DNA of 64,000 nucleotides from Burkholderia pyrrocinia. Its GTDB lineage: Bacteria; Pseudomonadota; Gammaproteobacteria; Burkholderiales; Burkholderiaceae. Every line of letters begins with the position of its first letter. Positions within the stretch are counted from its first letter, which is position 1. Where the stretch lies: positions 930,001 through 994,000 of the forward strand of contig NZ_CP011504.1 of NCBI RefSeq assembly GCF_001028665.1, written 5' to 3'. The position numbers were made by a program, and so were the translations under genes. Of the stretch, positions 1 through 64,000 are shown in pieces. The notes beneath the pieces are model-generated. The model did no database searches. It was not told the origin of the DNA and was given only the letters and a program-made list of their open reading frames with translations.

Positions 1-1
1 C

Positions 2-706
2 CTCGACCATCATCGCGACGAAGACCTGACCGTGCCCGGCGTCGATCCCGAAACGAACTACGTGTCGCGCGCGCGCTGGGCGGCGCTGCCGCGCTGGCGT
101 CGCGTGCTGACGGTCGCGCGCAAGACGTTCGTCGGGCGGCTGGTATGCGGCCCGCCGACGAGCATCGCCGCGATGTTCGTCGATGCGTTCGCCGCGTTCC
201 GGCGCGGCGACTTCCGCTACTTGCCGATGTGGGCGACGCACGTTGCATGCGTGGTCGCGCTGCTCGCGTGGCTGCAATGGGCGATCGGCGTGCCGTGGTG
301 GTATTACCTGCTCGCAGTCACGTGGCCTGCGCTATCGCTCGCGATGATCCGCTCGCTGTACGAACACCGCGCCGCGCGACACCCGAAGGCGCGCATCGCG
401 ATCAACGAAGCCGGCTTCGCGATGCGGCTGCTGTACCTGAACAACAACTACCACCTCGTCCATCACGACCTGCCGAAGCTGCCGTGGTACGACCTGCCGC
501 GCGCGTACCGGATGCGTCGCGACGCGTATGCGGAAAAATGCGGCGGCTTCGTGATTCGCGGCGGGTATCGCGAGCTGCTGGCGCGCCATGCGTGGACGCC
601 GACCGATGCGACCGTGCATCCGTTCGACCAGGGCACCGCGTCGCTGTCGACGGGTGGCGGAGTGAAGGTGGCGGTGGTCGACAAGGTGCTGCAGATCAGC
701 ACGTAA
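2..706 (+). CDS. Fatty acid desaturase family protein (5' end outside window)
   Basis: Membrane di-iron desaturase or hydroxylase; only the C-terminal part is present because the reading frame is already open at the first base (LDHHRDEDLT). A histidine box HHRDE lies near the left edge and a second, NYHLVHHDLP, near residue 150 of the visible part; such boxes bind the two irons in this family. Hydrophobic segments lie around ATHVACVVALLAWLQWAIG and WWYYLLAVTWPALSLAMI. It ends at TAA 704-706. No start is visible, and the GTG at 32 is internal, not a true start. Substrate cannot be inferred. Confidence 0.8.
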   Translation, partial: LDHHRDEDLTVPGVDPETNYVSRARWAALPRWRRVLTVARKTFVGRLVCGPPTSIAAMFVDAFAAFRRGDFRYLPMWATHVACVVALLAWLQWAIGVPWWYYLLAVTWPALSLAMIRSLYEHRAARHPKARIAINEAGFAMRLLYLNNNYHLVHHDLPKLPWYDLPRAYRMRRDAYAEKCGGFVIRGGYRELLARHAWTPTDATVHPFDQGTASLSTGGGVKVAVVDKVLQIST

Positions 707-949
707 CGTTCGACGGAGCCGCGCTTCGTCGTGAAGTCGCCCGGTTCGACGATGCAGGCGCAACGCCTGACGGCATGCCGATCCGCCCGCGTCGCGCGAA
801 TTCCTTACGAAATGCCGACAACGAAGAGACTCGTCGGCGAATTGCCAATCGCGTCGGCAATGTCCAGAATGGCGGGTCATCCGGGGCCCCCAAAACAAGC
901 CATTCGCCCCGGCTCCGCCCCTGGCCGGGCGCGCCACTCTCCGACGACG

Positions 950-2152
950 ATGCAATCGAACACCCCGCCCGGCGCGATCCGCGCGATCGGCAACGACTGG
1001 TCCGTTTCCGCAATCACCGCGGGCTTTCTTGCGGTCCTGATTTCCTACGCGGGCCCGCTCGCGATCTTCTTCCAGGCCTCGCAGGCTGCTCACGCGTCGA
1101 ACGCGATGGTGTCGTCGTGGGTCTGGGCGATCTCGATCGGCGCGGGCGTATCGGGCCTGTTCGCAAGCTGGAAGCTGAAGGTGCCGGTCATCACCGCGTG
1201 GTCGGCGCCCGGCACCGCGCTGCTCGTCGGCCTGTTTCCGCAACTGACGCTCAACCAGGCCGTCGGTGCATACATCACGGCCGCGCTGATCATCCTGCTG
1301 ATCGGCGTGACCGGCTATTTCGACCGGCTCGTGCGCCACATTCCGCGCGGCATCGCGTGCGGGATGATGGCCGGCATCCTGCTGCCGTTCGGCACGCACG
1401 CGTTCGCCGCCGCGTCGGAGCAGCCGGCGCTCGCGTTCGGGATGATCGCGGCGTACGTGATCTTCAAACGCCTGCTGCCGCGCTACAGCATCGTGCTCGT
1501 GCTGCTCACCGGCGCCGCGCTCGCGACGCTGCTCGGGATGACGCATCTCGGCAACGTGTCGCCGAGCATCGCGCAGCCGATCTTCATCGCACCCGAATGG
1601 ACGCTCGGCACGACGCTCAGCCTCGCGCTGCCGCTCGTCGTAGTCAGCCTCACCGGTCAGTTCCTGCCGGGGATGACGATCCTGCGCGTATCCGGCTATC
1701 ACACGCCCGCACGCCCGATCATCACGGCAACCAGCGTGATGTCGCTCGTCGTCGCATGCTTCGGCGGGATCACGATCGTCGTCGCGGCGATCACCGCGGC
1801 GCTCTGCACGGGCAAGGACGCGCACGAGGATCCGGACCGGCGCTATGTCGCGGGGCTCGCGAACGGCGCGTTCTACCTGATCGGCGGGCTCTTCGCGGGC
1901 ACGATCGTCACGGTGTTCTTCGCGTTGCCGAAGGCGTTCGTCGCGATCCTCGCGGGGCTCGCGCTGATCGGCGCGATCGGTGCGAACGTGCACGGGATCT
2001 TCGAGGACGAGAACCACCGCGAAGCGTCGCTGATCACGTTCCTCGCGACCGCGTCGGGGATGACGTGGCTCGGGCTCGGCTCCGCGTTCTGGGGGATCGT
2101 GATCGGGTCGCTTTCGTATGCGGTGCTGAACAAGGTGCGGCGGCAAGCGTAA
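950..2152 (+). CDS. benE: Benzoate/H+ symporter family permease (BenE-like)
   Basis: Inner-membrane permease of the BenE family, which imports benzoate or related aromatic acids with protons. The 400-aa product has about 12 hydrophobic segments, beginning with SAITAGFLAVLISYAGPLAI, and the conserved WSAPGTALL and ACGMMAGILLPFG stretches. ATG 950 is preferred: the in-frame extension back to 731 (73 residues) is low-complexity and unlike the family. The family length is about 390-400 aa. No ben/cat catabolic genes are adjacent, so the actual substrate is uncertain. It ends 35 bp from the convergent NmrA-like gene. The 243 bp upstream hold no recognisable gene. Confidence 0.88.
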   Translation: MQSNTPPGAIRAIGNDWSVSAITAGFLAVLISYAGPLAIFFQASQAAHASNAMVSSWVWAISIGAGVSGLFASWKLKVPVITAWSAPGTALLVGLFPQLTLNQAVGAYITAALIILLIGVTGYFDRLVRHIPRGIACGMMAGILLPFGTHAFAAASEQPALAFGMIAAYVIFKRLLPRYSIVLVLLTGAALATLLGMTHLGNVSPSIAQPIFIAPEWTLGTTLSLALPLVVVSLTGQFLPGMTILRVSGYHTPARPIITATSVMSLVVACFGGITIVVAAITAALCTGKDAHEDPDRRYVAGLANGAFYLIGGLFAGTIVTVFFALPKAFVAILAGLALIGAIGANVHGIFEDENHREASLITFLATASGMTWLGLGSAFWGIVIGSLSYAVLNKVRRQA

Positions 2153-2186
2153 TGCGCATCGCGCACACCGCTCGCCGCCGCGTTGA

Positions 2187-3074
2187 TCACCGCGCGTGCT
2201 GGCGCACCAGTTGCGCGAGCGCATCGACCAGCGTCGTCGTGCCGTAAAGCCGCTCCGACACGCCGGCCTCGACGTCGATCTGCCCGGCGTTGTGCACGTC
2301 GTACAGATCGACGATCAGCTGCGCATGACGTTCGCTGAGGCCCGCGCGCAGCAGCGTCGCATTCCAGGTGTCGCGCGGCAGCTCGTGCGCGACGATCGCG
2401 CGGCCGGCCGCCGCGCCGAGCGTATCCGCGATCGCCGTCACGCTCACCCGCCGCGGCCCTTCGACGCTGACGATGCGCGGCCCGCTGCCGCCTTCGCGCG
2501 CATCGAGCAGCAGCCGCGCCGCGACGACGCCCACATCGGGCGCCCACACCGTCGGAAACACCTTGGCCACCGGATGATGAAAGCTCGGCAGCACGCCGGT
2601 GCCGAGCGCGACCGGCAGGATCCGCGTCCAGTTCTGCAGATGCTCGGCCGACCGCAGCAGCGTCAGCTGCGTCGGGATCGTCTTGAGCCGTTCCTCGAAG
2701 TGATGAAAGAGACGCGTGATGCCCGTATTGCCGTCGCGCTCCGCGCCGTAGTCCGACAGCGCGAGCAGCGCCGGCGGCGGGTTCGCGGCGAGCGCGGCGG
2801 TCGCGACGTCGATCGTCCGTTCCATCGTCGCGGCCGGATCGGGGTCGGCGACGGGCACCGGGCACAGCATCTGCACGGCCTGCGCGCCGTCGAGCGCCGA
2901 CGCGATCGCGTTCGCGTCCGTCAGCGCCGCGATCGCCACGTCGCAGCCGAGCTGCGCGAAACGTTCACGATGGCGTGCGTCGCGCAGCACCGCGCGCACG
3001 GGATGGCCGGCGTTGCGCAAGGTTGTTACGGTCGACAGGCCGACGTTGCCTGATGCACCGAAGATCACGAACAC
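2187..3074 (-). CDS. NmrA-like NAD(P)-binding protein
   Basis: Atypical short-chain dehydrogenase fold of the NmrA/isoflavone-reductase type, here 295 aa. The N-terminal VFVIFGASGNVG is the dinucleotide-binding Rossmann motif. The body (TLLRSAEHLQNW, WAPDVGVVAARLL) fits NmrA-like redox sensors and NAD(P)H-dependent oxidoreductases. I place the start at GTG 3074 because AGGAG stands 6 nt upstream and the Rossmann motif then begins at residue 1; an upstream ATG at 3116 would add 14 residues and bury this ribosome site. Convergent with the benE-like gene. Sensor or enzyme cannot be decided from sequence. Confidence 0.82.
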   Translation of the reverse strand: MFVIFGASGNVGLSTVTTLRNAGHPVRAVLRDARHRERFAQLGCDVAIAALTDANAIASALDGAQAVQMLCPVPVADPDPAATMERTIDVATAALAANPPPALLALSDYGAERDGNTGITRLFHHFEERLKTIPTQLTLLRSAEHLQNWTRILPVALGTGVLPSFHHPVAKVFPTVWAPDVGVVAARLLLDAREGGSGPRIVSVEGPRRVSVTAIADTLGAAAGRAIVAHELPRDTWNATLLRAGLSERHAQLIVDLYDVHNAGQIDVEAGVSERLYGTTTLVDALAQLVRQHAR

Positions 3075-3477
3075 GATCTGCTCCTGGAGGGATGATGGTG
3101 GGGTGATTGTCGGCATGCTCGATCGGCCCGGCGCGCACGGACAGATGAATCGGACAGGAACGGATGATGGATTGTGTGGCAGCCGCGATGCGTATTGCCC
3201 GCTGCGTCACCTCTCACTTTGAATCGTACGGTCTGCCGATGACGGACAGCGACACGCCTGCGATGAATGAGCCGTTCACGCTGAAGGCGTTGCACTTCAA
3301 CAGGCCGACGGCGCAGCGGTGAGGGTGCCGTCGCAGTCCCGGTTTTTGCATTTGATCGACTGCCGCGGCGAAGAAATCGTGAGCTTTGATCCGTACGCCA
3401 TCCCGCCGGCAATACCGGCTGGACGAACGCACGTGGGCCGGCGCGGTGCGGTATGCGCGGCCGGCCGCCAATGACCG
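3075..3477. other. 403-bp interval with no confident gene
   Basis: No recognised gene. Two weak plus-strand reading frames overlap by GTGA: ATG 3239 to TGA 3322 (27 aa) and GTG 3319 to TGA 3474 (51 aa, containing FLHLIDCRGEEIVSFDPYAIP). The second has plausible amino-acid composition but no family that I recognise, and neither has a clear ribosome site. They may be remnants of one frameshifted gene. The stretch is less strongly GC3-biased than its neighbours and lies next to the toxin-antitoxin pair, as expected of acquired DNA. Confidence 0.3.
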
Positions 3478-3846
3478 TTATGCGTGCGCCGCCGGGCGAG
3501 CGCGCGAACGCGCACGCGTTGGTGCGGGAGCAGACGCCGACGCCGATTCGGTCGCTGGCGCGGCCGGAGCAACGGTCAGGTGCAATCCCAGCGCGCTGAC
3601 AACCTTCATGATCGTTGCGAATTCGGCGTTCCCACCCTCCGACAGTGCGCGGTAGAGCGCTTCACGCTTCACGCCAGATTCGCGCGCCAGCGCCGTCATG
3701 CCGCGTGCCTTCGCGACATTCCCGAGCGCGGCCTGGATCAGTCGCGGATCCCCATCTTCGAACGCTTGCGCCAGGTAGTGACGAATCGTTTCCTCGTCCT
3801 TCAGGTACTTCGAGCCGTCGAATTCGGCCAGTTCGCTGATTTTCAT
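3478..3846 (-). CDS. Antitoxin, HigA/addiction-module antidote type (HTH)
   Basis: DNA-binding antitoxin of a type II toxin-antitoxin pair, 122 aa. Residues 1-30 (MKISELAEFDGSKYLKDEET) carry the usual DPA-like antidote start. The middle (ALARESGVKREALYRALSEG, then GNAEFATIMKVVSALGLHLTV) is the XRE-type helix-turn-helix. ATG 3846 follows the toxin stop by 2 bp, with GGAGGA inside the toxin end, so translation is probably coupled. Unusual: about 30 residues of Ala/Pro/Ser/Arg-rich tail follow the domain, where most relatives stop at about 95-100 aa. Like other antitoxins it should neutralise the toxin and repress the operon. Confidence 0.85.
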   Translation of the reverse strand: MKISELAEFDGSKYLKDEETIRHYLAQAFEDGDPRLIQAALGNVAKARGMTALARESGVKREALYRALSEGGNAEFATIMKVVSALGLHLTVAPAAPATESASASAPAPTRARSRARPAAHA

Positions 3847-3848
3847 AC

Positions 3849-4145
3849 TCAATCCTCCAGTTCGCCGGCGATTTGCTTCGCCACCCTGATGTCCTTCTTC
3901 TGTGTCGACTTGTCCCCGCCGCACAACACGACGACGATGATTTTCCCGCGTCGCACGAAGTAGGCTCGATATCCCGGCCCTACATCGATCTTCATTTCGT
4001 TGACGCCGTCGCCGACTGCCCGCCATTGGCCGAGGTTGCCGAGCTTCGCCCGCTCGATGCGCAAGTTGATCGCAGCGCAACCGACCGGGTCCCAAAGCTT
4101 GTCGAGCCATTCATCAAATTGGGGAGTGGTCAGGACTTTGAACAT
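3849..4145 (-). CDS. Toxin, RelE/HigB (phage Gp49-like) family
   Basis: Type II toxin of 98 aa, likely a ribosome-dependent mRNA endonuclease by family. Diagnostic stretches are FDEWLDKLWDP near the N-terminus, INLRIERAKLGNLGQWRAV, and the core EMKIDVGPGYRAYFVRRG with VVVLCGGDKSTQKKDI, typical of the addiction-module killer proteins. The start is ATG 4145 (MFKVLTTPQF); an upstream in-frame ATG at 4214 would add 23 unrelated residues. The toxin is the first gene and the antitoxin the second, the HigBA order. The proposed promoter lies in the 172-bp gap to the AraC gene. Confidence 0.87.
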   Translation of the reverse strand: MFKVLTTPQFDEWLDKLWDPVGCAAINLRIERAKLGNLGQWRAVGDGVNEMKIDVGPGYRAYFVRRGKIIVVVLCGGDKSTQKKDIRVAKQIAGELED

Positions 4146-4317
4146 GAACCCATTGTAACCCATGAGGGACAATGTGGCTACCTGCATAACCGTGGTGATC
4201 GTGTCGACACTCACGCCGAAACCAGCACTGTTATGGGACCTGCAATTGCACGCGTTGGAGATCAGTGCATACGCCCGCTGCGTCGCGCCTGCGCAATTGA
4301 CGAAGGCGGCGCCAATT

Positions 4318-5217
4318 TCAACGTTGAGGGCAAGCCAGCCGCAGCCCCCCTCGCACCCCCGACCGCGCGATCTCCGTCGGCGTCGCGCCGAGCACGCGAT
4401 TCATCCAGTTCGCCATGTGGCTCTGGTGCGCGAAACCGGCTTCGAGCGCGATCTGGCTGATGCTGAGCCGGCCTTCGAGCAGCAGCGCCTTCGCACGCTC
4501 GACCCGGCGCCGCACGACGTACTGGTGCACGGGCATCCCGAGCGTTTCGCGGAACAGCACCTTGAAATGCGGCACGCTGATCGATACGAGCGCCGCGAGT
4601 TCGGCAAGCGTCAGGCGCTGGTCGAGGTTCGCTTCGACATAGTCGATCACGCGCGCCGCCGCCTTCGGCGCGAGCGTACGCTGGCGCTCGCGGAACGCCG
4701 GCTGGCTGTCGACCAGCCGCGCGACGAGCGCCGTGCACAGGCTTTCCGCATAGAGCGGGTCCGACGCGTCTTCCGCTTCGAGTTCGGCGGCCATCGCCCA
4801 CGCGATGTGCTGCATGCGCGGGTCGCGCACCTGCAGCCGGCGGCGGATCTGCGCCTGCGACGGCTTCAGTTCGAGATGCTCGAAGGTGCGCCGCACGAAC
4901 GTGTCGCTGAGCATGATGTGCAGGATCCGGCAGTCGGCGCTGTCGGTCCACTGGCCCGGCAGGCCGGCCGGAATCACGTCGACGTCGCCATGCGCCTGAA
5001 TGCGCGACACGCGCTCGCCGTCGCACACGCAGTCCGCACGAACAGGCCCGCCGATATGCACGCCGATGCGGTGATGATCGGCCGCCGGAATCCGGTACGT
5101 GCCGGCGCGAATGTCGAGCAGCGCCGCGCCGAAGCCCCGCCAGCCGAGCCCGCGGCTGGAACGCAGGCTGACCGGCACGCCGTTGTCGGGCGGCGCGGCG
5201 AGAATCGGGTCGCTCAT
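4318..5217 (-). CDS. AraC family transcriptional regulator
   Basis: Transcription factor of 299 aa. The N-terminal half is a cupin-like effector domain (HIGGPVRADCVCDGERVSR). The C-terminal half has two helix-turn-helix motifs: RLTLAELAALVSISVPHFKV and LSISQIALEAGFAHQSHMAN followed by RVLGATPTEI. The start is taken at ATG 5217 (MSDPILAAP), giving a standard length; the longer frame from 5298 adds 27 basic residues. It is divergent from the 65-aa ORF at 5410, which may be its target. The effector is unknown. Confidence 0.88.
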   Translation of the reverse strand: MSDPILAAPPDNGVPVSLRSSRGLGWRGFGAALLDIRAGTYRIPAADHHRIGVHIGGPVRADCVCDGERVSRIQAHGDVDVIPAGLPGQWTDSADCRILHIMLSDTFVRRTFEHLELKPSQAQIRRRLQVRDPRMQHIAWAMAAELEAEDASDPLYAESLCTALVARLVDSQPAFRERQRTLAPKAAARVIDYVEANLDQRLTLAELAALVSISVPHFKVLFRETLGMPVHQYVVRRRVERAKALLLEGRLSISQIALEAGFAHQSHMANWMNRVLGATPTEIARSGVRGGLRLACPQR

Positions 5218-5409
5218 GGCTTGGCTCCACCAGATCGTGTATCGAACGCGCATTGTGACGCGTTTTCCGCCGGCGTGCCGGGCCTGCGGAGGCCGCATCC
5301 GGACGGACAGAAAAAGATCATCCGTTTCTGCTCAAGCCGATCCTTACATGAGCGCCGACGGCCACCGCGACGCTTACGATCGCCCCATCCGACACCTACG
5401 GAGACCGTC

Positions 5410-5607
5410 ATGCCCCATTACTGCCCGCAATGTGCGGCGTTCATCGCCCGCTCACCGTCCCGCGCCGCCCGCCTCCCGTCCCGCCCCGACGCCCGCAACG
5501 ACCGGACCGCCATCGCCGCGTGGTGCCTGCGCATCGTCGGCTGGTATCGGCTCGAACGGCTGCTCGCGTCGATTCCCGACAGCAACGACGACTTCGGGCT
5601 CGGCTGA
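5410..5607 (+). CDS. Small hypothetical protein with CPQC motif
   Basis: A 65-aa protein starting at ATG 5410 with GGAG 6 nt upstream. The N-terminus (MPHYCPQCAAF) carries a CxxC pair that could bind metal or be redox-active; the C-terminal half WCLRIVGWYRLERLLASIP is amphipathic, and the end is acidic (DSNDDFGLG). No family is recognised. It is divergent from the AraC gene, with a 192-bp intergenic region that could serve both. A real small gene is likely from the ribosome site and position, but this is not proven. Confidence 0.5.
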   Translation: MPHYCPQCAAFIARSPSRAARLPSRPDARNDRTAIAAWCLRIVGWYRLERLLASIPDSNDDFGLG

Positions 5608-5628
5608 CCGCCGGCCAACGTCATCCAC

Positions 5629-6582
5629 CTACTTGCGCCGCCGCTCGTGCGGCGCCACCGTCGCGCCGTCGATCACCGGCGCGCCCTGCTTGATCAGGAA
5701 ATCGCGAAACAGCCCCGTCACCTGCGAAATCCGCCGGTCGGCGAGCGTGACCACATACCATTCGCGCTCGATCGGGTTGCCGGGGAACGGAAGTTGCCCG
5801 AGCAGCCCCGTGCGCAGTTCGAGTGCACACGCGTGCAACGACAGGAACGCGATGCCGAGCCCCGCTTCGGCCATCTGCTTGATCGCCTCGTTGCTCGACA
5901 ATTCGGACCCCACATGGAAGCGGTAGCCGGCCGTCTTGAACAGGCTTTCGACGGTCGAGCGCGTGCCCGCGCCGCGTTCGCGCACGAGCAGGTGCGCGGA
6001 TTCGAGATCCTTCAGCGCGACGCGCTTGCGCTGCATCAGCGGATGGCCGGGCGCCGCGACGAACACCATCGGATGCTTCGCGAACTCGACCGCGTGCGTG
6101 CGCAGCTCCTTCGGCGCGCTGCCCATCACCGCGAGATCGATTTCATGCGTCGCGAGCATGCGGATGATGTCGTCGCGGTTGCCGACCTTGAAATACGTCT
6201 TCACATGCGGGCGCGTCGCGGTGAATTTGACGAGCAGCGGCGGGATCAGGTACTCGGCCGTCGTGATCGCGCCGATCCGCAGCGTGCCGCCGAGATCGCC
6301 CGTCAGCGCGGCCACTTCGTCGCCGGCCTCGCTCCACAGATGCAGGATCTCGCGCGCATAACGCGACACGATCTCGCCGGCCGCGGTCAGCTGCACGCCG
6401 CGCCCCACCCGCTGCAGCAACGCGGCGCCCACCGCCTCCTCGAGCAGGCGAACCTGCAGCGACACGGCCGGCTGCGTCAGGTTCAGCTCCTCGGCCGCGC
6501 GCGACACGCTGCCGAGCCGCGCAATCATGTCCAGCGCCTTCAGCTGCCGGAACGTCGCGGTCTTTCCTATAAGTGAATACAT
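5629..6582 (-). CDS. LysR family regulator, CbbR-like
   Basis: LysR-type activator/repressor of 317 aa. The winged helix is at residues 11-70 (GSVSRAAEELNLTQPAVSLQ). The effector domain starts LRIGAITTAEYLIPPLL and resembles the CbbR branch. Divergent from the NADH dehydrogenase gene with only 99 bp between starts, so that gene is the natural target. An inverted repeat TATAAG-N17-CTTATA (6568-6596) overlaps its own start codon, consistent with autoregulation. The start is ATG 6582: no other suitable start precedes the HTH, though it leaves about ten more residues than usual before FRQL. Confidence 0.88.
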   Translation of the reverse strand: MYSLIGKTATFRQLKALDMIARLGSVSRAAEELNLTQPAVSLQVRLLEEAVGAALLQRVGRGVQLTAAGEIVSRYAREILHLWSEAGDEVAALTGDLGGTLRIGAITTAEYLIPPLLVKFTATRPHVKTYFKVGNRDDIIRMLATHEIDLAVMGSAPKELRTHAVEFAKHPMVFVAAPGHPLMQRKRVALKDLESAHLLVRERGAGTRSTVESLFKTAGYRFHVGSELSSNEAIKQMAEAGLGIAFLSLHACALELRTGLLGQLPFPGNPIEREWYVVTLADRRISQVTGLFRDFLIKQGAPVIDGATVAPHERRRK

Positions 6583-6612
6583 ATGAGTCGCTTATAAACA
6601 TTAAATTGTTCG
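6568..6612. promoter_or_regulatory. Candidate LysR operator between LysR gene and NADH dehydrogenase
   Basis: The inverted repeat TATAAG (6568-6573) and CTTATA (6591-6596) is separated by 17 bp and is followed by an A/T-rich run to 6612. It spans the LysR start codon and lies 70-115 bp upstream of the dehydrogenase start. A similar sequence, TATGAGTCG then TATAAA then TTAATTG, recurs at 8265-8294 before the HAD-like gene. That the LysR protein binds here is inference. Confidence 0.45.
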
Positions 6613-6681
6613 AGTGGGTTCGAAACTATATCGTCGGTTCTTGAGCAATGTCATCCGAATCGTCATCAGCGGGAGCCCAAC

Positions 6682-8046
6682 ATGGACAACATCACGCCCA
6701 ACCTTGCAACGGACCGCGCGCCGCGCATGCCGCGCATCGTGATCGTCGGCGGCGGCGCCGGCGGCCTGCAGCTCGCCACGCGTCTCGGCGATACGGTCGG
6801 ACGCCGCGGGCAAGCCGAAGTCGTGCTCGTCGACCGCTACCCGACGCACTTCTGGAAGCCACTGCTGCACGAGGCCGCATCGGGCCATCGCGACCCGGCT
6901 TCCCACACGATCGAATACGCGGCGCAGGCCAAGCGCCACGGCTTTCGCTTCGTGCAGGGCGCGCTGCAGCAGGTCGACCGCGCCGCACGCACGGCGACGA
7001 TCGCCGCCGTGCAGGACGCGGACGGCACGGAAATCCTGCCGCAACGCGCGCTCGGTTATGACGATCTCGTGCTGGCAGTCGGCAGCGTGACGAACTTCTT
7101 CAACGTGCCGGGCGCGGCACGCCATGCGCTGCCGCTCGAAAACCTCGACCAGGCCGAAGACTTCCGCCGCAAGTTTCTCGCGGCCTGCACGAAGGCGAAT
7201 CACCTGGCCGAGCAGCAGCCCGCGCGGCGCGCGGCGCCGATCTGCATCAACGTGATCGGTGCGGGCGCGACGGGCGTCGAGCTGGCCGCCGCGCTGCGGC
7301 ACGCGATCCAGCAACTGACGACGTACCGCTTCAAGGCGCTGGTGTCCGCGCGCGACGTGCACATCCGGTTGATCGAAGGCGGCCCACGCATCCTGCCGGC
7401 GCTCGACGCGCGGCTGTCCGCGAAGATGCATGCGCAGCTTCGCACGCTGAACGTCGACGTGCTGACCGATACGCGCGTCGCGGAAGTGAGCGCCGATGCC
7501 GTGACGACCGCGACGGGCGAACGGCTCGCGAGCGACATCACGATCTGGGCGGCCGGCGTTGCGGGGCCCACGATCCTGCGGGAGATCGGCGACATCGCGC
7601 TCAACCGGTCGAACCAGGTGATCGTGACCGATACGCTGCAGACGCCCGACGATCCGCACGTGTATGCGTTCGGCGATTGCGCCGCGTGCCCGTCGGCCGG
7701 TGCGAGCGGCTTCCTGCCGCCGCGCGCGCAGGTCGCGCACCAGCAGGCCGTGTATCTGGTTCACGCGTTCGCGCGCCGCGTCGCCGGCAAGCCGGTGGCC
7801 GGCTTCACGTTCCGCGATGCAGGCACCGTCGTGTCGCTCGGGCACACCGGCGCCGTGTACCAGGCCGACCTCGGCGTGCGTTCGCGTTCGCGTTCGCTGA
7901 TCGTCGACGGGCTCGCCGCGATCGGCCTGTACAAGTTCCTGTACCGCAAGCACCTGTTCAGCGTGTACGGCGCGAAGCGCGCGCTGTTCCAGTCGCTGAG
8001 CCACTGGCTGCAAAGCCGCAACCAGCCGTCGATCAAGCTGCACTGA
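6682..8046 (+). CDS. ndh: Type II NADH:quinone dehydrogenase (NDH-2-like FAD oxidoreductase)
   Basis: Non-proton-pumping NADH:quinone oxidoreductase, 454 aa, on the cytoplasmic face of the membrane. FAD-binding IVIVGGGAGGLQLATRLG lies at about residues 13-30, and the NADH-binding NVIGAGATGVELAAALRHA at about 190-208. The FAD-contacting VYAFGDCAACP is at about 328, and a C-terminal hydrophobic/aromatic segment (GLYKFLYRKHLFSVYG) probably docks on the membrane. ATG 6682 has GGGAG 8 nt upstream. Divergent from the CbbR-like LysR gene. A 14-bp-stem terminator follows the stop by 27 bp. Confidence 0.9.
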   Translation: MDNITPNLATDRAPRMPRIVIVGGGAGGLQLATRLGDTVGRRGQAEVVLVDRYPTHFWKPLLHEAASGHRDPASHTIEYAAQAKRHGFRFVQGALQQVDRAARTATIAAVQDADGTEILPQRALGYDDLVLAVGSVTNFFNVPGAARHALPLENLDQAEDFRRKFLAACTKANHLAEQQPARRAAPICINVIGAGATGVELAAALRHAIQQLTTYRFKALVSARDVHIRLIEGGPRILPALDARLSAKMHAQLRTLNVDVLTDTRVAEVSADAVTTATGERLASDITIWAAGVAGPTILREIGDIALNRSNQVIVTDTLQTPDDPHVYAFGDCAACPSAGASGFLPPRAQVAHQQAVYLVHAFARRVAGKPVAGFTFRDAGTVVSLGHTGAVYQADLGVRSRSRSLIVDGLAAIGLYKFLYRKHLFSVYGAKRALFQSLSHWLQSRNQPSIKLH

Positions 8047-8073
8047 TCGACAGCCGACACGCGGCATCGCAAG

Positions 8074-8113
8074 ACGGCGTATCGGGCGTGCATCGCCCGA
8101 TACGCCGTTTTTT
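8074..8113 (+). terminator. Strong intrinsic terminator after NADH dehydrogenase
   Basis: ACGGCGTATCGGGC pairs perfectly with GCCCGATACGCCGT (14-bp stem, loop GTGCATC) and is followed by TTTTTT. It lies 27 bp past the dehydrogenase stop. The rest of the 325-bp gap up to 8371 holds the LysR-like site at 8265 and no gene. Confidence 0.9.
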
Positions 8114-8264
8114 CATATGCATATGACCGGTGCATGCGCAACGTGCGCGAGTTTGGTGCATCACATTGAAGGCTGTCGATACGATGCATTGCGTGCAAAA
8201 AAACATTGCGCGACACGCATCCCGCGCCCACGCTGGCTCACAACCCGATTCATTAGTCGAATCG

Positions 8265-8294
8265 TATGAGTCGTATAAAAATATTAATTGGTCG
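8265..8294 (+). promoter_or_regulatory. Second copy of LysR-like upstream motif
   Basis: TATGAGTCG, TATAAA and TTAATTGGTCG occur in the same order and almost the same spacing as in the LysR/NADH dehydrogenase intergenic region (6582-6612). It lies 78-107 bp upstream of the HAD-like GTG start. Shared control with the dehydrogenase is an inference from this similarity. Confidence 0.35.
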
Positions 8295-8371
8295 CGTTTT
8301 CCGGATCGACGCTAAGGTGTGTGGCATTCCCGTCGGCGAACGGATCATCACGTTTCTGAAGAGGAATCACC

Positions 8372-8806
8372 GTGGTCATCGAAGCCATCGTCACCCGTCT
8401 CGACGCTGCATTCGCGCAGATCGAAGCAACACCGGACTCGCGCGAATCGCGCCATCAGCGGGACGCGATCATCCAGTGGCTCGACCGTGCGTCGGAAGAA
8501 GGATATCGGCTCGGTCTCGTCACGACGCTGCCGGCCGCCCGGCTCAGCGACATGTTCGAAGGCCAGTTCGGCCGCGCGAACCTCGACCGCTTCTCGGTCG
8601 TCGTCACGGACGCCAATCAGCAGGACTCCAGATCAAACCAGCATCCTTTCGACGTTGCGCTTCAAGCGCTCGGCGTGCCGCCCGAACGGGCGGTGGCGAT
8701 TGCGAGCAGCGAACCGGAACGCCGCGAAGCCGAGCATTTCGGCCTGTCGCGCTGCGTGAACATCACCGATACGGTACGCTCGATCGCATCGGCCGACCTG
8801 CACTGA
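8372..8806 (+). CDS. Degenerate HAD-fold protein (probably catalytically inactive)
   Basis: A 144-aa protein resembling the C-terminal Rossmann half of HAD phosphatases. GLVTTLPAARLSDMFEGQFG matches the motif II region, and HPFDVALQALGVPPERAVAIASSEPERREAEHFGL matches the PDxxxxAL / motif IV region. The motif I DxDx(T/V) nucleophile is not present, the motif III lysine before HPFD is missing, and the acidic pair of motif IV reads ASSEPE. GTG 8372 has GAGGAA upstream. It could be a non-catalytic regulator or a decaying gene. Its stop codon touches the beheaded phosphatase fragment. Confidence 0.6.
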   Translation: MVIEAIVTRLDAAFAQIEATPDSRESRHQRDAIIQWLDRASEEGYRLGLVTTLPAARLSDMFEGQFGRANLDRFSVVVTDANQQDSRSNQHPFDVALQALGVPPERAVAIASSEPERREAEHFGLSRCVNITDTVRSIASADLH

Positions 8807-9849
8807 ACGCCGTCGTCAACTCGGGCCAGGATCGCGCGGTCGACAGCTCGACATTTTTCTCCGCGGCGCTCGTCGCCGCGCAGCCGGCACTGGCCGCCGC
8901 GATCACGCTGCCGGCCGCGCAACCGGCCGGCACCAACCGCTTCCTGTTGTATTTCCATTCGCTGAAACCGGCCACGGATCTCGTGACCGCCACGAGCGAT
9001 CCGTACTACGAGACCTATCAGGCAAGCCAGGCCTATCAGGCCTACGCGAACGACACGGCGGTGGCCGCGAAGCTGAAGGCGATCAAGGCCGCACCGCAGG
9101 CGACCGACGTCGCGCAAGCGGTGCTGTCGGCGCTCGTGTCGCCGGCGTTCATCGCGAAGCTCGGCACCGACGGCTACACGTTCGCGAACACGGGAACCTA
9201 TGCGTTCACATCTCCGGACGGCAAGTTCACCAATACGCTGAAGGGCGACGGCAAGACCAAGATCGCGACGGCCGTCGATGCGGTGAACGTGCTGTACAAC
9301 CTGCTTCAGGTCGCGCCCGCGATGACGGCGGAAACCGGCGGCGTCACGATGGAGAAGTACATCGGCGCGGAGCAGGCGCAGTATCTCGCGTATCTGCAGG
9401 ATGCCGAGGACTACTATCAGAAGGGGCCCGGCATCCAGGAAGCGAATCCCGTCACGTACCGGATCGCGAAGGTGCTGCAGGACGACTTCTTCGGCGAAGT
9501 CGATGCGATCGCGCGCGGCGACCTGACCCGCGCCGCGAAGCTGCGCTTCACGCATGCGGAGATCGTGATTCCGTTCGCGTCGATCATGAACCTGAAGAAC
9601 GTGTTCGTGCCGACGCCGCAGGCACAGACCTATACGTATGCGAACAACCCGTGGCGCGGCGATCAGGTGTCGCCGATGGCCACGAACATGCAGTGGGATG
9701 TTTATCGCAACGGATCGCGGCTCGTCGTGAAGATGCTGTACAACGAGCGCGAGACGGATTTCCAGGCCGCGTGCGACGGCGCGAAGATCGCGCCGGGCAG
9801 CCACTTCTACGACTATGCGGGGCTGAAGCAGTGTTACGGGTATCGGTGA
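8806..9849 (+). pseudogene. 5'-truncated histidine acid phosphatase (MINPP-like)
   Basis: The frame is coding-like from VVNSGQDRAVDSSTFFSAAL to the stop at 9847-9849 (about 347 residues) and matches the middle and C-terminal part of branch-2 histidine phosphatases. The proton-donor motif HAE is intact in LRFTHAEIVIPFASIMNLKN. The N-terminal RHGxRxP nucleophile region and signal peptide are absent: the homology begins exactly at the end of the HAD-like gene. In-frame upstream residues are only the HAD gene read out of phase. A deletion that removed the first ~150-200 residues is the simplest explanation. Confidence 0.75.
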
Positions 9850-9901
9850 TGTACAGCGGCGCACCCGCGTCTTCGGCAGGAAGCCGTGGCGTGGCGCGCC
9901 G

Positions 9902-10153
9902 TCAGTCCACCGGATAATCGAGATCGTGCCAGCGCTTGGCGGATTTCCCGCCGGAGCCGAGGTGACCGCCAGGGAAGCGCATCACGGCAATCGCATGGAG
10001 CGCCTTCTCGTCGAGAGCGGGATCGCCACAACCGTGCCGGACCTTGAGATCGCGCACACGCCCCTGCTCGTCGAGCCAGACACGCACGATCACTCGCCTT
10101 CGCGATGAGGTGCTCTGCACGCCGCGTGACAACAGGCGGTCCATCAACGACAC
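9902..10153 (-). CDS. Orphan TonB C-terminal-like domain
   Basis: An 83-aa product whose centre (VRVWLDEQGRVRDLKVRHGC, GDPALDEKALHAIAVMRFP) matches the TonB/TolA C-terminal beta-sheet domain, which contacts TonB boxes of outer-membrane receptors. There is no membrane anchor or proline-rich spacer. An in-frame TAA lies about 30 nt upstream of the GTG at 10153, so the protein is truly short; ATG 10144 is an alternative start. It may be a small stand-alone member or the remnant of a longer TonB. No TonB-dependent receptor or ExbBD is nearby. Confidence 0.5.
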   Translation of the reverse strand: MSLMDRLLSRGVQSTSSRRRVIVRVWLDEQGRVRDLKVRHGCGDPALDEKALHAIAVMRFPGGHLGSGGKSAKRWHDLDYPVD

Positions 10154-10240
10154 GATATTCTCCGCAACCGTCGAATGCTGCGATTATCGACGAGCGCGTC
10201 GACGGTTCGACGCTCGTCGTGGCTTCAATGCATCAATGCT

Positions 10241-10627
10241 TCAAGGCCGCACCGCCGTGCCCGTGCGTAGCGCCCGTGCTCCCTGCGGGTTCGCGACGGC
10301 TTTCGGCTTCGGCTCGACGCTCCGCGCATCCTGAAGCTTCCGGCCCTTGGCGGCAGCCGGGTGCGCCTTTGCAGCAGGCTTCGCGTCGGCATGCGCGACG
10401 ACCGCGCCGGTCGAGCGTGAGCGAACGGGTTGCCGAACCTGCTTCGCGGCCGTCGAGCTGCTCGCCGCCACGGTCGGATGCTTGACCTGCCGCGCGTACT
10501 CCTTCACGTCGCGGTCGCTCATCCACGCCTCCGTGTAGGCCGCTGACGCAGGATGCGCAAGATTGAGACAGGCGAGCGACGCCACGAGAAATGCACGAAC
10601 ATGCGTGCGACGATTCGATGCGGTAAT
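10241..10627 (-). CDS. Exported basic Ala/Lys-rich hypothetical protein, possible ATT start
   Basis: A 128-aa protein with a clear signal peptide (basic THVR, hydrophobic AFLVASLACLNLA, cleavage after HPASA) and the mature start AYTEAWMSDRDVKEYARQV. The rest is disordered, rich in Ala, Lys, Arg and Pro. No ATG, GTG or TTG fits in front of the signal peptide. The only codon at proper distance (8 nt) from the AAGGAG at about 10636-10641 is ATT 10627, so a rare ATT start, or a mutated ATG, is inferred. Function unknown. Confidence 0.55.
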   Translation of the reverse strand: MTASNRRTHVRAFLVASLACLNLAHPASAAYTEAWMSDRDVKEYARQVKHPTVAASSSTAAKQVRQPVRSRSTGAVVAHADAKPAAKAHPAAAKGRKLQDARSVEPKPKAVANPQGARALRTGTAVRP

Positions 10628-10779
10628 GACGGGTGCTCCTTGCGATCTGGCTTGACGCCCGGTGTCGGCGTTGTCGTGGCGGCACAATAAATGAGCGCAC
10701 TCGGCATCGCAAGCGTCCGACCGGTGCTCCAAACGATTCTTGACGTTTGGATCGCCACGCCGGCCCGAACCTCGCCCCC

Positions 10780-10945
10780 TTTTGCATTCGACGTTCCACG
10801 TGTAGATCGGCCGATGCCCCGGCCGCTCCCGCTCGGGCGGCATCCACAGATGCTTCAGATGCTGCAGGAGCAGACCCGGCGCGAACACGTCGCGCCACAT
10901 ATCGACGAACTCGCGCAGGTTCAGCACAACAAAGTTGTACGAACG
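10780..10945 (-). pseudogene. Remnant: possible C-terminus of a sterol-desaturase-like protein
   Basis: On the minus strand SYNFVVLNLREFVDMWRDVF and LKHLWMPPERERPGHRPIYT read like the C-terminal tail of sterol desaturase/fatty acid hydroxylase family proteins (a WRD, then PP, then GH pattern). None of the histidine boxes is present. The similarity stops at about 10945, exactly where AraC-like coding begins on the other strand. Family assignment is from memory and weak; that this is a fragment rather than a gene is fairly clear. Confidence 0.33.
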
Positions 10946-11250
10946 GATCTGCTGCGTGATGCCGTCGCGCGCTTGCTGACGCAGGGCGAAGCGAGCATCG
11001 AGCAGATCGCATCGGACCTGCATGTATCGTCGCGCACGCTGCATCGCCGGCTTGCCGAACTCGGGCTGAACTTCCGGATACTGCGCGAGGACACGCGGCG
11101 GCGGCTCGCGATCGACCATCTGAACGATCCGCGGCTGACGCTCGCGGAAGTCGCCTGGCTGCTCGGCTATTCGGAACACAGCGTTTACGCGCGCCTTTCG
11201 GCGCCGGACCGGTGAATCGCCGCGGCAATGGGGCAGCCGACAGCCGGCGC
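10946..11250 (+). pseudogene. AraC family regulator remnant (truncated and frameshifted)
   Basis: Only the C-terminal double HTH remains: DLLRDAVARLLTQGEASIEQ, LHVSSRTLHRRLAELGLNFR and LTLAEVAWLLGYSEHSVYAR. After YAR the frame ends LSAPDR-stop at 11215. In the next frame the expected continuation AFRRRTGESPRQW is present, as if one GC of a GCGCGCGC run had been lost. The N-terminal sensing domain is missing; the upstream reading is antisense to the desaturase-like remnant. Non-functional by two independent lesions. Confidence 0.75.
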
Positions 11251-11357
11251 GGGCGGCAAGCGTCGCGCGGGGTGAGCGGGTGAACGTGTCACGCCACCGC
11301 GTCGCGGACGAACTCGAGTCCGCCCGCGCGGTCGAACGAGCATCGCCGGAGATTCCC

Positions 11358-11666
11358 ATGAAACGCGTTGCCGCTTTCGCTGTACTGACCCTGCTTGCCG
11401 CCGTCAGCGTGCCGGCGGCCGCTGGCGCACCATCATCCGGCGCCGATGCGCCGGTTCCAGTTCCAGCGCATGCGAAAAATTGCGTCCCGTCCCGGGACGC
11501 CACGCATGACGCCCGCTCCCCGTCCAAGGCGCCGCCGATCCGCGTGTGCGTCGGCGATTCCGATACGCAACTGAACCTGCCGTGGTTCCTGACCGATGTG
11601 CTCACCGCGGTCGACACGCACCAGTCGCCCGGCGACCTGCTTCACAAGATGCGCAACGATTTCTGA
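11358..11666 (+). CDS. Small exported hypothetical protein
   Basis: A 102-aa protein with a signal peptide (MKRVAAFAVLTLLAAVSVPA, cleavage near AAAGA). The mature part has two cysteines (NCVPS, RVCVG) that could form a disulfide, and an amphipathic C-terminus DVLTAVDTHQSPGDLLHKM. ATG 11358 is chosen because it opens directly onto the signal peptide, with GGAG about 10 nt upstream. No family recognised. The upstream frame runs back into the AraC remnant without a stop, so the gene may have lost its original promoter. Confidence 0.55.
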   Translation: MKRVAAFAVLTLLAAVSVPAAAGAPSSGADAPVPVPAHAKNCVPSRDATHDARSPSKAPPIRVCVGDSDTQLNLPWFLTDVLTAVDTHQSPGDLLHKMRNDF

Positions 11667-11872
11667 ATCGCGGCCGGTGCGACGCGCCGGCGCCGCATCG
11701 ATCGTTCAACGGCAGACCGCTTCAGCCCCTGCAGCGCGAGCCATTCCTGTCGTTCACCTTTCGACAGCGGACCGCGCCCTCCTGTGATTGCGTCGTAGCG
11801 GCGCGGCAAACCACCGAAAACGGTGTCTCGCGAAAATATTTCTTGTCGAGATGCAATCACAAAACTGCACCA

Positions 11873-11918
11873 ATTGTTAAATAACAATATTTCGCAATCG
11901 CGCATCACATCTTATACT
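11873..11918 (+). promoter_or_regulatory. Promoter with upstream palindrome for candidate sRNA
   Basis: A sigma70-type promoter: TTCGCA (11891-11896), a 16-bp spacer, and TATACT (11913-11918). Immediately upstream stands the inverted repeat ATTGTTA-AA-TAACAAT (11873-11888), well placed for a regulator. The A/T-rich stretch stands out in this GC-rich DNA. No open reading frame with a ribosome site begins in the following 70 nt. Confidence 0.6.
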
Positions 11919-11924
11919 TGCCGC

Positions 11925-11993
11925 GCACCATCCTCGTGCCAAGAGAAGGTGTCTTTCATCCCGGCCGCACGACCCTGCGGCCGGGGTTTTTTT
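11925..11993 (+). ncRNA. Candidate small RNA, about 69 nt
   Basis: The predicted transcript runs from about 7 nt after TATACT to the terminator T-run. Hairpin 1: CACCATCCTC against GAGAAGGTG around the loop GTGCCAA (11926-11952, imperfect). Single-stranded linker TCTTTCAT. Hairpin 2 is the intrinsic terminator. Promoter, short two-hairpin transcript and U-tail are the usual layout of an Hfq-type regulatory RNA. No known sRNA is recognised. It could instead be a leader of the EAL gene, but the terminator would then block it. Confidence 0.5.
11960..11993 (+). terminator. Intrinsic terminator of candidate sRNA
   Basis: CCCGGCCGC pairs with GCGGCCGGG (9-bp stem, loop ACGACCCT) and is followed by a run of seven T. 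It lies between the small exported protein and the EAL gene. The remaining 200 bp to the EAL start hold nothing recognisable. Confidence 0.85.
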
Positions 11994-12202
11994 CGGTGTG
12001 CTACGTCAATATACATGCGCAACAGGCACATGTTATATAGGAAAGCCCCCGGATGAATGGCCGATCGCGACGGTGCTGCTGCCGATGACCCTCGCGACCG
12101 TCGAATCGATTAGCATCGGGATATGGCGCGCGCGCCGTATTGCCGGACCAGGCACGACGCATGCTCGCCGTTTGCGCATCGACCGGTTCGACTTGCACCT
12201 CC

Positions 12203-13807
12203 ATGCGAACAACACCAAAGGCAACAGCGGGAATGTCGGCGCTCACGCCAGGCTCGAAGCCAGTTTTCCAGCGCAGCGGCACGTGGCCGCGGGTTGTCTT
12301 TTTCGTTGCCGTAATCGTTTGCGTGCTCGTGCCCGCTTTCGCGGTGGTGCTCGCCGATCGCTACGCGCGCGATGCCGTCACCACGCATGAACGCGTCGTC
12401 GCGAACGACATCGTCGCATCGATGGACCACATCCTCGACGGTGTTCGTCTGCGACATGCGGACGAGCTGACCGCGCTCGTCGGGCGGCGATGCACGACGA
12501 TATTCCGGACGCTGGCCGAAGTGGGCACTCGCCTGCGTTACCTGCGTGCCGTCGGGCTGGTGAACGACGGCCGCGTCACGTGCTCGTCGGCGCTCGGCGC
12601 GATCGACGTGCCGCTCGACGCGTACACGCGCGAGCAGAAGCCGGCGCCGGGATCGACGACCGTCACGCTGCTGCGCCAGACACCGTTCCAGCATGGCATT
12701 CCGGTGCTGGCCGTGTTTCGCGCCACCGCGCGCGGCGCGGGCGTCCTCTACCTGATCGAGGGCGACTACCTGGCCGACGCGCTCGCGCACAGCGCCCGAT
12801 CCGGCGTGGAAACCGCCACGCTGTCGGTCAAAGGTTCGGGCCGTCTCGACGAGCAAGGGAAGTTCACACCGGAATCGGAGCCGGGCCCCGCAGGCGGCAG
12901 CGCGATCGCGTCGCTCCGCTGGCCGTTCATGGTGTCGGTCGCCGCGTCGACGCACTACGCGTCGCAGGTCCAGCACCACTATCGGCTGATCTGCATGACG
13001 ATCGTGCTGCTCGCGGATGGCCTCGTGATAGCCGCCTACCTGCTGGCGATGGCGCCGCAGCGGCTATTGCTGAAGGCCGTTCGTCTCGCGCTCAAGCGCA
13101 ACGAGTTCCACGTCGTGTACCAGCCGATCGTCGATGTCCAGACGTGCAGGACGGTCGGCGTCGAGGCACTGCTGCGCTGGAACCATCCGAAATGGGGGTC
13201 CATCAGTCCGGCCGTGTTCATCCCGCAGGTTGAATCGAGCACGATCCTGCCGAAGGTGACCGAATTCGTGCTGCGGACGGCCGTGGCCGAACTGACCGCG
13301 CTGACGCCGTCCGTGCCGCTGCGCATCGCCGTGAACATCTCGCCGAAGGATCTCGAACGCGCGCAGTTCGTGTCCGTCGTCGACGAAGCAATCCGCTCGC
13401 TGCCGCCCGGCTTTACGCTGGTGCTCGAAGTCACCGAGCGCATCCTGCTCGAAAAGAATGCGCGGACCACCACGATATTCCATGCACTCAGGTCGAAAGG
13501 CGCGAAGTTCGCGATCGACGATTTCGGCACCAATCACAGCAATCTCGACATGCTGTCGCGCTTTCCGTTCGACTACGTGAAGATCGATCGCCAGTTCATC
13601 GCCCGACTGAGCGATGGCGGCGCAGGGCTGATCGAGGGTATCGCCGCCGTCGCGCATTACTACGGCTTGAAGATCATCGCCGAAGGCGTGGAGACCGAAG
13701 CAGAGCATTGCGCACTGGAGGCGATCGGGATTCAGTATGCGCAAGGCTACCTGTATCAGTGGCCGCAGCGGGCGGAGAACCTGAGGCGCGATTGCGCATG
13801 GGCGTAG
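12203..13807 (+). CDS. CSS-motif EAL-domain c-di-GMP phosphodiesterase
   Basis: Inner-membrane enzyme that hydrolyses c-di-GMP, 534 aa from ATG 12203. A transmembrane helix (VVFFVAVIVCVLVPAFAVVL) is followed by a periplasmic CSS-motif domain containing VTCSSALG, then a second helix (LICMTIVLLADGLVIAAYLL), then a cytoplasmic EAL domain. Catalytic signatures are intact: GVEALLRW, LEVTER, FAIDDFGTNHSNLD, VKIDRQFI and IAEGVETEAE. In the family the periplasmic cysteines sense Dsb redox state. The start is uncertain: TTG 12140, ATG 12203 and ATG 12233 are all possible and none has a good ribosome site. Confidence 0.9.
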   Translation: MRTTPKATAGMSALTPGSKPVFQRSGTWPRVVFFVAVIVCVLVPAFAVVLADRYARDAVTTHERVVANDIVASMDHILDGVRLRHADELTALVGRRCTTIFRTLAEVGTRLRYLRAVGLVNDGRVTCSSALGAIDVPLDAYTREQKPAPGSTTVTLLRQTPFQHGIPVLAVFRATARGAGVLYLIEGDYLADALAHSARSGVETATLSVKGSGRLDEQGKFTPESEPGPAGGSAIASLRWPFMVSVAASTHYASQVQHHYRLICMTIVLLADGLVIAAYLLAMAPQRLLLKAVRLALKRNEFHVVYQPIVDVQTCRTVGVEALLRWNHPKWGSISPAVFIPQVESSTILPKVTEFVLRTAVAELTALTPSVPLRIAVNISPKDLERAQFVSVVDEAIRSLPPGFTLVLEVTERILLEKNARTTTIFHALRSKGAKFAIDDFGTNHSNLDMLSRFPFDYVKIDRQFIARLSDGGAGLIEGIAAVAHYYGLKIIAEGVETEAEHCALEAIGIQYAQGYLYQWPQRAENLRRDCAWA

Positions 13808-13855
13808 CGGCATCGCCGCCGAGGTGTGCGGCCATCTTGCGCGCACTCCGAACGC

Positions 13856-14767
13856 TCAATCCGGCGTGACCGCCGCCGGCTCGATGCCGGCCGCTTCCGG
13901 GCGATACCCGAGCCGTTCCGAAATGGCTCGCCCGGACTCCATCAGCAGTGCGATGTAATGCGCCTTCGTATCCGCGCCGCAGCGCATCGTCGGAAACGAA
14001 ATCGACAGCCCCGCGATCACGCGGCCGAAACGGTCGAACACGGGCACGGCAAGACACATCAGGCCGTCTTCCTGCTCTTCGTTGTCCTCCCCGTAGCCCT
14101 GCTGCCGCACGTGCGGCAGGATGCTCATCACAGCGTCCGCCGACGACAGCGTCTTCGCGGTCGACTTCCTGAACTCGATGCCGGCCAGCACCGCGCGCGC
14201 CTCGTCGGGCGACATCCACGCGAGCAGCACCTTGCCGATCGCCGTGCTGTAGAGCGGATTGCGCCGGCCGATCCGCGACTGCATGCGCAGCCCGTATTCG
14301 GCGTCGATCTTGTGGATGTAGATGATCGCGTCCTCGTCGAACGCGCCGAGGTGCACGGCTTCGCGCGTCAGTTGCCCGATGCGGCGCATCTCGAGATCGG
14401 CCTCGCGCACGAGGTCCACGCTCTCCAGCGCCTTGCTGCCGAGCTCGAACAGCCGGATCGTCAGTCGGTAACGGTCGGTCTCGCCTTCCTGCGCGACATA
14501 ACCGAGCGTCTTGAGCGTCTGCAGGAAGCGGTGGACCGTCGTCTTCGACATGCCGAGCTGCTGCGACAGCTCGCTGATGCCGATCTCGCGACGATCGCCG
14601 AGTGCCGCGAGGATCGTGAAGACCTTCCCGACGGCCGCGACCGAATCGGCCTTCTCCGCCGCGCCGCCCGCCGACGGGTCGGCCACCGGATGGCCGGCCC
14701 GCGGATGGCCGCCCCCCGGTTCCAGGTTCGCGTGATCGCGCTTGTGCTGCCTGGGCGTTGCTGTCAT
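13856..14767 (-). CDS. kdgR: IclR family regulator of the kdu/kdg genes
   Basis: IclR-type repressor of 303 aa. Winged helix at about residues 45-105 (ISELSQQLGMSKTTVHRFLQ). The effector domain (FDEDAIIYIHKIDAEYGLRM, YSTAIGKVLLAW, GYGEDNEEQEDGLMCLAVPV) is typical of KdgR-like members that sense 2-keto-3-deoxygluconate. Last gene of the kduI-kduD-kdgR unit, 59 bp after kduD. Probable targets are the paired 19-mers between kduI and kdgT. The first ~38 residues are a disordered extension. The symbol is inferred from context. Confidence 0.85.
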   Translation of the reverse strand: MTATPRQHKRDHANLEPGGGHPRAGHPVADPSAGGAAEKADSVAAVGKVFTILAALGDRREIGISELSQQLGMSKTTVHRFLQTLKTLGYVAQEGETDRYRLTIRLFELGSKALESVDLVREADLEMRRIGQLTREAVHLGAFDEDAIIYIHKIDAEYGLRMQSRIGRRNPLYSTAIGKVLLAWMSPDEARAVLAGIEFRKSTAKTLSSADAVMSILPHVRQQGYGEDNEEQEDGLMCLAVPVFDRFGRVIAGLSISFPTMRCGADTKAHYIALLMESGRAISERLGYRPEAAGIEPAAVTPD

Positions 14768-14826
14768 GTCCGTGAATCCATCAGATGCGAATCGGGAGAG
14801 CATAACGTGTCCGCCGCGCGACACGG

Positions 14827-15633
14827 TCAGCGCGCGAGCCACCCGCCGTCGACGGCGAGCGTGTGGCCGTGCACGTAGTCCGACGCGCGCGACGCGAGAA
14901 ACACGGCCGCACCCGCGAGATCGTCGGGCACGCCCCAGCGGCCGGCCGGGATGCGGCCGAGGATTTCGTCGCTGCGCCGGCTGTCCTCGCGCAACTGCGC
15001 GGTGTTGTCGGTCTCCATGTAGCCTGGCGCGATCGCGTTCACGTTGATGCCGCGCGCGGCCCACTCGTTCGCGAGCAAGCGCGTGAGGCCAAGCACGCCG
15101 CTCTTCGACGCCGTGTACGACGGCACGCGGATGCCGCCCTGGAACGACAGCATCGACGCGATGTTCACGATCTTGCCGCCGCGCCCCTGCCGCACCATCT
15201 GCCGCGCGACGGCCTGCGACAGGAAGAACACGCTCTTCAGGTTCACGTCGACGACAGAATCCCAGTCCGCTTCGGTGAAATCGAGCGCATCGCAGCGGCG
15301 GATCATGCCCGCGTTGTTGACGAGGATGTCGACCTGGCCGAACGCATCGACCGCGCCGCCGACGATCCGCTCGACCGGCTCCAGCGTCGACAGGTCCGCG
15401 CGCACGTCGACGAAACGCCGCCCGGCCGCTTCGACACGCGCCGACGTCGCATCCGGCGCCGAGCGGTTCGCACCGACGATATCGCAACCGGCCGACGCGA
15501 GCGCGACCGCCATCGCCGCACCGAGCCCCGTGTTGCAACCGGTGACGATCGCGACCTTGCCGGTCAGGTCGAACAGGCCGGCGAGCGCGGAACGCGCGTC
15601 GGCGGAAGGAAGATCGGGGTTGTCGCGTTTCAT
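14827..15633 (-). CDS. kduD: 2-dehydro-3-deoxy-D-gluconate (KduD) dehydrogenase
   Basis: Short-chain dehydrogenase that reduces 3-deoxy-D-glycero-2,5-hexodiulosonate to 2-keto-3-deoxygluconate in pectin/uronate breakdown. 268 aa: FDLTGKVAIVTGCNTGLGAA (NAD-binding TGxxxGxG), NNAGMIRR, catalytic Ser in NIASMLSFQGG and YTASK. The C-terminus YVHGHTLAVDGGWLAR is the KduD signature. Lies 4 bp after kduI, so it is certainly co-transcribed. About 15 residues longer at the N-terminus than the E. coli enzyme. Confidence 0.93.
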   Translation of the reverse strand: MKRDNPDLPSADARSALAGLFDLTGKVAIVTGCNTGLGAAMAVALASAGCDIVGANRSAPDATSARVEAAGRRFVDVRADLSTLEPVERIVGGAVDAFGQVDILVNNAGMIRRCDALDFTEADWDSVVDVNLKSVFFLSQAVARQMVRQGRGGKIVNIASMLSFQGGIRVPSYTASKSGVLGLTRLLANEWAARGINVNAIAPGYMETDNTAQLREDSRRSDEILGRIPAGRWGVPDDLAGAAVFLASRASDYVHGHTLAVDGGWLAR

Positions 15634-15637
15634 GATG

Positions 15638-16474
15638 TCAGCGCAGGTCGGCGACGGCGATAGGGTCCATGTCCTTGAACACCTGGTTCTCGCCGACCAT
15701 CCCCCAGATGAACGTGTACGCCTTCGTGCCGACGCCCGAGTGGATCGACCAGCTCGGCGAGATCACCGCCTGCTCGTTGTGCACGACCACGTGGCGCGTT
15801 TCCTGCGGCTCGCCGAGCAGGTGGAACACAGCCGCATCGTCGGCGAGGTTGAAGTAGAAATACACCTCCATCCGGCGCTCGTGCGTATGGCACGGCATCG
15901 TGTTCCACAGACTGCCCGGCTCGAGTTTCGTCATCCCCATCGACAGCTGGCACGTAGGCAGCACGTCGGGCACGATGAACTTGTAGATCGTGCGGCGATT
16001 GCTCGTCGCCGCATCGCCGAGCGTTTCGGGCGACGCCTGCGCGAGCGTGATGGTGCGCGTCGGATAGGCCGTGTGCGCAGGCGCGCAGTTCACGTAGAAC
16101 TTCGCGGGATGCGCGCGATCGTCGCTGCCGAACACGACGTCCTGCGCGCCCTGCCCGATGTAGATCGCCTCCTCGGTGCCGACCGCGTGACGCTGCCCGC
16201 CGACCTCGACCCAGCCGGGGCCGCCGATGTTGATCGCGCCCAGTTCGCGCCGCTCCAGCAGATGGCTCACGCCCATCGCGGCGCCGAGCGACACGGGCAC
16301 CTCGACCGGCCGCGTGGCCGGCCACGCGCCGCCGACGATGATGCGGTCGATATGGCTGTAGGTGAGCGACAGCGCGTCCGGCGCGAACAGGTTTTCCACC
16401 AGGAAATGCCGGCGCAGGCCGGCTGTGTCGAGCGCCTTCGCGTGTTCGCTGTGAATGCCTTGCCGCACTTCCAT
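15638..16474 (-). CDS. kduI: 5-keto-4-deoxyuronate isomerase
   Basis: Isomerase that converts 5-keto-4-deoxyuronate to the KduD substrate. ATG 16474 gives 278 aa, the same length as E. coli KduI. Zinc ligands are visible: the [14 protein letters not shown] cluster (His-x-His-x4-Glu) and the distal His in WSIHSGVG. Further conserved stretches are [20 protein letters not shown] and WNTMPCHTH. First gene of the minus-strand unit, divergent from kdgT. The upstream frame (43 residues to 16603) is not conserved-looking and overlaps the operator at 16558. Confidence 0.95.
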
Positions 16475-16557
16475 GCCGGTTCTCCGTGGGGAATGGACAG
16501 GCCGCCGACGCCTGTACGGCCGGTGGTCATACGATGAATTGAAGCATAGTTTTTTTA

Positions 16558-16576
16558 GATTCGGAACGATGGACCG
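16558..16576. promoter_or_regulatory. Candidate KdgR operator, left copy
   Basis: GATTCGGAACGATGGACCG. It matches the reverse complement of the right copy (16671-16689) at 17 of 19 positions. Both lie in the 280-bp kduI/kdgT divergent promoter region, one nearer each gene. Binding by the IclR-type regulator is inferred. Confidence 0.6.
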
Positions 16577-16670
16577 GATTTCTCGCACCGCACCATGACG
16601 CACTTAATGCCTTTCCGATCAGTAATTTAACGAGTTACGGGTATACGACTAGCCGACAGAATCATAAAAA

Positions 16671-16689
16671 CGGACCAGCGTTCCGAATC
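16671..16689. promoter_or_regulatory. Candidate KdgR operator, right copy
   Basis: The reverse strand reads GATTCGGAACGCTGGTCCG. It lies 66 bp upstream of the kdgT GTG and is inverted relative to the left copy, as expected for a divergent promoter pair controlled by one repressor. Confidence 0.6.
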
Positions 16690-16754
16690 ATGTTCTATAG
16701 TCGGTCAGCAGACATCATTCGACAACTGGGCGCATCGACGTCCACGGAGGAGAC

Positions 16755-17777
16755 GTGAAGCTGAAACAGGCCATCGACCGCATTCCCGGCGGGCTCATGC
16801 TGGTCCCGATGCTGCTCGGCGCGTGCGTGCATACGTTCGCCCCGAACGCCGGGAAGTATTTCGGCTCGTTCACCAACGGCCTGATCGCGGGCACGGTGCC
16901 GATCCTCGCCGTGTGGTTCTTCTGCATGGGCGCGACGATCAACCTGCGCGCGACGGGCGTCGTGTTGCGCAAATCGGGCACGCTGCTCGCGACGAAGATC
17001 CTGGTCGCGTGGCTCGCGACGTTGATCGCCGCGCGGTTCATCCCCGACGACGGCATCCGCACGGGCCTGTTCGCGGGCCTGTCGCTGCTCGCGATCACGA
17101 CGTCGATGGACATGACCAACGGCGGCCTCTATGCGGCCGTGATGCAGCAGTACGGCAGCAAGGAGGAAGCCGGCGCGTTCGTGCTGATGTCGATCGAATC
17201 GGGGCCGCTCGTCAGCATGCTGATCCTCGGCGCGGCCGGCGTCGCGGTGTTCGAGACGCGGCTGTTCGTCGGCGCGGTGCTGCCGTTCCTGATCGGCTTC
17301 ACGCTCGGCAATCTCGATGCGGACCTGCGTGAACTGTTCGGGCGCTGCGTGCATCCGCTGATCCCGTTCTTCGGCTTCGCGCTCGGCAACGGCATCGATC
17401 TCAACGTGATCGCGAAAAGCGGGCTGCCGGGCTTCGCGCTCGGGCTTGCGGTGATCGTCGTGACGGGTGTGCCGCTGATCTTTGCCGATAAATTTATCGG
17501 CGGCGGCAATGGCACGGCCGGGCTCGCCGCGTCGTCGACGGCCGGCGCCGCGGTCGCGAACCCGGCGATCATCGGCGAGATGATTCCGAAGTTCAAACCG
17601 ATGGTGCCGGCCGCGACGGCGATCGTTGCGACTGCTTGCCTCGTTACGGCGATTCTCGTGCCGATTCTGACGGCGATGTGGGCGCGGAGGGCGGCGCGGG
17701 CAAGCGGTGCGTCGCTGCCGTTGATGACCGCACGGCCCGCGCACGGAAGCCCGATCGAGCATGAAGGGCATGTGTGA
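16755..17777 (+). CDS. kdgT: 2-keto-3-deoxygluconate permease
   Basis: Proton symporter for 2-keto-3-deoxygluconate, 340 aa, about 10 membrane helices. The start [20 protein letters not shown], the PLFIGALVN-like region [21 protein letters not shown], and [15 protein letters not shown] are characteristic of KdgT. GTG 16755 is preceded by GGAGGAG at 6 nt. It brings in the compound that KduI/KduD also yield, so the divergent unit is a coherent uptake and conversion module. No KDG kinase or aldolase is in the window. Confidence 0.93.
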
Positions 17778-17826
17778 TGCGCGGTTGACGTCGCTCCCCT
17801 CTCCCGTCACAGGACATCCGTTCGTC

Positions 17827-18288
17827 ATGTCATTTCTCCAGCGCTTCGGCGCTGCTGCCCGTTTCGTCACCGTGGCCGCGCTGCTTGCCGGCAGCGCCGC
17901 CGCTCACGCCGCCGATTCCGATGCCGAGCGCGTCGCGGATGCGGTCGAGCGCCTGCGCGTCGCGATGCTCGACAGCAACGGCGCCGCGCTGCGCACGCTC
18001 ATCGACGACGATCTCACCTACGGCCACTCGTCCGGCCTGTTGCAGGACCGCGCCGCGTTCCTGAAGACGCTCGACGGCACGCACGCGTTCCAGTCGATCG
18101 CGCTGTCGGGCCAGACGGTGACGGTGAACGGCGACAGCGCATGGGTACGCCATACGTTCGATTCGGTGAATAACCTGCCGGACGGCAAGACGAGCACCGC
18201 GCATATCGGCGTGCTGCAGGTGTGGAAGCGGCATCCGGACGGTTGGCGGCTGTTCGCGCGGCAAGCGTATTTGCTGCCGAAGGAGTGA
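17827..18288 (+). CDS. Exported NTF2/SnoaL-fold protein (DUF4440-like)
   Basis: A 153-aa protein with a signal peptide (RFVTVAALLAGSAAAHA, cleavage before ADSDAERV) and a compact NTF2-like fold: VERLRVAMLDSNGAALRTLI, DDLTYGHSSGLLQDRAAFLK, then GVLQVWKRHPDGWRLFARQA. Relatives bind small ligands or are of unknown role. ATG 17827 opens on the signal peptide; the ATG at 17761 would overlap kdgT. It follows kdgT by 49 bp and may be co-transcribed. No catalytic residues can be named. Confidence 0.75.
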   Translation: MSFLQRFGAAARFVTVAALLAGSAAAHAADSDAERVADAVERLRVAMLDSNGAALRTLIDDDLTYGHSSGLLQDRAAFLKTLDGTHAFQSIALSGQTVTVNGDSAWVRHTFDSVNNLPDGKTSTAHIGVLQVWKRHPDGWRLFARQAYLLPKE

Positions 18289-18331
18289 CGGGACTATCCT
18301 GCGGGATCGCGCGGCTCCAATACGCATCGCG

Positions 18332-19072
18332 CTATAACGCCATCCCGCCGTCGATCGTCAAGCTCGATCCCGTCATGTATCCCGATTCGGCACTCGCGAG
18401 CCACGCAACCAGCGATGCGATCTCGTCCGGGCTGCCGGCCCGCTGCAGCGGAATCAGCGGGCGAATCCGGTCGAGGTGATCGGCCGTCATGTCGGTCTCG
18501 ACCGGCCCCGGCTGTACGTTGTTGATCGTGATCCCGCGCGGCGCGAGGTCGACGGCGATGCCCTTGACCATCACGGCCACCGCGGCCTTCGTCATCGAAT
18601 AGACGCTCGACCCCGGATGCCCGCTGCGCACAGCCGTGTTGCTGCCGATCGTGACGATGCGGCCGCCGTGCGTCAGGTGCGCGGCGCCGGCCTGGACGGC
18701 CAGGAACACGCCCCGCACGTTGACCGCCAGCATCCGGTCGAGATCGTCGACGCTGACCTCGGCCACATCGCCCAGCTTCAGGATGCCCGCATTGACCACG
18801 ACGACATCGAGCCGCCCGAAGCGCCCGACCGCCTGCGCAACGGCCTGGCGGATCGCGTCCGCGTTCGCGCTGTCGGCCCGGATTGCCAGCGCAGCCCGCC
18901 CGGTCACCTCGATCGCGGCAGCAGTTTCCTGCGCGCGCTCGGGCGCCGAGACATAGGTGAATGCGACATCCGCGCCATCGGCCGCGAGCCGCCGGGCGAT
19001 GGCCGCGCCAATCCCGCGCGCCCCGCCGAATACGATTGCAGCCTTGCGCGCGCCGCCGGAAATGCCTTTCAT
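18332..19072 (-). CDS. Short-chain dehydrogenase, FabG-like
   Basis: NAD(P)H-dependent reductase of 246 aa. Cofactor motif AAIVFGGARGIGAAIARRLA, NAG in VVVVNAGIL, and catalytic Ser plus YxxxK in TIGSNTAVRSGHPGSSVYSM and MTKAA. ATG 19072 has AAAGGAGG 5 nt upstream. Directly before that ribosome site stands a 21-bp box shared with the next gene upstream (TetR), so it is the likely repressed target. Substrate unknown; these TetR-SDR pairs often answer to reactive carbonyls or quinones. Confidence 0.88.
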   Translation of the reverse strand: MKGISGGARKAAIVFGGARGIGAAIARRLAADGADVAFTYVSAPERAQETAAAIEVTGRAALAIRADSANADAIRQAVAQAVGRFGRLDVVVVNAGILKLGDVAEVSVDDLDRMLAVNVRGVFLAVQAGAAHLTHGGRIVTIGSNTAVRSGHPGSSVYSMTKAAVAVMVKGIAVDLAPRGITINNVQPGPVETDMTADHLDRIRPLIPLQRAGSPDEIASLVAWLASAESGYMTGSSLTIDGGMAL

Positions 19073-19084
19073 GACTCCCTCCTT

Positions 19085-19105
19085 TATGGACTGATTAGTC
19101 AATAA
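19085..19105. promoter_or_regulatory. TetR operator candidate in front of the SDR gene
   Basis: Reads TATGGAC-TGATT-AGTCAATAA on the plus strand. Its core GACTGATTAGTC is a near-palindrome. It ends at the SDR ribosome site, and 18 of 21 positions are identical to the box at 19764-19784. Autoregulatory TetR control is the obvious reading. Confidence 0.65.
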
Positions 19106-19161
19106 GTTATCCAAAAAAACGCCGGCAGCCATGCCGGCGCGTTATCTTGCGTGTATCGGTA

Positions 19162-19746
19162 TCAGTGCGCCCTGAGGCGATCGGCCGCGAATTCGGCGGT
19201 CGCACGCAACGCCTGCAGTTTCGCCCCGGCACGCGCGCCGAGCTGGAGACCCTGCATCGTCGTCAGGATGAAACTCGCGGCCTCGCGCGCATCGACCGCG
19301 CGGTCGATCTCGCCCGCGTCCTGCCCTTCGCGGACGCGCGCGACGACCTGCTTGAGCAGCACCGCGCCGGCTTTCTCGCGCAGCTCGACCAGCTCGGGAT
19401 CGGCCGTGCCGAATTCGCAGATCGCATTGACACCCATGCAGCCGAGCACGCGCTCGGCCGCGTTGCCGGCGATCACGCCGAGCAGCAGTGCCACGATACC
19501 CGCGATCGCGGACGCTGGCGCCGTCAAACGTGCGACGTGGCCCGACACGCTGTCCGACTGGTAGCGTTCGAGCGCTTCGACGTACAGCCTGCGCTTGTCG
19601 CCGAACGCGTTGTAGAGGCTCTGCCTGCCGATCTGCATCGCACTCAGCAGGTCGTCAGTGGACGTCGCGGCATAACCCTTCTCCCAGAACACGCGCAACG
19701 CGCGCTCCAGTGCCTCGTCCCGATCGAATTCACGTGGTCTCACCAT
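19162..19746 (-). CDS. TetR/AcrR family repressor
   Basis: A 194-aa repressor. HTH at residues 10-52 (ATSTDDLLSAMQIGRQSLYN, AFGDKRRLYVEAL), then a C-terminal ligand domain (RVLGCMGVNAICEFGTADPE, SFILTTMQGLQLGARAG) of the NemR/AcrR-like type with a cysteine at about residue 107. ATG 19746 leads into the standard MVRPREFDRDEAL start. Same strand as the SDR gene, 89 bp upstream of it, and both starts carry the same operator box. Confidence 0.9.
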   Translation of the reverse strand: MVRPREFDRDEALERALRVFWEKGYAATSTDDLLSAMQIGRQSLYNAFGDKRRLYVEALERYQSDSVSGHVARLTAPASAIAGIVALLLGVIAGNAAERVLGCMGVNAICEFGTADPELVELREKAGAVLLKQVVARVREGQDAGEIDRAVDAREAASFILTTMQGLQLGARAGAKLQALRATAEFAADRLRAH

Positions 19747-19763
19747 TGCGGCAGAATAGGCGT

Positions 19764-19784
19764 TATGGACAGACCAGTCAATAA
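19764..19784. promoter_or_regulatory. TetR operator candidate in front of the tetR gene
   Basis: Reads TATGGAC-AGACC-AGTCAATAA, the sister of the box at 19085-19105. It lies 18-38 bp upstream of the TetR start. It also sits 103-123 bp upstream of the divergent polB start, so some effect on polB is possible. Confidence 0.62.
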
Positions 19785-19886
19785 ATCGATATCGTTCCAT
19801 CCCCAATTCGCTCACGGCCACCATCGGCACGTCCCTCGCCCAAGCGCTAAAATCCGCCGCCTGGGCATCCACGACGAGCAAGCGTT

Positions 19887-22265
19887 TTGACTGCGTTCGA
19901 GCAGGGTTTCATCCTTACCCGCCACTGGCGGGACACCGCGACCGGTATCGAGATCGAGTTCTGGCTGGCAACCGAGCACGGTCCGCGCCGCGTGCGGTTG
20001 CGCCCGCAGGAAGCCGTCGCGTTCATCCCGGCCGAGCAGCAGGCGCTCGCCGAACGCGCGCTGGCCGGCGAACGCGATGCCGAGTTGCGCCCGCTCGCGC
20101 TGCGCGACTTCCGCCGGCGCCCGGTCGTCGGCCTCTATTGCCGGCGCTATCGCCATCTGTCCGGGCTCCAGAAGCGCCTCGCGGCGGCCGGCGTCGATGT
20201 CTACGAAGCCGACGTGCAGCCGCCCGACCGCTACGCGATGGAGCGCTTCATCACGGCATGCGTGCAGTTTCGCGGCCAGCCCGGCAACGACAACACGCTG
20301 ACCGGCGGCGAGCTGAAGCCCGCGACCGGCTATCGCCCGGCGCTGCGCTGCGTGTCGCTCGACATCGAAACCAGCGTCCACGGCGAGTTGTATTCGATCG
20401 CGCTCGAAGGCTGCGGGCAACGACAGGTCTACATGCTCGGGCCGCCGAACGGCGACGCCGACGCGAACGCCGTCGACTTCCGCCTCGACTACTGCGACAG
20501 CCGGCCCGCGATGCTCGCGCGGCTCAACGACTGGTTCGACGAACACGATCCCGACGCGGTGATCGGCTGGAATCTCGTGCAGTTCGACCTGCGCATCCTG
20601 CACGCGCACGCGGAGCAATACGGCGTGCCGCTGAAGCTCGGGCGCGGCGGCAGCGTGCTCGACTGGCGCGCGCACGGCCAGCAGCCCGACCACTTCTTCG
20701 CGGGCGCGGCCGGCCGCCTGATCCTCGACGGCATCGACATGCTGAAATCGGCGACGTGGACGTTCCCGTCGTTCAGCCTCGAATACGTGTCGCAAGCGCT
20801 GCTCGGCGAAGGCAAGTCGATCGACAACCCGTACCAGCGGATGGACGAGATCCAGCGCCGCTTCGACCACGACAAGCCGGCGCTCGCGCGCTACAACCTG
20901 AAGGACTGCGAGCTCGTCACGCGTATCTTCGACAAGGCCGACCTGCTGTCCTTCGCGCTCGAACGCGCGAGCGTCACGGGGCTCGCGGCCGATCGCACCG
21001 GCGGCTCGGTCGCGGCCTTCACGCACCTGTACCTGCCGCGCATGCACCGGCTCGGCTATGTCGCGCCGAACCTCGGCGACGTGACGGGACAGAACAGCCC
21101 CGGCGGCTTCGTGATGGATTCGCGCCCCGGCCTGTACGACTCCGTGCTCGTGTTCGACTACAAGAGCCTCTATCCGTCGATCATCCGCACGTTCCTGATC
21201 GATCCCGTCGGGCTGATCGAAGGGCTCGCGAACCCCGGCGACGACGCATCGGTGCCCGGCTTTCTCGGTGCGCGCTTCTCGCGCACCGCGCACTGCCTGC
21301 CCGATGTCGTGCGCCGCGTATGGGAAGGTCGCGACGACGCGAAGCGGCAGCGCAACGCGCCGTTGTCGCAGGCGCTGAAGATCATCATGAACTCGTTCTA
21401 CGGCGTGCTCGGCTCGACGGGCTGCCGCTTCTTCGACCCGCGCCTTGCATCGTCGATCACGATGCGCGGCCACGAGATCATGCACCGCACGCGCGAGCTG
21501 ATCGAAGCGCGGGGCTACGAAGTGATCTATGGCGATACCGATTCGACGTTCGTGTGGCTCGGCCGCGCGCACGACGACGACGAAGCCGGCGCCAAGGGCC
21601 GCGCGCTCGTCGAGCATGTGAACCGCTGGTGGCACGCGCACCTGCGCGACCGCTTCGGGCTCGAAAGCGCACTGGAGCTGCAGTACGAGCGGCATTACCG
21701 GCGATTCCTGATGCCGACCGTGCGCGGCGCGGAGGAAGGCAGCAAGAAGCGCTACGCGGGCCTCGCGGCGACGGCCGACGGCGGCGAGGACCTCGTCTTC
21801 AAGGGGCTCGAAACGGTGCGCACCGACTGGACGCCGCTCGCGCAGCAGTTCCAGCGCGAGCTGTACCGCCGCGTGTTCAGGCGCGAGCCGTACCAGGAGT
21901 TCATTCGCGACACCGTGCAACGCACGCTCGCCGGCGAATTCGACGACCAGCTCGTCTATCGCAAGCGCGTGCGCCGGCCGCTGCGCGAGTATGAGCGCAA
22001 CGTGCCGCCGCATGTGCGTGCGGCACGGATCGCCGACGAGTTCAACCAGGCTCAGGGCCGGCCGCTGCAGTACCAGCGCGGCGGCTGGATCAGCTACGTG
22101 ATGACGACGGCCGGCCCCGAGCCGCTCGAAACGATGCGCTCGCCGATCGACTATGCGTTCTACCTGAGCCGCCAGTTGCAGCCCGTCGCCGATGCGATCC
22201 TGCCGTTCCTGCGCGACGATTTCGAACGCGTGATCTCCGGGCAGGGGCAGTTGTTCGGCGACTGA
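19887..22265 (+). CDS. polB: DNA polymerase II
   Basis: Family B, SOS-type polymerase used in replication restart and translesion synthesis; 792 aa against 783 in E. coli. The 3'-5' exonuclease motif SLDIET is at about residue 157. Polymerase motif [12 protein letters not shown] is at 424-434, motif [16 protein letters not shown] at 495-509, and motif C YGDTDST at 548-554. GSKKRYAGL and [18 protein letters not shown] follow. The C-terminal GQGQLFGD resembles the sliding-clamp peptide. The start is TTG 19887 with a weak GAG upstream; its distance to [10 protein letters not shown] agrees with the family. I saw no clear LexA box. Confidence 0.96.
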
Positions 22266-22491
22266 CGGAACGATGACGCACCGCGCACGCCGCTGCGCAG
22301 TCACCGCAACCTCTTCGCCGCGTGACGTCGCTCTCCGTCACGTTCCGCACGCATCACGCACTCTGACGCATTCTGGAACACAGCTCGTCGGAAATCGCCA
22401 TTTATCCGGCCGGTCCGGGTTCCTAAACTTGTCTCGTCGGTTCAGCCAGGCGATTTCGTGCCGAACCGCAACGAAACCGTCTGAGGAAACC

Positions 22492-22815
22492 GTGAAATCC
22501 ATCATCGTCACCATCGCAGCTGTCGCCGCTACCGCCACCGCTCTTCTCGCCGCACCGGCCGCGTCGTACGCGCAGTCGTCGCACTCGACGCTCACGCGTG
22601 CACAAGTACGCCAGGAACTGCTCGACCTCGAATCGGTCGGCTACGAGCCGATCGCCGGCGACGGCGACAACTATCCGGGCGACATCGTCGCCGCGCAGGA
22701 GCGCCTGGCCGCCAAGCGCGTCGCCAAACGCAAGAGCGCCGAAGCGGCCTACGGGTCGACCGGCGCAGCGGGCACGGATTCGGGCGCGCCGGCGGTTGCG
22801 ACGGTGAAGCGATAA
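22492..22815 (+). CDS. DUF4148-type small exported protein
   Basis: A 107-aa secreted protein of the DUF4148 kind common in Burkholderia. Signal peptide IIVTIAAVAATATALLAAPA, cleavage before QSSHS. The signature block LTRAQVRQELLDLESVGYEP is followed by GDGDNYPGDIVAAQERLAAK. GTG 22492 has TGAGGAAA 4-9 nt upstream. Function unknown. The 226 bp upstream, after polB, hold its promoter region only. Confidence 0.82.
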   Translation: MKSIIVTIAAVAATATALLAAPAASYAQSSHSTLTRAQVRQELLDLESVGYEPIAGDGDNYPGDIVAAQERLAAKRVAKRKSAEAAYGSTGAAGTDSGAPAVATVKR

Positions 22816-22901
22816 CGCGCCGCCGGTCGTTTCGGGGGAGCGCCCATCCGGCTAAAATACCGGCCTGCTGCGCCTCCTGCCGCGGCCGGAGGACATCAAT
22901 C

Positions 22902-24029
22902 ATGACCGCACGTCGCGGAGCCGCGGTCGTCATCGCGCCAAGCCACGAGACAGCCAGCCTGTCGAAAGCCCAGAAGACGTTCAATACGCTCGTCAAGCAA
23001 ATCGAAAAGCGGCGCGAACGTCTCGGTGCGTGGGAAGCCGTCATGCCGGTCTTCCAGAAAAAATTCGTCGACGGGTTGTTGCCGCTCGAACAGGCGTCGA
23101 CGGCGTTGCGGATCAGATTGCTCCATCGGCTCGACGACGCCTTCCTGCAGAAAGGATTGAGCAAGGCCGAGCAACGCACCCTGTCCGGGCTGATCGCGGA
23201 TATGGCTCGCGACTTGCTCGACTTCAGCGACGACGCGCAACTGAAAGTCATCTACAACCGGCACGCCGCATCCGGCGACGACGACCGCGCAGCGGCCGAT
23301 CGCGCACCGACGAAGCAAGCATCAGAGCCGACACCCGCTGCTGAACCCGCGGACGATCTCGACACGCTGTCTCCCGACGAACTTGTCGAGCGCATGCAAG
23401 CCGAACTGGACGAGCAGTTCAGGCGCGACATGGCCGACCACGAGGCCCGCGAAGCACAGCGCGCGAAGCGCAAGAAAGCACCCCGGCAATCGGCCGCGGC
23501 GGCCAAACGCGAAGCCGAGCAGGCCGAATCGAGCAAGTCGATCCGCGAGGTCTATCGCAAGCTCGCGAGCGCGCTGCACCCCGATCGCGCAACCGATCCG
23601 CAGGAGCAGGACCGCAAGACCGTGCTGATGCAGCGGGTCAACCAAGCATATGCGAAGGGCAATCTCCTGCAACTGCTGGAACTGCAACTGGAGATCGAGC
23701 AGATCGACCGGCGCGCGATCGCCGGCCTCGGCGAAGACCGGTTGACGCGCTACAACGGCATCCTGGAGGAACAGATCCGCGAGCTGGATCAGGAGATCCT
23801 GCACGTCGAGACCGGTTTCCGGCGGACTTACGGCATCGCGTCGTCCGTCAAGCTGGCGCCCGATACCGTCGTCCGCATGCTCACGCGCGACATAACCGGC
23901 ATGCAGCGCAGCAACCACGACCTGACCGTGGCGCTGCGCGAGTTCGACGATCCGGAAAAGGTCAGGGACTGGCTGAAAGACATGAAGCGCCGGCCGGCGT
24001 CCTCCCGCTTCGACGACGATCCGTTCTAA
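22902..24029 (+). CDS. J-domain-containing protein
   Basis: A 375-aa cytoplasmic protein with an atypical J domain: SIREVYRKLASALHPDRATD with HPD at residues 226-228, followed by RKTVLMQRVNQAYAKGNLLQ. The J domain would stimulate a DnaK-type Hsp70. The N-terminal ~115 residues are helical (VKQIEKRRERLGAWEAVMPV); a charged coiled-coil linker (160-210) leads to the J domain, then an alpha-helical C-terminal region. It lacks the Gly/Phe and zinc-finger parts of DnaJ. Apparently monocistronic. The 96-bp gap after it contains a G/C hairpin without a T-run. Confidence 0.82.
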   Translation: MTARRGAAVVIAPSHETASLSKAQKTFNTLVKQIEKRRERLGAWEAVMPVFQKKFVDGLLPLEQASTALRIRLLHRLDDAFLQKGLSKAEQRTLSGLIADMARDLLDFSDDAQLKVIYNRHAASGDDDRAAADRAPTKQASEPTPAAEPADDLDTLSPDELVERMQAELDEQFRRDMADHEAREAQRAKRKKAPRQSAAAAKREAEQAESSKSIREVYRKLASALHPDRATDPQEQDRKTVLMQRVNQAYAKGNLLQLLELQLEIEQIDRRAIAGLGEDRLTRYNGILEEQIRELDQEILHVETGFRRTYGIASSVKLAPDTVVRMLTRDITGMQRSNHDLTVALREFDDPEKVRDWLKDMKRRPASSRFDDDPF

Positions 24030-24125
24030 GCGCGCACGCGCTCTGCCCGCAGCACGGCGAGCGCGTATCCGGCCTGACGGAACGGCGGCTTACCCCGCCG
24101 CCGTCACCCGTTCAAGCGAACCGCG

Positions 24126-25502
24126 TTACGCCCGGTGCCCCGAGATCGGCCCCGCCTCGCCGGTCAGGTTGAACACGCTGTCGATCCACGCGAGAAACGT
24201 CGAGAACGTGAAATCCGACCACCGCTGCGTGCGGAACGCCTTCATCACCGGCGTATCGGCCGGGTCCTGCTGGTTCAGCAGGTTGTCGACGAACGTGCCG
24301 ATATCGGCGTCGGTGCCGTTCTCGTGGATCCCCGACCCGGTGAAGCTGACCGCCGTCACCTGGTGATTGTCGATGAAGTCGTTGCGCGCCCACGGCATGA
24401 AGTAGCCGAAGTTCGGCAGCGGGTTCAGCGTCTGCTTCAGCCCGTCCAGCTCCTGCGCGAACATCGCGAGCGACAGCGTATCCTTCGTCGCGTCGTCGGG
24501 CGCCGCGATCACGGCCGGCACGAACGCGCGATAGTGATACGCGGCGATGATCTTGTCGCGCTGGTAGCTCGAGAAGCCGAAGCGGTCGTGCGGAAAGGTC
24601 GCCGACAGCGCCGCGTACGCACTCCCCATGTTGCCGGGATCGAAGCGGCTGGTCAGTCGGCTGTTCACGGTGATCATCCCGTCGGGGCCGGTCATCCCCC
24701 ACTCGGTGCGCACCTTGTCGTACAGGCCGACCGACGGATGCGTGGCCGCATCCGCATCGAACGGCGTATTGAACACCGTGCCGGCATCGTCGAGCAGCGA
24801 GCTGTGCGCCTGCGGCTGCAGCGTGTTGCGCAGCGTCGCGTAGTTCGCGAGCGTGCCGTAGCCGCCGGCGCTCATCCCGTACACGAGCAGCCGGTTCGGC
24901 TTGCCGAAGCCGTGCGACGTCAGCCATTGCGCGACGGCCTGGATGTTCTTCAGCCCGCTGTAGTGCTGGATGCGCCAGTCGCCTGTCGGCGACGTGTAGT
25001 TGCGCACCGCGCTGCCCATGTGGATATCTCCGGTGCAATAGGGAACGAAAACCTGTGTCCACTGCTGCGTCTCGACCTTCGGTTCGCCGACCAGGATGTG
25101 CGCGAGATCCATGCGCGTCAGCAGCGGCGACAGGAACGACGACAGCAGGCTCTCGTTCGCGGTGCCGTTCATGTAGTTGTGCGGGATGCCGTCCGGATTG
25201 AAGCCGCCGAGGCCGGCCTCGGCGCCGGTCGATGTCTGCGTGCAGGTGCCGTAGTTCCAGCACGCGCCGCCCGGCTCCATCATGTACAGCAGGTTGTCCG
25301 ACTGCGCGCGATTGACGTAGAAGCGCATCGGCGTGCCGTTGCCGCACGACGCGCCGGTACTCTCCGGCAACGTCACTTCGTACCACGAATAATAGGGAAT
25401 CGACGGGTCCGGCATCGTCGTATCGGCCGCATGGCCGTTCGGTGCGGCGCAACCGAGCAGCGTGGCGACGGCGACGCGCAGCAGGCTTCGTGCTGGTGAC
25501 AT
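24126..25502 (-). CDS. Pectinacetylesterase-family exported hydrolase
   Basis: A 458-aa secreted alpha/beta hydrolase of the PAE/notum family. Signal peptide SLLRVAVATLLGCAAPNGHA (a lipobox-like LLGC is possible). Conserved GGACWNYGTC near residue 78 is the oxyanion region, the nucleophile motif is GMSAGGYG near 206, and the acid/His region includes NDFIDNHQVTAV. In plants the family removes acetyl from pectin, but bacterial members are poorly defined. Partner gene just upstream (66 bp) encodes a chaperone-like protein. The kdu/kdg genes 8 kb away make a pectin link tempting but unproven. Confidence 0.78.
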   Translation of the reverse strand: MSPARSLLRVAVATLLGCAAPNGHAADTTMPDPSIPYYSWYEVTLPESTGASCGNGTPMRFYVNRAQSDNLLYMMEPGGACWNYGTCTQTSTGAEAGLGGFNPDGIPHNYMNGTANESLLSSFLSPLLTRMDLAHILVGEPKVETQQWTQVFVPYCTGDIHMGSAVRNYTSPTGDWRIQHYSGLKNIQAVAQWLTSHGFGKPNRLLVYGMSAGGYGTLANYATLRNTLQPQAHSSLLDDAGTVFNTPFDADAATHPSVGLYDKVRTEWGMTGPDGMITVNSRLTSRFDPGNMGSAYAALSATFPHDRFGFSSYQRDKIIAAYHYRAFVPAVIAAPDDATKDTLSLAMFAQELDGLKQTLNPLPNFGYFMPWARNDFIDNHQVTAVSFTGSGIHENGTDADIGTFVDNLLNQQDPADTPVMKAFRTQRWSDFTFSTFLAWIDSVFNLTGEAGPISGHRA

Positions 25503-25568
25503 CTCCCCTCCTTGTCGATGGGCATGACGCGGCGGCCGGGCATCGTTCCGGCGTCGCGGATTCGGCGC

Positions 25569-26279
25569 TCAGTGCGCGCCGGACGGTGAAGCGCCGTCGA
25601 ACAGCTGGACGCGCAGCGCCTGCAGGCGCTGCGCGATGTCGGTCTGCTGCTGGTCGGGATCGGCAATGCTCGCCTGGACCTGCCGGATCACGTCGCGGCT
25701 CTGCTGTTCGTACGCGAGATAGCGCGGGTCCTGCGCCGGCGACGGGCCGACCGTCTGCTGCGCATACGCATCCCATTGCGCGCGCATCGACCGGATCGCC
25801 GCACCGCGCGTCGCCGGATCGGCTTCGGTATCGGTCAGCAGCGCCGCGCTGAGCGCTTCGGCCTGCACGGGCACGATCTCGTTGCGCGCGACGTGGTCGG
25901 GCAGTTCGTCGAGAATCCGGCGCGCGAGCGCGCTGCGCTCGGCTTGCGGCAGGCTGTTGCGGCGATCGCCGTACGCGGCGACTTCGTCGCGGAAGCGCGC
26001 GAACGCGACGATGCGCTGCACTTCGGCATCCGCGTCGAGCCGCCCCGCGAGACTGCGGCGCAACGCGTCGACGTCGAGCCGCCGCTCCTCGGGGCCGGGC
26101 GTCGCGGCGCCGGTACCGAATGCATCGGCCGCGACGGACTGCGTGCTCGCCGCCGCGCCCGGCGTGCCGGATGAAGCGGCCTCGGCCGGCGTCGCCGCTT
26201 CGTATCGCCAGATCGCGACGGCCACGCCGATCGCCGCGATCGCGCCCGTCCGCCGCCAGAGTGCGCTGTTGTTCTTCAC
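25569..26279 (-). CDS. Lipase-chaperone/PlcR-like periplasmic protein
   Basis: A 236-aa protein with an N-terminal anchor (WRRTGAIAAIGVAVAIWRY), a low-complexity linker, and a long helical domain (RRSLAGRLDADAEVQRIVAF, then DYLSLL-less FRDEVAAYGDRRNSLPQAER). Anchor, spacer and extended helical domain are the plan of lipase-specific foldases and of the PlcR phospholipase accessory protein. The classical foldase RxxFDY motif is not evident. GTG 26279 has AAGGAGG close by. First gene of a two-gene unit with the pectinacetylesterase-like hydrolase, which it probably helps to fold or secrete. Confidence 0.55.
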   Translation of the reverse strand: MKNNSALWRRTGAIAAIGVAVAIWRYEAATPAEAASSGTPGAAASTQSVAADAFGTGAATPGPEERRLDVDALRRSLAGRLDADAEVQRIVAFARFRDEVAAYGDRRNSLPQAERSALARRILDELPDHVARNEIVPVQAEALSAALLTDTEADPATRGAAIRSMRAQWDAYAQQTVGPSPAQDPRYLAYEQQSRDVIRQVQASIADPDQQQTDIAQRLQALRVQLFDGASPSGAH

Positions 26280-26419
26280 GTCGCCTCCTTGTCACGTCAT
26301 GCCGTTCTTCGCCGGTACATCCGCGAGTAGGTTCTAGGTCGAATCCGGCACGTCGTCAAAAGCGGATCTAGAACGCACGCACTAAACCCGCGCGTATCGG
26401 CGCTGCCCGGCAAAACGTT

Positions 26420-26433
26420 TGAAACGCGTTTCA
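26420..26433. promoter_or_regulatory. Perfect 14-bp palindrome, LacI-family-like operator
   Basis: TGAAACGCGTTTCA has the central CG and A/T-flanked half-sites typical of LacI/GalR operators. It stands in the 430-bp divergent region between the chaperone-like gene and the aldolase-type gene. No LacI-family gene is in the window. The rest of this gap shows no gene. Confidence 0.4.
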
Positions 26434-26709
26434 GTGCCGCGTGCGGGAACGCGCGATCTCGCGCGCGTCGCCCGTCCAGCGGCGCTTCGAGCCGACACGC
26501 GCCACGCGCGTTGCGACACCAAGCAAACCTCGGTCCAGCCGCGCGGCGCACGGCGGCACGTCATCCGCGTGGCCGATACGGATGGCCGGATCGGACCCGT
26601 CGAACGACCCGCTGAGCGCTTGGTCGACATTTTGGCCGACCCTATGCTGATTTCCGACCCGCGCCGAACGGTCGGCGCGACACATACCTGACCCAACCGA
26701 GCCCGTTCC

Positions 26710-27936
26710 ATGAGCCGTGCCGACATCCCGCATCGCGCGCCCGCCGCCGTCCACGACTATCCGACCTACCGCGACGCACTCGCGGGCCGCCGGCTTCCCG
26801 CCGCCTTCGTCGATCTCGATTGCCTCGACGCCAATCTCGCCGACCTGAAACGCCGCGCGCGCGGCCTGCCGATCCGGCTCGCGACGAAATCGGTACGCTC
26901 GCGCGAGCTGATCGGCGCGGTGCTGGCCGCCGGCCCGTTCATGCAGGGGCTGCTGTGCTATTCGGCTGCGGAAGCCGCGTGGCTCGCGGCGGGCGGCTTC
27001 GACGACATCGTCGTCGCGTATCCGACCGTCGAGCCCGACGACCTGCGCGCGGTGGCCGCGCAGCTCCGGCAGGGCCGCTCGATCACGCTGATGGTCGACG
27101 ACGAAACGCAGGTCGATGCGATCGACCGCATCGCGCGCGACGAACGCGTGACGATCCCGCTCGCGATCGATCTCGACATGTCGTCGTCGTATCCGGGCCT
27201 GTACTTCGGCATGTACCGTTCGCCGGTGCGCAACGCGGCCGGCGCGCTCGCGCTCGCGAACCGCATCGGCGAGCGGCAGCACGTCCGGCTCGACGGGTTG
27301 ATGGGCTACGAAGGACAGATCGCCGGCGTCGCCGACACCGAGCCGGGCGGCGGCGCACGCAACGCGCTGGTGCGTCACCTGAAACGGCGCTCGGCGCGCG
27401 AGATCAACGCGCGCCGCCACGCGGCCGTACAGGCGCTCATCGCGGCCGGCCACACGCTGCGCTTCGTGAACGGCGGCGGCACCGGCAGCTTCGAGAGCAC
27501 GCTCGGCGACGCGTCGGTCACCGAACTCGCGGCCGGCTCCGGCCTTTACGCGCCCGCACTGTTCGATCACTACGCGGCGTTTCACGCGCAGCCGGCCGCC
27601 GGTTTCGCGCTGCCGGTCGTGCGGATTCCGCAGCCGGGCATCGTGACCTGCTCGGGCGGCGGTTACATCGCGTCCGGCCCGGCCGGCAAGAGCCGCCTGC
27701 CGCGGCCGTGGCTGCCGGCCGGCTGCACGCTGATCGGCAACGAAGGCGCGGGCGAAGTGCAGACGCCCGTGCGCGTGCCGCGCGGCGTCGCGCCGGCGAT
27801 CGGCGAGCCGATCCTGTTCCGTCACGCGAAAGCCGGCGAGCTGTGCGAGCGCTTCAACACGCTGCTGCTGATCCGCGGCGGCCGTGTGGTCGGCGACGCG
27901 CCCACCTATCGCGGCGAAGGCAAGAGTTTCTTCTAG
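26710..27936 (+). CDS. PLP-dependent D-threonine-aldolase/alanine-racemase-fold enzyme
   Basis: A 408-aa fold-type III PLP enzyme. Schiff-base lysine region LPIRLATKSVRSRELIGAVL near residue 59, barrel strands (FMQGLLCYSAAEAAWLAAGG, IPLAIDLDMSSSYPG), then a C-terminal beta domain with GNEGAGEVQTPV and RHAKAGELCERFN, where the family binds a metal. Likely to act on a D-hydroxy-amino acid (aldol cleavage or dehydration). ATG 26710 opens the unit; the next gene is a lactone-oxidase-type flavoprotein 66 bp on. Annotated relatives are called amino acid deaminase/aldolase; the substrate is open. Confidence 0.82.
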   Translation: MSRADIPHRAPAAVHDYPTYRDALAGRRLPAAFVDLDCLDANLADLKRRARGLPIRLATKSVRSRELIGAVLAAGPFMQGLLCYSAAEAAWLAAGGFDDIVVAYPTVEPDDLRAVAAQLRQGRSITLMVDDETQVDAIDRIARDERVTIPLAIDLDMSSSYPGLYFGMYRSPVRNAAGALALANRIGERQHVRLDGLMGYEGQIAGVADTEPGGGARNALVRHLKRRSAREINARRHAAVQALIAAGHTLRFVNGGGTGSFESTLGDASVTELAAGSGLYAPALFDHYAAFHAQPAAGFALPVVRIPQPGIVTCSGGGYIASGPAGKSRLPRPWLPAGCTLIGNEGAGEVQTPVRVPRGVAPAIGEPILFRHAKAGELCERFNTLLLIRGGRVVGDAPTYRGEGKSFF

Positions 27937-28001
27937 CGGGCCGCGCGGCCAGTCGATCCAATCATCCAAACGATTCAAACGACAACCACGGAGACAACGC
28001 C

Positions 28002-29408
28002 ATGTGGCGCAACTGGTCGGGATATGTCTGCAGTCCTGATGCAACCGTGTCGACGCCCGCGTCGCGCGCCGCGCTTGCGGCCGTGCTGCGCGATGCGGCC
28101 GCGTCCGGCGCGACCGTACGCGCGGCCGGCGCCGGTCACTCGTTCTCGCCGCTCGTGCAGACCGACGACGTGATCCTGTCGCTCGACGCGATGCAGGGCG
28201 TGATCGACGTCGATCGCGACCGGCGCGTCGCGCGCGTGCATGCCGGCACGCGGCTGTGGGCGCTGGGCCCCGCGCTCGCCGCGCACGGCCTCGCGATGGA
28301 GAACCTCGGCGACATCAACGTGCAGTCGATCGCCGGCGCGACCAGCACCGGCACGCACGGCACCGGCATCACGCTCGGCAACCTGTCGACGCAGATCGAC
28401 AGCCTAACGTTCATGTGCGCGGACGGCAGCGAGATCCGCGCGACGGCCGATACGCATCCCGAACTGTTCGCGGGCGGCCGGATCGGGCTCGGCGCGCTCG
28501 GCGTGCTGACCGAGATCGGCCTGCGCCTCGTGCCCGCATTCCGGCTGCGCCTCGAGCGCGGCGGCATGCAGCTCGACGACTGCCTCGCGCAAGCGGACGC
28601 ACTGATCGCCCGGCACCGCTCGTTCGAGTTCTACTGGTTCCCGCATACGGACACGGTGCTGACCAAGGCGTGGGACATGACCGACGAACCGGCCGATACC
28701 GTGCACTGGGCGAGCCGCGCGTCCGAGTCGTTCCTCGAGAACACCGTGTTCGGCGCACTGTGCGGGCTCGGCAAGCGGGTGCCGTCGCTGTGCCCCGCGC
28801 TGAGCCGGCTGTGCGCGTCAACCGTGTCGGCCGGCCTGCATGTGGACGCGAGCTACGCGATGCTGTCGACGGTGCGCCGCGTGCGCTTCAACGAAATGGA
28901 ATGGTCGGTGCCGGCCGAACGCGGCGCCGACGCGCTGCGCGAAATCCGCGCGTTCATCGCGCGCCGCAGTTTCCCGCTGATGTTCCCGATCGAATACCGC
29001 TGGGTGCGTGGCGACGACATCTGGCTGAGCCCCGACTACGGGCGCGACAGCGTGCGCATCTCGGTGCACCAGTATCGCGGGATGCCGTTCGACGCGTACT
29101 TCTCGGGCGTGCAGGCGATCTGCCGCAATCACGGCGGGCGGCCGCACTGGGGCAAGGTGCATGCGCTGAAAGCCGCCGAACTCGCGGCATGCTATCCGCA
29201 CTGGGACGATTTCCTCGCGCTGCGCGAACGGATGGACCCGCACGGCCGCTTCCTGACGCCGTACCTGCGCACGCTGTTCGGCCTGCCGCAACACGCAACC
29301 GCGACCGCATCCGCTCCCGCTGCGCCGGCCCGCCGAGGGGCCCACCCGATGCACGAAACGGCGCGCGTCGAGCAGGACCGGCCGCGATCCAGCCAGGAGG
29401 CCTCATGA
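28002..29408 (+). CDS. D-arabinono-1,4-lactone oxidase-type FAD oxidoreductase
   Basis: Aldonolactone oxidase family flavoprotein, 468 aa. The N-terminal FAD_binding_4 domain has RAAGAGHSFSPL, whose His46 is the usual covalent flavin site, and SIAGATSTGTHGTG. The C-terminal ALO domain contains RPHWGKVHAL. It oxidises a sugar lactone or polyol by family. Odd: after FLTPYLRTLFGLPQ, where relatives end, about 40 disordered residues run on until TGA overlaps the next start (ATGA, 29405-29408). Co-transcribed with the PLP enzyme before and the MFS permease after. Confidence 0.88.
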   Translation: MWRNWSGYVCSPDATVSTPASRAALAAVLRDAAASGATVRAAGAGHSFSPLVQTDDVILSLDAMQGVIDVDRDRRVARVHAGTRLWALGPALAAHGLAMENLGDINVQSIAGATSTGTHGTGITLGNLSTQIDSLTFMCADGSEIRATADTHPELFAGGRIGLGALGVLTEIGLRLVPAFRLRLERGGMQLDDCLAQADALIARHRSFEFYWFPHTDTVLTKAWDMTDEPADTVHWASRASESFLENTVFGALCGLGKRVPSLCPALSRLCASTVSAGLHVDASYAMLSTVRRVRFNEMEWSVPAERGADALREIRAFIARRSFPLMFPIEYRWVRGDDIWLSPDYGRDSVRISVHQYRGMPFDAYFSGVQAICRNHGGRPHWGKVHALKAAELAACYPHWDDFLALRERMDPHGRFLTPYLRTLFGLPQHATATASAPAAPARRGAHPMHETARVEQDRPRSSQEAS

Positions 29409-30589
29409 CCACCGCCACGCTGCGCACGGCCGCGCAGTCGCGCCCCGATCCGTCGGCCGGCGCGGTCGTTCGCCTCGCGCTCGCATTCGCTGCGGCCACC
29501 AACGGGCTCATCCTGTCGCCGTTCCTCGTCGCGGCCGTGATGACGCGCTTCCGGCTCGACGAAGGCACCGCGACCGCGCTCGTCAGCGCCGAGATTCTCG
29601 GCATCGCGATCAGTTGCGCGCTGCTGTCGCACCGGATCGCACGCGCCGCGCGGCCGTTCACGCTGGCCGGCGTGGCCGGCACGATCGCCGGCCAGGCGTT
29701 GAGCGCGGTCGCGCCCGGCATCGCGTCGGCAGCCGCCGCGCGCGGCATGACCGGGCTGTTCGAAGGGATGCTGTTCGTCGTCGTCGCGTCCGGCGTGTCG
29801 CAGCGCGCGTCGACCGACCGCCTGTGGGGGCAAATCAACCTGCTCGCGGGCGGCATCAACGGCGGCATCCTCGTGCTGATCTCCGCGCTGCCGGCCGCAT
29901 GGCTCGGGCGCTGGGTGTTCGCGCTGCTGGCGGCCGTCGTCGCGGTGCTCGCGCCCGCGATCCGCGGCATCGACGCGTTCGCGAGCGCGCAGTCGCCAGC
30001 ACGCGCGCGCGGCCATGCGCTGCCGTGGCGGCCGGTCGTCGCGATCTGGGTCGTGACCGCGCTCGTCTATGGCGTGCAGGCGTCGCAGTGGGCGATCGCC
30101 GGCTTCGTCGGCGCGCGCGCCGGGCTGTCGCCGACGACGATCGGCATGCTGCTGTCGGTATCGTCGCTGCTCGGCTTCGTCGGTGCGGCGATTCCGTCGC
30201 ATCCGGCCAGCCACAAGCACCGCCTCGTGCTGATCTGGGCCGCGCAGCTCGCGATGGTCGGGTCGATCGAATGGTTCTTCGGCGCGCACGGCGGCAGCGC
30301 GTACTTCCTGAGCCAGTTCGTGCTGAACAGTGCGTTCTTCGTGATCGTGCCGTTCCTCACCGGCATGCTGTCCGACGTCGACCCGGACGGCTCGCTCGTC
30401 GCGCGCACGCTGGTCGTCACGTTCTTCGCGGCCGGCATCGGCACCGCGCTGTCCGGCGCGCTGCTCGGCCGCTTCGGCGGCACGCATGTCGCGCATGTGC
30501 TGTGCGTGGCCGTGCTGGCTGCCGCGCCGTTCGTGCGCATCGCGCTGCGCCGTGCAGCGCCCGGCGCGGTGGCCCGCACGTCGCCCTGA
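29405..30589 (+). CDS. MFS transporter
   Basis: A 394-aa major facilitator with about 12 helices (VVRLALAFAAATNGLILSPF, FEGMLFVVVASGVSQRAS, LVVTFFAAGIGTALSGALLG). Its ATG overlaps the flavoprotein stop by ATGA, a sign of translational coupling. Probably imports the substrate, or exports a product, of the two enzymes upstream. The loop signature between helices 2 and 3 is weak, so the subfamily is unclear. A CCGGCGG/CCGCCGG hairpin lies in the 143-bp gap before the porin. Confidence 0.85.
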   Translation: MTTATLRTAAQSRPDPSAGAVVRLALAFAAATNGLILSPFLVAAVMTRFRLDEGTATALVSAEILGIAISCALLSHRIARAARPFTLAGVAGTIAGQALSAVAPGIASAAAARGMTGLFEGMLFVVVASGVSQRASTDRLWGQINLLAGGINGGILVLISALPAAWLGRWVFALLAAVVAVLAPAIRGIDAFASAQSPARARGHALPWRPVVAIWVVTALVYGVQASQWAIAGFVGARAGLSPTTIGMLLSVSSLLGFVGAAIPSHPASHKHRLVLIWAAQLAMVGSIEWFFGAHGGSAYFLSQFVLNSAFFVIVPFLTGMLSDVDPDGSLVARTLVVTFFAAGIGTALSGALLGRFGGTHVAHVLCVAVLAAAPFVRIALRRAAPGAVARTSP

Positions 30590-30732
30590 CCGCACTGCGC
30601 CATGCGGTGGCCGCGACGCACCACGAGATTGGCCGCCGCGGCCTTGGCCCGCGCAAATTTGGCTTTCTACAGTCGTTTCCGGCGGTGCGATGCCGCCGGT
30701 CCCCCGTTCCATGCAGAAATGCGGAGTGCAGA

Positions 30733-31929
30733 ATGAATCGTCCCGATGGCATTCGCGCGGCGTGCTGCGCGATGATGGTCCTGGCCGGTGCCGGCGCGCA
30801 CGCGCAAAGCAACGTGACGCTCTACGGCGTGATCGACGCGGGCATCCGCTACGAAACGCATGGCGTGTCCTACGGCGCCGACGGCACGCCGGTATCGACG
30901 GGCCGCAAGATCTCGATGGCCGACGGCGGCGGCCTGACCGAAAGCTACTGGGGCCTCAAGGGCAATGAGGACCTCGGCGGCGGGCTGTCCGCGCAGTTCA
31001 ACGTCGAGAGCCACTTCGGCCCGAACAGCGGCAGCATCGTGCCGGCCGGCTCCCCGAACTTCTTCCAGGTCGCGTATGTCGGGCTGACCTCGACGTCGCT
31101 CGGCCAGCTCACGCTCGGCCGCCAGTACAACGTGCCGTTCGAGATGGTGTCGCTGACCTACGGATCGAACCTGTGGGCCGGCCCGCAGGATCCGTACTTC
31201 AACCTGTTCAAACCGGAGCAGACGATGCTCGCGGCCGCGCGCACCAGCAACATGATCCAGTACGGCGCGCAGCTCGGCAGCCTGTACCTGCTCGCGCAAT
31301 ACTCGCCCGGCGGCCACGCGGGCGGCGGCGTGCTCGGCAGCCAGCTCGGCGCGGCCGTCGCGTACGCGCCGGACAAGGGGCCGTTCACGGTCGGCGCATC
31401 GTTCATGCGCAGCTGGGACGACGTCACGCACGCGAAGTTCGACGTCTACGGCGGCGGCGGCTCGTTGACGCTCGGCAACGCGACCGTCAACGCCGGCTAC
31501 ATCGAGAACGCGCGCGACAACGACTTCACGTCGTTCGAGAACGGCCCGTTCAGCCCGACCGATCTCGCGGCGCTCGGCATCATCTCGCCCGCGCAGGTGG
31601 TCGACCCGACGGTGCCCGGCGGGTTCCGCCGCCGCAAGATGGCGCTCGCGGGGCTGACCTACCGCTTCACGCCGGCGTTCACGGCGGCCGTCAACGCATG
31701 GTGGACCACGCAGTCCGGCTATACGTCGGACTTCGACGGCCGCGCGCGCCAGTTCCAGGTGATCGCCGGCTACAACCTGTCGAAGCGCAGCATGCTCTAT
31801 GCGGAAGTCGACTATGCGATCTATCGCGGCGGGCTGGTCGGCGCGCAGCTCGTCGGCATGAACGGGCAGGCGCCGAGCACGAGCACCACGCAGCTCGGCG
31901 CGACGGTCGGCCTGCGCCACTACTTCTGA
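30733..31929 (+). CDS. Gram-negative general porin
   Basis: Outer-membrane trimeric porin of the Burkholderia/OmpC-like family, 398 aa. Signal peptide (CCAMMVLAGAGAHAQ) followed by the diagnostic mature start SNVTLYGVIDAGIRYE. The GSYWGLKG-like block (LTESYWGLKGNEDLGGGLSA), alternating amphipathic strands and a C-terminal phenylalanine (GLRHYF) needed for Bam-dependent insertion are all present. ATG 30733. It may be the entry pore for the unit before it. Confidence 0.93.
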   Translation: MNRPDGIRAACCAMMVLAGAGAHAQSNVTLYGVIDAGIRYETHGVSYGADGTPVSTGRKISMADGGGLTESYWGLKGNEDLGGGLSAQFNVESHFGPNSGSIVPAGSPNFFQVAYVGLTSTSLGQLTLGRQYNVPFEMVSLTYGSNLWAGPQDPYFNLFKPEQTMLAAARTSNMIQYGAQLGSLYLLAQYSPGGHAGGGVLGSQLGAAVAYAPDKGPFTVGASFMRSWDDVTHAKFDVYGGGGSLTLGNATVNAGYIENARDNDFTSFENGPFSPTDLAALGIISPAQVVDPTVPGGFRRRKMALAGLTYRFTPAFTAAVNAWWTTQSGYTSDFDGRARQFQVIAGYNLSKRSMLYAEVDYAIYRGGLVGAQLVGMNGQAPSTSTTQLGATVGLRHYF

Positions 31930-32029
31930 ATCTGCAGCGGGGTCGCATGGCATGTGGCCGATGACGGCCGGGGCGGCACCCCGGCCGGACGGGACGAGTA
32001 CAATCCGTGGAAAAAAACACGGAGCATCC

Positions 32030-33052
32030 ATGGACGATACCGCCCGTTATACGACGGCGAATCTGCCGGTGCATTTACTGCGGTGCCTCGCGGAGACAAG
32101 CAAGGAACTGGGCATCGATCCCGTGCGGCTGTGCCTCGGGCTCGGCTTCGACGTCGCGGACCTGTCGAATCCGTCGTGCCGGATTTCGCTGCGCCAGGCG
32201 AGCACGATGATCCGGCGCGCGCTCGAGATGGCGCCGGGGCGTGCGCTCGGCCTCGAACTCGGGACGAGCGAGACGATCGCGTCGATCGGGCTGGTCGGCT
32301 ACGCGATGCTGACGAGCCCCACGCTGAAGGACGCGATCACGGTCGGCCTCGAACTGCAGCGCCACACGGGGCCGCTGATGCGCTTCGACCTGGTGTCGGA
32401 CGCGCGCACGCTGTCGATCCGCGCGACCAACGTGTTCCTCGAACCGGACATCGAGGCGTTCCTCGTCGAGGAAGCGTTCGGCAGCTTCATGAAGATCGGC
32501 CGCTCGCTGGTCGGCCCGACATTCCAGCCGAAGGTCATCGATCTCAGCTACCCGCCGCCGGCCTATGCGGAACAGTACGCGCGCGTGTTCCCGTGCCCGG
32601 TGCGCTTCGAGCAGGAGCAGAACCTGCTGTCGTGCGACGCGTCGCTCGGCAGCCGCGCGATCGCGACACACGATCCGCTCGCGCATCGCCAGGTGCTCGA
32701 ATTCCTGCAAGGTGCGCTGCCGCCCGAACCCGAAGGCACCGACTTTCTCGAATCGATCGAACGGATCATGCGGCGCGACCTGCGGCATACGCCGTCGCTC
32801 GCGGCGATCGCCGCGCAACTGTGCATGAGCGAGCGTACGCTGCGACGGCGGCTGGCCGACCAGGGCGTGTCGTACCAGACGGTGATCGACACGATCCGCC
32901 GCAAGCGCGCATTCACGCTGCTGAGCAACCCGCGGCTGTCGATCGAGGACGTCGCGCACGAAGTCGGCTTCAGCGACGCGCACAACTTCCGGCGCGCGTT
33001 CAAGCGCTGGACCGGGCACGGGCCGAGAGAGGGGCAACGGGCGGCGTTGTAA
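32030..33052 (+). CDS. AraC family regulator with arabinose-binding-type N-domain
   Basis: A 340-aa activator of the OruR/ArgR-like branch. The N-terminal domain (residues 1-210: LGLELGTSETIASIGLVGYA, FEQEQNLLSCDASLGSRA) and the C-terminal HTH_18 (LAAIAAQLCMSERTLRRRLA, RLSIEDVAHEVGFSDAHNFR, AFKRWTG) are both complete. ATG 32030 has GGAG 7 nt upstream. Located after the porin and convergent with the LysR gene; it may serve either the lactone-oxidase unit or the catabolic island. Confidence 0.9.
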   Translation: MDDTARYTTANLPVHLLRCLAETSKELGIDPVRLCLGLGFDVADLSNPSCRISLRQASTMIRRALEMAPGRALGLELGTSETIASIGLVGYAMLTSPTLKDAITVGLELQRHTGPLMRFDLVSDARTLSIRATNVFLEPDIEAFLVEEAFGSFMKIGRSLVGPTFQPKVIDLSYPPPAYAEQYARVFPCPVRFEQEQNLLSCDASLGSRAIATHDPLAHRQVLEFLQGALPPEPEGTDFLESIERIMRRDLRHTPSLAAIAAQLCMSERTLRRRLADQGVSYQTVIDTIRRKRAFTLLSNPRLSIEDVAHEVGFSDAHNFRRAFKRWTGHGPREGQRAAL

Positions 33053-33136
33053 CGGGATGTTGTGTGGGGGCGGCGCGCGACGCACCGCACAGCAGCCGAT
33101 ATGCGAGCAAAGCGATGGCCGGACGCCGCACCTGCG

Positions 33137-34042
33137 TCACTGCGGCTCACCCATCCCGCCCATCAGCGTCATCAACTGTTCGCGCAGCCACTGGCTGCCC
33201 TGATCCTGATCGGCGCTGCGATGCCAGTAGCAGAAGTATTCGAGGCCCGGCATCTCGAACGGCAGTTCGAGGATGCGCGCCGGATAGCGCTGCAGCAATC
33301 GCAGCGGCGCCGTCAGCGCAAGATCGCCGCGCATCGCGATCAGCGGCGCGACCATGTAGTGCTGCACGCGCATCTGGATATTGCGGCGCAGCCCGAGACG
33401 CGTCAGTTCCGCGTCGACGTGCCCGCTGCCCTTGCGGCGGCTCGACACGTGGATATGCCCCATCGACAGGTAGTCGTCCATGGTCAGCGTATCGCCCTTG
33501 AACGGGTGATCGTCGCGGACCATGCACGCGTAGCGGTCGCGCACGAGCAGCGCCTGGTGCAGATGCGGATCGCCGATCAGCGGCGCGTCGATCGCGATGT
33601 CGACGGAGCCGTTCGCGAGCGCCGTGGCCACTTCGCGACGGTCCATCGTGTAGCTGCGCACGTGCATGCCGGGCGCTTCCCGTTGCAGCAGTTCGCCGAG
33701 CGCGGGCAGCAGCAGCGCTTCGGTCAGGTCGCTCATGCTGAGCCGGAACACGCGCTCGGAAGAAGCCGGATCGAACACGTCGCCTTCGTGCGCGCTCGAG
33801 TCGAGCAGTTGCAGCGCCTCGCGCACGCGGCCGACGATGTTCTCGGCCATCGGCGTCGGCATCATCCCGGCCGGCGTGCTGACGAACAGCGGATCGTTCA
33901 GCGTCTTGCGCAGCCGCGCCAGCGCGTTGCTGACGGCCGGTTGCGTGAGGTTCAGCACCTCGGCCGCCCGCGTCAGGTTGCGCTTGTTGTAGATCGCCTC
34001 GAATACGACGAACAGGTTCAGATCAATCTTCGAAAGGCGCAT
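33137..34042 (-). CDS. LysR family regulator (NodD/LeuO-like)
   Basis: A 301-aa LysR protein beginning MRLSKIDLNLFVVFEAIY, the typical start of the NodD/NahR/LeuO branch; HTH NLTRAAEVLNLTQPAVSNAL. The effector domain includes LANGSVDIAIDAPLIGDPHL. ATG 34042; an upstream ATG at 34129 adds an unlikely basic stretch. Last gene of the unit that begins with the histidine phosphatase at 38753, 100 bp after the acyl-CoA dehydrogenase, so it may be co-transcribed with the genes that it controls. Confidence 0.9.
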   Translation of the reverse strand: MRLSKIDLNLFVVFEAIYNKRNLTRAAEVLNLTQPAVSNALARLRKTLNDPLFVSTPAGMMPTPMAENIVGRVREALQLLDSSAHEGDVFDPASSERVFRLSMSDLTEALLLPALGELLQREAPGMHVRSYTMDRREVATALANGSVDIAIDAPLIGDPHLHQALLVRDRYACMVRDDHPFKGDTLTMDDYLSMGHIHVSSRRKGSGHVDAELTRLGLRRNIQMRVQHYMVAPLIAMRGDLALTAPLRLLQRYPARILELPFEMPGLEYFCYWHRSADQDQGSQWLREQLMTLMGGMGEPQ

Positions 34043-34142
34043 CGCCGGATCTCCTTGCCGGCATCTTACGGCGGGCGCCTCTCGTTCGTCCATGCCGGCG
34101 CCGCGGGCTGCACCAGGCGCGCTGCGCATCCCGGCGCGCCGC

Positions 34143-35387
34143 TCAACCGCGCAGCGGCGGGGTCAAGTAAGGCGCGGTCGAGCCGGGCTCGCCGTCCTTG
34201 ATCTCCATCCGCGCGATCGCCTGCAGGTGCACCTCGTCCGGGCCGTCGGCGAAGCGCAGCGCGCGGCCCCAGGTCCACAGATCGGCGAGCGGCGTATCGG
34301 GGCTCAACCCCGCTGCGCCGAACACCTGCATCGCGCGGTCGCAGACGTCCGTATACACGGTCGGCACGAGCGCCTTGATCATCGAGATTTCCTTGCGCGC
34401 GGCCTTCGCGCCGACCTTGTCGATCATCCACGCGGCCTTCAGCACCAGCAGGCGCGCCTGGTCGATCTCGATGCGCGAGCGCGCGATCCATTCGCCGACC
34501 GTGCCGTGCCGGTTCAACGGCTTGCCGAACGCGACGCGCGACTGCGCGCGGTCGACCATCAGCTCCAGCGCGAGTTCGGCCGCGCCGATCGATCGCATGC
34601 AGTGGTGGATGCGGCCCGGCCCGAGGCGTGCCTGCGCGAGCGCGAAGCCGCTGCCCTCCGCGCCGAGCAGGTTGCGCGCCGGCACGCGCACGTTGTCGAA
34701 CGTGATCTCGCAGTGCCCTTCCGGCGCATGGTGATTGACCACCGTGATGTTGCGCACGATCGTCACGCCCGGCGTGTCGCGCGGCACGAGGATCATGCTC
34801 TGCTGCTGGTGCGACTCGGCATCGGGATCGGTCTTGCCCATCACGATGAAGATCTTGCAGTTCGGATGCGCGGCGTTCGTGATGAACCACTTGCGGCCGT
34901 TGATCACGTACTCGTCGCCCACGCGCTCGATGCGCGTCGTGATGTTCGTCGCATCCGACGACGCCACGTCGGGCTCCGTCATCGCGAACGCCGAACGGAT
35001 CTCGCCGCGCAGCAGCGGCAGCAGCCACTGTTCGCGCTGCTCGGGCGTCGCGAACATGTGCAGCAGCTCCATGTTCCCCGTGTCCGGCGCATTGCAGTTG
35101 AACACCTCCGACGCCCAGCTCACGCGCCCCATGATCTCGGCGAGCGGCGCGTATTCGAGGTTCGTCAGGCCCGTGCCGGGCTCGTCGTCCTTCAGGTGCG
35201 GCAGGAACAGGTTCCACAGCCCCTCCGCCTTCGCGCGTTCCTTCAGTTCCTCCATGAACGACACGGGATACTGGCCCGCATGCACTTCCTCGTTCCACTG
35301 GCGGATGCGCGGCACGATGTGCGCGTCCATGAACGCGCTTACGCGCTCGCGCAGTTCTTCCACTTTCGGGGTGTAGCCAAAGTCCAT
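34143..35387 (-). CDS. Acyl-CoA dehydrogenase, ACAD10/11-associated type
   Basis: FAD-dependent acyl-CoA dehydrogenase, 414 aa. FAD/substrate signatures [16 protein letters not shown] and [16 protein letters not shown], and C-terminal [20 protein letters not shown]. The sequence style ([29 protein letters not shown]) is that of dehydrogenases encoded beside APH-type kinases, as here with SDR-SDR-APH-phosphatase upstream. In ACAD10/11 and the bacterial Lva pathway such a dehydrogenase acts on a phosphorylated 4-hydroxyacyl-CoA. Whether this enzyme does the same is inference. Confidence 0.92.
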
Positions 35388-35420
35388 GATCGACTCCTCG
35401 AGATTCCGTGTTCGGTTCGG

Positions 35421-36179
35421 TCAGAAGGCCGAGACACCGCCGTCGACGGCGACGGCCTGCCCGGTCAGGTAAGTGTTTTCCTTCGCGCACAGCGTCAGCA
35501 TCGTCGCGACGATTTCGTCGGGCCGGCCGAGCCGCTTCATCGGCGAGCCCTGCGCGAGAAAATCCTGGCGGTCGCCGATATCGCTGTCGGTGACCATCGG
35601 CGTCGTGCTGTAGAACGGGCACACCGCGTTCACGCGGATGCCGTGGCGCGCGTATTCGAGCGCGGCCGTCTTCGTGAGCCCGACCACCGCATGCTTCGAC
35701 GCCGCGTACGCGGCCAGCTTCGGCGCGCCGCCGAGCCCGGCCATCGACGCGACGTTCAGGATCACGCCTTCGCGCTGCGCGAGCATCTGGCGGATCTGGT
35801 GCTTCATCCCGAAGAACACGCCCTTCGCGTTCACCGCGAAGCTCAGGTCGAGATCGGCTTCGTCGGTGTCGATCAGCGCCTTCATCGGCGGCGCGATGCC
35901 CGCGTTGTTGATGCCGACGTCGAGCCGCCCGAAGCGCGCGGCGGCTGCGTGCACCAACGACGCGACGTCAGCCTCGACACGCACGTCGCAGCGCTGCGCG
36001 ATCACGTCGGCGCCGGCCGCGCGCAGCGGCGCGGCCACGTGTTCGAGCGCGTCGCCGTTCAGGTCGCCGAGCGCCAGCCGCGCGCCCATCGCGGCCAGCT
36101 CGCTCGCGAGCAACGCGCCGAAGCCGCTCGCGGCGCCGGTGATCATCACGGCCTGCCCGGCGTAGCTGTCGAGTTTCAT
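35421..36179 (-). CDS. Short-chain dehydrogenase/reductase
   Basis: A 252-aa SDR. Cofactor motif AVMITGAASGFGALLASELA with an Asp (GDLNGD) after beta-2, favouring NAD over NADP. NNAGIAPPM, catalytic Ser in LNVASMAGLGGAPKLAAYAA and YAASK. Probable 3-hydroxyacyl-CoA or hydroxyl oxidation within the beta-oxidation-like unit. Its start lies 7 bp after the stop of the preceding SDR and its stop 33 bp before the dehydrogenase. Confidence 0.9.
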   Translation of the reverse strand: MKLDSYAGQAVMITGAASGFGALLASELAAMGARLALGDLNGDALEHVAAPLRAAGADVIAQRCDVRVEADVASLVHAAAARFGRLDVGINNAGIAPPMKALIDTDEADLDLSFAVNAKGVFFGMKHQIRQMLAQREGVILNVASMAGLGGAPKLAAYAASKHAVVGLTKTAALEYARHGIRVNAVCPFYSTTPMVTDSDIGDRQDFLAQGSPMKRLGRPDEIVATMLTLCAKENTYLTGQAVAVDGGVSAF

Positions 36180-36186
36180 CGTGCGC

Positions 36187-36951
36187 TCAGATCGTCAGGC
36201 CGCCATCGACGACGATGCATTCGCCGTTCGTGTAGCTCGCCGCGTCCGACACGAGATACAGCACGGTGCCGGCCATTTCGCGCGGCTCCGCGTGGCGGCG
36301 CAGCGGGATCTTCGCCATCCAGTTCTCGTAGATGTCCTTGTCGGCGAACAGCGCGCCCGCGAACTTCGTCTTCGTCAGGCCCGGCAGCAGCGCGTTCACG
36401 CGGATGCCGAGCGGCCCGCATTCCTTCGCGAACGCCTTGGTCATGTTGACGACGGCCGCCTTCGTGATCGAGTAGATGCCCTGACGGTCGCCCGGCTGCA
36501 GCGCGTTCACCGATGCCGTGTTGACGATCGCGCCGCCGCCGTGTGTCTTCATCAGCTTGCCGGCCTCGACCGACATGAAGAAGTAGCCGCGGATGTTCAC
36601 GTCGACGGTCTTCTCGTACGCGGCGAGATCGGTATCGAGGATGTGCCCGAAATACGGGTTCGCGGCCGCGTTGTTCACGAGGATGTCGAGCCGCCCGTGC
36701 TTGCCGCGGATGTGCTCGAACGTCGCGGCGATATCTTCCAGCCGCCCGACGTGGCAGGCCAGCGCCTCGGCGCGGCCGCCCGCCGCGACGATCGCGTCGG
36801 CCACCGCCTGGCAGTCGTCGAGCTTGCGGCTCGACACGATCACGTGTGCGCCCTGCTCTGCAAGCAGCTTCGCGATTTCCTCGCCGATGCCGCGGCTCGC
36901 GCCCGTCACCAGTGCGATCTTGCCGGTCAGGTCGAACAGATTCGTTGCCAT
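36187..36951 (-). CDS. Short-chain dehydrogenase/reductase
   Basis: A 254-aa SDR: LFDLTGKIALVTGASRGIGE, NNAAANPYFGH, TASVNALQPGDRQGIYSITK with the YxxxK lysine. GYFFMSVEAGKLMKTHGG and LLPGLTKTKFAGALF are typical of the SDRs that flank ACAD10/11-like kinases. ATG 36951 (MATNLFDL) is preferred to ATG 36969, which overlaps its own GGAGG. Second of two adjacent SDR genes, which are not close copies of each other. Confidence 0.9.
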   Translation of the reverse strand: MATNLFDLTGKIALVTGASRGIGEEIAKLLAEQGAHVIVSSRKLDDCQAVADAIVAAGGRAEALACHVGRLEDIAATFEHIRGKHGRLDILVNNAAANPYFGHILDTDLAAYEKTVDVNIRGYFFMSVEAGKLMKTHGGGAIVNTASVNALQPGDRQGIYSITKAAVVNMTKAFAKECGPLGIRVNALLPGLTKTKFAGALFADKDIYENWMAKIPLRRHAEPREMAGTVLYLVSDAASYTNGECIVVDGGLTI

Positions 36952-37027
36952 GTCGTTGTGCTCCTCCATTGATGGTTTGTCGTGTCGCCGCTCTGCGATC
37001 CCGGCGATGTCAGCGATTTCAGCGATT

Positions 37028-38059
37028 TCAGCGATGCGCGTCGATCACGCTCACGGCCAGTTCGGCCAGCCGGCCGGCCATTGCGCCGACGCGCAGCGCC
37101 TGCTCGCTCGACGCGTTGCCCTGCAGCGCTCGCGCCTTCACGCCTTGCGCGATCGCCGCGAGGCGGAAGAAACTGAACGCGAGGTAGAAATGCCAGTCGC
37201 GGATCGGCTCGATCCCGCGCAATTCGCAATAGCGCGCGACGATCGCCGCTTCATCCGGTACGCCGAGTTCGGCGCGATCCAGACCCGCGATCCCGCGCAC
37301 CTGCCCGCCGGACGGCAGCCGCAGGCACATGCAGAAATACGCGAGATCGGCGAGCGGATTGCCGAGCGTCGACAGCTCCCAATCGAGCACGGCCTGCACG
37401 CGATAGCCGTCGCGCGCGAACATCAGGTTGTCGATCCGGAAATCGCCGTGCACCAGCGCCGGCCGGCCCGTGTCCTCGGGGCACGCCTTTGGCAGCCAGT
37501 CGATCAGCGTCTCCATCGCGTCGAGGCGCTCCGTTTCCGCCGCGCGATACTGCTTCGTCCACACGCCGATCTGGCGCTCGAAGTAGTTGCCGGGGCGGCC
37601 GTAGTCGGCGAGGCCCACCACGTCGACATCGACGTCGTGCAACGCGGCCATCGTCTGCAGCAACGCGTCGTAGCACGCCGCGCGATCGGCCTTCGGCAGT
37701 TCCGGCAGCGCGGGATCCCAGAAGATCCGGCCGTCCTCGAAGCTCATCACGTAGAACATGCTGCCGATCACGTCGCGGTCGACGCACAGGTGATACGGAC
37801 GCGCGACCGGCACCGCGGTGCCCGACAGCGCGGTCAGCACGCGGAATTCGCGGTCGACCGCGTGCGCGGATTTCAGCAGTTCGCCCGGGGGCTGGCGGCG
37901 CAGCACATAGCGGCCGCTCTTCGCGTGCAGCAGGAAAGTCGGGTTCGACTGGCCGCCGGCAAACTTCTCCGTGTCGACCGGGCCTTCGAAACCCGGCACG
38001 TGCGCTTCCAGATAGCGCGTGAGGCGGGCTACGTCGAGTTGCTGGGAAGGGTTCGTCAT
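37028..38059 (-). CDS. APH-fold kinase, LvaA/ACAD10-11 kinase-domain-like
   Basis: A 343-aa aminoglycoside-phosphotransferase-fold kinase. GGQSNPTFLL and YVLRRQPPG (ATP lysine region), the Brenner motif LVHGDFRIDNLMF near residue 208, and the metal-binding VLDWELSTLG. This subgroup is fused or adjacent to acyl-CoA dehydrogenases; in ACAD10/11 and in LvaA it phosphorylates 4-hydroxyacyl-CoAs before removal of phosphate. It is not an antibiotic-resistance gene. ATG 38059 lies 20 bp after the phosphatase stop. Confidence 0.88.
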   Translation of the reverse strand: MTNPSQQLDVARLTRYLEAHVPGFEGPVDTEKFAGGQSNPTFLLHAKSGRYVLRRQPPGELLKSAHAVDREFRVLTALSGTAVPVARPYHLCVDRDVIGSMFYVMSFEDGRIFWDPALPELPKADRAACYDALLQTMAALHDVDVDVVGLADYGRPGNYFERQIGVWTKQYRAAETERLDAMETLIDWLPKACPEDTGRPALVHGDFRIDNLMFARDGYRVQAVLDWELSTLGNPLADLAYFCMCLRLPSGGQVRGIAGLDRAELGVPDEAAIVARYCELRGIEPIRDWHFYLAFSFFRLAAIAQGVKARALQGNASSEQALRVGAMAGRLAELAVSVIDAHR

Positions 38060-38078
38060 CGTCGCGATCGTTCGTGGG

Positions 38079-38753
38079 TCAGCCGTAGGTTCGAAGCGCG
38101 TGTCGTTCGGGATCCTCCAGATGCGGGATGCCGTTGAACGACGCGAGGTGGAACGCATCGGCGTTGAAGAAAAACTGCGAAAGACTGCTGTTGCGGATCT
38201 GCAGGTTCAGCGCGATCGCGCTCGACGGGGGTGCCGCGAGCACCTGCTGCACGGTGACCGCGATCGGGCCGCCGGAGCTCACCGCGAGCACGCGCTGGCC
38301 GCCGCCGTGGCGGATCGCGGCGCGCGCCTCGGCGACGCGCTGCTGGAAGTGCGCCCAGCTCTCGGGGGCCGCATCGCCGAGCTTGTCCTCGGACCACAGC
38401 TGAAGCACCTGCCGGAGCGCACGGAAATGTTCCTTCATCGATCCGGCCGCGAGCCGCGCGATCTCCGGATAGTCGCCGGCGGCCGCCGCGAACAGCCCGT
38501 GGAAGTCGTATTCGTTCAGGCCCGGATGGCGGTCGACCGGCACGCCTGCGCGGCCCATCCCGCGCAGGATCGCGTCGACCGTCTGCGCGTGGCGGTTCAG
38601 CGTGCCGCAGATCACGCGGTCGAACGCCAGACCCTGCCGCGCGAAGTATTCGCCGAGCCAGACGCCCTGCTGCTCGCCGGCCGCGGAAAGGCGGTCGTAG
38701 TCGTCCGTGCCGAACGACGCCTGCCCGTGCCGTACCAGAAAGAGTTCAGCCAT
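38079..38753 (-). CDS. Histidine phosphatase family protein (phosphoglycerate-mutase fold)
   Basis: A 224-aa branch-1 histidine phosphatase. The nucleophile motif LVRHGQASFG is at residues 6-15; the second His lies in LAVSSGGPIAV, where the usual SHG reads SSG, a notable change. It heads the unit phosphatase-APH-SDR-SDR-ACAD, a gene order I recall from other proteobacteria. It might act on the phospho-acyl intermediate or recycle a by-product. Its upstream region holds the degenerate fifth copy of the island element. Confidence 0.8.
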   Translation of the reverse strand: MAELFLVRHGQASFGTDDYDRLSAAGEQQGVWLGEYFARQGLAFDRVICGTLNRHAQTVDAILRGMGRAGVPVDRHPGLNEYDFHGLFAAAAGDYPEIARLAAGSMKEHFRALRQVLQLWSEDKLGDAAPESWAHFQQRVAEARAAIRHGGGQRVLAVSSGGPIAVTVQQVLAAPPSSAIALNLQIRNSSLSQFFFNADAFHLASFNGIPHLEDPERHALRTYG

Positions 38754-38793
38754 CGCATGCCCGCCAGATCAGAAGGATTCAGCATAGCCAGCG

Positions 38794-38846
38794 GGTGTAC
38801 ATTTTTAAACTTTATTTTCTGAATCTTCGGGTATTCACCCTGTGAA
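38794..38846 (-). promoter_or_regulatory. Degenerate fifth copy of the island promoter element
   Basis: GGGTATTCACCCTGTGAA (38829-38846) resembles the GGGTATTCCCCTGTC box of the four other copies. It is separated by a T/A-rich tract from GGTGTACA (38794-38801), at the place where GGTCATNATGAC stands in them: 36 bp between the GGT triplets versus 38 bp in copy 1. It lies 41-93 bp upstream of the histidine phosphatase. The second box is too degraded to be sure. Confidence 0.35.
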
Positions 38847-38895
38847 TTCCTTCCCCGGGCCGCGGGCGCCCGGGGATATGGCAAGCGCCGGCCGG

Positions 38896-39780
38896 TCACG
38901 CGGAATGCGTGACGCTTCCGTCGACGGCCGCCTGCAGCGATCGTTCCGCCGCGGGCGTCACCAGCACGATCTTGCCGATATGGCGGCCCGAATCCATCAG
39001 CTCGTGCGCGGCGCGCGCATCGCGAAAATCGAACAGCCGGTAGACCTGCGGCTTGACGGCCCCTTGCCGGATCAGCGGCCACACGGCCTCTTCGAGCTCG
39101 CGAATGAGCTGCGCCTTCTCCGCGTAGGTGCGCGAGCGCAGCGTCGAGCCGATGTGCGTGAGCCGCTTCGTCAGCATCGGAAACAGGTCGAGCTCCTTCG
39201 CGGGGCCTTTGATCACGCCGATCTGCACGATGCGGCCGTTGATCGCGGCCGCCGCGAAATTGCGTGCGACGTAGTCGCCGGCGATGATGTCGACGATCAC
39301 GTCGACGCCCTTGCCGCCCGTGAAGCGCGCGACCTCCTCGACGAAATCCTCGCTGCGGTAGTCGATCGCGAGATCCGCGCCGAGCCGCATGCTCGCGTCG
39401 CGCTGCGCGTCCGAACCGACGGTCGTGATGATCGTCGACGCGCCGAACGCCTTCGCCAGCATCGTCGCCGTCGTGCCGATCCCCGATGCGCCGCCGTGGA
39501 TCAGCACGCTTTCGCCGGCTTTGAACTCACCGCGCTGGAACAGGTTCAGCCAGACCGTCATGAAGGTCTCCGGCAGCGCCGCCGCTTCGGCCATGCCGAG
39601 GCCGTCGGGAATCGCGAGCGTGTTGCTCTCGTTCGCCACCGCGTATTCCGCGTAGCCGCCGCCCGGAATCAGTGCGCCGACGCGGTCGCCAACGACGAAC
39701 CGCGTGACGTCGCGCCCGACCGCAACGATGTCGCCGGCGATCTCGCGGCCGCCGCACTGCTGAAGGACGTGGGGAACTGA
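38896..39780 (-). pseudogene. 5'-truncated NAD(P)H:quinone oxidoreductase (PIG3-like)
   Basis: Zinc-less medium-chain dehydrogenase. Coding similarity starts at HVLQQCGGREIAGDIVAVGR and is good to the end: IPGGGYAEYAV, AALPETFMTVWLNLF, SVLIHGGASGIGTTA, and DLFPMLTKRLTHIGSTLRSR. The first ~60 residues (GroES-like substrate fold, normal MKAI start) are absent; the frame instead continues upstream into the neighbouring dehydrogenase stop without a usable start. A deletion at about 39770-39790 is inferred. A GTG near 39795 could start a shortened protein, which would be unlikely to fold. Confidence 0.75.
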
Positions 39781-39847
39781 CGCCGCGCGCACCGCGCCCC
39801 GGCGGCGTTCTGCCGGGAGTGCGGCCGCATGGCGGCATCGCGCCGCG

Positions 39848-41137
39848 TTACTCGCGCGTCCAGCCGTTCTGATAGAGCTGCCCGGCCAGCACGCCGAGGC
39901 GCGACGCAAGCACGTAGTTCTCGCCGTCCTCGATCAGCGCCGAGCGCACGTCGCGGAACAGCTTTTCGATCGGGAACTCGCGCGTGGTGCCGTTCCCACC
40001 GAACAGCTGGAACGCCTCGTGCGTGATCTTCATCGCTTCCTCGGTCACGCTCACCTTCGCCTGCGCGGTCGCATACGGATGGCTCTGCGGCGACAGGCGC
40101 GAGAACGCGAGGCTGCGGCGCGCGATCGCACGCGCCATCTCCAGCCGGCGCAGCATCTCGCCGATGCGCAGGTGCGTCATCTGGTGATCCATCAGCAGCG
40201 CGCCGCCCTGCTTGCGCTCGTGGCAATACGCGAGCGCCAGTTCGAACGCGGCGCGCGCGACGCCGACGAACACCTGGCACATGTGCGTGCCGGCGTACGA
40301 CCACGTCGACGCGAGGTTGCCGAGATAGTCGTCCTTCAGCGCGACCGCGAAGCGCTTCGGCACCTTCACGTTGTCGAAATAGATCTCGCCCTGCGGCAGC
40401 GCGCGCTGGCCGATCTTGTCGAGCGGCTTGCCGCGCGACACGCCCGGCAGATCGAGCGGCAGGATCATCGCAATGCCGTTCGTGAATGCGCTGCGCTCGC
40501 CTTCGCCGTAGAACCCGTCGCCGTAGTCGGCCGCCATGTACGCGAGCGCGACCTGCGCGACCGACCCGTTCGAGATCCACGCCGAACTCTGCCCGTTGAT
40601 GACGATTTCATCGGCGCCGACCTTCGCGGACACGTTGCCCACCGGCTGCCTGCCGTTCGCGCTGAGTTCCTGCCGATACAGGATGGCCGCGTCCGACCCG
40701 CGATCGGGCTGCGTGTTCATCCAGCAGCCGACCTTGCCCGCGCACATCTCGATCAGTTCCTGATTGCCGACCGTCTGCGCCATCATCAGCGGCATCGTCG
40801 CGGCGCCGATCGACACGGCGAGGCCCGAATCGCCCCAGCCGAGTTCCTCGCCGATCAGCGACTCGATGCGCACGGCCGTCTCCGGCGGAAACTGCGCGAT
40901 CAGTTGCGGATCGAGCCCGAGCTTCGCACTCTCGACGATCGCGGCCCAGTACGGCGAGCCGGGCGCGATCACCTCGTCCGGCGTCATCCGGTCGAGCTCG
41001 CGGCCGATCGGCCGCAACACGTCGCGCGCAAAGCGGTGAACCGTGTGCTGGATTGCGCTTTCCTCTTCGCTCAGCGGCGTCTCGAAGCCGGTCATGCCGA
41101 CCAGCGGCAGCGCCGCGGACTTGTTCAGACGAATCAT
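39848..41137 (-). CDS. Acyl-CoA dehydrogenase
   Basis: A 429-aa acyl-CoA dehydrogenase. N-terminal helices (EEESAIQHTVHRFARDVLRP), flavin region NTQPDRGSDAAILY, AWISNGSVAQVALAYMAADY, and C-terminal AFQLFGGNGTTREFPIEKLF with the adenine-binding GGNG motif. Clearly distinct from the ACAD at 34143. ATG 41137 has GGAGGAG at about 8 nt. Promoter element copy 1 lies 86-139 bp upstream. It heads a short unit with the truncated quinone oxidoreductase. Confidence 0.92.
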   Translation of the reverse strand: MIRLNKSAALPLVGMTGFETPLSEEESAIQHTVHRFARDVLRPIGRELDRMTPDEVIAPGSPYWAAIVESAKLGLDPQLIAQFPPETAVRIESLIGEELGWGDSGLAVSIGAATMPLMMAQTVGNQELIEMCAGKVGCWMNTQPDRGSDAAILYRQELSANGRQPVGNVSAKVGADEIVINGQSSAWISNGSVAQVALAYMAADYGDGFYGEGERSAFTNGIAMILPLDLPGVSRGKPLDKIGQRALPQGEIYFDNVKVPKRFAVALKDDYLGNLASTWSYAGTHMCQVFVGVARAAFELALAYCHERKQGGALLMDHQMTHLRIGEMLRRLEMARAIARRSLAFSRLSPQSHPYATAQAKVSVTEEAMKITHEAFQLFGGNGTTREFPIEKLFRDVRSALIEDGENYVLASRLGVLAGQLYQNGWTRE

Positions 41138-41222
41138 CTCCGTTCTCCTCCTGGACTCGAATCATGTCGACCAGGCAGCGAACGCGCCCGGCCATCCCAC
41201 TTCTAGTAACACATACCAAACA

Positions 41223-41276
41223 TAGGTCATCATGACAAACACAGGAAGCAAAAAAAAGACAGGGTATTCCCCTGTC
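41223..41276 (-). promoter_or_regulatory. Island promoter element, copy 1
   Basis: Plus strand: GTCATCATGAC (41226-41236), 21 bp including AAAAAAA, then GACAGGGTATTCCCCTGTC (41258-41276). Read on the minus strand, TTGTCA (41233-41238), a 17-bp gap and TATGTG (41210-41215) form a sigma70-like promoter for the acyl-CoA dehydrogenase. The second box is then centred near -64 and the first overlaps -35. The hairpin followed by T8 can also terminate the upstream TetR gene. Confidence 0.7.
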
Positions 41277-41308
41277 TTCTCTCGCGTGTCGGCTGTGAGG
41301 TCCGGCCG

Positions 41309-41986
41309 CTATTTGCCTGCGGGTACTGTCAGCGTGCCGTATGCGAGCGCGCGAGACGTCGCCGCGAAATATGCGTCGAGCGCCTGCGTGTGCCGCCCGG
41401 TGCCGTACTGCATCGCGAAGCCATCCGCCAGTGCGATGAGCATCGTCGCCGCATGCCGGCTGTCGGCCGCGCTGAACGCGGGATTGACGGCGCGCAGCAG
41501 TTGCGCGAGATCATGCGTCAGCGTCGCATACCATTCGTCGTAGAGCTTGAAGCACTCGGGATCGGTCGCCGCGAACGACAGGAAATGCCGGAACAGTGCG
41601 TTGTACTTGGCATCCTTCGCATCGCGGATCGAGCGCTCCACGATCTCCTCGAACACGTCGCGCGGCGACGCGTCGCTGCTGAGCGCGCGCTTCATGTCGT
41701 CCAGGTACGTGTCGATGACCGGCTCGATGACGGCCCGCAACACGGCGATCCGGGTCGGGAAGTAGTACTGCAGATTGCTGACGCTGATGCCTGCCGCCGC
41801 GGCAACCGCGCGCTGCGAGAATTCCAGCGGGCCGCCTTCCAGCAGCAGCTTCCGCGCGACGCGAATAATCGTGTTGCGGGTGCGCAGGCCTTGCGCCCGC
41901 AAACCGTCCGGGTTGCTTGCCGCTGCGGTGGTGGCAGTCGAAGTGCGCCGCTTTTTGCCGCTGCGCTGCTCGTTGGGCACTGTCAT
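41309..41986 (-). CDS. TetR family regulator, candidate regulator of the island
   Basis: A 225-aa TetR protein. A ~40-residue basic N-terminal tail, then HTH PLEFSQRAVAAAAGISVSNL-QYYFPTR, and a ligand-binding domain (FRHFLSFAATDPECFKLYDE, HAATMLIALADGFAMQYGTG). ATG 41986 (MTVPNEQ). It lies inside the island, between the PuuB-like oxidase and element copy 1, on the same strand. The palindromic GTCATNATGAC boxes are of a size suited to a TetR dimer, so it is the first candidate to bind them. Confidence 0.9.
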   Translation of the reverse strand: MTVPNEQRSGKKRRTSTATTAAASNPDGLRAQGLRTRNTIIRVARKLLLEGGPLEFSQRAVAAAAGISVSNLQYYFPTRIAVLRAVIEPVIDTYLDDMKRALSSDASPRDVFEEIVERSIRDAKDAKYNALFRHFLSFAATDPECFKLYDEWYATLTHDLAQLLRAVNPAFSAADSRHAATMLIALADGFAMQYGTGRHTQALDAYFAATSRALAYGTLTVPAGK

Positions 41987-42154
41987 CGTGTTCGTCGTGA
42001 AGGTGGCGTTTCGGCTTCGTCGAATTGACGCTCCGTACCTTACGGAGCGCCAACGACTATACCCGATGCGAGCCTCATTTTCCATCGAGCCGCCCGTCGC
42101 CGGGGCGGTCCGGCCAGATGCACGTTTCAGCGTCGTGACGATCGCGTGCTATCG

Positions 42155-43630
42155 CTACCTCTGCCGCGCCTTGCGGTTCACGCGTTCGTCGAGCAGGTTT
42201 GCGACGCCGAGCATCGCATTCATCGCGCACCATCGCAGCGGCTCCGGCGGCACCGACGGCGTCTTGTGCGTCAGCGCCTCGAGCAGCGGCGATTGCTCGC
42301 CCTGGATCCGCTCGGCCAGCACGCGCCCGATCAGCGACTGCGTGCCCACGCCATGCCCCGAGCATCCGGCCGTATAAAACACGTTCCGGTGCGCGCCGGC
42401 CGCGCCGACCACCGGCAACGCGTCGCCGGCGAACGAGATATAGCCGCTCCAGCACGCGCGCACCGGCACGTTGCCCAGTTGCGGAAAGCGCGCGTGCAGC
42501 GCCTTCACGAGCGCGCGATACGCGTCGTCGTCCGGCACGTTCGGCGTCTGCGAACCGTAGACGTAATGCAGCCGCTTGGTCGTCAGCAGCAGCGTGTTGC
42601 GGGCGGTGAGGCGATGGCTCTCCATCGTCAGGTGCGACGTGACGATGCCCTCGCGGCGCGGCCAGCCGAGCGCCGCGAGTTGCGCATCGGACAGCGGCTC
42701 GGTTTCGAGCGCCGACACGCGCAACGGCATCACCTTGTCGCCGAGCAGGCCGAGCTGCGGCGTGTAGGCGTTGGTGGCAAGCACCAGCACCGGCGCACTC
42801 GCGCTGCCGCGTGCCGTGCGCACGCGCACCGTCTCGCCTTCGTCGAAATCGAGCAGCGCGGTGTTCTCGTAGAGTTTCACGCCGGCTGCGAGCGCCGCGC
42901 GCCGCAACCCCGTCACATACTTGCCGGGATCGAGCGTGCCGCCGCCCGGCACATACGCACCGAACAGGAAGGCCGGCGGAATCCCGCGCGCGCGCATCGC
43001 CGCGCCATCGAGAAACTGCGCGGGCGAGCCGAGTTCGATGCCGGTTTCCATGCTCTCGCGCAACCGTTTCTCCTGCGACGGATGCACGCCCGCGCGGATG
43101 ATGCCCGACGCGCGGTAGTCGCAGTCGATCGCGTATTCGGCGAGCTTGCGCTCGACGTAGGCCACGCCTTCGTCGTAGAAGCCGACGATCTGCCTTGCCT
43201 GTTCGCGCCCGACGCGCTTGAGGAACAGCTCGTACTCGAGCCCCTGGCCGCCGGCGAGATAACCGGCGTTGCGCCCGCTCGCGCCGAAGCCCGCGAACTC
43301 GCGTTCGAGCACGACGACGCTCGCGCCGCGCGCAGCCAGTTCCAGCGCGGTGGACAAGCCCGCAAAACCGGCGCCGACGACGATCACGTCCGCGCGGACG
43401 TCGCCTTCGAGCTGCGGCTGCGCGTGATCCGGCGGCTCGATCCATCCGCCGACGGGACGATACTTCTGCAACGCGGCGTCGGCGCGGATTTCCTCGCCCC
43501 AGCGCGCCAGCGGCCCGGCCGCGTCCGCGCCCACCGCCTGCATCGACGCCGCCGCGCCGACGCCGTCCGGCGCGCGCCGCGCCGCCTGTCCTGCCTGCCC
43601 GAGCGCCATCGCGCCGTGTGCGTCGCTCAT
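42155..43630 (-). CDS. FAD-dependent oxidoreductase, PuuB/DAAO-like
   Basis: A 491-aa D-amino-acid-oxidase-fold flavoenzyme. DVIVVGAGFAGLSTALELAA at residues 81-100; the FGASGRNAGYLAGG block, GGGTLDPGKYVTGLRRAALA, and the C-terminal FYTAGCSGHGVGTQSLIG are characteristic of gamma-glutamylputrescine oxidase and related amine oxidases. Unusual: an ~80-residue N-terminal extension before the FAD motif. It starts 12 bp after the thiolase stop. Oxidation of an amine or amino acid inside the cell would suit the two exported amine oxidases of the island. Confidence 0.88.
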   Translation of the reverse strand: MSDAHGAMALGQAGQAARRAPDGVGAAASMQAVGADAAGPLARWGEEIRADAALQKYRPVGGWIEPPDHAQPQLEGDVRADVIVVGAGFAGLSTALELAARGASVVVLEREFAGFGASGRNAGYLAGGQGLEYELFLKRVGREQARQIVGFYDEGVAYVERKLAEYAIDCDYRASGIIRAGVHPSQEKRLRESMETGIELGSPAQFLDGAAMRARGIPPAFLFGAYVPGGGTLDPGKYVTGLRRAALAAGVKLYENTALLDFDEGETVRVRTARGSASAPVLVLATNAYTPQLGLLGDKVMPLRVSALETEPLSDAQLAALGWPRREGIVTSHLTMESHRLTARNTLLLTTKRLHYVYGSQTPNVPDDDAYRALVKALHARFPQLGNVPVRACWSGYISFAGDALPVVGAAGAHRNVFYTAGCSGHGVGTQSLIGRVLAERIQGEQSPLLEALTHKTPSVPPEPLRWCAMNAMLGVANLLDERVNRKARQR

Positions 43631-43641
43631 GTCCGCCTCCG

Positions 43642-44883
43642 TCAGTCCCTGCTGAGAATGTGAATCGCCAGCGCCGCTTCCTCGACGCCCTGCAATCCGC
43701 CGCCGTTTTCCTGGATCGCATGGCGCGCGCCCTGCACCTGGCGCCCGCCCGCCTCGCCGCGCAACTGCGTGACCAGCTCGTACAGCTGCCCGATGCCGGT
43801 CGCGCCGAGCGGATGGCCCTTCGATTCGAGGCCGCCCGACGTGTTGATCGGGATCCGCCCGCCGAGCGTGAATTCGCCCCGCTCGGCAGCCGGGCCGCCT
43901 TCGCCGAACGGCACGAAGCCGAGGTTCTCGGCCTGGATGATTTCGCCCATCGCCGACGCGTCGTGCACTTCGGCGACGTCCATGTCCTCCGGCCCCACGC
44001 CGGCCTGCTCGTAGGCCTGCAACGCGGCGAGCCGGCCGATGTGCTTGTGCGGCTCGTCGATGCGCCGGCGCGTGAAGCTGCGCAGCACGCTGGCGGCGAT
44101 CCGGATGCAGCGGCTGCGATCGGCGCCGATGCGCGCCAGCCCTTCGTCGGTGCAGAGGATCGCGGCTGCCGCGCCGTCCGACAGCGGTGCGCACATCGGC
44201 AGCGTGATCGGATACGTGATCGGCGCCGCCGCCAGCACCTCGTCGATCGTGAACGGCTGGCGGAACTGCGAATACGGGTTGTGCACCGAATGCCCGTGGT
44301 TCTTCGCCGACACGGCGGCGATCTGCCGCTGCGTGGTGCCGTACGTGCGCATGTGATGCCGGCACAGCGCCGCGTAGATCTTCATGAAACGGCTGTACGG
44401 CCGGTCGGATTCCGAGCCGGGCGGCGGCTCGATCCCTTCGCCGAGCTGCGCGAGCGTCGCGAAGTTCTCGTCGATGCGCGACACGTCCCAGCCGGCCTCG
44501 AACAGCGCGAACGATTTCGCCTTGTCCGCGACGTTCATCTTTTCCGCGCCGAGCGCAAGCGCGACGTCGCATGCGCCCGACTGAAGCTGCCGCACGGCCA
44601 GGTGCACGGCCGTACTGCCGGACGCGCACGCATTCTCGACGTTGAACACCGGAATGCCTTCGAGGCCGATCTTGCTGAACACGACCTGACCGGGAATCGA
44701 CAGCTGCCCCTGCAGCGCGCCATTGGTGATACCCGCGTAGAACGCCGCGCGGATCGCATCGGCATGACAGCCCGCGTCGCGCAACGCACGCTGCAGCGCC
44801 TCGCGCGCCAGGTCGTCGAGACTACGGTCGAGGTGCCGGCCGAACACGGTCATCGCGATACCGGCAATGTAGATGTTGCTCAT
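43642..44883 (-). CDS. Thiolase, SCP-x/lipid-transfer type
   Basis: A 413-aa non-decarboxylating thiolase. Nucleophile Cys86 in FNVENACASGSTAVH; His motif AEVHDASAMGE; C-terminal ESKGHPLGATGIGQLYE. The N-terminus MSNIYIAGIAMTVFGRH and overall sequence are those of the SCP-x/sterol-carrier thiolases, which cleave 3-ketoacyl-CoAs of bulky or branched substrates. Sits between the CoA ligase (26 bp) and the FAD oxidase (12 bp). Confidence 0.92.
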   Translation of the reverse strand: MSNIYIAGIAMTVFGRHLDRSLDDLAREALQRALRDAGCHADAIRAAFYAGITNGALQGQLSIPGQVVFSKIGLEGIPVFNVENACASGSTAVHLAVRQLQSGACDVALALGAEKMNVADKAKSFALFEAGWDVSRIDENFATLAQLGEGIEPPPGSESDRPYSRFMKIYAALCRHHMRTYGTTQRQIAAVSAKNHGHSVHNPYSQFRQPFTIDEVLAAAPITYPITLPMCAPLSDGAAAAILCTDEGLARIGADRSRCIRIAASVLRSFTRRRIDEPHKHIGRLAALQAYEQAGVGPEDMDVAEVHDASAMGEIIQAENLGFVPFGEGGPAAERGEFTLGGRIPINTSGGLESKGHPLGATGIGQLYELVTQLRGEAGGRQVQGARHAIQENGGGLQGVEEAALAIHILSRD

Positions 44884-44908
44884 CGTCTGGAATCCATATG
44901 AAGGAGGC

Positions 44909-46462
44909 TCATATCCTGCGTTGCTGGCCCTGCCAGTACTGTTCGCGCAGGTCCTTCTTCAGCACCTTGCCGGCCGTGCTGCGCGGCAGCGCGGCGACGA
45001 AGTCCACGCTCTTCGGCGCCTTCACCGAGCCGAGCTTCTCCTTGCACAGCGCGACGAGTTCGTCCGCGCTCACGTGCTGGCCGGCATTGAGCTCGACGAC
45101 GGCCTTCACGGCCTCGCCCCACTTGTCGTCGGGCACGCCGATCACCGCGCAGTCCTGCACCGCCGGGTGCGCCCAGATCACCTGCTCGACCTCGCTCGGA
45201 TAGACGTTGAAGCCGCCGCTGATGATCATGTCCTTCTTGCGGTCGGTGATGTGCAGATAGCCTTCGGTATCGAGATGACCGATGTCGCCGGTGTGCAGCC
45301 AGCCGTCGACGATCGTCTCGGCCGTCTTGTTCGGCGCGTTGTAGTACCCCTTCATCACGAGATCGCCGCGCACGCAGATCTCGCCGGTCTCGCCCTGCTT
45401 CAGCGCGTCGCCGCGATCGTCGACGATCTCGACGCGCACCAGCGGGTTCGGGCGGCCGACCGACGACAGCCGCTCGTCCGGCGCGAGCCGGCCGTCGACA
45501 AAGTGCTCGGCCGGCGTCAGGTACGAGATCGACGCGGGGGCCTCGGTCTGCCCGTAGCCGCCCGTCATCACCGGCCCGAATACGTCGATCGCACGCTTGA
45601 GCTTCTCGACCGACATCGGCGCCGCACCGTAAAGGAAGTAGCGCAGCGACGAGAAATCGACCTTGTCGATGCCGGGAATATCGAGCAGCCTGTAGATCAC
45701 GGTCGGCGGCAGGAAGAACTCGGTCACGCGATGCGTCACGATCGCATCAAGCAGCAGCGCCGGATCAGGCTTCGGCAGCACGACCACCGTGCCGCCACGC
45801 GCGGTGCATGGCAACGACAACATGCCGGCCGTGTGCGTCATCGGCGCCGCGGCGAGATTCACCGGGCGTTCGTTTCCGTACGACATTGCGATCATGAACT
45901 GTGCGAAGTACGTCTGCAGCGAACGGTGCGTGTTCATCACGCCCTTCGGCGCACCGGTCGTGCCGCCCGTCGCCGACAATGCAACGACGTCATCCATTGC
46001 GTAATCCACCGCCGGTGGCGTCGACGGCTGGGCTCCGCTCCAGGTGGCCAGCGACGGCGCCCACGGCAGGTCGGCGTCGAGGCACACCCACAGCCGGACC
46101 TTCGGCAGGCTCGGCCGCAACGCGTCGATCGATGATGCGAACGCCTGGTGAAAGAACAGCACTTCGCAGTCGAACGCTTCGAGCACGTACTGATTCTCGG
46201 CCGGCGCGTTGCGACCGTTCACCGGTATATACGCGAGCCCGGCCCGCCACATCCCGAGCGCGCAGCTCCAGCCGATCACGTCGTTGTCCGCCCACACAGC
46301 CGCCTTCGTCTCCTTCGCGAAGCCGGCGGCAAGAAGTCCGTTGGCGATGCGGCACGACAGCTCGCCGATCTCCTGGAACGTATAGCTGCGGTCGCCCTGG
46401 ATATACGCAACGCCGTCGGGATTGCTGCGCCACCCGCGGTCGTAGAAATCGATAATGGCCAT
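44909..46462 (-). CDS. Acyl-CoA synthetase (AMP-forming)
   Basis: Adenylate-forming CoA ligase, 517 aa. P-loop-like SATGGTTGAPKGVMNTH near residue 163; GGYGQTEAPASI; GWLHTGDIGHLDTEGYLHIT; hinge DRKKDMIISGGFNVYPSEVE; catalytic Lys in RSTAGKVLKKDLRE. Activates a carboxylic acid for the beta-oxidation-like enzymes of the island. The chain length or ring type cannot be told. ATG 46462 lies 43 bp after the saccharopine-dehydrogenase-like gene. Confidence 0.93.
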   Translation of the reverse strand: MAIIDFYDRGWRSNPDGVAYIQGDRSYTFQEIGELSCRIANGLLAAGFAKETKAAVWADNDVIGWSCALGMWRAGLAYIPVNGRNAPAENQYVLEAFDCEVLFFHQAFASSIDALRPSLPKVRLWVCLDADLPWAPSLATWSGAQPSTPPAVDYAMDDVVALSATGGTTGAPKGVMNTHRSLQTYFAQFMIAMSYGNERPVNLAAAPMTHTAGMLSLPCTARGGTVVVLPKPDPALLLDAIVTHRVTEFFLPPTVIYRLLDIPGIDKVDFSSLRYFLYGAAPMSVEKLKRAIDVFGPVMTGGYGQTEAPASISYLTPAEHFVDGRLAPDERLSSVGRPNPLVRVEIVDDRGDALKQGETGEICVRGDLVMKGYYNAPNKTAETIVDGWLHTGDIGHLDTEGYLHITDRKKDMIISGGFNVYPSEVEQVIWAHPAVQDCAVIGVPDDKWGEAVKAVVELNAGQHVSADELVALCKEKLGSVKAPKSVDFVAALPRSTAGKVLKKDLREQYWQGQQRRI

Positions 46463-46504
46463 TTCACAGGTTCCGTTGAGTCTGTACCGGTACGGCTGCG
46501 GTCG

Positions 46505-47638
46505 TCACAGTTGCGTGACCGTGGCGCGCGCGAGCCCGCGTTGTTCAAGAAAGCCGAGCAGGTAGCGATGGCCGAACGCCTTCGAACCCGATGCGAAGCC
46601 GACCTTCGCGGTATCGCCATCCAGGAGCTTGATGGCGCCCGCTGCATGCAATGCACCGGTCGCGATGTACGGCGTGATGCCATGCAGCGTCGCGCGGACT
46701 GCGTTAAGGTGGCCACGACCGATCGCGAAGTCGACCGTGCGATGAAGCGACGTACGCTCGCGCGGTGGCATCGACGGCGTCGTCGAATCCACGATCTGCT
46801 TCAGCACCGCGTCCTGCTGTTCGCGCGGCAAGTGCTTGTACTCCGCATCCCATTTTTGGCCGAGCGCATGCACCATCTGCATCGCGTTGTTATCGTAGAA
46901 ACCGACGGACGAGATACAGCTGCGCACACGCGCGTCATGCTCGAAGTACACCGGCAGGGACGTGCCGCCCCACGGCAGCGAGAACACCGGCTGAATGAAA
47001 TCCGGGGAGACGATGCTGAACGAAGCGTGCTGTTCGTGCGGCACCAGCTGCTTTTCCCACAGATAGCAGGCTTCCTGTCGATACCCTTCGAAGATGGTTG
47101 CCGTCGAACCGACGCTTACGCCGGCGCCTGCGCCCCGCGGGCCGCGCGTAAGCGTTGCGGTTTCCAGCGCATCGATGCCCGGCGTCTCGAGTGCCAGCTC
47201 CGCGGCAATTTCCGCGAACGAGTACATGTACGCAACCGAAGGGGACAGCAGCAGCCCTGCCTGCCGATACAGTTCGCCGAACTGTTCTCGGACCTGGCGG
47301 ATATAGTGCTGTTCGCCCGTGGTGTCGAGGTAATGACAACCTGCCTTGAGCGCTGCTTCGACAGACACCAAACCGAAATTGAAGAACGGTCCGACCGTGT
47401 TGCATACGACCTTTGCGCCACGGAATGCGTTGACGAGGGAATCGACGCTGTGATCCGCCTCGATGATCTCGAAGTTCGCCGATTCAAGGCGCACGACGCG
47501 CTGCGCCATCATTTCCTTCGCGCGGCCCGCGTTGCGCGCGACCGCGGTGAACGGGATGTTCTGGTCGATCAGCCAGTCCATGATCAACATGCCGGTGTAA
47601 CCGCTTGCGCCATAAACGACGACGGGGTGCTTAGCCAT
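46505..47638 (-). CDS. Saccharopine-dehydrogenase-like reductase
   Basis: A 377-aa protein with an N-terminal Rossmann domain (HPVVVYGASGYTGMLIMDWL, VVCNTVGPFFNFGLVSVEAA, CHYLDTTGEQHYI) of the saccharopine dehydrogenase/trans-acting enoyl reductase type. The C-terminal half is not recognised. Related proteins reduce enoyl or imine-like bonds. First gene of a unit (this, ligase, thiolase, FAD oxidase, perhaps TetR) and preceded by element copy 2. ATG 47638 has GGAGACA a few bases upstream. Confidence 0.78.
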   Translation of the reverse strand: MAKHPVVVYGASGYTGMLIMDWLIDQNIPFTAVARNAGRAKEMMAQRVVRLESANFEIIEADHSVDSLVNAFRGAKVVCNTVGPFFNFGLVSVEAALKAGCHYLDTTGEQHYIRQVREQFGELYRQAGLLLSPSVAYMYSFAEIAAELALETPGIDALETATLTRGPRGAGAGVSVGSTATIFEGYRQEACYLWEKQLVPHEQHASFSIVSPDFIQPVFSLPWGGTSLPVYFEHDARVRSCISSVGFYDNNAMQMVHALGQKWDAEYKHLPREQQDAVLKQIVDSTTPSMPPRERTSLHRTVDFAIGRGHLNAVRATLHGITPYIATGALHAAGAIKLLDGDTAKVGFASGSKAFGHRYLLGFLEQRGLARATVTQL

Positions 47639-47744
47639 GGTTGTCTCCTGAAACGTACGTTGTTCAAAATCGATTCGGCCGAACGCCGGGTACTGCCGCT
47701 TCACATCCGGGGGGTGTTTCTTTTGTAGAACACATTACCAATCT

Positions 47745-47802
47745 TAGGTCACTATGACAAAGTAAACGGCAAAGAAAAAGGCAGGGTATTCCCGGTCCTG
47801 TC
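47745..47802 (-). promoter_or_regulatory. Island promoter element, copy 2
   Basis: GTCACTATGAC (47748-47758), 21 bp with an A-rich tract, then GGCAGGGTATTCCC plus CCTGTC (47780-47802, with a 3-bp insertion GGT). On the minus strand TTGTCA (47755-47760), a 17-bp gap and TAATGT (47732-47737) form the best promoter of the set. It drives the saccharopine-dehydrogenase-like gene 94 bp further on. It also follows the cytochrome c stop at 47815. Confidence 0.7.
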
Positions 47803-47814
47803 GCGCGACGCGCA

Positions 47815-48486
47815 TCATCGGGCCGCACCGCCCGGCGACAGGCCGGCCAGGTAGTGCGCGACTGCCCGCGTGTCGTCGCCCGACAGCGTCGCGGCGACGC
47901 CGTTCATCGCACCGCCCGGATCGTGGCGCTGGCCCGACCGGAACGCCGCGAGCTGCGCTTCCAGGTAAAGCTGCCCCTGGCCCGCGAGCCGCGGCGCCTG
48001 GTCCTTGCCCGTCAGCGCCGCGCCGTGGCACGCCTGGCAGCTTCTGGCCGCCACCAGCGCCATCCCGCGCTTGTCGAGCGCGGCGTCGGCCGGCACGGCT
48101 TCGTTGCGCGCCGGCGCCTGCCGTGCGAAATAGGTCGCCAGCGCGTCGATCTTCGCGTCGTCGAGTTCGCGCGCGAGCGGCCCCATATACGCGTTGCCGC
48201 GCCGGTCGCTAGCGAATGCGCGTAGTTGCGCGGCGATATACGTGGCCGGCTGCCCGGACAGCGACGGATACCACGCGTTCTGCGACTGGCCGCGCACGCC
48301 GTGGCAGAAGAAGCACGTCTCCTGCGGCTGCGGCCACGCGCCGCTGTTGGCCTTGTCCATATCGCCGATCGCGGCCATCGCCTTCTGGTAACGCATGCCG
48401 TCGACGAGGTCGGGCCCGAACAGCACGCCTGCCGCCACCACACCGGCTACCGCAAGCGCGGCGCCGATCGTCAGTGTCCGTTTCAT
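47815..48486 (-). CDS. Dihaem cytochrome c (c4-like)
   Basis: A 223-aa exported or membrane-anchored cytochrome. N-terminal signal/anchor LTIGAALAVAGVVAAGVLFG; haem sites CFFCH (residues 58-62) and CQACH (150-154); repeated PSLSGQPATYIAAQLRAF and PRLAGQGQLYLEAQLAAF show the c4-type internal duplication. Its ATG directly follows the amine oxidase stop, so the pair is coupled; it is the probable electron acceptor of that oxidase, as CycN is for NicA2. Confidence 0.9.
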   Translation of the reverse strand: MKRTLTIGAALAVAGVVAAGVLFGPDLVDGMRYQKAMAAIGDMDKANSGAWPQPQETCFFCHGVRGQSQNAWYPSLSGQPATYIAAQLRAFASDRRGNAYMGPLARELDDAKIDALATYFARQAPARNEAVPADAALDKRGMALVAARSCQACHGAALTGKDQAPRLAGQGQLYLEAQLAAFRSGQRHDPGGAMNGVAATLSGDDTRAVAHYLAGLSPGGAAR

Positions 48487-49965
48487 TCACGCCTCCCCGC
48501 CGCGGCCGGCCAGTTTGCCGAGCGCCTGCAGCGCCGCGCGATGCCCGGAGCGCACCGCGCCATCCATCGCGCCGGGCCAGAGGTCGGCCGTCTCGGTGCC
48601 CGACCAGATCAGCCGGCCGACCTCGGGACGCAGGAACTTGCCCCACTTCGTCCAGAAGCCGGGCGGCAGCGGATGGATGCATTGCAGCGTCCACGGATCG
48701 ACGCGGCCCCAGTCGTAGTCGTGAAACTGCGTCGGATGCAGCGCCTTGTCGCCGAACGCCCGCGCGAAGATGGCCGACAGCATCTGTTCAGCGGCCTTCG
48801 ATTCGGCCGGCAGCGCGCCCGGCGCGACGAACGCGCTCAGCACGCCGACCGAACCGTCCGGCGGCGAGTTGTCGTACGCCATGAAGACCGGCCCGCCGAC
48901 CTCGAAGATCTGCCCGTTGTAGCCGTCGTCGCGCCAGAACGGACGCTCGTACACATGCACCGTCTTGCGCATCGGCGCGTTCGCCGGCCAGTTCCGGTGC
49001 AACTGCGCGCGACCGTCCGGCAGCGGCGGATCGAACACGATCTGGTTGCACAGCGCCGGATTGAGCGCAACGACTACGCGCCGTGCGCGGATCACGCCGC
49101 GATCGGTCTGCACGTCGACCACCTCGCGATCCCATCCCGATATCTTGCGCACCGGGCAGGACAGTTGCACCTTCGCGCCGAGTTCGTTCGCCATCCTGAT
49201 GCTCAATACCTGCGAGCCGCCGACGAAGCGCGTTTCCTGCGCGCCGCCCTTGATCGATTCGAGTTTCGCGTAATCGCAGTCGGCGCTGTTGATCATCGAC
49301 AGGTAGTGCAGCAGCCCGAGCTGCGCCGGTGCGCCGCCGAGCGACAGCTTGGCCGCGACGCCGAGGAAGTAGCCGTCCTCGTAGGTCACGCCCTGCTTGA
49401 GCAGCCAGTCGCCGTAGGTCAGCTTGTCGAGTTCCGCCGCATGCCGTGCGGTCCAGGGCTCGCGGGACGGCACGCCGCGCGCGAGCGCGCCGAGCTTAGT
49501 GCCGATCGCGTCGTCGCCGCCCGAGCCGCCGTGAAGATCCTGTGCGACGCGCGCGTCGCCGGCCAGCACGACCGTCTTGCCCGCATACCAGGTCGGGAAC
49601 GTATCGACGCCGAGTTCGCGCGCGAGATCGGCGATCGCCGTTTGCCCGGGGCCGATCCACTGGCCACCGGCTTCGGACACGACGCCATGCCCGAGGTCAT
49701 GGTTGAAGGTCCGGCCGCCGACGCGATCGCGCGCCTCGAGCACGACGAACGATTCGCAACCGGCGCGCTTCAGGTCGCGTGCGGCGGTCAACCCGGCGAG
49801 CCCGGCCCCGATGATGACGACATCGAACACGCCACGCTCCGCCGAAGCCGGCGCCGTGCTTGCCGCGAACGACATGTCTCCGGCCGCGAGCGACGCGGCG
49901 CCCGCGGCCGCGACGCGCAGTACCTGACGCCGGGCCCGCGGGTCCGGCTTGTGCTTGCGATTCAT
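48487..49965 (-). CDS. Tat-exported flavin amine oxidase/dehydrogenase
   Basis: A 492-aa flavin monoamine oxidase-family enzyme. Twin-arginine signal ARRQVLRVAAAGAASLAA; FAD motif VVIIGAGLAGLTAARDL (50-66) and EARDRVGGRT; the conserved lysine region PMRKTVHVYERPFWRDD; C-terminal flavin site GTETADLWPGAMDGAVRSG. It should oxidise an amine in the periplasm and pass electrons to the cytochrome c encoded next. Closely related to the enzyme at 60321, with the same partner gene. Confidence 0.9.
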   Translation of the reverse strand: MNRKHKPDPRARRQVLRVAAAGAASLAAGDMSFAASTAPASAERGVFDVVIIGAGLAGLTAARDLKRAGCESFVVLEARDRVGGRTFNHDLGHGVVSEAGGQWIGPGQTAIADLARELGVDTFPTWYAGKTVVLAGDARVAQDLHGGSGGDDAIGTKLGALARGVPSREPWTARHAAELDKLTYGDWLLKQGVTYEDGYFLGVAAKLSLGGAPAQLGLLHYLSMINSADCDYAKLESIKGGAQETRFVGGSQVLSIRMANELGAKVQLSCPVRKISGWDREVVDVQTDRGVIRARRVVVALNPALCNQIVFDPPLPDGRAQLHRNWPANAPMRKTVHVYERPFWRDDGYNGQIFEVGGPVFMAYDNSPPDGSVGVLSAFVAPGALPAESKAAEQMLSAIFARAFGDKALHPTQFHDYDWGRVDPWTLQCIHPLPPGFWTKWGKFLRPEVGRLIWSGTETADLWPGAMDGAVRSGHRAALQALGKLAGRGGEA

Positions 49966-50007
49966 CTTGGGTGCTCCATCCTTCCTGGCTTTTTTAGTGG
50001 ATTCAAC

Positions 50008-50976
50008 TCACGGCGCAGCCAGCACGCCGTCCTGCGAAAACAGGATCGGCTTGCCGCGCGCATCGATCAGCGCCGCGGTGAGCGTCGCGCGATCTGTGCG
50101 CTGCGCGACGTCGAACGGGCCGCCGGCCACGCGCTGCGTCAGCACGAGGCCGTCCAGCCCGACGCCGGTCAGCCCGCCGCCGGTCGCGACGAGATCGGTG
50201 ATCGAACTACGCGTGCCGGTGTGCTGCGCCACCCACGTCGCGCCGCCGTCGCGGCTCTCGAACAGGCTACCGAGCAGCCCGCCGACCACGATCCGGCCGT
50301 CCGGCATCGCGACGCCCGACCACAACGTGCCCTTGCCGCCGGTCGGCAGATAGGTCCAGTTCGCACCGCCGTCGGCCGACTTGAGCACCATCCCCTGTTC
50401 GGACACGATGTAAAGCGCCTGCGCGGCGTCGGCGAACACGTGATAGAGATTGCGGTCGGCCTTGCCGCCGCCCGGTGGCTTCGGCAGCGTCGTGCGCGCC
50501 CACGTCTTGCCGCCGTCGTGCGTCTGCAGCATCAGCGACCACAGGCCGACGGCAATGCCGTCCCGCGCGTTCGTGAACAGCACCGAGAACAGCGGTTGGT
50601 CGACCGACGTATCGAGCCGCTGCGTGACCCACGTGTCGCCGCCGTCGTCGGTCGCGAGAATCCCGCCCCACTGGCCGACGGCCCAGCCGTGCTTCGCATC
50701 CGCGAACGACACGGCCGACAGCGTCGCCGCTACCGGCACGCGTTGCGCCTGCCGCCAGGTCTTGCCGTCGTCGTCGGACAGCAGCACGATGCCGTGCTCG
50801 CCGACCGCGACGATCCGCGATCCGGCGCGCGTCGCATCCATCAGCATCCGGTGCGTCGGCGCGGCCCAGGCATGCGCGGGTTTCGCGGCCCAGGCCGCAA
50901 CCGTTCCGTCCTGCGGTTGCGCGAAGGCCGCCGCGGCGGCGCAGAGCGCGGTACAGGCAACGAGCGTCTTGATCAT
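50008..50976 (-). CDS. YCF48-like Asp-box beta-propeller, exported
   Basis: A 322-aa protein with a signal peptide (LVACTALCAAAAAFAQ) and five Asp-box repeats: SDDDGKTW, TDDGGDTW, THDGGKTW, SADGGANW and SRDGGATW, at about residues 67, 109, 152, 200 and 241. This is the YCF48/HCF136-like propeller; no sialidase catalytic residues are seen. Such proteins are often encoded between MMPL transporters and DUF1302/DUF1329 genes, as here, and may assist envelope assembly or transport. ATG 50976. Confidence 0.87.
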   Translation of the reverse strand: MIKTLVACTALCAAAAAFAQPQDGTVAAWAAKPAHAWAAPTHRMLMDATRAGSRIVAVGEHGIVLLSDDDGKTWRQAQRVPVAATLSAVSFADAKHGWAVGQWGGILATDDGGDTWVTQRLDTSVDQPLFSVLFTNARDGIAVGLWSLMLQTHDGGKTWARTTLPKPPGGGKADRNLYHVFADAAQALYIVSEQGMVLKSADGGANWTYLPTGGKGTLWSGVAMPDGRIVVGGLLGSLFESRDGGATWVAQHTGTRSSITDLVATGGGLTGVGLDGLVLTQRVAGGPFDVAQRTDRATLTAALIDARGKPILFSQDGVLAAP

Positions 50977-51007
50977 GGAAGAACCTCCGTAGTGGTATGC
51001 GCCGGCA

Positions 51008-51292
51008 TCAGTGGCTGAACAGCACCGACCAGCCGGCATGCGCGACGCCGAGCGCGACGACGGCGGGCTTGTCGGCACCCTGCGCGGCCGCCGCCTGCCG
51101 TCCGGCGTCGCCGTCGTTGGACGACGGGGCCATAGCCGGTTCGTCGACCGCGACGTGGCGCACACTGACGCGTTGCGCGTCGGTCGCGAACGTGCGGGCC
51201 GGCGCGGGTTGTTGCGCAACCGTTTCATGGAAGCGTGCGAAGCCTGTCGCCACGAGGCAAAGTGCGCCGCAAACAGCAAAGGTCTTGACCAT
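51008..51292 (-). CDS. Small exported protein between transporter and Asp-box gene
   Basis: A 94-aa protein with a signal peptide (MVKTFAVCGALCLVATGFA) strikingly like that of the following Asp-box protein (MIKTLVACTALCAAAAAFA). The rest (TFATDAQRVSVRHVAVDEPA, then a disordered Gly/Ala part and GVAHAGWSVLFSH) matches no family that I know. It is 31 bp from both neighbours, so it is plainly part of the operon. Possibly a periplasmic accessory of the MMPL transporter. Confidence 0.6.
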   Translation of the reverse strand: MVKTFAVCGALCLVATGFARFHETVAQQPAPARTFATDAQRVSVRHVAVDEPAMAPSSNDGDAGRQAAAAQGADKPAVVALGVAHAGWSVLFSH

Positions 51293-51323
51293 GACTGGAT
51301 CTCCGTCGGGATGTGCGTCTACT

Positions 51324-53684
51324 TCAGTGGCTGAACAGGCCTGGTGCGCGGGCCGGCTTGCGGCGCGGGAACCAGCGTTCGAGCAGCGACGCGAGCGCGG
51401 GCAGCGCGGTCATCGCCATCACCAGGTTCACGATGAACATGAACGCGAGCAGCTTGCCCATGTCGGCCTGGAACTTGAGCGCCGAGAAGCTCCACGTCGC
51501 GACGCCGATCGCCAGCGTGATCGCGGTGAAGATCGTGGCCACGCCCACTTCGAGCATCGCGTGCTGCACGGCCTTCACGATGTCCTGCCCGCCCGCGAGA
51601 TGCACCTGCAGCCGGTTGTAGATGTAGAACGCGTAATCGACACCGATGCCTACCGCCAGCACCATCACCGGCAACGTCGCGACCGTCAGCCCGATCTGCA
51701 ACTCCTTCATGAACCAGTAGCCGATGAAGGTCGCGACCGACAGCGGCACGCAGCACGCGAGCATCGCGCGCCAGTCGCGGTAGGCGAGGAACACGAGCAC
51801 CAGGATCGCCGCATACACGTAGAGCATCATCGGCAGCTCGCTCTTCTCGACTTCGTCGTTGGTCGCGGCGAGCACGCCCGCGTTGCCCGCGGCCAGCCGC
51901 ACCGTGATGCCCGGGAACGGATGCGACGCGCGGTATTGCTTCACGTCGTCGAGGATGCGGTTGATCATCGTCGCCTTGTGATCGGTCAGGAACAGATGTA
52001 CGGCCGTCATCCCGCAGTCGCGGCTCATGAAGCCCTTCAAGCGCGACACGTCGACCGACACCGCGCCGTAGTTCTCGGCAGCGATCGGCACAACGTTCAT
52101 CTTCGGGAAATCCTCGTTGTAGCCCTGGTTGTACGCGCGCAGCATCGCCGAGTACGATTGCACCGACACGACGCCCGGCTCGGTCTTCATCGCGGCCGAA
52201 AAGTCGTCCTCGTACAGGCCGACCGCCGGGTTGTCGCAGGCCTTGCCGTTCGACTCGATCGCAACGGTGAGCCAGTCGAGGCCCATGTCGTAGTTGCCGG
52301 CAATCGACGTCGCGTCGCGGTTGAATCGCGCGTCCGCACGCAGTTCCGGCGCGCCCGGCTGCAGCGTGCCGATCACGCGATCGCGGCTTTGCCACGCGGC
52401 GAGCGCGAAGATCGCCACCGTCAGCGCGACGGTGATGCCCGCGTACTTCGGCTCCGCCACGCGGGCGAGCACGCGCAGCGGCTTCGCACGCTGCTGCGCG
52501 CGCTTCAGCGAATTGTCCGCATAGGTTTTCGTGAAGTTGAAGCACGATGCCGCGACGGGCAGCAGGATCAGGTTCGTCACGATCTTGTACGCGACGCCGA
52601 GCGACGCGGTAATCGCCAGCTCGCGCACCATCGGGATCGGGATCAGCAGCAGCGTGATGAACGACACGAACGCGGTGATCAGCGCGAGCACGCCGGGGAT
52701 CAAGAGGCCGCTGAAGCTGTGGCGCGCCGCATCGAACGAACTCTGCCCGTGCGCGATCTCGCGGACGATGAAGTTCACCTGCTGCACGCCATGCGACACG
52801 CCGATCGCGAACACGAGGAACGGCACGAGCACCGCGAGCGGATCGAGGCCGAAGCCGAGCAGCTTCAACGTGCCGAACTGCCACACGAGCGACGTGAGCG
52901 AGCACGCGACCAGCAGCACCGTGAAGCGCACCGAATGGCAGTACCAGTACACCGCGAGCGTGGTCAGCAGCAGCGCGACCGCGCAGAAGCCGAGCACGGC
53001 CGTCGCGCCGTCGGCGATATCGCCGATCTGCTTCGCGAAACCGATGATCTGGATCTCGTAGCCGGCATCCTCGAACGGCTTGCGGATCTTGTCTTCGAGC
53101 AGGTGATTGAACGCCACGTAGTCGAGCACCTTGCCGGCGCTGTCACGCTCGTTCAGCTCGGCCGTGATCATCGCGCTGTCCTCGCCGTGCGACACGAGCG
53201 TGCCGACGTAGCCGCCGAGCGTCGTCGCGCGGCGCACGCGCGCCACGATGTCGGACGTCAACTGGTCGGGCGTGACCGTGCCCGGAATGATCGGCTCCGC
53301 GCGAAACCCTTCGTCGGTCACTTCGTTGACGAACGCGTTCGGCGTCCACAACGAACGCACGCCGATCCGGTCGACGTTCGGCAGGTACGTGACGGCCTGC
53401 GTGACGTCGTACAGCCGCGTCAGCCCCTGCTTCGACCAGATCGAGCCGTGCTTCGCGCGCACGACCACCGTGATCCGGTTCGCGCCGAGCAGGTCGTTCC
53501 GGTATTGCTGGAACGTGCGGATGTACTCGTGCCCGATCGGCATCTGCTTTTCGAAGCCGGCGTCCATGCGCAGTTGCACGGCGAACACGGCCATCGCGAC
53601 GGTGAACAACGCGATCGCCGCGAGCACGATCGCGCGGTGACCGAAGAAAAGCCTTTCCAGGCGACTGACCAGACGATTGAGCAC
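51324..53684 (-). CDS. MMPL/HAE3-type RND transporter
   Basis: A 786-aa inner-membrane RND protein of the MMPL/hydrophobe-exporter-3 type with two SSD-like halves. N-terminal helix (FGHRAIVLAAIALFTVAMAV), large periplasmic loop, TM2-6 (LFAIGVSHGVQQVNFIVREI with its GxSxG-like turn), second loop, and TM8-12 (VMVLAVGIGVDYAFYIYNRL, where GxGxDY carries the proton-relay Asp-Tyr). Relatives move lipids, hopanoids or other hydrophobic molecules. Here it should carry the island substrate across the envelope. Confidence 0.92.
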   Translation of the reverse strand: MLNRLVSRLERLFFGHRAIVLAAIALFTVAMAVFAVQLRMDAGFEKQMPIGHEYIRTFQQYRNDLLGANRITVVVRAKHGSIWSKQGLTRLYDVTQAVTYLPNVDRIGVRSLWTPNAFVNEVTDEGFRAEPIIPGTVTPDQLTSDIVARVRRATTLGGYVGTLVSHGEDSAMITAELNERDSAGKVLDYVAFNHLLEDKIRKPFEDAGYEIQIIGFAKQIGDIADGATAVLGFCAVALLLTTLAVYWYCHSVRFTVLLVACSLTSLVWQFGTLKLLGFGLDPLAVLVPFLVFAIGVSHGVQQVNFIVREIAHGQSSFDAARHSFSGLLIPGVLALITAFVSFITLLLIPIPMVRELAITASLGVAYKIVTNLILLPVAASCFNFTKTYADNSLKRAQQRAKPLRVLARVAEPKYAGITVALTVAIFALAAWQSRDRVIGTLQPGAPELRADARFNRDATSIAGNYDMGLDWLTVAIESNGKACDNPAVGLYEDDFSAAMKTEPGVVSVQSYSAMLRAYNQGYNEDFPKMNVVPIAAENYGAVSVDVSRLKGFMSRDCGMTAVHLFLTDHKATMINRILDDVKQYRASHPFPGITVRLAAGNAGVLAATNDEVEKSELPMMLYVYAAILVLVFLAYRDWRAMLACCVPLSVATFIGYWFMKELQIGLTVATLPVMVLAVGIGVDYAFYIYNRLQVHLAGGQDIVKAVQHAMLEVGVATIFTAITLAIGVATWSFSALKFQADMGKLLAFMFIVNLVMAMTALPALASLLERWFPRRKPARAPGLFSH

Positions 53685-53752
53685 GACGTTACCCCTTCAT
53701 GTATTCCGGTGGCGTACGCCACCTGCCACCTGCCGCTTGCCACCCGCCGCCG

Positions 53753-55597
53753 TCAGAAATTCCGCGTGACGAACAAGCCGACGAAATTGCGGTCCGCGTA
53801 AGGCTGGCCCACCGTGTTGTGGCCGCCCCAGAACGAAGTGAAGTTGATGCCGGCCTGCCAGTTCGGCGGGTTCTGGTTGAACAGCACGTAGACGTTCACC
53901 GACTTCGCGCCCTGCATGTAATTCGCGGTGAAGGTCGGCGTGTAGCCGTACAGGCCGGTGCTGAACGTCACGCCAGGCGTGACCTGCCAGCCGGGGATCA
54001 GCGAGCCGTCGTAGGTCCAGTTGAAGTCGATCGTCGCGCCCACCGAGCTCGAGGTGCCCTGGCCCATCCCGATCGGATAGCCGGCCGCCGACCCGTTGTT
54101 CAGCCACGGCAGGTAGCCGGCCTGCGGTACCTGCGTGACGGTCTGGCCGTCGATCGTGCGCGTGACGCCGCTGGATTTCAGGCCCGGGTAGTAGATCCAC
54201 GTCAGCTCCCAGGTCAGCGCGGCCGAATCGGCGCCGAGCAGCTTCAGGAACGGGTATTCGCTGCGCGTCAGCGCAAGCAGCCCGTTGATGTCGTACTGGA
54301 ATTTCTTCTTGTCGGCCCATTGCTGGCAGTTGATGCCCGCCACGCCGTTCGTGTTCAGGTCGAGCGGGCCGCCTGCGCCGTAGCAGCTCGACAGCGCGAC
54401 CGCGTCGCGCGGCCGGTACGACAGCTCGGTGCCGATCGCCCACGGGCCGAGCCCGAAGTTCGCGCTGACGCCGAACAGTTGACGCCGGCCGAGATACGAC
54501 CATTGCACGGTCCCGTTCGCGAGCGACGCGAGCACCGGCGACTTGTCCGTGTAGTTCAGGTAGTAGAACGCGAAGTTCGCGTCGAACGAGCGCGGCGAGT
54601 AGTTGAACTTCACGCCGAACTGCGGCCGGTATTTCGCCGGCAGGTTCGTCGTGCTCGGCAGGCCGATGTCGTTGAACGGCGGCCCTGCGTACGTGCCGTT
54701 CACGAGCCCGTTCTTGATTGCGTTGAGCGTGTCCTGGTTGCCGGCGGCGCCCGGCCCGCCGATCGCGTTGGCGATCGTGCCCGCGCTCGGGCCGGTCACG
54801 TTCAGGTTGTTCGTGTTGATCGTGAACGGCTCCGCACCGCGGCCGAAGCCGTTCGTCACCGACCAGTACGAACCGACCGGCGGGTAGCGATTGCCGTTCC
54901 ACTGGAACTGGTAATACGCCTCGGTGCTGAACCCGTGCGACAGGTCGGCAGCGAGGCTCGCCATCGGCGCCGGCAGCAGCGCCTGCTTGAGCTGCGAACC
55001 GGGAATCAGCAACTTCTGCACGTCGATCGAGTTGGTCGCGTTGATACCGCTCTGCGCGAACATGCTCTCGCCCCAGTTGATCACCTGGTTGCCGAGCCGC
55101 ACGTGCGCGTTGCGCCCGCCGATCGTGAAATCCTTCTGCGCCCACAGGTCGAGCAGTTGCGCGTTGTACACCACCTGCGCGGCCGCGGTGCTCGACAACG
55201 GCGTGCGGTTCGTGTTCTTGGCCATGAAGTCGTACATGCCCGTGCCGCGCACCATGAACTTCAGCCCTTCGCTCGGCATCTTCAGCAGCAGCTCGCTGGT
55301 CGCGCTGATGTAGGTGCTGAACGGCTGGCCCTTGCGGTAGTTCAGGTCACCGTTGTCCGCGTAGCCCCACTGGTTGGTGTTCGCGCCCGCGCCGCAGCCG
55401 AAGGCGTTCGGGTCGCCGGTGAGCGAGCAACTCGGGTTTTTGGTGCGAATACCGGCGCCGGCCGTCAGGTTCGACACCCACGAGCCCTGCAGTGCCCCGC
55501 CTCCCATCGTGAAATCGTACGCATAGGCGCTCGACGTCGCAGCCCCCGCCATTGCAATCGAGATCGTAGCATTCCTTACTAATCTTGCCGATTCCAT
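53753..55597 (-). CDS. DUF1302 outer-membrane protein
   Basis: A 614-aa DUF1302 protein: signal peptide (ATISIAMAGAATSSAYA) and then many amphipathic beta strands ending in a C-terminal aromatic (FVGLFVTRNF), as expected of an outer-membrane barrel. Typical blocks are VRLGNQVINWGESMFAQSGI and SPRSFDANFAFYYLNYTDKS. The family almost always occurs with DUF1329 and an MMPL transporter in clusters for hydrophobic substrates; it is probably the outer-membrane channel. Starts 79 bp after the DUF1329 stop. Confidence 0.92.
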   Translation of the reverse strand: MESARLVRNATISIAMAGAATSSAYAYDFTMGGGALQGSWVSNLTAGAGIRTKNPSCSLTGDPNAFGCGAGANTNQWGYADNGDLNYRKGQPFSTYISATSELLLKMPSEGLKFMVRGTGMYDFMAKNTNRTPLSSTAAAQVVYNAQLLDLWAQKDFTIGGRNAHVRLGNQVINWGESMFAQSGINATNSIDVQKLLIPGSQLKQALLPAPMASLAADLSHGFSTEAYYQFQWNGNRYPPVGSYWSVTNGFGRGAEPFTINTNNLNVTGPSAGTIANAIGGPGAAGNQDTLNAIKNGLVNGTYAGPPFNDIGLPSTTNLPAKYRPQFGVKFNYSPRSFDANFAFYYLNYTDKSPVLASLANGTVQWSYLGRRQLFGVSANFGLGPWAIGTELSYRPRDAVALSSCYGAGGPLDLNTNGVAGINCQQWADKKKFQYDINGLLALTRSEYPFLKLLGADSAALTWELTWIYYPGLKSSGVTRTIDGQTVTQVPQAGYLPWLNNGSAAGYPIGMGQGTSSSVGATIDFNWTYDGSLIPGWQVTPGVTFSTGLYGYTPTFTANYMQGAKSVNVYVLFNQNPPNWQAGINFTSFWGGHNTVGQPYADRNFVGLFVTRNF

Positions 55598-55675
55598 GAT
55601 CCACCTCCGCCCCTGTTCGATGCCGGCGCACGATCGTTGCGCGCGCCGGTCCTTGTATCCGTCAGCCGGTGACCG

Positions 55676-57040
55676 TCACCGTTCGCTGACCGAGCGCAGC
55701 GATTCCGCCGTGTAGAAGTCCGACTTGAAGCGCGGGTCGTCCGGCTGCTCGAGCCAGCGAATGTCCTTGCCCTGACCGATCGACGACGCGTCGAACACGT
55801 ATCGGCCGTTGATCATGTCGTACTGCGCGAGCGGTTCGTTGTCGCAGGTGCCGCCGAGCTCCCACACGGGAATCGGGTAGCTTTCCCGCACCTTCCACAG
55901 CTTGCCCTGCGCGTCGTAGTCCTCGCCGACGAGCGCGAGCCAGCTGTCTTCGTCGAGATAGAACACCTTCTTCGACGCGACGTGCCGCGCGCTCGGCTTC
56001 AGCGTCGCTTCGACCGCCCACACGCGATGCGTCTCGTAACGGCGGTTCGCAGCGGCGAGGCCGTCGGGGGTCGCGACGTCATGCAGCTTGCTCTTGAACC
56101 GGTACATGCCGAACGCGTTGTACGGGACGATCATTTCCTTCTTGCCGACCAGCTTCCAGTTGAACCGGTCGAGCGAGCCGTTGAACATGTTCGCCTCGTC
56201 GATCAGGTACTGGTTCTCGAACCCGATCAACGGTGCGTCGTGCGTATAGGCCGGCATGCGTCGCACGCGCCGCTGGCCCGGGAAGTAGTAGTAGGTTTCC
56301 GAGTCCTTGTTGAAGTACTGCCGCTGGACGAAGGCCTGACCGGCGAGCGCGGCGGGCGAATTCATCTGGAAGTAGACGGCCGCGCTCAACTGGTCGACAT
56401 CCTGCGGCGAGCGCTTGCCGAGCTTGGCGGACGGAAAGTAGAACGTCTGCGGGCCGACCGCGTCGATCCAGTCGCTGCCGCCCGGACGCGGCGAAATGGC
56501 CGTGGCAACCTGCGCCCATTCGACGCCTTCGCCGCGATAGCGCATCTCGTAGTTCAGGATCGCTTCCACGCCGCTCTTCGGCTGCGGGAACGGCACGCCC
56601 GGCAACGCGGCCGATGCGAGGTTCTCGCCGGTCGAATCCAGCTTCGCGGCCGTGAGGTTCGCCTTCGAGTTCTGCTCGGCGGCGTCCGGCAGTTGACATT
56701 CGCGATGGGACGGGTAGACGTCCATCCGGTAGCCCTTCTTCTGCTTGATCAGCGCGACCTGCCCGGGCGACAGCTTGTCCGCGTACTTGTCGACGTTTGC
56801 GGCATCGATCGAGTAGAGCGGTTTCTCGTTGCGGTGCTTCCAGAAATCGGCGCGCACCTTGCCCCACTCCCAGCCCGCATCGGGCGACTGCTTGCCGGCA
56901 TAGGCCGGCACCACGCCGTCCTTGCTCGCCGCTCGATCGGCGCCGGCCGGTGTCAGGTCGTCCGCCGCGACGGCCGTGCCGATCGCGAGACATGCAGCGG
57001 CCGCGATCGCGGACACGGCCCAGAAACTATGCTTCTTCAT
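55676..57040 (-). CDS. DUF1329 periplasmic (LolB-like fold) protein
   Basis: A 454-aa exported protein with signal peptide VSAIAAAACLAIGTAVA. Conserved DUF1329 blocks: GYRMDVYPSHRECQLP, TYYYFPGQRRVRRMPAYTHD, RFNWKLVGKKEMIVPYNAFG, and SKKVFYLDEDSWLALVGEDY. The large curved sheet resembles lipoprotein carriers; with DUF1302 it probably handles a lipid-like ligand in the periplasm. ATG 57040 has AAGGAGA just upstream. The 229-bp gap before it holds no gene. Confidence 0.92.
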   Translation of the reverse strand: MKKHSFWAVSAIAAAACLAIGTAVAADDLTPAGADRAASKDGVVPAYAGKQSPDAGWEWGKVRADFWKHRNEKPLYSIDAANVDKYADKLSPGQVALIKQKKGYRMDVYPSHRECQLPDAAEQNSKANLTAAKLDSTGENLASAALPGVPFPQPKSGVEAILNYEMRYRGEGVEWAQVATAISPRPGGSDWIDAVGPQTFYFPSAKLGKRSPQDVDQLSAAVYFQMNSPAALAGQAFVQRQYFNKDSETYYYFPGQRRVRRMPAYTHDAPLIGFENQYLIDEANMFNGSLDRFNWKLVGKKEMIVPYNAFGMYRFKSKLHDVATPDGLAAANRRYETHRVWAVEATLKPSARHVASKKVFYLDEDSWLALVGEDYDAQGKLWKVRESYPIPVWELGGTCDNEPLAQYDMINGRYVFDASSIGQGKDIRWLEQPDDPRFKSDFYTAESLRSVSER

Positions 57041-57269
57041 CACGGTTCTCCTTCCCACTCCGCCTTCGTTCGCCCGCCGTGGGCGAAACGCGTTCACTCC
57101 GACCGCTTTCGTCGACCGACGATTGCGTCGCTCCTTGATCGCGGCCGGCCGGGGTTCCGGCCGGCCGCCTGCCGCTTGCATTGCCTTCTTCGATTCGCTC
57201 GTGCCTTTCCGTCAGGACTGCGATTCATCTGGAACGCGAACCCGTCCTGAAATTCGTCGCTGCCGCCCG

Positions 57270-57683
57270 TCAGTCCTTGCCGGAACCGGCCACCGCTACC
57301 GCGCGGACCTCCACGCACAGGCCCGGCAGCGCCAGCTGCGTCACGCCGACCGCGGTCCAGGACGGATAGCGGTTCGGGAAATACTCGTCCTTCACTGCGG
57401 CGAAACCCTCGGTCTCGCGCTGCAGATCCGTGTGGAACGTCGTCAGTTCGACGACGTCGGCGAGGCTCGCGCCTGCCTCCTCGAGGATCATCTTCAGGCA
57501 CTCGAACGCGATCCGCGCCTGCGCCTGCACGCCGTCCGCCGGCTGCATCTGCGCGTCGAGGCCGACCTGGCCCGAGACCCAGATCGTGTCGCCGACACGC
57601 GTCGCCGGCGAGAAGTGGTACGCGTCGTACCACGGCTGGAATGCGGGCGGAACGATCGATTGCCGCTTGGGGGTAGCTGCCAT
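57270..57683 (-). CDS. RidA/YjgF-family protein
   Basis: A 137-aa Rid protein; family members hydrolyse reactive enamines/imines to carbonyls. Features are YHFSPATRVGDTIWVSGQVG, ARIAFECLKMILEEAGASLA, and GLCVEVRAVAVAG. In the RidA subgroup the catalytic Arg lies two residues after the VEV; here it follows directly, so it may belong to another Rid subgroup. Its place between PhyH and DUF1329, in a region with three amine-oxidising enzymes, suggests cleanup of imine products. ATG 57683. Confidence 0.88.
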   Translation of the reverse strand: MAATPKRQSIVPPAFQPWYDAYHFSPATRVGDTIWVSGQVGLDAQMQPADGVQAQARIAFECLKMILEEAGASLADVVELTTFHTDLQRETEGFAAVKDEYFPNRYPSWTAVGVTQLALPGLCVEVRAVAVAGSGKD

Positions 57684-57700
57684 GATGGAAATCTCCTGGC

Positions 57701-58534
57701 TCAGACGAGTTGACGGAAACACGGTGCGCGGAACGGATCGCCTGCCTTCAACGCGGCGAGTTCCTCGACGAACAGCACGCCGGCGGGCGTGAAGCCCGAG
57801 CGGCTTTCATCGGGCAGCGGGCTGAACACCGCGTCGTCGCCGAAGAAGCGCAGCACCAGCGTGTGGCGATCGGGCAAATCCGCATCGACCGCGCCGCCGC
57901 CGTGCAGCACGCCCGGATGGAGCAGCAGCACGTCGCCCGGCTTCGTTTCCCACGAGACGATGTCGTATGCGCCCGGCGCCGCGCGGCGTTCGGCTTCGAT
58001 GTTCGGCAGGCGCGGCCACACGTCGCCGCCATGGAGCGGGTCGGTCGGGTCGTCGGCGTTCTGGAACGTGGTGCCGTCGTGGCGCACGCCGTGATGCGAA
58101 CCGCGCACGATCTCCAGCGCATTGCGCTTCGGCACGGCCTCGAAGCTGATCCATGCGTTGCCGAAGTGCATCCCTTGCCAAGGCAGGTACGACGTGTCCT
58201 GGTGCCACGGCGAGCGCGCGCTCTTGCCGCCGCCCTTCATGAACAGCTCCTCCGCGAAGTACCACACGTGCTTAGAGCCCCACAGGTCGGCGAACAACTG
58301 CCCGAACGGCAGCGTGCCGACGAGTTCGTCGAGCCGGGCCTTCGCATACGGGTTCGCGTTGTCGTTGTGCGACTTGTACTCGGTGCCGTCGAGCAGCGTC
58401 GTCGCCATCGGGCCCGGGTTCTCCATCCCCCAGTCGAACACCGCACGGCATTGCGCCAATTGTTCGTCGTCGAGCACGCCTTCGACGAGCACCGCACCAT
58501 CCTCGAAGAAAGCCCTGCGTTTGGATGCATCCAT
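57701..58534 (-). CDS. PhyH-family Fe(II)/2-oxoglutarate dioxygenase
   Basis: A 277-aa phytanoyl-CoA dioxygenase-like enzyme. Iron ligands HQD (residues 111-113) in SPWHQDTSYLPWQG and a His of LLLHPGVLHGGG (206 or 211); the 2-oxoglutarate Arg lies in HTLVLRF. It hydroxylates an unactivated carbon, in this family often alpha to a CoA ester. First gene of the longest unit of the island (PhyH, Rid, DUF1329, DUF1302, MMPL, small protein, Asp-box, amine oxidase, cytochrome c), with element copy 3 upstream. Confidence 0.9.
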   Translation of the reverse strand: MDASKRRAFFEDGAVLVEGVLDDEQLAQCRAVFDWGMENPGPMATTLLDGTEYKSHNDNANPYAKARLDELVGTLPFGQLFADLWGSKHVWYFAEELFMKGGGKSARSPWHQDTSYLPWQGMHFGNAWISFEAVPKRNALEIVRGSHHGVRHDGTTFQNADDPTDPLHGGDVWPRLPNIEAERRAAPGAYDIVSWETKPGDVLLLHPGVLHGGGAVDADLPDRHTLVLRFFGDDAVFSPLPDESRSGFTPAGVLFVEELAALKAGDPFRAPCFRQLV

Positions 58535-58614
58535 CGTAGATCTCCTGATTCGTCCAACGATAGCCGGCGATCAACCTCGACTGCCGACCTCTTCAGTAGA
58601 ACATGGTGACAATG

Positions 58615-58672
58615 TTAGGTCATCATGACAAAAATAAAATAAAGAAATAGGCGGGGTATTCCCTGTTTTGTC
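58615..58672 (-). promoter_or_regulatory. Island promoter element, copy 3
   Basis: GTCATCATGAC (58619-58629), 20 bp of AAAATAAAATAAAGAAATA type, then GGCGGGGTATTCCC and a diverged TTTTGTC (58650-58672). Minus strand TTGTCA (58626-58631) is the likely -35; the -10 is weak (CACCAT at 17 bp, or CATGTT), suggesting a need for activation. It lies 81 bp or more upstream of PhyH. The rest of the 58535-58937 gap (403 bp) shows only an extra GTCATGAC at about 58708-58715. Confidence 0.7.
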
Positions 58673-58937
58673 TGCATGATCGAACGCGCATCGCGACGGG
58701 CCGCCGGCTCGTCATGACAATCGGCTTTCGGCCTTCATACAAGCTTGCGACGAAGCGCGGCCGGCACTTGGTCGCAACGTCATCCGCGCACGCGGCCGCA
58801 GGCCTCTTCTCCGCGAAGATCGCGCGCGGCGCCACTGCGCCCGAGTCAGGCGGGTCGCTTCCGTCAGCACGCTCCGCCACCGCCTCGGCCAGCCGATTCC
58901 GATTCGTGAATCCCGACCTGTTTTTCAGTACAGCTAC

Positions 58938-59615
58938 TCATTTCGGATACGACAACACGCCCGCGCCGTCACGGCTTCGCCCCTGTTCCCGCTCCAGCGC
59001 GCAATACGCGTAATAGATCACGACCGTGAAGTACGACCATGTGAGCAGCGCGAGCACGTAAAAATTGAACACGACATTGGTCTCGTCGCCCGGTATCTTG
59101 TAGAAGTCGTAGATGCACGCGATCGCCAGCGACGCGGCGAGCGCGACGAGCGTCGTCAGCGCATGGAACGCGTGCCCGGCGCGCAGCAGCCGCATCACGA
59201 AGCCGGCGAGATAGATCGCGAGCAACGTCCACATCGTCACGTAGAAATACGGCAGCGGGCCTTTCAGGAAATCGGCCGTTACCAGCGCGATCGTTCCGGC
59301 GGTCGCGAGCACGAACAGCAGCACGTCCTGCCACACCGACGGCCGGTAGCCGTGCGTGACGGTCATCAGGCCCGCGACGGCGATGACCGGCATCCCGAAC
59401 CCCCGCGAGAATGCATCGAGAAAGTGCGAAATGCCGTACGACACCGGGGATTCCGTCGCGAAAAAGATCAGCGCGTTGGTCGCGGAGATCGTGACGATCC
59501 ACCATTCGAAGCCGAGCAGGAAGTTGCGCTTGCGGACGAACTTGAAGCCGTAGATGCCAGTCGTCATCGCAAGCGTCGCGCTGGCAAGACAAAGAGCAAG
59601 TGATCTGTGATCCAT
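58938..59615 (-). CDS. Polytopic membrane protein, unknown family
   Basis: A 225-aa integral membrane protein with seven hydrophobic segments, e.g. ALCLASATLAMTTGIYGF, EWWIVTISATNALIFFATES, FGMPVIAVAGLMTVTHG, VLLFVLATAGTIALVTADFL and VLALLTWSYFTVVIYYAYCA. I do not recognise the family. It follows the second cytochrome c by 35 bp, so it may anchor the amine oxidase/cytochrome pair or pass electrons to the quinone pool. Histidines (GISHF, VTHGY, GHAFHA) near membrane edges could bind haem, but this is speculation. Confidence 0.72.
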   Translation of the reverse strand: MDHRSLALCLASATLAMTTGIYGFKFVRKRNFLLGFEWWIVTISATNALIFFATESPVSYGISHFLDAFSRGFGMPVIAVAGLMTVTHGYRPSVWQDVLLFVLATAGTIALVTADFLKGPLPYFYVTMWTLLAIYLAGFVMRLLRAGHAFHALTTLVALAASLAIACIYDFYKIPGDETNVVFNFYVLALLTWSYFTVVIYYAYCALEREQGRSRDGAGVLSYPK

Positions 59616-59650
59616 GGTGAGAACTCCGGAGGTCGATTGCTTTCGATGAT

Positions 59651-60310
59651 TCACTGTTTGCCGGGGCCGACGCTCGCGAGATAGGTCGCGACCGCCGCGC
59701 GATCGTCCGCCGACATTGCCCGCGCGACGCGCTGCATCGTGCCCGTGGCCTCGCTGCGCGAGCCGTTCGCGAACGCGTCGAGCTGCGCGAGCAGGTAGTC
59801 GTAGCCCTGCCCGGCCAGGCGCGGAAACTGCGCCTGCCCGGTCAGCCGCGCGCCGTGACAGGCAGCACACGCGCCGCCCGCCACCAGCTGCTCGCCCTTC
59901 GCGCGCAGTCGCGCATCCGGTTTGAAATAGCGGTTGTCCGCCGGCGCCTGTTTCGCGTAGTAACCGGCCAGATGCGCGATCTCCGCTTCGCTCATGGTCA
60001 TCGCGAGCGGGCCCATCGTCGGGTTCGCCCGTTGCCCGCTCGCGAACGCGCGCAACTGCGCGGCGACGTATTGGGCCGGCTGGCCGGCGAGGCTCGGATA
60101 CGCCTGGCTGAGCGACGTGCCCTTCACGCCGTGGCAGCCCATGCACGCGTCGGTCACGCGCGGCCACGGGCCGCCGTCGGCGTCGTCGGCTTGCGCCGTC
60201 GTATCGATATGGCGCTGCAGGCGATAGAAGCCGAGCAGCGTCGGGCCGTAGAGGGCCAGCAGCGCGCCAGCCACCACGAGCGCCGCGAGCAGCAGCATGC
60301 GTTTCTTCAT
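59651..60310 (-). CDS. Dihaem cytochrome c (c4-like), second copy
   Basis: A 219-aa paralogue of the protein at 47815. N-terminal anchor MLLLAALVVAGALLALYG; haem sites CMGCH (56-60) and CAACH (148-152); PSLAGQPAQYVAAQLRAF and PRLAGQGYDYLLAQLDAF repeat as in c4. It follows the second amine oxidase by 10 bp in the same order as the first pair, so the whole oxidase-cytochrome module has been duplicated. ATG 60310. Confidence 0.9.
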   Translation of the reverse strand: MKKRMLLLAALVVAGALLALYGPTLLGFYRLQRHIDTTAQADDADGGPWPRVTDACMGCHGVKGTSLSQAYPSLAGQPAQYVAAQLRAFASGQRANPTMGPLAMTMSEAEIAHLAGYYAKQAPADNRYFKPDARLRAKGEQLVAGGACAACHGARLTGQAQFPRLAGQGYDYLLAQLDAFANGSRSEATGTMQRVARAMSADDRAAVATYLASVGPGKQ

Positions 60311-60320
60311 CTCCGCTCTC

Positions 60321-61805
60321 CTATGCGCGACGCAGTGCATTGAGCGCCTGAAGCGCGCTTTGGTGACCGGAGCGAACGGCGCCGTCCATGTAGCCGGCCC
60401 AGATATTCGCGGTCTCGGTGCCCGACCAGATCAGGTTGCCGCACGGCGCACGCAACGCTTCGCCGTGCGCGCTCCAGAAGCCGGGCGGGATTGCCGATAC
60501 GCACGTGAGCGTCCACGGGTCGGCGAGCCCCCAGTCGCGATCGTGGTACGACACCGGCGCACGCGCGTCGTCGCCCCAAGCCTGCGCGTACAGATCCATG
60601 TGCATCTGCTTTGCGGCCTGCGGGTCCGACGGCACCAGCGCATTCCGGACGAACGCGTTGATCACACCGATCTCGCCGCCCGGCGGCGAATTGTCGTAAG
60701 CCCAGAAGATCGGCCCGTCGGTCTGGAAGAGGTGGCCGTTCAATCCCTTGTCGCGCCAGAACGGGCGGCGGTAGACCATCGCCGTCTTGCGCGCCGGCGA
60801 ATGGGCCGGCCACGCGCGCTGCAGCGCGTTGCGCTTTTCGGGCAGCGGCGGGTCGAACTGCACCTGGTGGCACAGCGCCGGGTGGAGCGCCATCACGACC
60901 TGTTTCGCGCGCACCGTGCCGCGATCGGTCTGCAACGTGACGACGTCGCGATCCCAGCCGACGATCCGGCGCACCGGCGACGACAGGCGCACCTTGTCGC
61001 CCAGTTGCTGCGCCATCCGGGTGCTGAGGATCTGCGAGCCGCCGACGAAACGGGTTTCCTGCGCGCTGTGCTTGATCGAGTCGAGCTGCGCGTAATCGCA
61101 ATCGGCGGAATTGATCATCGACAGGAAATGCAGCAGCCCCATCTTCGCCGGCGCGACGCCGCCCGACAGCGAGATCGACGCGTTCCAGCCCATCCGGTCT
61201 TCGGGTTTGATGCCCTGCTGCGCGAGCCAGTCGCCGACCGACAGCCGGTCGAGTTCGCCGGCCTTCGGCGACGTCCACGGCGTGGCCGACGGCACGTCGC
61301 GCGACAGCCGGCTGAGCTTCGCCGCGACGGCCTCGTCGGTGCCGAATGTGCCCTGCAGGTCGATCTCGGCGCGCCCGTCGCCGCCGAGAATGACCGTCTT
61401 GCCTGCGTAATAACTCGGGAACGTGCCGACTTCCAGCTCGCGGGCGAGATCCGCAACAGCCGTCTGGCCCGGGCCGATCCACTGGCCGCCGACTTCCGTC
61501 ACATAGCCTCCGCCCACGTCGTAGTTGAGCGTGCGGCCGCCCACGCGATCGCGCGCCTCGAGCACGACGAAGGATTCGCAGCCCGCGTAGCGCAGATCGC
61601 GCGCGGCCGTCAGGCCGGCAAGCCCGGCGCCGACGATCGCGACATCGAGCACGTCGCCGTCGTTGCCGGCGGCAGGCACCGCATCGGCCTTCGCCCGCAC
61701 CGTGCCGAGCGCAAGCCCGCCCGCCGCGACGGACGCGCCCGCGACCTTGAGCCACTGCCTGCGCTGCATGTCGGCCGACCCGCTGGTGGATGACTTCCTG
61801 GACAT
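60321..61805 (-). CDS. Tat-exported flavin amine oxidase/dehydrogenase, second copy
   Basis: A 494-aa enzyme similar along its length to the one at 48487. Tat signal MQRRQWLKVAGASVAAGGLA (residues 13-32); FAD motif VAIVGAGLAGLTAARDL; EARDRVGGRTLNYDVGGGYV; lysine region SPARKTAMVYRRPFWRDKG; C-terminal GTETANIWAGYMDGAVRSGH. The start could be ATG 61805 or the later ATG 61769 (MQRRQW). First gene of the unit oxidase-cytochrome-membrane protein. Element copy 4 lies about 240 bp upstream. Confidence 0.9.
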   Translation of the reverse strand: MSRKSSTSGSADMQRRQWLKVAGASVAAGGLALGTVRAKADAVPAAGNDGDVLDVAIVGAGLAGLTAARDLRYAGCESFVVLEARDRVGGRTLNYDVGGGYVTEVGGQWIGPGQTAVADLARELEVGTFPSYYAGKTVILGGDGRAEIDLQGTFGTDEAVAAKLSRLSRDVPSATPWTSPKAGELDRLSVGDWLAQQGIKPEDRMGWNASISLSGGVAPAKMGLLHFLSMINSADCDYAQLDSIKHSAQETRFVGGSQILSTRMAQQLGDKVRLSSPVRRIVGWDRDVVTLQTDRGTVRAKQVVMALHPALCHQVQFDPPLPEKRNALQRAWPAHSPARKTAMVYRRPFWRDKGLNGHLFQTDGPIFWAYDNSPPGGEIGVINAFVRNALVPSDPQAAKQMHMDLYAQAWGDDARAPVSYHDRDWGLADPWTLTCVSAIPPGFWSAHGEALRAPCGNLIWSGTETANIWAGYMDGAVRSGHQSALQALNALRRA

Positions 61806-62042
61806 GATGTGTTGGTTACCGCCTGCAAATGGCGCGAGCGGCGGCCGCCTCGGCGGCACGCGGCCATCGCTCGCGCGGGATCTGACGACTGGATGCGACC
61901 TCGTTCCGCTTCACCTGCCGCCGGCCCGCCCACCTCGATTCCGGTGTGCGATCCAGTTCGCATTCCTGCCTGTACGCGTGCCGTATTTCCTTGTATCGAT
62001 AAGGATTTGCCGGCCCTTGTAATTAGTAAATGTTGCAAAAGT

Positions 62043-62097
62043 TAGGTCATGATACATAAAACAAGATTGAAAAAAAAAGACAGGGTATTCCCCTGTC
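62043..62097 (-). promoter_or_regulatory. Island promoter element, copy 4
   Basis: TTAGGTCATGATACA (62043-62056, second half-site degenerate), 22 bp with AAAAAAAAA, then a perfect GACAGGGTATTCCCCTGTC (62079-62097). It stands in the 440-bp gap between the second amine oxidase and the response regulator, about 240 bp from the oxidase start, a longer leader than the other copies have. No gene needs a terminator here on the minus strand, which argues that the hairpin is regulatory. Confidence 0.65.
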
Positions 62098-62245
62098 GCG
62101 ATGCGAATCGTGCCAATTCTGAAAGGTCTGTGAAAGACGGCGCGCACGATGCGGATCGGTGGCGCCCGATGTCTGCGTTCGATGGAACCGGCCGTGCGGT
62201 AGTATGGCGGCTCGATGGAACCCCGATGGATCTGAACGAGTGGCC

Positions 62246-62983
62246 ATGCCCGATATTTCTTCGTCTTCCGGCGCCGGCCAGGGCGCCCAGGCGCTCGTCC
62301 TCATCGCCGAGGACGAACCCGAGATCGCCGAGATCCTGATCGCCTATTTCGCGCGCAGCGGCCTGCGCACCGTGCACGCCGCCGACGGCCGTCGCGCGCT
62401 CGAACTCCACCTGTCGCTCAAGCCCGACCTCGTGCTGCTCGACGTGCAGATGCCGCACGTCGACGGCTGGAAGGTGCTCGCCGAGATCCGCCATCGCGGC
62501 GACACGCCCGTCATCATGCTGACCGCGCTCGACCAGGACATCGACAAGCTGACCGGGCTGCGCATCGGCGCCGACGACTACGTGGTCAAGCCGTTCAATC
62601 CCGCCGAAGTCGTCGCGCGCGCGCAGGCCGTGCTGCGCCGGTCGATGGCCAGCTCGCGCCACGAAGAACAGCGCGTGCTGCGCGCCGCGCCGTTCGAGAT
62701 CGATCTCGAACGCCACGAAGCGACGGTCGAGGTCGGCAGCACACGGCACACGCTCGTGCTGACGCTCACCGAATTCAAGCTGCTTGCGCAGCTCGCGCGC
62801 GCGCCACGCCGCGTGTTCAGCCGCGCCGAGCTGATGGCCACCTGCCTGCCGGAAGGCGATGCGCTGGAGCGCACCGTCGACAGCCACGTCAGCAAGCTGC
62901 GCAAGAAACTCGACGATCTCGGTGTCGCGGGCGTGCCGGCGAGCGTGCGCGGCGTCGGCTACAAGCTGTGGAGCGGAGATTGA
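62246..62983 (+). CDS. OmpR-family response regulator (BaeR-like)
   Basis: A 245-aa two-component regulator. Receiver domain: VLIAEDEPEIAEILIAYFAR, phospho-acceptor Asp66 in LVLLDVQMP, Thr in MLTALD, Lys in VVKPFNP. Winged-helix output: LTLTEFKLLAQLARAPRRVF, RTVDSHVSKLRKKLDDLG, VRGVGYKLW. The BaeR/AdeR branch typically controls RND pumps and envelope stress. ATG 62246. Divergent from the second amine oxidase. Its stop overlaps the kinase start as TTGA. Confidence 0.93.
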   Translation: MPDISSSSGAGQGAQALVLIAEDEPEIAEILIAYFARSGLRTVHAADGRRALELHLSLKPDLVLLDVQMPHVDGWKVLAEIRHRGDTPVIMLTALDQDIDKLTGLRIGADDYVVKPFNPAEVVARAQAVLRRSMASSRHEEQRVLRAAPFEIDLERHEATVEVGSTRHTLVLTLTEFKLLAQLARAPRRVFSRAELMATCLPEGDALERTVDSHVSKLRKKLDDLGVAGVPASVRGVGYKLWSGD

Positions 62984-64000
62984 AGCTCGACGGACTGAGC
63001 CGCCAGATCGCGCTGACGATGGGCGCGATCGCGTTCGGCGTCACGCTGCTGGTCGTCGTGACGGCCTACGCGTTCTACTACGTGCTGTACACCTACTGGC
63101 CGGACGATTTCAAGCAGACGGGCTGGTTCCCGACCGGGCCGGAGTGGGTGTGGATCACTTCGACCGCGCTGGTCGGTCTCGTGATCTCGATCATCGTTGC
63201 GGTCAACCTGTCGCGGCGCATCCTCGTGCCGCTGAATTCGGTGACGGACGGCATCCGCCGCGTCGCGCGCGGCGATCTCGGCGCGCGCGCCGTCGCCGGC
63301 GACCGCTCGCTGCACGAAGCCGCGCGGCTCGCCGACAATTTCAACGCGCTCGCGAGCGAACTGCAGCGCGTGACCGACGAGCAGACATTCTGGAATGCCG
63401 CGATCGCACACGAACTGCGCACGCCCGTCACCGTGCTGCGCGGGCGGCTGCAAGGGCTCGCCGAAGGCGTGTTCACGCCCAGCGAAGCGCTGTATCGCAG
63501 CCTGCTCGCGCAGGTCGAAGGGTTGACGCGGCTGATCGAGGATCTGCGCGTGGTCAGCCTCGCCGATAGCGGCCACCTGAGCATCGAGATCCGCGACACC
63601 GATCTCGCCGCCGACGTGCGCGCCGTGGTCGACGTGTTCGCTCACGCGCTGCAGGCCGCCGGCCAGCATCCGGTGCTCGATCTCGAACCGCGCCGCATGT
63701 GCTGCGACCCGGTCCGCCTCCGCCAGGCGCTGCTGGCGCTGCTGGAGAATGCGCGCCGCCATGCGGTGCCCGGTGCGATCCGGATCCAGACGCGCATCGA
63801 ACACGGGATGTGCCGGCTGCGTGTCGAAGACGACGGCCCCGGCATCCCGGCCGATTTCGCGCCGCACGTGTTCAAGGCATTCAGGCGCGTCGACGAGTCG
63901 CAGCCCGGCGGCACCGGCCTCGGGCTCGCGGTCGTCGCGGCGATTGCGCATGCGCACCACGGCGAGGCGATCTGCGTGCCGACGGGCGCCGGCGGCACGC
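62980..64000 (+). CDS. Sensor histidine kinase, BaeS-like (3' end outside window)
   Basis: Begins at TTG 62980, overlapping the regulator stop (TTGA); 340 residues are visible. TM1 LTMGAIAFGVTLLVVVTAYA, short periplasmic loop (about 30 aa, YTYWPDDFKQTGWFPTG), TM2 WITSTALVGLVISIIVAVNL, HAMP, HisKA with His144 in AIAHELRTPVTVL, ATPase N-box LLALLENARRHAV, VEDDGPGIP and GGTGLGLAVV. The frame is open to the last base. Together with the regulator it forms a BaeSR/AdeRS-like pair; the signal is unknown. Confidence 0.9.
   Translation, partial: MKLDGLSRQIALTMGAIAFGVTLLVVVTAYAFYYVLYTYWPDDFKQTGWFPTGPEWVWITSTALVGLVISIIVAVNLSRRILVPLNSVTDGIRRVARGDLGARAVAGDRSLHEAARLADNFNALASELQRVTDEQTFWNAAIAHELRTPVTVLRGRLQGLAEGVFTPSEALYRSLLAQVEGLTRLIEDLRVVSLADSGHLSIEIRDTDLAADVRAVVDVFAHALQAAGQHPVLDLEPRRMCCDPVRLRQALLALLENARRHAVPGAIRIQTRIEHGMCRLRVEDDGPGIPADFAPHVFKAFRRVDESQPGGTGLGLAVVAAIAHAHHGEAICVPTGAGGT

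Follow-up and report, generated by a model that had tools for sequence, protein, structure and literature searches.

The repeated element and its gene neighbours

The window analysed here is a stretch of 64,000 nucleotides from Burkholderia pyrrocinia (contig NZ_CP011504.1, positions 930,001 to 994,000), which carries a catabolic island encoding amine oxidases with cytochromes c, a PhyH dioxygenase, RidA, acyl-CoA enzymes and an outer-membrane/RND-type transport set. Within this island, an element of approximately 85 bases occurs in four copies (A to D), all in one orientation and each just 5' of a minus-strand unit, confirming what a preliminary description of this DNA had reported. Each copy combines an L box, with the pattern GGGAATACCC-N3-CTTTTT, and an R block. 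The limits of the element, its repeat structure, conservation and gene neighbours, and its co-occurrence with a TetR gene of the island were established by computation. The features are as follows.

41262..41271, minus strand: copy A, L box core GGGAATACCC, inside the dyad GACAGGG-GAATA-CCCTGTC, then T8; hairpin z -5.28
41204..41239, minus strand: copy A, R block (repeat 1 41223-41239, repeat 2 41204-41220), 5' of the acyl-CoA dehydrogenase gene
39848..41137, minus strand: acyl-CoA dehydrogenase, first gene of unit A
41309..41986, minus strand: TetR protein, 225 aa, by gene order the last gene of unit B; proposed R-binding regulator
47784..47793, minus strand: copy B, L box core, no terminator-like stem
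47726..47761, minus strand: copy B, R block (repeat 1 47745-47761, repeat 2 47726-47742)
46505..47704, minus strand: DUF5938 / saccharopine dehydrogenase-like, first gene of unit B
Unit behind copy B, minus strand: DUF5938 / AMP-ligase / thiolase / FAD oxidoreductase / TetR
58654..58663, minus strand: copy C, L box core, no terminator-like stem
58597..58632, minus strand: copy C, R block (repeat 1 58616-58632, repeat 2 58597-58613)
57701..58534, minus strand: PhyH-type dioxygenase, first gene of unit C
Unit behind copy C, minus strand: PhyH / RidA / DUF1329 / DUF1302 / MMPL / BNR / amine oxidase / cytochrome c
62083..62092, minus strand: copy D, L box core, within a fully paired 7-bp stem, with a T run
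62024..62059, minus strand: copy D, R block (repeat 1 62043-62059, left half degenerate; repeat 2 62024-62040)
60321..61769, minus strand: flavin amine oxidase, first gene of unit D; start possibly further upstream, up to 61859
Unit behind copy D, minus strand: second amine oxidase / cytochrome c unit
62240-62983, plus strand: response regulator gene, divergent, upstream of copy D

Exact matches to GGGTATTCCC in the window are confined to 41262, 47784, 58654 and 62083 (four matches vs. 0.03 expected from shuffles), and the start of R follows the start of the core by 32, 32, 31 and 33 bp in copies A to D, with the partner box always on the same side. The two-part box at near-constant spacing that had been described is borne out, and on its gene-proximal side conservation continues into a second repeat (TTTGGTA...TGTTCTA). 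A profile search of the whole genome (7.96 Mb, model R1, E <= 10; 150 of 188 first-look candidates scored) matched the four window copies only, with E values of 2.5e-21 to 3.2e-20, and the R-only model R2 likewise found these copies and no others at E <= 10. Matches on these copies are circular, since R1 was built from them and R2 includes them, whereas the absence of other matches in the genome and the R1 matches in other genomes are not.

Sites from the window and its relatives comprised 167 rows, 146 of them unique. An island-gene homologue lies next downstream on the same strand in 153 of the 167; the remaining 14 include sites in one genome (G145) that precede genes for a PhyH-type protein and for an MFS transporter. 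After exclusion of seven unique rows with a core score below 7/10, the L box stands 31-33 bp 5' of R in 133 of 139 sites, a count that leans towards constant spacing because placement used hand-typed consensus seeds and a mild spacing penalty. Mean pairwise identity among 57 non-redundant sites of these 139 is 0.89 in the L core, 0.78 in the T tract, 0.71 and 0.65 in the two repeats, 0.34 in the spacer, and 0.27 and 0.28 in the flanks. Combined, the strong matches in the island and in relatives, the functionally linked units and the conserved spacing support a genuine regulon with a two-part site, as previously suggested.

Organization of the R block

Three unique rows with an R score of at most 20 were excluded from the repeat test, leaving 143 sites and, after a redundancy filter, 85. 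In these non-redundant sites, R is composed of two tandem repeats of about 17 bp, TTTGKYANNNTGWYCTA, placed 19 bp apart: the profile correlation as a direct repeat at offset 19 is 0.70, a value reached in none of 2000 column shuffles, for which the maximum was 0.24 +/- 0.08. The corresponding dyad correlation is 0.42, and dyads centred in each single repeat are weak (0.32 and 0.36). The sequence of repeat 1 varies (TTATGTA vs. TTTGTCA). The GTCATNATGAC palindrome first described for this box is exact in two of the four copies (41226 and 58619), with one mismatch at 47748 and only half of it kept in the fourth; rather than a true palindrome, the box is the first member of a direct repeat in tandem. 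The -35 and -10 elements that had been assigned are not supported by the promoter scan, which gave no sigma-70-like minus-strand site at any of the four copies. In its placement, R adjoins the TetR gene and precedes the presumed target units of TetR, as would an operator.

The L box and its hairpins

Strong hairpins followed by a T run are predicted for copies A and D (z of -5.28 and -3.11; 7-bp stem, 5-nt loop), with the L core lying in the loop and upper stem, whereas copies B and C fold no better than shuffles (z of 0.03 and -0.34). A stable stem with a T run is thus a property of A and D only; the terminator scan lists D, and A is absent from its list. Most sites preceding ACAD2, which have the end of TetR immediately 5' of them, possess a long stem. 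Of 34 unique sites preceding PhyH, 31 have an exact core, and the stem has only three pairs in 21 of the 34. An Rfam scan of the window at the gathering score gave no matches.

With at most one mismatch, the L pattern is present in 37 of 299 genomes of the family. Outside the island, it marks a porin promoter in four Cupriavidus-type genomes and nine further isolated places. The porin-promoter L stands without R and next to another TetR gene, between divergently transcribed genes, and bases outside its core pair little. Isolated places were examined in three genomes (G289, G074 and G168), that in G074 resembling a plain terminator; those in three others (G191, G197 and G274) share one sequence. 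In six genomes taken to be Oxalobacteraceae, the L pattern (at most two mismatches) was never found on a contig with an R site; the L core matches at no more than 8/10 in the 17 Oxalobacteraceae R sites displayed in register, and by eye the 18th (L273) has no L core at that distance. Several Oxalobacteraceae R sites that follow a co-directional gene carry a plain GACAGG hairpin and T run (L123/L266, L124/L278 and L280), in which the loop differs and the distance to R is similar. The L box is an add-on, missing at the Oxalobacteraceae R sites.

No shared candidate regulator of L was seen inside the clusters among the ORFs typed. A second TetR-type gene, dissimilar to the first and found before copy C in G009 and with similar ORFs in G048 and G058, was considered as a partner of L and is too rare.

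The TetR gene and other candidate partners

The TetR protein carries PF00440 (29.7 bits; cut-off 24) and PF13977, a BetI-type C-terminal domain, in a search run on the longer ORF to 42085, the 225-aa start following P0005. It falls below the cut-off of all eight NCBIfam models that it matched, of which BetI is the best (TIGR03384, 39.2 bits vs. a cut-off of 201.3), and so lies outside the BetI equivalog. Its predicted structure has nine helices (mean pLDDT 85.9) in an all-helical TetR fold, and the fold search gave 833 matches at E <= 10, of which the 50 listed are transcriptional regulators, either of TetR type or unnamed.

In the family set of 299 genomes, the 28 with the element at E <= 1e-10 are the same 28 that encode this TetR at E <= 1e-60. 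Among 65 genomes of the genus, 30 have element matches at E <= 0.01, with exactly four copies in 26 of them, and TetR occurs in 29 of the 65, all among these 30; the exception (G047) has one weak site at E 3.3e-4. A relative of TetR is encoded at 80 loci; 43 of the 56 with at least 45% identity have the element, and none of the 24 with 27-33% identity does. The 13 close-TetR loci lacking the element in the fetched flanks (up to 3 kb) gave one partial match to R2. The recognition-helix stretch SNLQYYFPT is retained in all 31 aligned close TetRs, down to the R-keeping Oxalobacteraceae, where R is kept alongside TetR and L is missing. Because the element is accompanied by the entire island, co-occurrence by itself does not distinguish TetR from other island genes, and the regulator of the element may be coded elsewhere than in the island.

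Three proteins had been put forward as partners, namely TetR, LysR and AraC, and TetR emerged as the best of them: it occurs in 14 of 16 fetched region sets, at most 40 bp from a site in 12 and at most 1.3 kb in the other two. The other two candidates are rarer and more distant, with an orthologue of the window LysR in 4/16 region sets (closest site at 1.2 to 7.2 kb) and a gene similar to the window AraC in 2/16 (4.8 and 6.2 kb away), the latter count covering similarity to that AraC only. Neighbouring response-regulator and histidine-kinase genes were also rejected, any one family being found in at most 5/16 region sets.

Proposed regulatory scheme and alternatives

Most likely, R is a tandem TetR operator over the promoters and L is a separate site, because R travels with TetR and persists without L in Oxalobacteraceae, and L stands without R in Cupriavidus-type genomes. 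In its full form, the explanation that we consider probable has R as the tandem operator of the BetI-like TetR in the shared promoter-operator of one catabolic regulon, with L likely serving an activator. Since the same site precedes four gene groups, the island is probably one jointly controlled pathway. We infer binding of R by TetR, repression, a ligand and an activator on L: two TetR dimers would sit side by side over each unit's promoter and probably repress it, and a pathway compound, perhaps an acyl-CoA or an amine, would release them. As the last gene of unit B by gene order, TetR would also control itself. The L box would most likely be bound by an activator, one with a further target promoter in some Burkholderiaceae, and the L-core hairpin and T run of copies A and D may additionally stop transcription from upstream.

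Alternatively, L could be only an intrinsic terminator insulating the promoter from the upstream unit, with R alone being regulatory. The hairpins of A and D, the terminator call for D, the long stems at most ACAD2 sites behind TetR, and the plain GACAGG hairpins at a similar distance from Oxalobacteraceae R sites all favour such a role, and L could be partly a terminator remnant. As a complete account it appears rather unlikely, given that B and C fold like shuffles, A is absent from the terminator scan, PhyH sites keep the exact core despite three-pair stems, and both copy D and the Cupriavidus-type L lie between divergent genes, the latter with little pairing beyond the core. The hairpins and T runs of A and D would also suit a transcribed RNA leader of riboswitch type, a very improbable reading in view of the missing hairpin in B and C, the lack of any Rfam match in the window, and a tandem 19-bp repeat that fits DNA binding better.

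The identity of the protein on R allows a further alternative, in which an AraC-family or other direct-repeat regulator binds R and TetR acts elsewhere. Regulators of the AraC family, including AraC/XylS-type activators, typically bind direct repeats as well; R, with its subsites of about 17 bp in direct repeat 5' of a unit, is foremost a direct repeat and weakly a dyad (0.70 vs. 0.42), and AraC-family genes end directly 5' of R sites in two Janthinobacterium loci (L280 and L282). Unlike at AraC/XylS-type sites, no AraC gene similar to that of the window was found consistently with R (2/16 region sets vs. 14/16 for TetR), which makes this alternative improbable. Finally, likeness over about 85 bp might mean that the copies have no regulatory function and are merely a dispersed repeat or the products of recent duplication, but this is hardly credible: the genome holds four copies only, all before units of one island, and flanks and spacer are near chance (0.27-0.34) where the L core and both repeats are kept. 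The earlier statement that the copies do not reflect gene duplication stands, and the element is not a dispersed repeat either.

Returning to the TetR operator with a separate L, a more tentative history, possible yet on the unlikely side, is that an upstream-unit terminator hairpin turned into the protein-binding activator box GGGAATACCC in Burkholderiaceae, at a fixed distance from the tandem TetR operator. The box would later have been reused at other promoters without its hairpin, including beside a different TetR in Cupriavidus-type genomes, giving a movable insulator and activator site with an exchangeable TetR operator.

Relation to known systems

In having a TetR_N domain, a BetI-type C-terminal domain and catabolic acyl-CoA gene neighbours, the island TetR resembles the TetR-family proteins that repress acyl-CoA catabolism (Thermus FadR, PsrA and KstR), and its listed fold matches include Thermus FadR bound to lauroyl-CoA (3anp). 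Unlike for those repressors, the operator proposed here consists of direct repeats in tandem with a 19-bp period, and an extra upstream box is conserved. QacR and EthR are TetR proteins that load two or more dimers; two neighbouring R subsites suggest two dimers here as well, and EthR chains are among the fold matches listed, whereas the R subsites differ in being direct repeats 19 bp apart. Copies A and D share the 7-bp stem, 5-nt loop and T run of intrinsic terminators, from which the element differs in that the core is conserved without the longer stem in B and C and that copy D lies between divergent genes.

In the portions of the literature retrieved, no report of the L or R motifs was found, and exact-letter searches for the boxes gave no Burkholderia paper among the matches listed (15 of 37, and 1 of 1). 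The present analysis delimits the regulon of an island that is widespread in Burkholderiales, together with the sites involved; those same portions hold no account of how this island is controlled. It names TetR as the likely repressor, provides the L sequence as a ready bait for a second regulator, and raises the question of whether regulator sites can arise from terminators.

The locus at 38794

A degenerate fifth copy had been proposed at 38794. The locus has no R1 or R2 match and is not a member of the set. In a comparison with three relatives (G285, G048 and G191), none retains the letters that resemble GGGAATACCC. A dyad there, ATTCAC-N3-GTGAAT, is roughly kept in G285 and G048 and not in G191, and each of the three preserves GATTCANNAAATAAA with no more than a single substitution.

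A shared element before four units of an island

The window carries a catabolic island in which four units, as judged from gene order, are each preceded on the minus strand by a copy of one ~85-bp element. Read gene-ward, its layout is (GACA)GGGAATACCC-N3-CTTTTTNT, a variable spacer and TTTGTCATNATGACCTAA-N-TTTGGTAATGTGTTCTA; the upstream box with its conserved core is termed L and the gene-side block R.

Copies of the element (minus strand) and the units that they precede
Copy A: L core 41262-41271, R 41204-41239; acyl-CoA dehydrogenase, zinc-type dehydrogenase
Copy B: L core 47784-47793, R 47726-47761; DUF5938, AMP-ligase, thiolase, FAD oxidoreductase, TetR
Copy C: L core 58654-58663, R 58597-58632; PhyH dioxygenase, RidA, DUF1329, DUF1302, MMPL transporter, BNR protein, flavin amine oxidase, cytochrome c
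Copy D: L core 62083-62092, R 62024-62059; second flavin amine oxidase, cytochrome c, one protein without known identity

These enzymes suggest a hydrophobic amine-bearing compound as the substrate of the island. All four copies carry the GGGAATACCC core without mismatch, and the window contains it nowhere else (0.03 occurrences expected by chance). A profile built from the four copies (R1) matched only these copies in the whole 7.96 Mb genome at E <= 10, as did a profile of the R part alone (R2), built from 33 diverse sites including the four, supporting the composite element proposed in the preliminary description. A suggested fifth copy at 38794 matched neither profile and was dropped. The assignment of -35 and -10 hexamers to the boxes is not supported by the promoter scan, which found no sigma-70-like site on the minus strand at the four copies; as a guess, the conserved CTA at the R end and a TG shortly before it could form an extended -10.

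Separately, a perfect dyad (ATTCAC-AGG-GTGAAT, 38833-38847, minus strand) lies upstream of a histidine phosphatase gene at 38753 and is roughly conserved in two of three relatives. The unit behind it encodes the histidine phosphatase, an APH-like kinase, two SDRs, an acyl-CoA dehydrogenase and LysR, and the dyad is perhaps a LysR site.

Distribution among genomes

Within the genus, 30 of 65 genomes had matches at E <= 0.01, with exactly four matches in 26 of them (6, 3, 2 and 1 in the others). The family sample gave matches in 37 of 299 genomes; the best E was <= 1e-10 in 28, from 7 of 25 genera, and the remaining nine were weak (E >= 3.3e-4), one of these (G288) having an L-only site. In the fetched regions (16 sets from 14 genomes, apparently including Pandoraea, Trinickia, Caballeronia, Cupriavidus and Paraburkholderia), most sites lay within rearranged versions of the same island. 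The expectation that matches would occur only upstream of orthologues of these units held for most sites, but 14 of 167 site rows had no island-gene homologue next downstream. A genus member in which TetR was not found, G047, has a single degenerate site (L077 8900-8965, G047:C110:353899-353964) resembling a decaying island.

The R block and its candidate regulator

Site placement for the alignment of 167 site rows (146 unique) relied on seeds and mildly favoured one spacing. In this alignment R is a tandem direct repeat, with a profile-column correlation of 0.70 at offset 19, a value never reached in 2000 trials with column-shuffled profiles (best offset averaging 0.24 +/- 0.08). Dyad symmetry is lower, at 0.42 between the repeats and 0.32 and 0.36 within them; the palindrome described earlier for the first box survives as one common version of subsite 1, but R is a direct repeat first. 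The subsite consensus is TTTGKYANNNTGWYCTA, and both subsites have, by eye, the same variant spread (GGT, GTC, TGC, TGT), which would fit recognition of both by a single protein. Across 57 non-redundant sites, pairwise identity averages 0.89 for the L core, 0.78 for the T tract and 0.71 and 0.65 for the repeats, against 0.34 for the spacer and 0.27-0.28 for the flanks, which indicates conservation in separate blocks. One locus (G331:C140:4192-4463; L262, L279, L286) packs three R blocks into ~270 bp next to a single PhyH unit; the third is inverted and weak (E 0.047).

Among the three regulators proposed as partners, the BetI-like TetR of the island (41309-41986, minus strand) is the best candidate for R, as it adjoins the sites and co-occurs with the strong element, and as R persists before island-gene homologues in Oxalobacteraceae. 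Its gene is no more than 40 bp from a site in 12 of the 16 region sets and no more than 1.3 kb away in two others; the two sets lacking it are the G047 relic and a second contig of a genome with TetR on the first. The 28 of 299 family genomes with a strong element are the same 28 with a close TetR, one further genome having a distant TetR (E 2.3e-22) and no site, and the 29 of 65 genus genomes with TetR all fall within the 30 having an element match. Among TetR relatives at 80 loci, the element accompanied 43 of the 56 that are 45% or more identical and none of the 24 at 27-33%; the recognition-helix stretch SNLQYYFPT was found in all 31 close TetRs aligned. In six genomes taken as Oxalobacteraceae, R2 detected 18 sites at E <= 0.1, of which 16 precede acyl-CoA dehydrogenase, amine oxidase, DUF1329 or hyp58938 homologues (exceptions L271 and L274). 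The predicted structure of TetR, with a confident mean pLDDT of 85.9, resembles known TetR structures, including Thermus FadR with lauroyl-CoA and EthR.

The whole island travels together, though, which tempers this co-occurrence as evidence, and either R or L could be bound by a regulator encoded elsewhere than in the island. An AraC-type binder of R gains from AraC-family genes directly upstream of R in two Janthinobacterium loci, but is weakened by the presence of the window-type AraC in only 2 of 16 region sets, 4.8 and 6.2 kb from sites; the LysR orthologue is found in four sets, 1.2-7.2 kb from the nearest site. Confidence in the TetR reading is slightly lowered by LysR at 1.2 kb in one set and by the AraC-type genes at two R sites. 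On sequence grounds, R is probably the tandem operator of TetR, and the element the shared promoter-operator of one regulon.

Beside three clusters, 479-558 aa proteins with two TetR_N stretches each (L053 13156-14595, L054 17921-19597, L074 10549-12012) are apparently two TetR units fused. The neighbours of a Cupriavidus-type cluster (L065 5279-8049) are a hybrid histidine kinase and a response regulator with an adenylate/guanylate cyclase domain.

TetR-controlled catabolic regulons are already known; a search of open full-text literature at the level of listings returned no account of the R/L motifs or of control of the island. What is rated as new here is the putative tandem 19-bp TetR-type operator joined with a conserved, separable upstream box.

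The L box as a possible protein site or terminator

Of the 139 unique sites that were scored, 133 have L 31-33 bp upstream of R. A terminator role is suggested by copies A (z -5.28) and D (z -3.11), where the L core lies within a hairpin, although a simple terminator scan listed D and not A. The Oxalobacteraceae R sites lack the L core: the 17 displayed match it at 8 of 10 positions at best, and the 18th shows none at the corresponding distance. Upstream of R, 13 of 17 keep a run of five or more T, and some of the sites have a plain terminator hairpin with a different loop. However, no such hairpin surrounds the core in copies B and C (z 0.03, -0.34), and of 34 unique sites upstream of PhyH, 31 have an exact core although the stem has just 3 pairs in 21. 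Additionally, four Cupriavidus-group genomes have L but no R upstream of a porin gene.

L boxes before the porin gene (second cluster, Cupriavidus-type genomes)
L254: 6448-6467
L255: 2910-2929
L256: 7757-7776
L257: 5511-5530

Because the core is kept without the hairpin and L stands without R before porin, L is read as a putative independent protein-binding site, most likely for an activator, with termination as an earlier or further role. At the porin sites, mean identity is 0.52-0.77 in the 30 bp that precede L and 0.90-1.00 in the 70 bp that start with it; two of these genomes are close relatives. Next to these L boxes stands another BetI-like TetR, divergently oriented and typed in L254 alone; the 16-bp dyad CGATTYGCGCGAATCG is found 50 bp beyond L. 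This second cluster also contains PhyH, DAO and amine oxidase relatives, with RidA in two of four loci.

Sites after the AMP-ligase homologue in G019, G023, G049, G053, G057, G058 and G061 combine good R blocks with variant L boxes that lack the T run; the arms of these boxes covary in some (ACGAGGG/CCCTCGT versus ATGAGG/CCTCAT), and the pairing is broken in G057. Outside the island, an identical L-like GGGGAAAACCCACCCTTTTT occurs in three genomes of one genus (G191:C88:97270, G197:C118:80289, G274:C2:96108).
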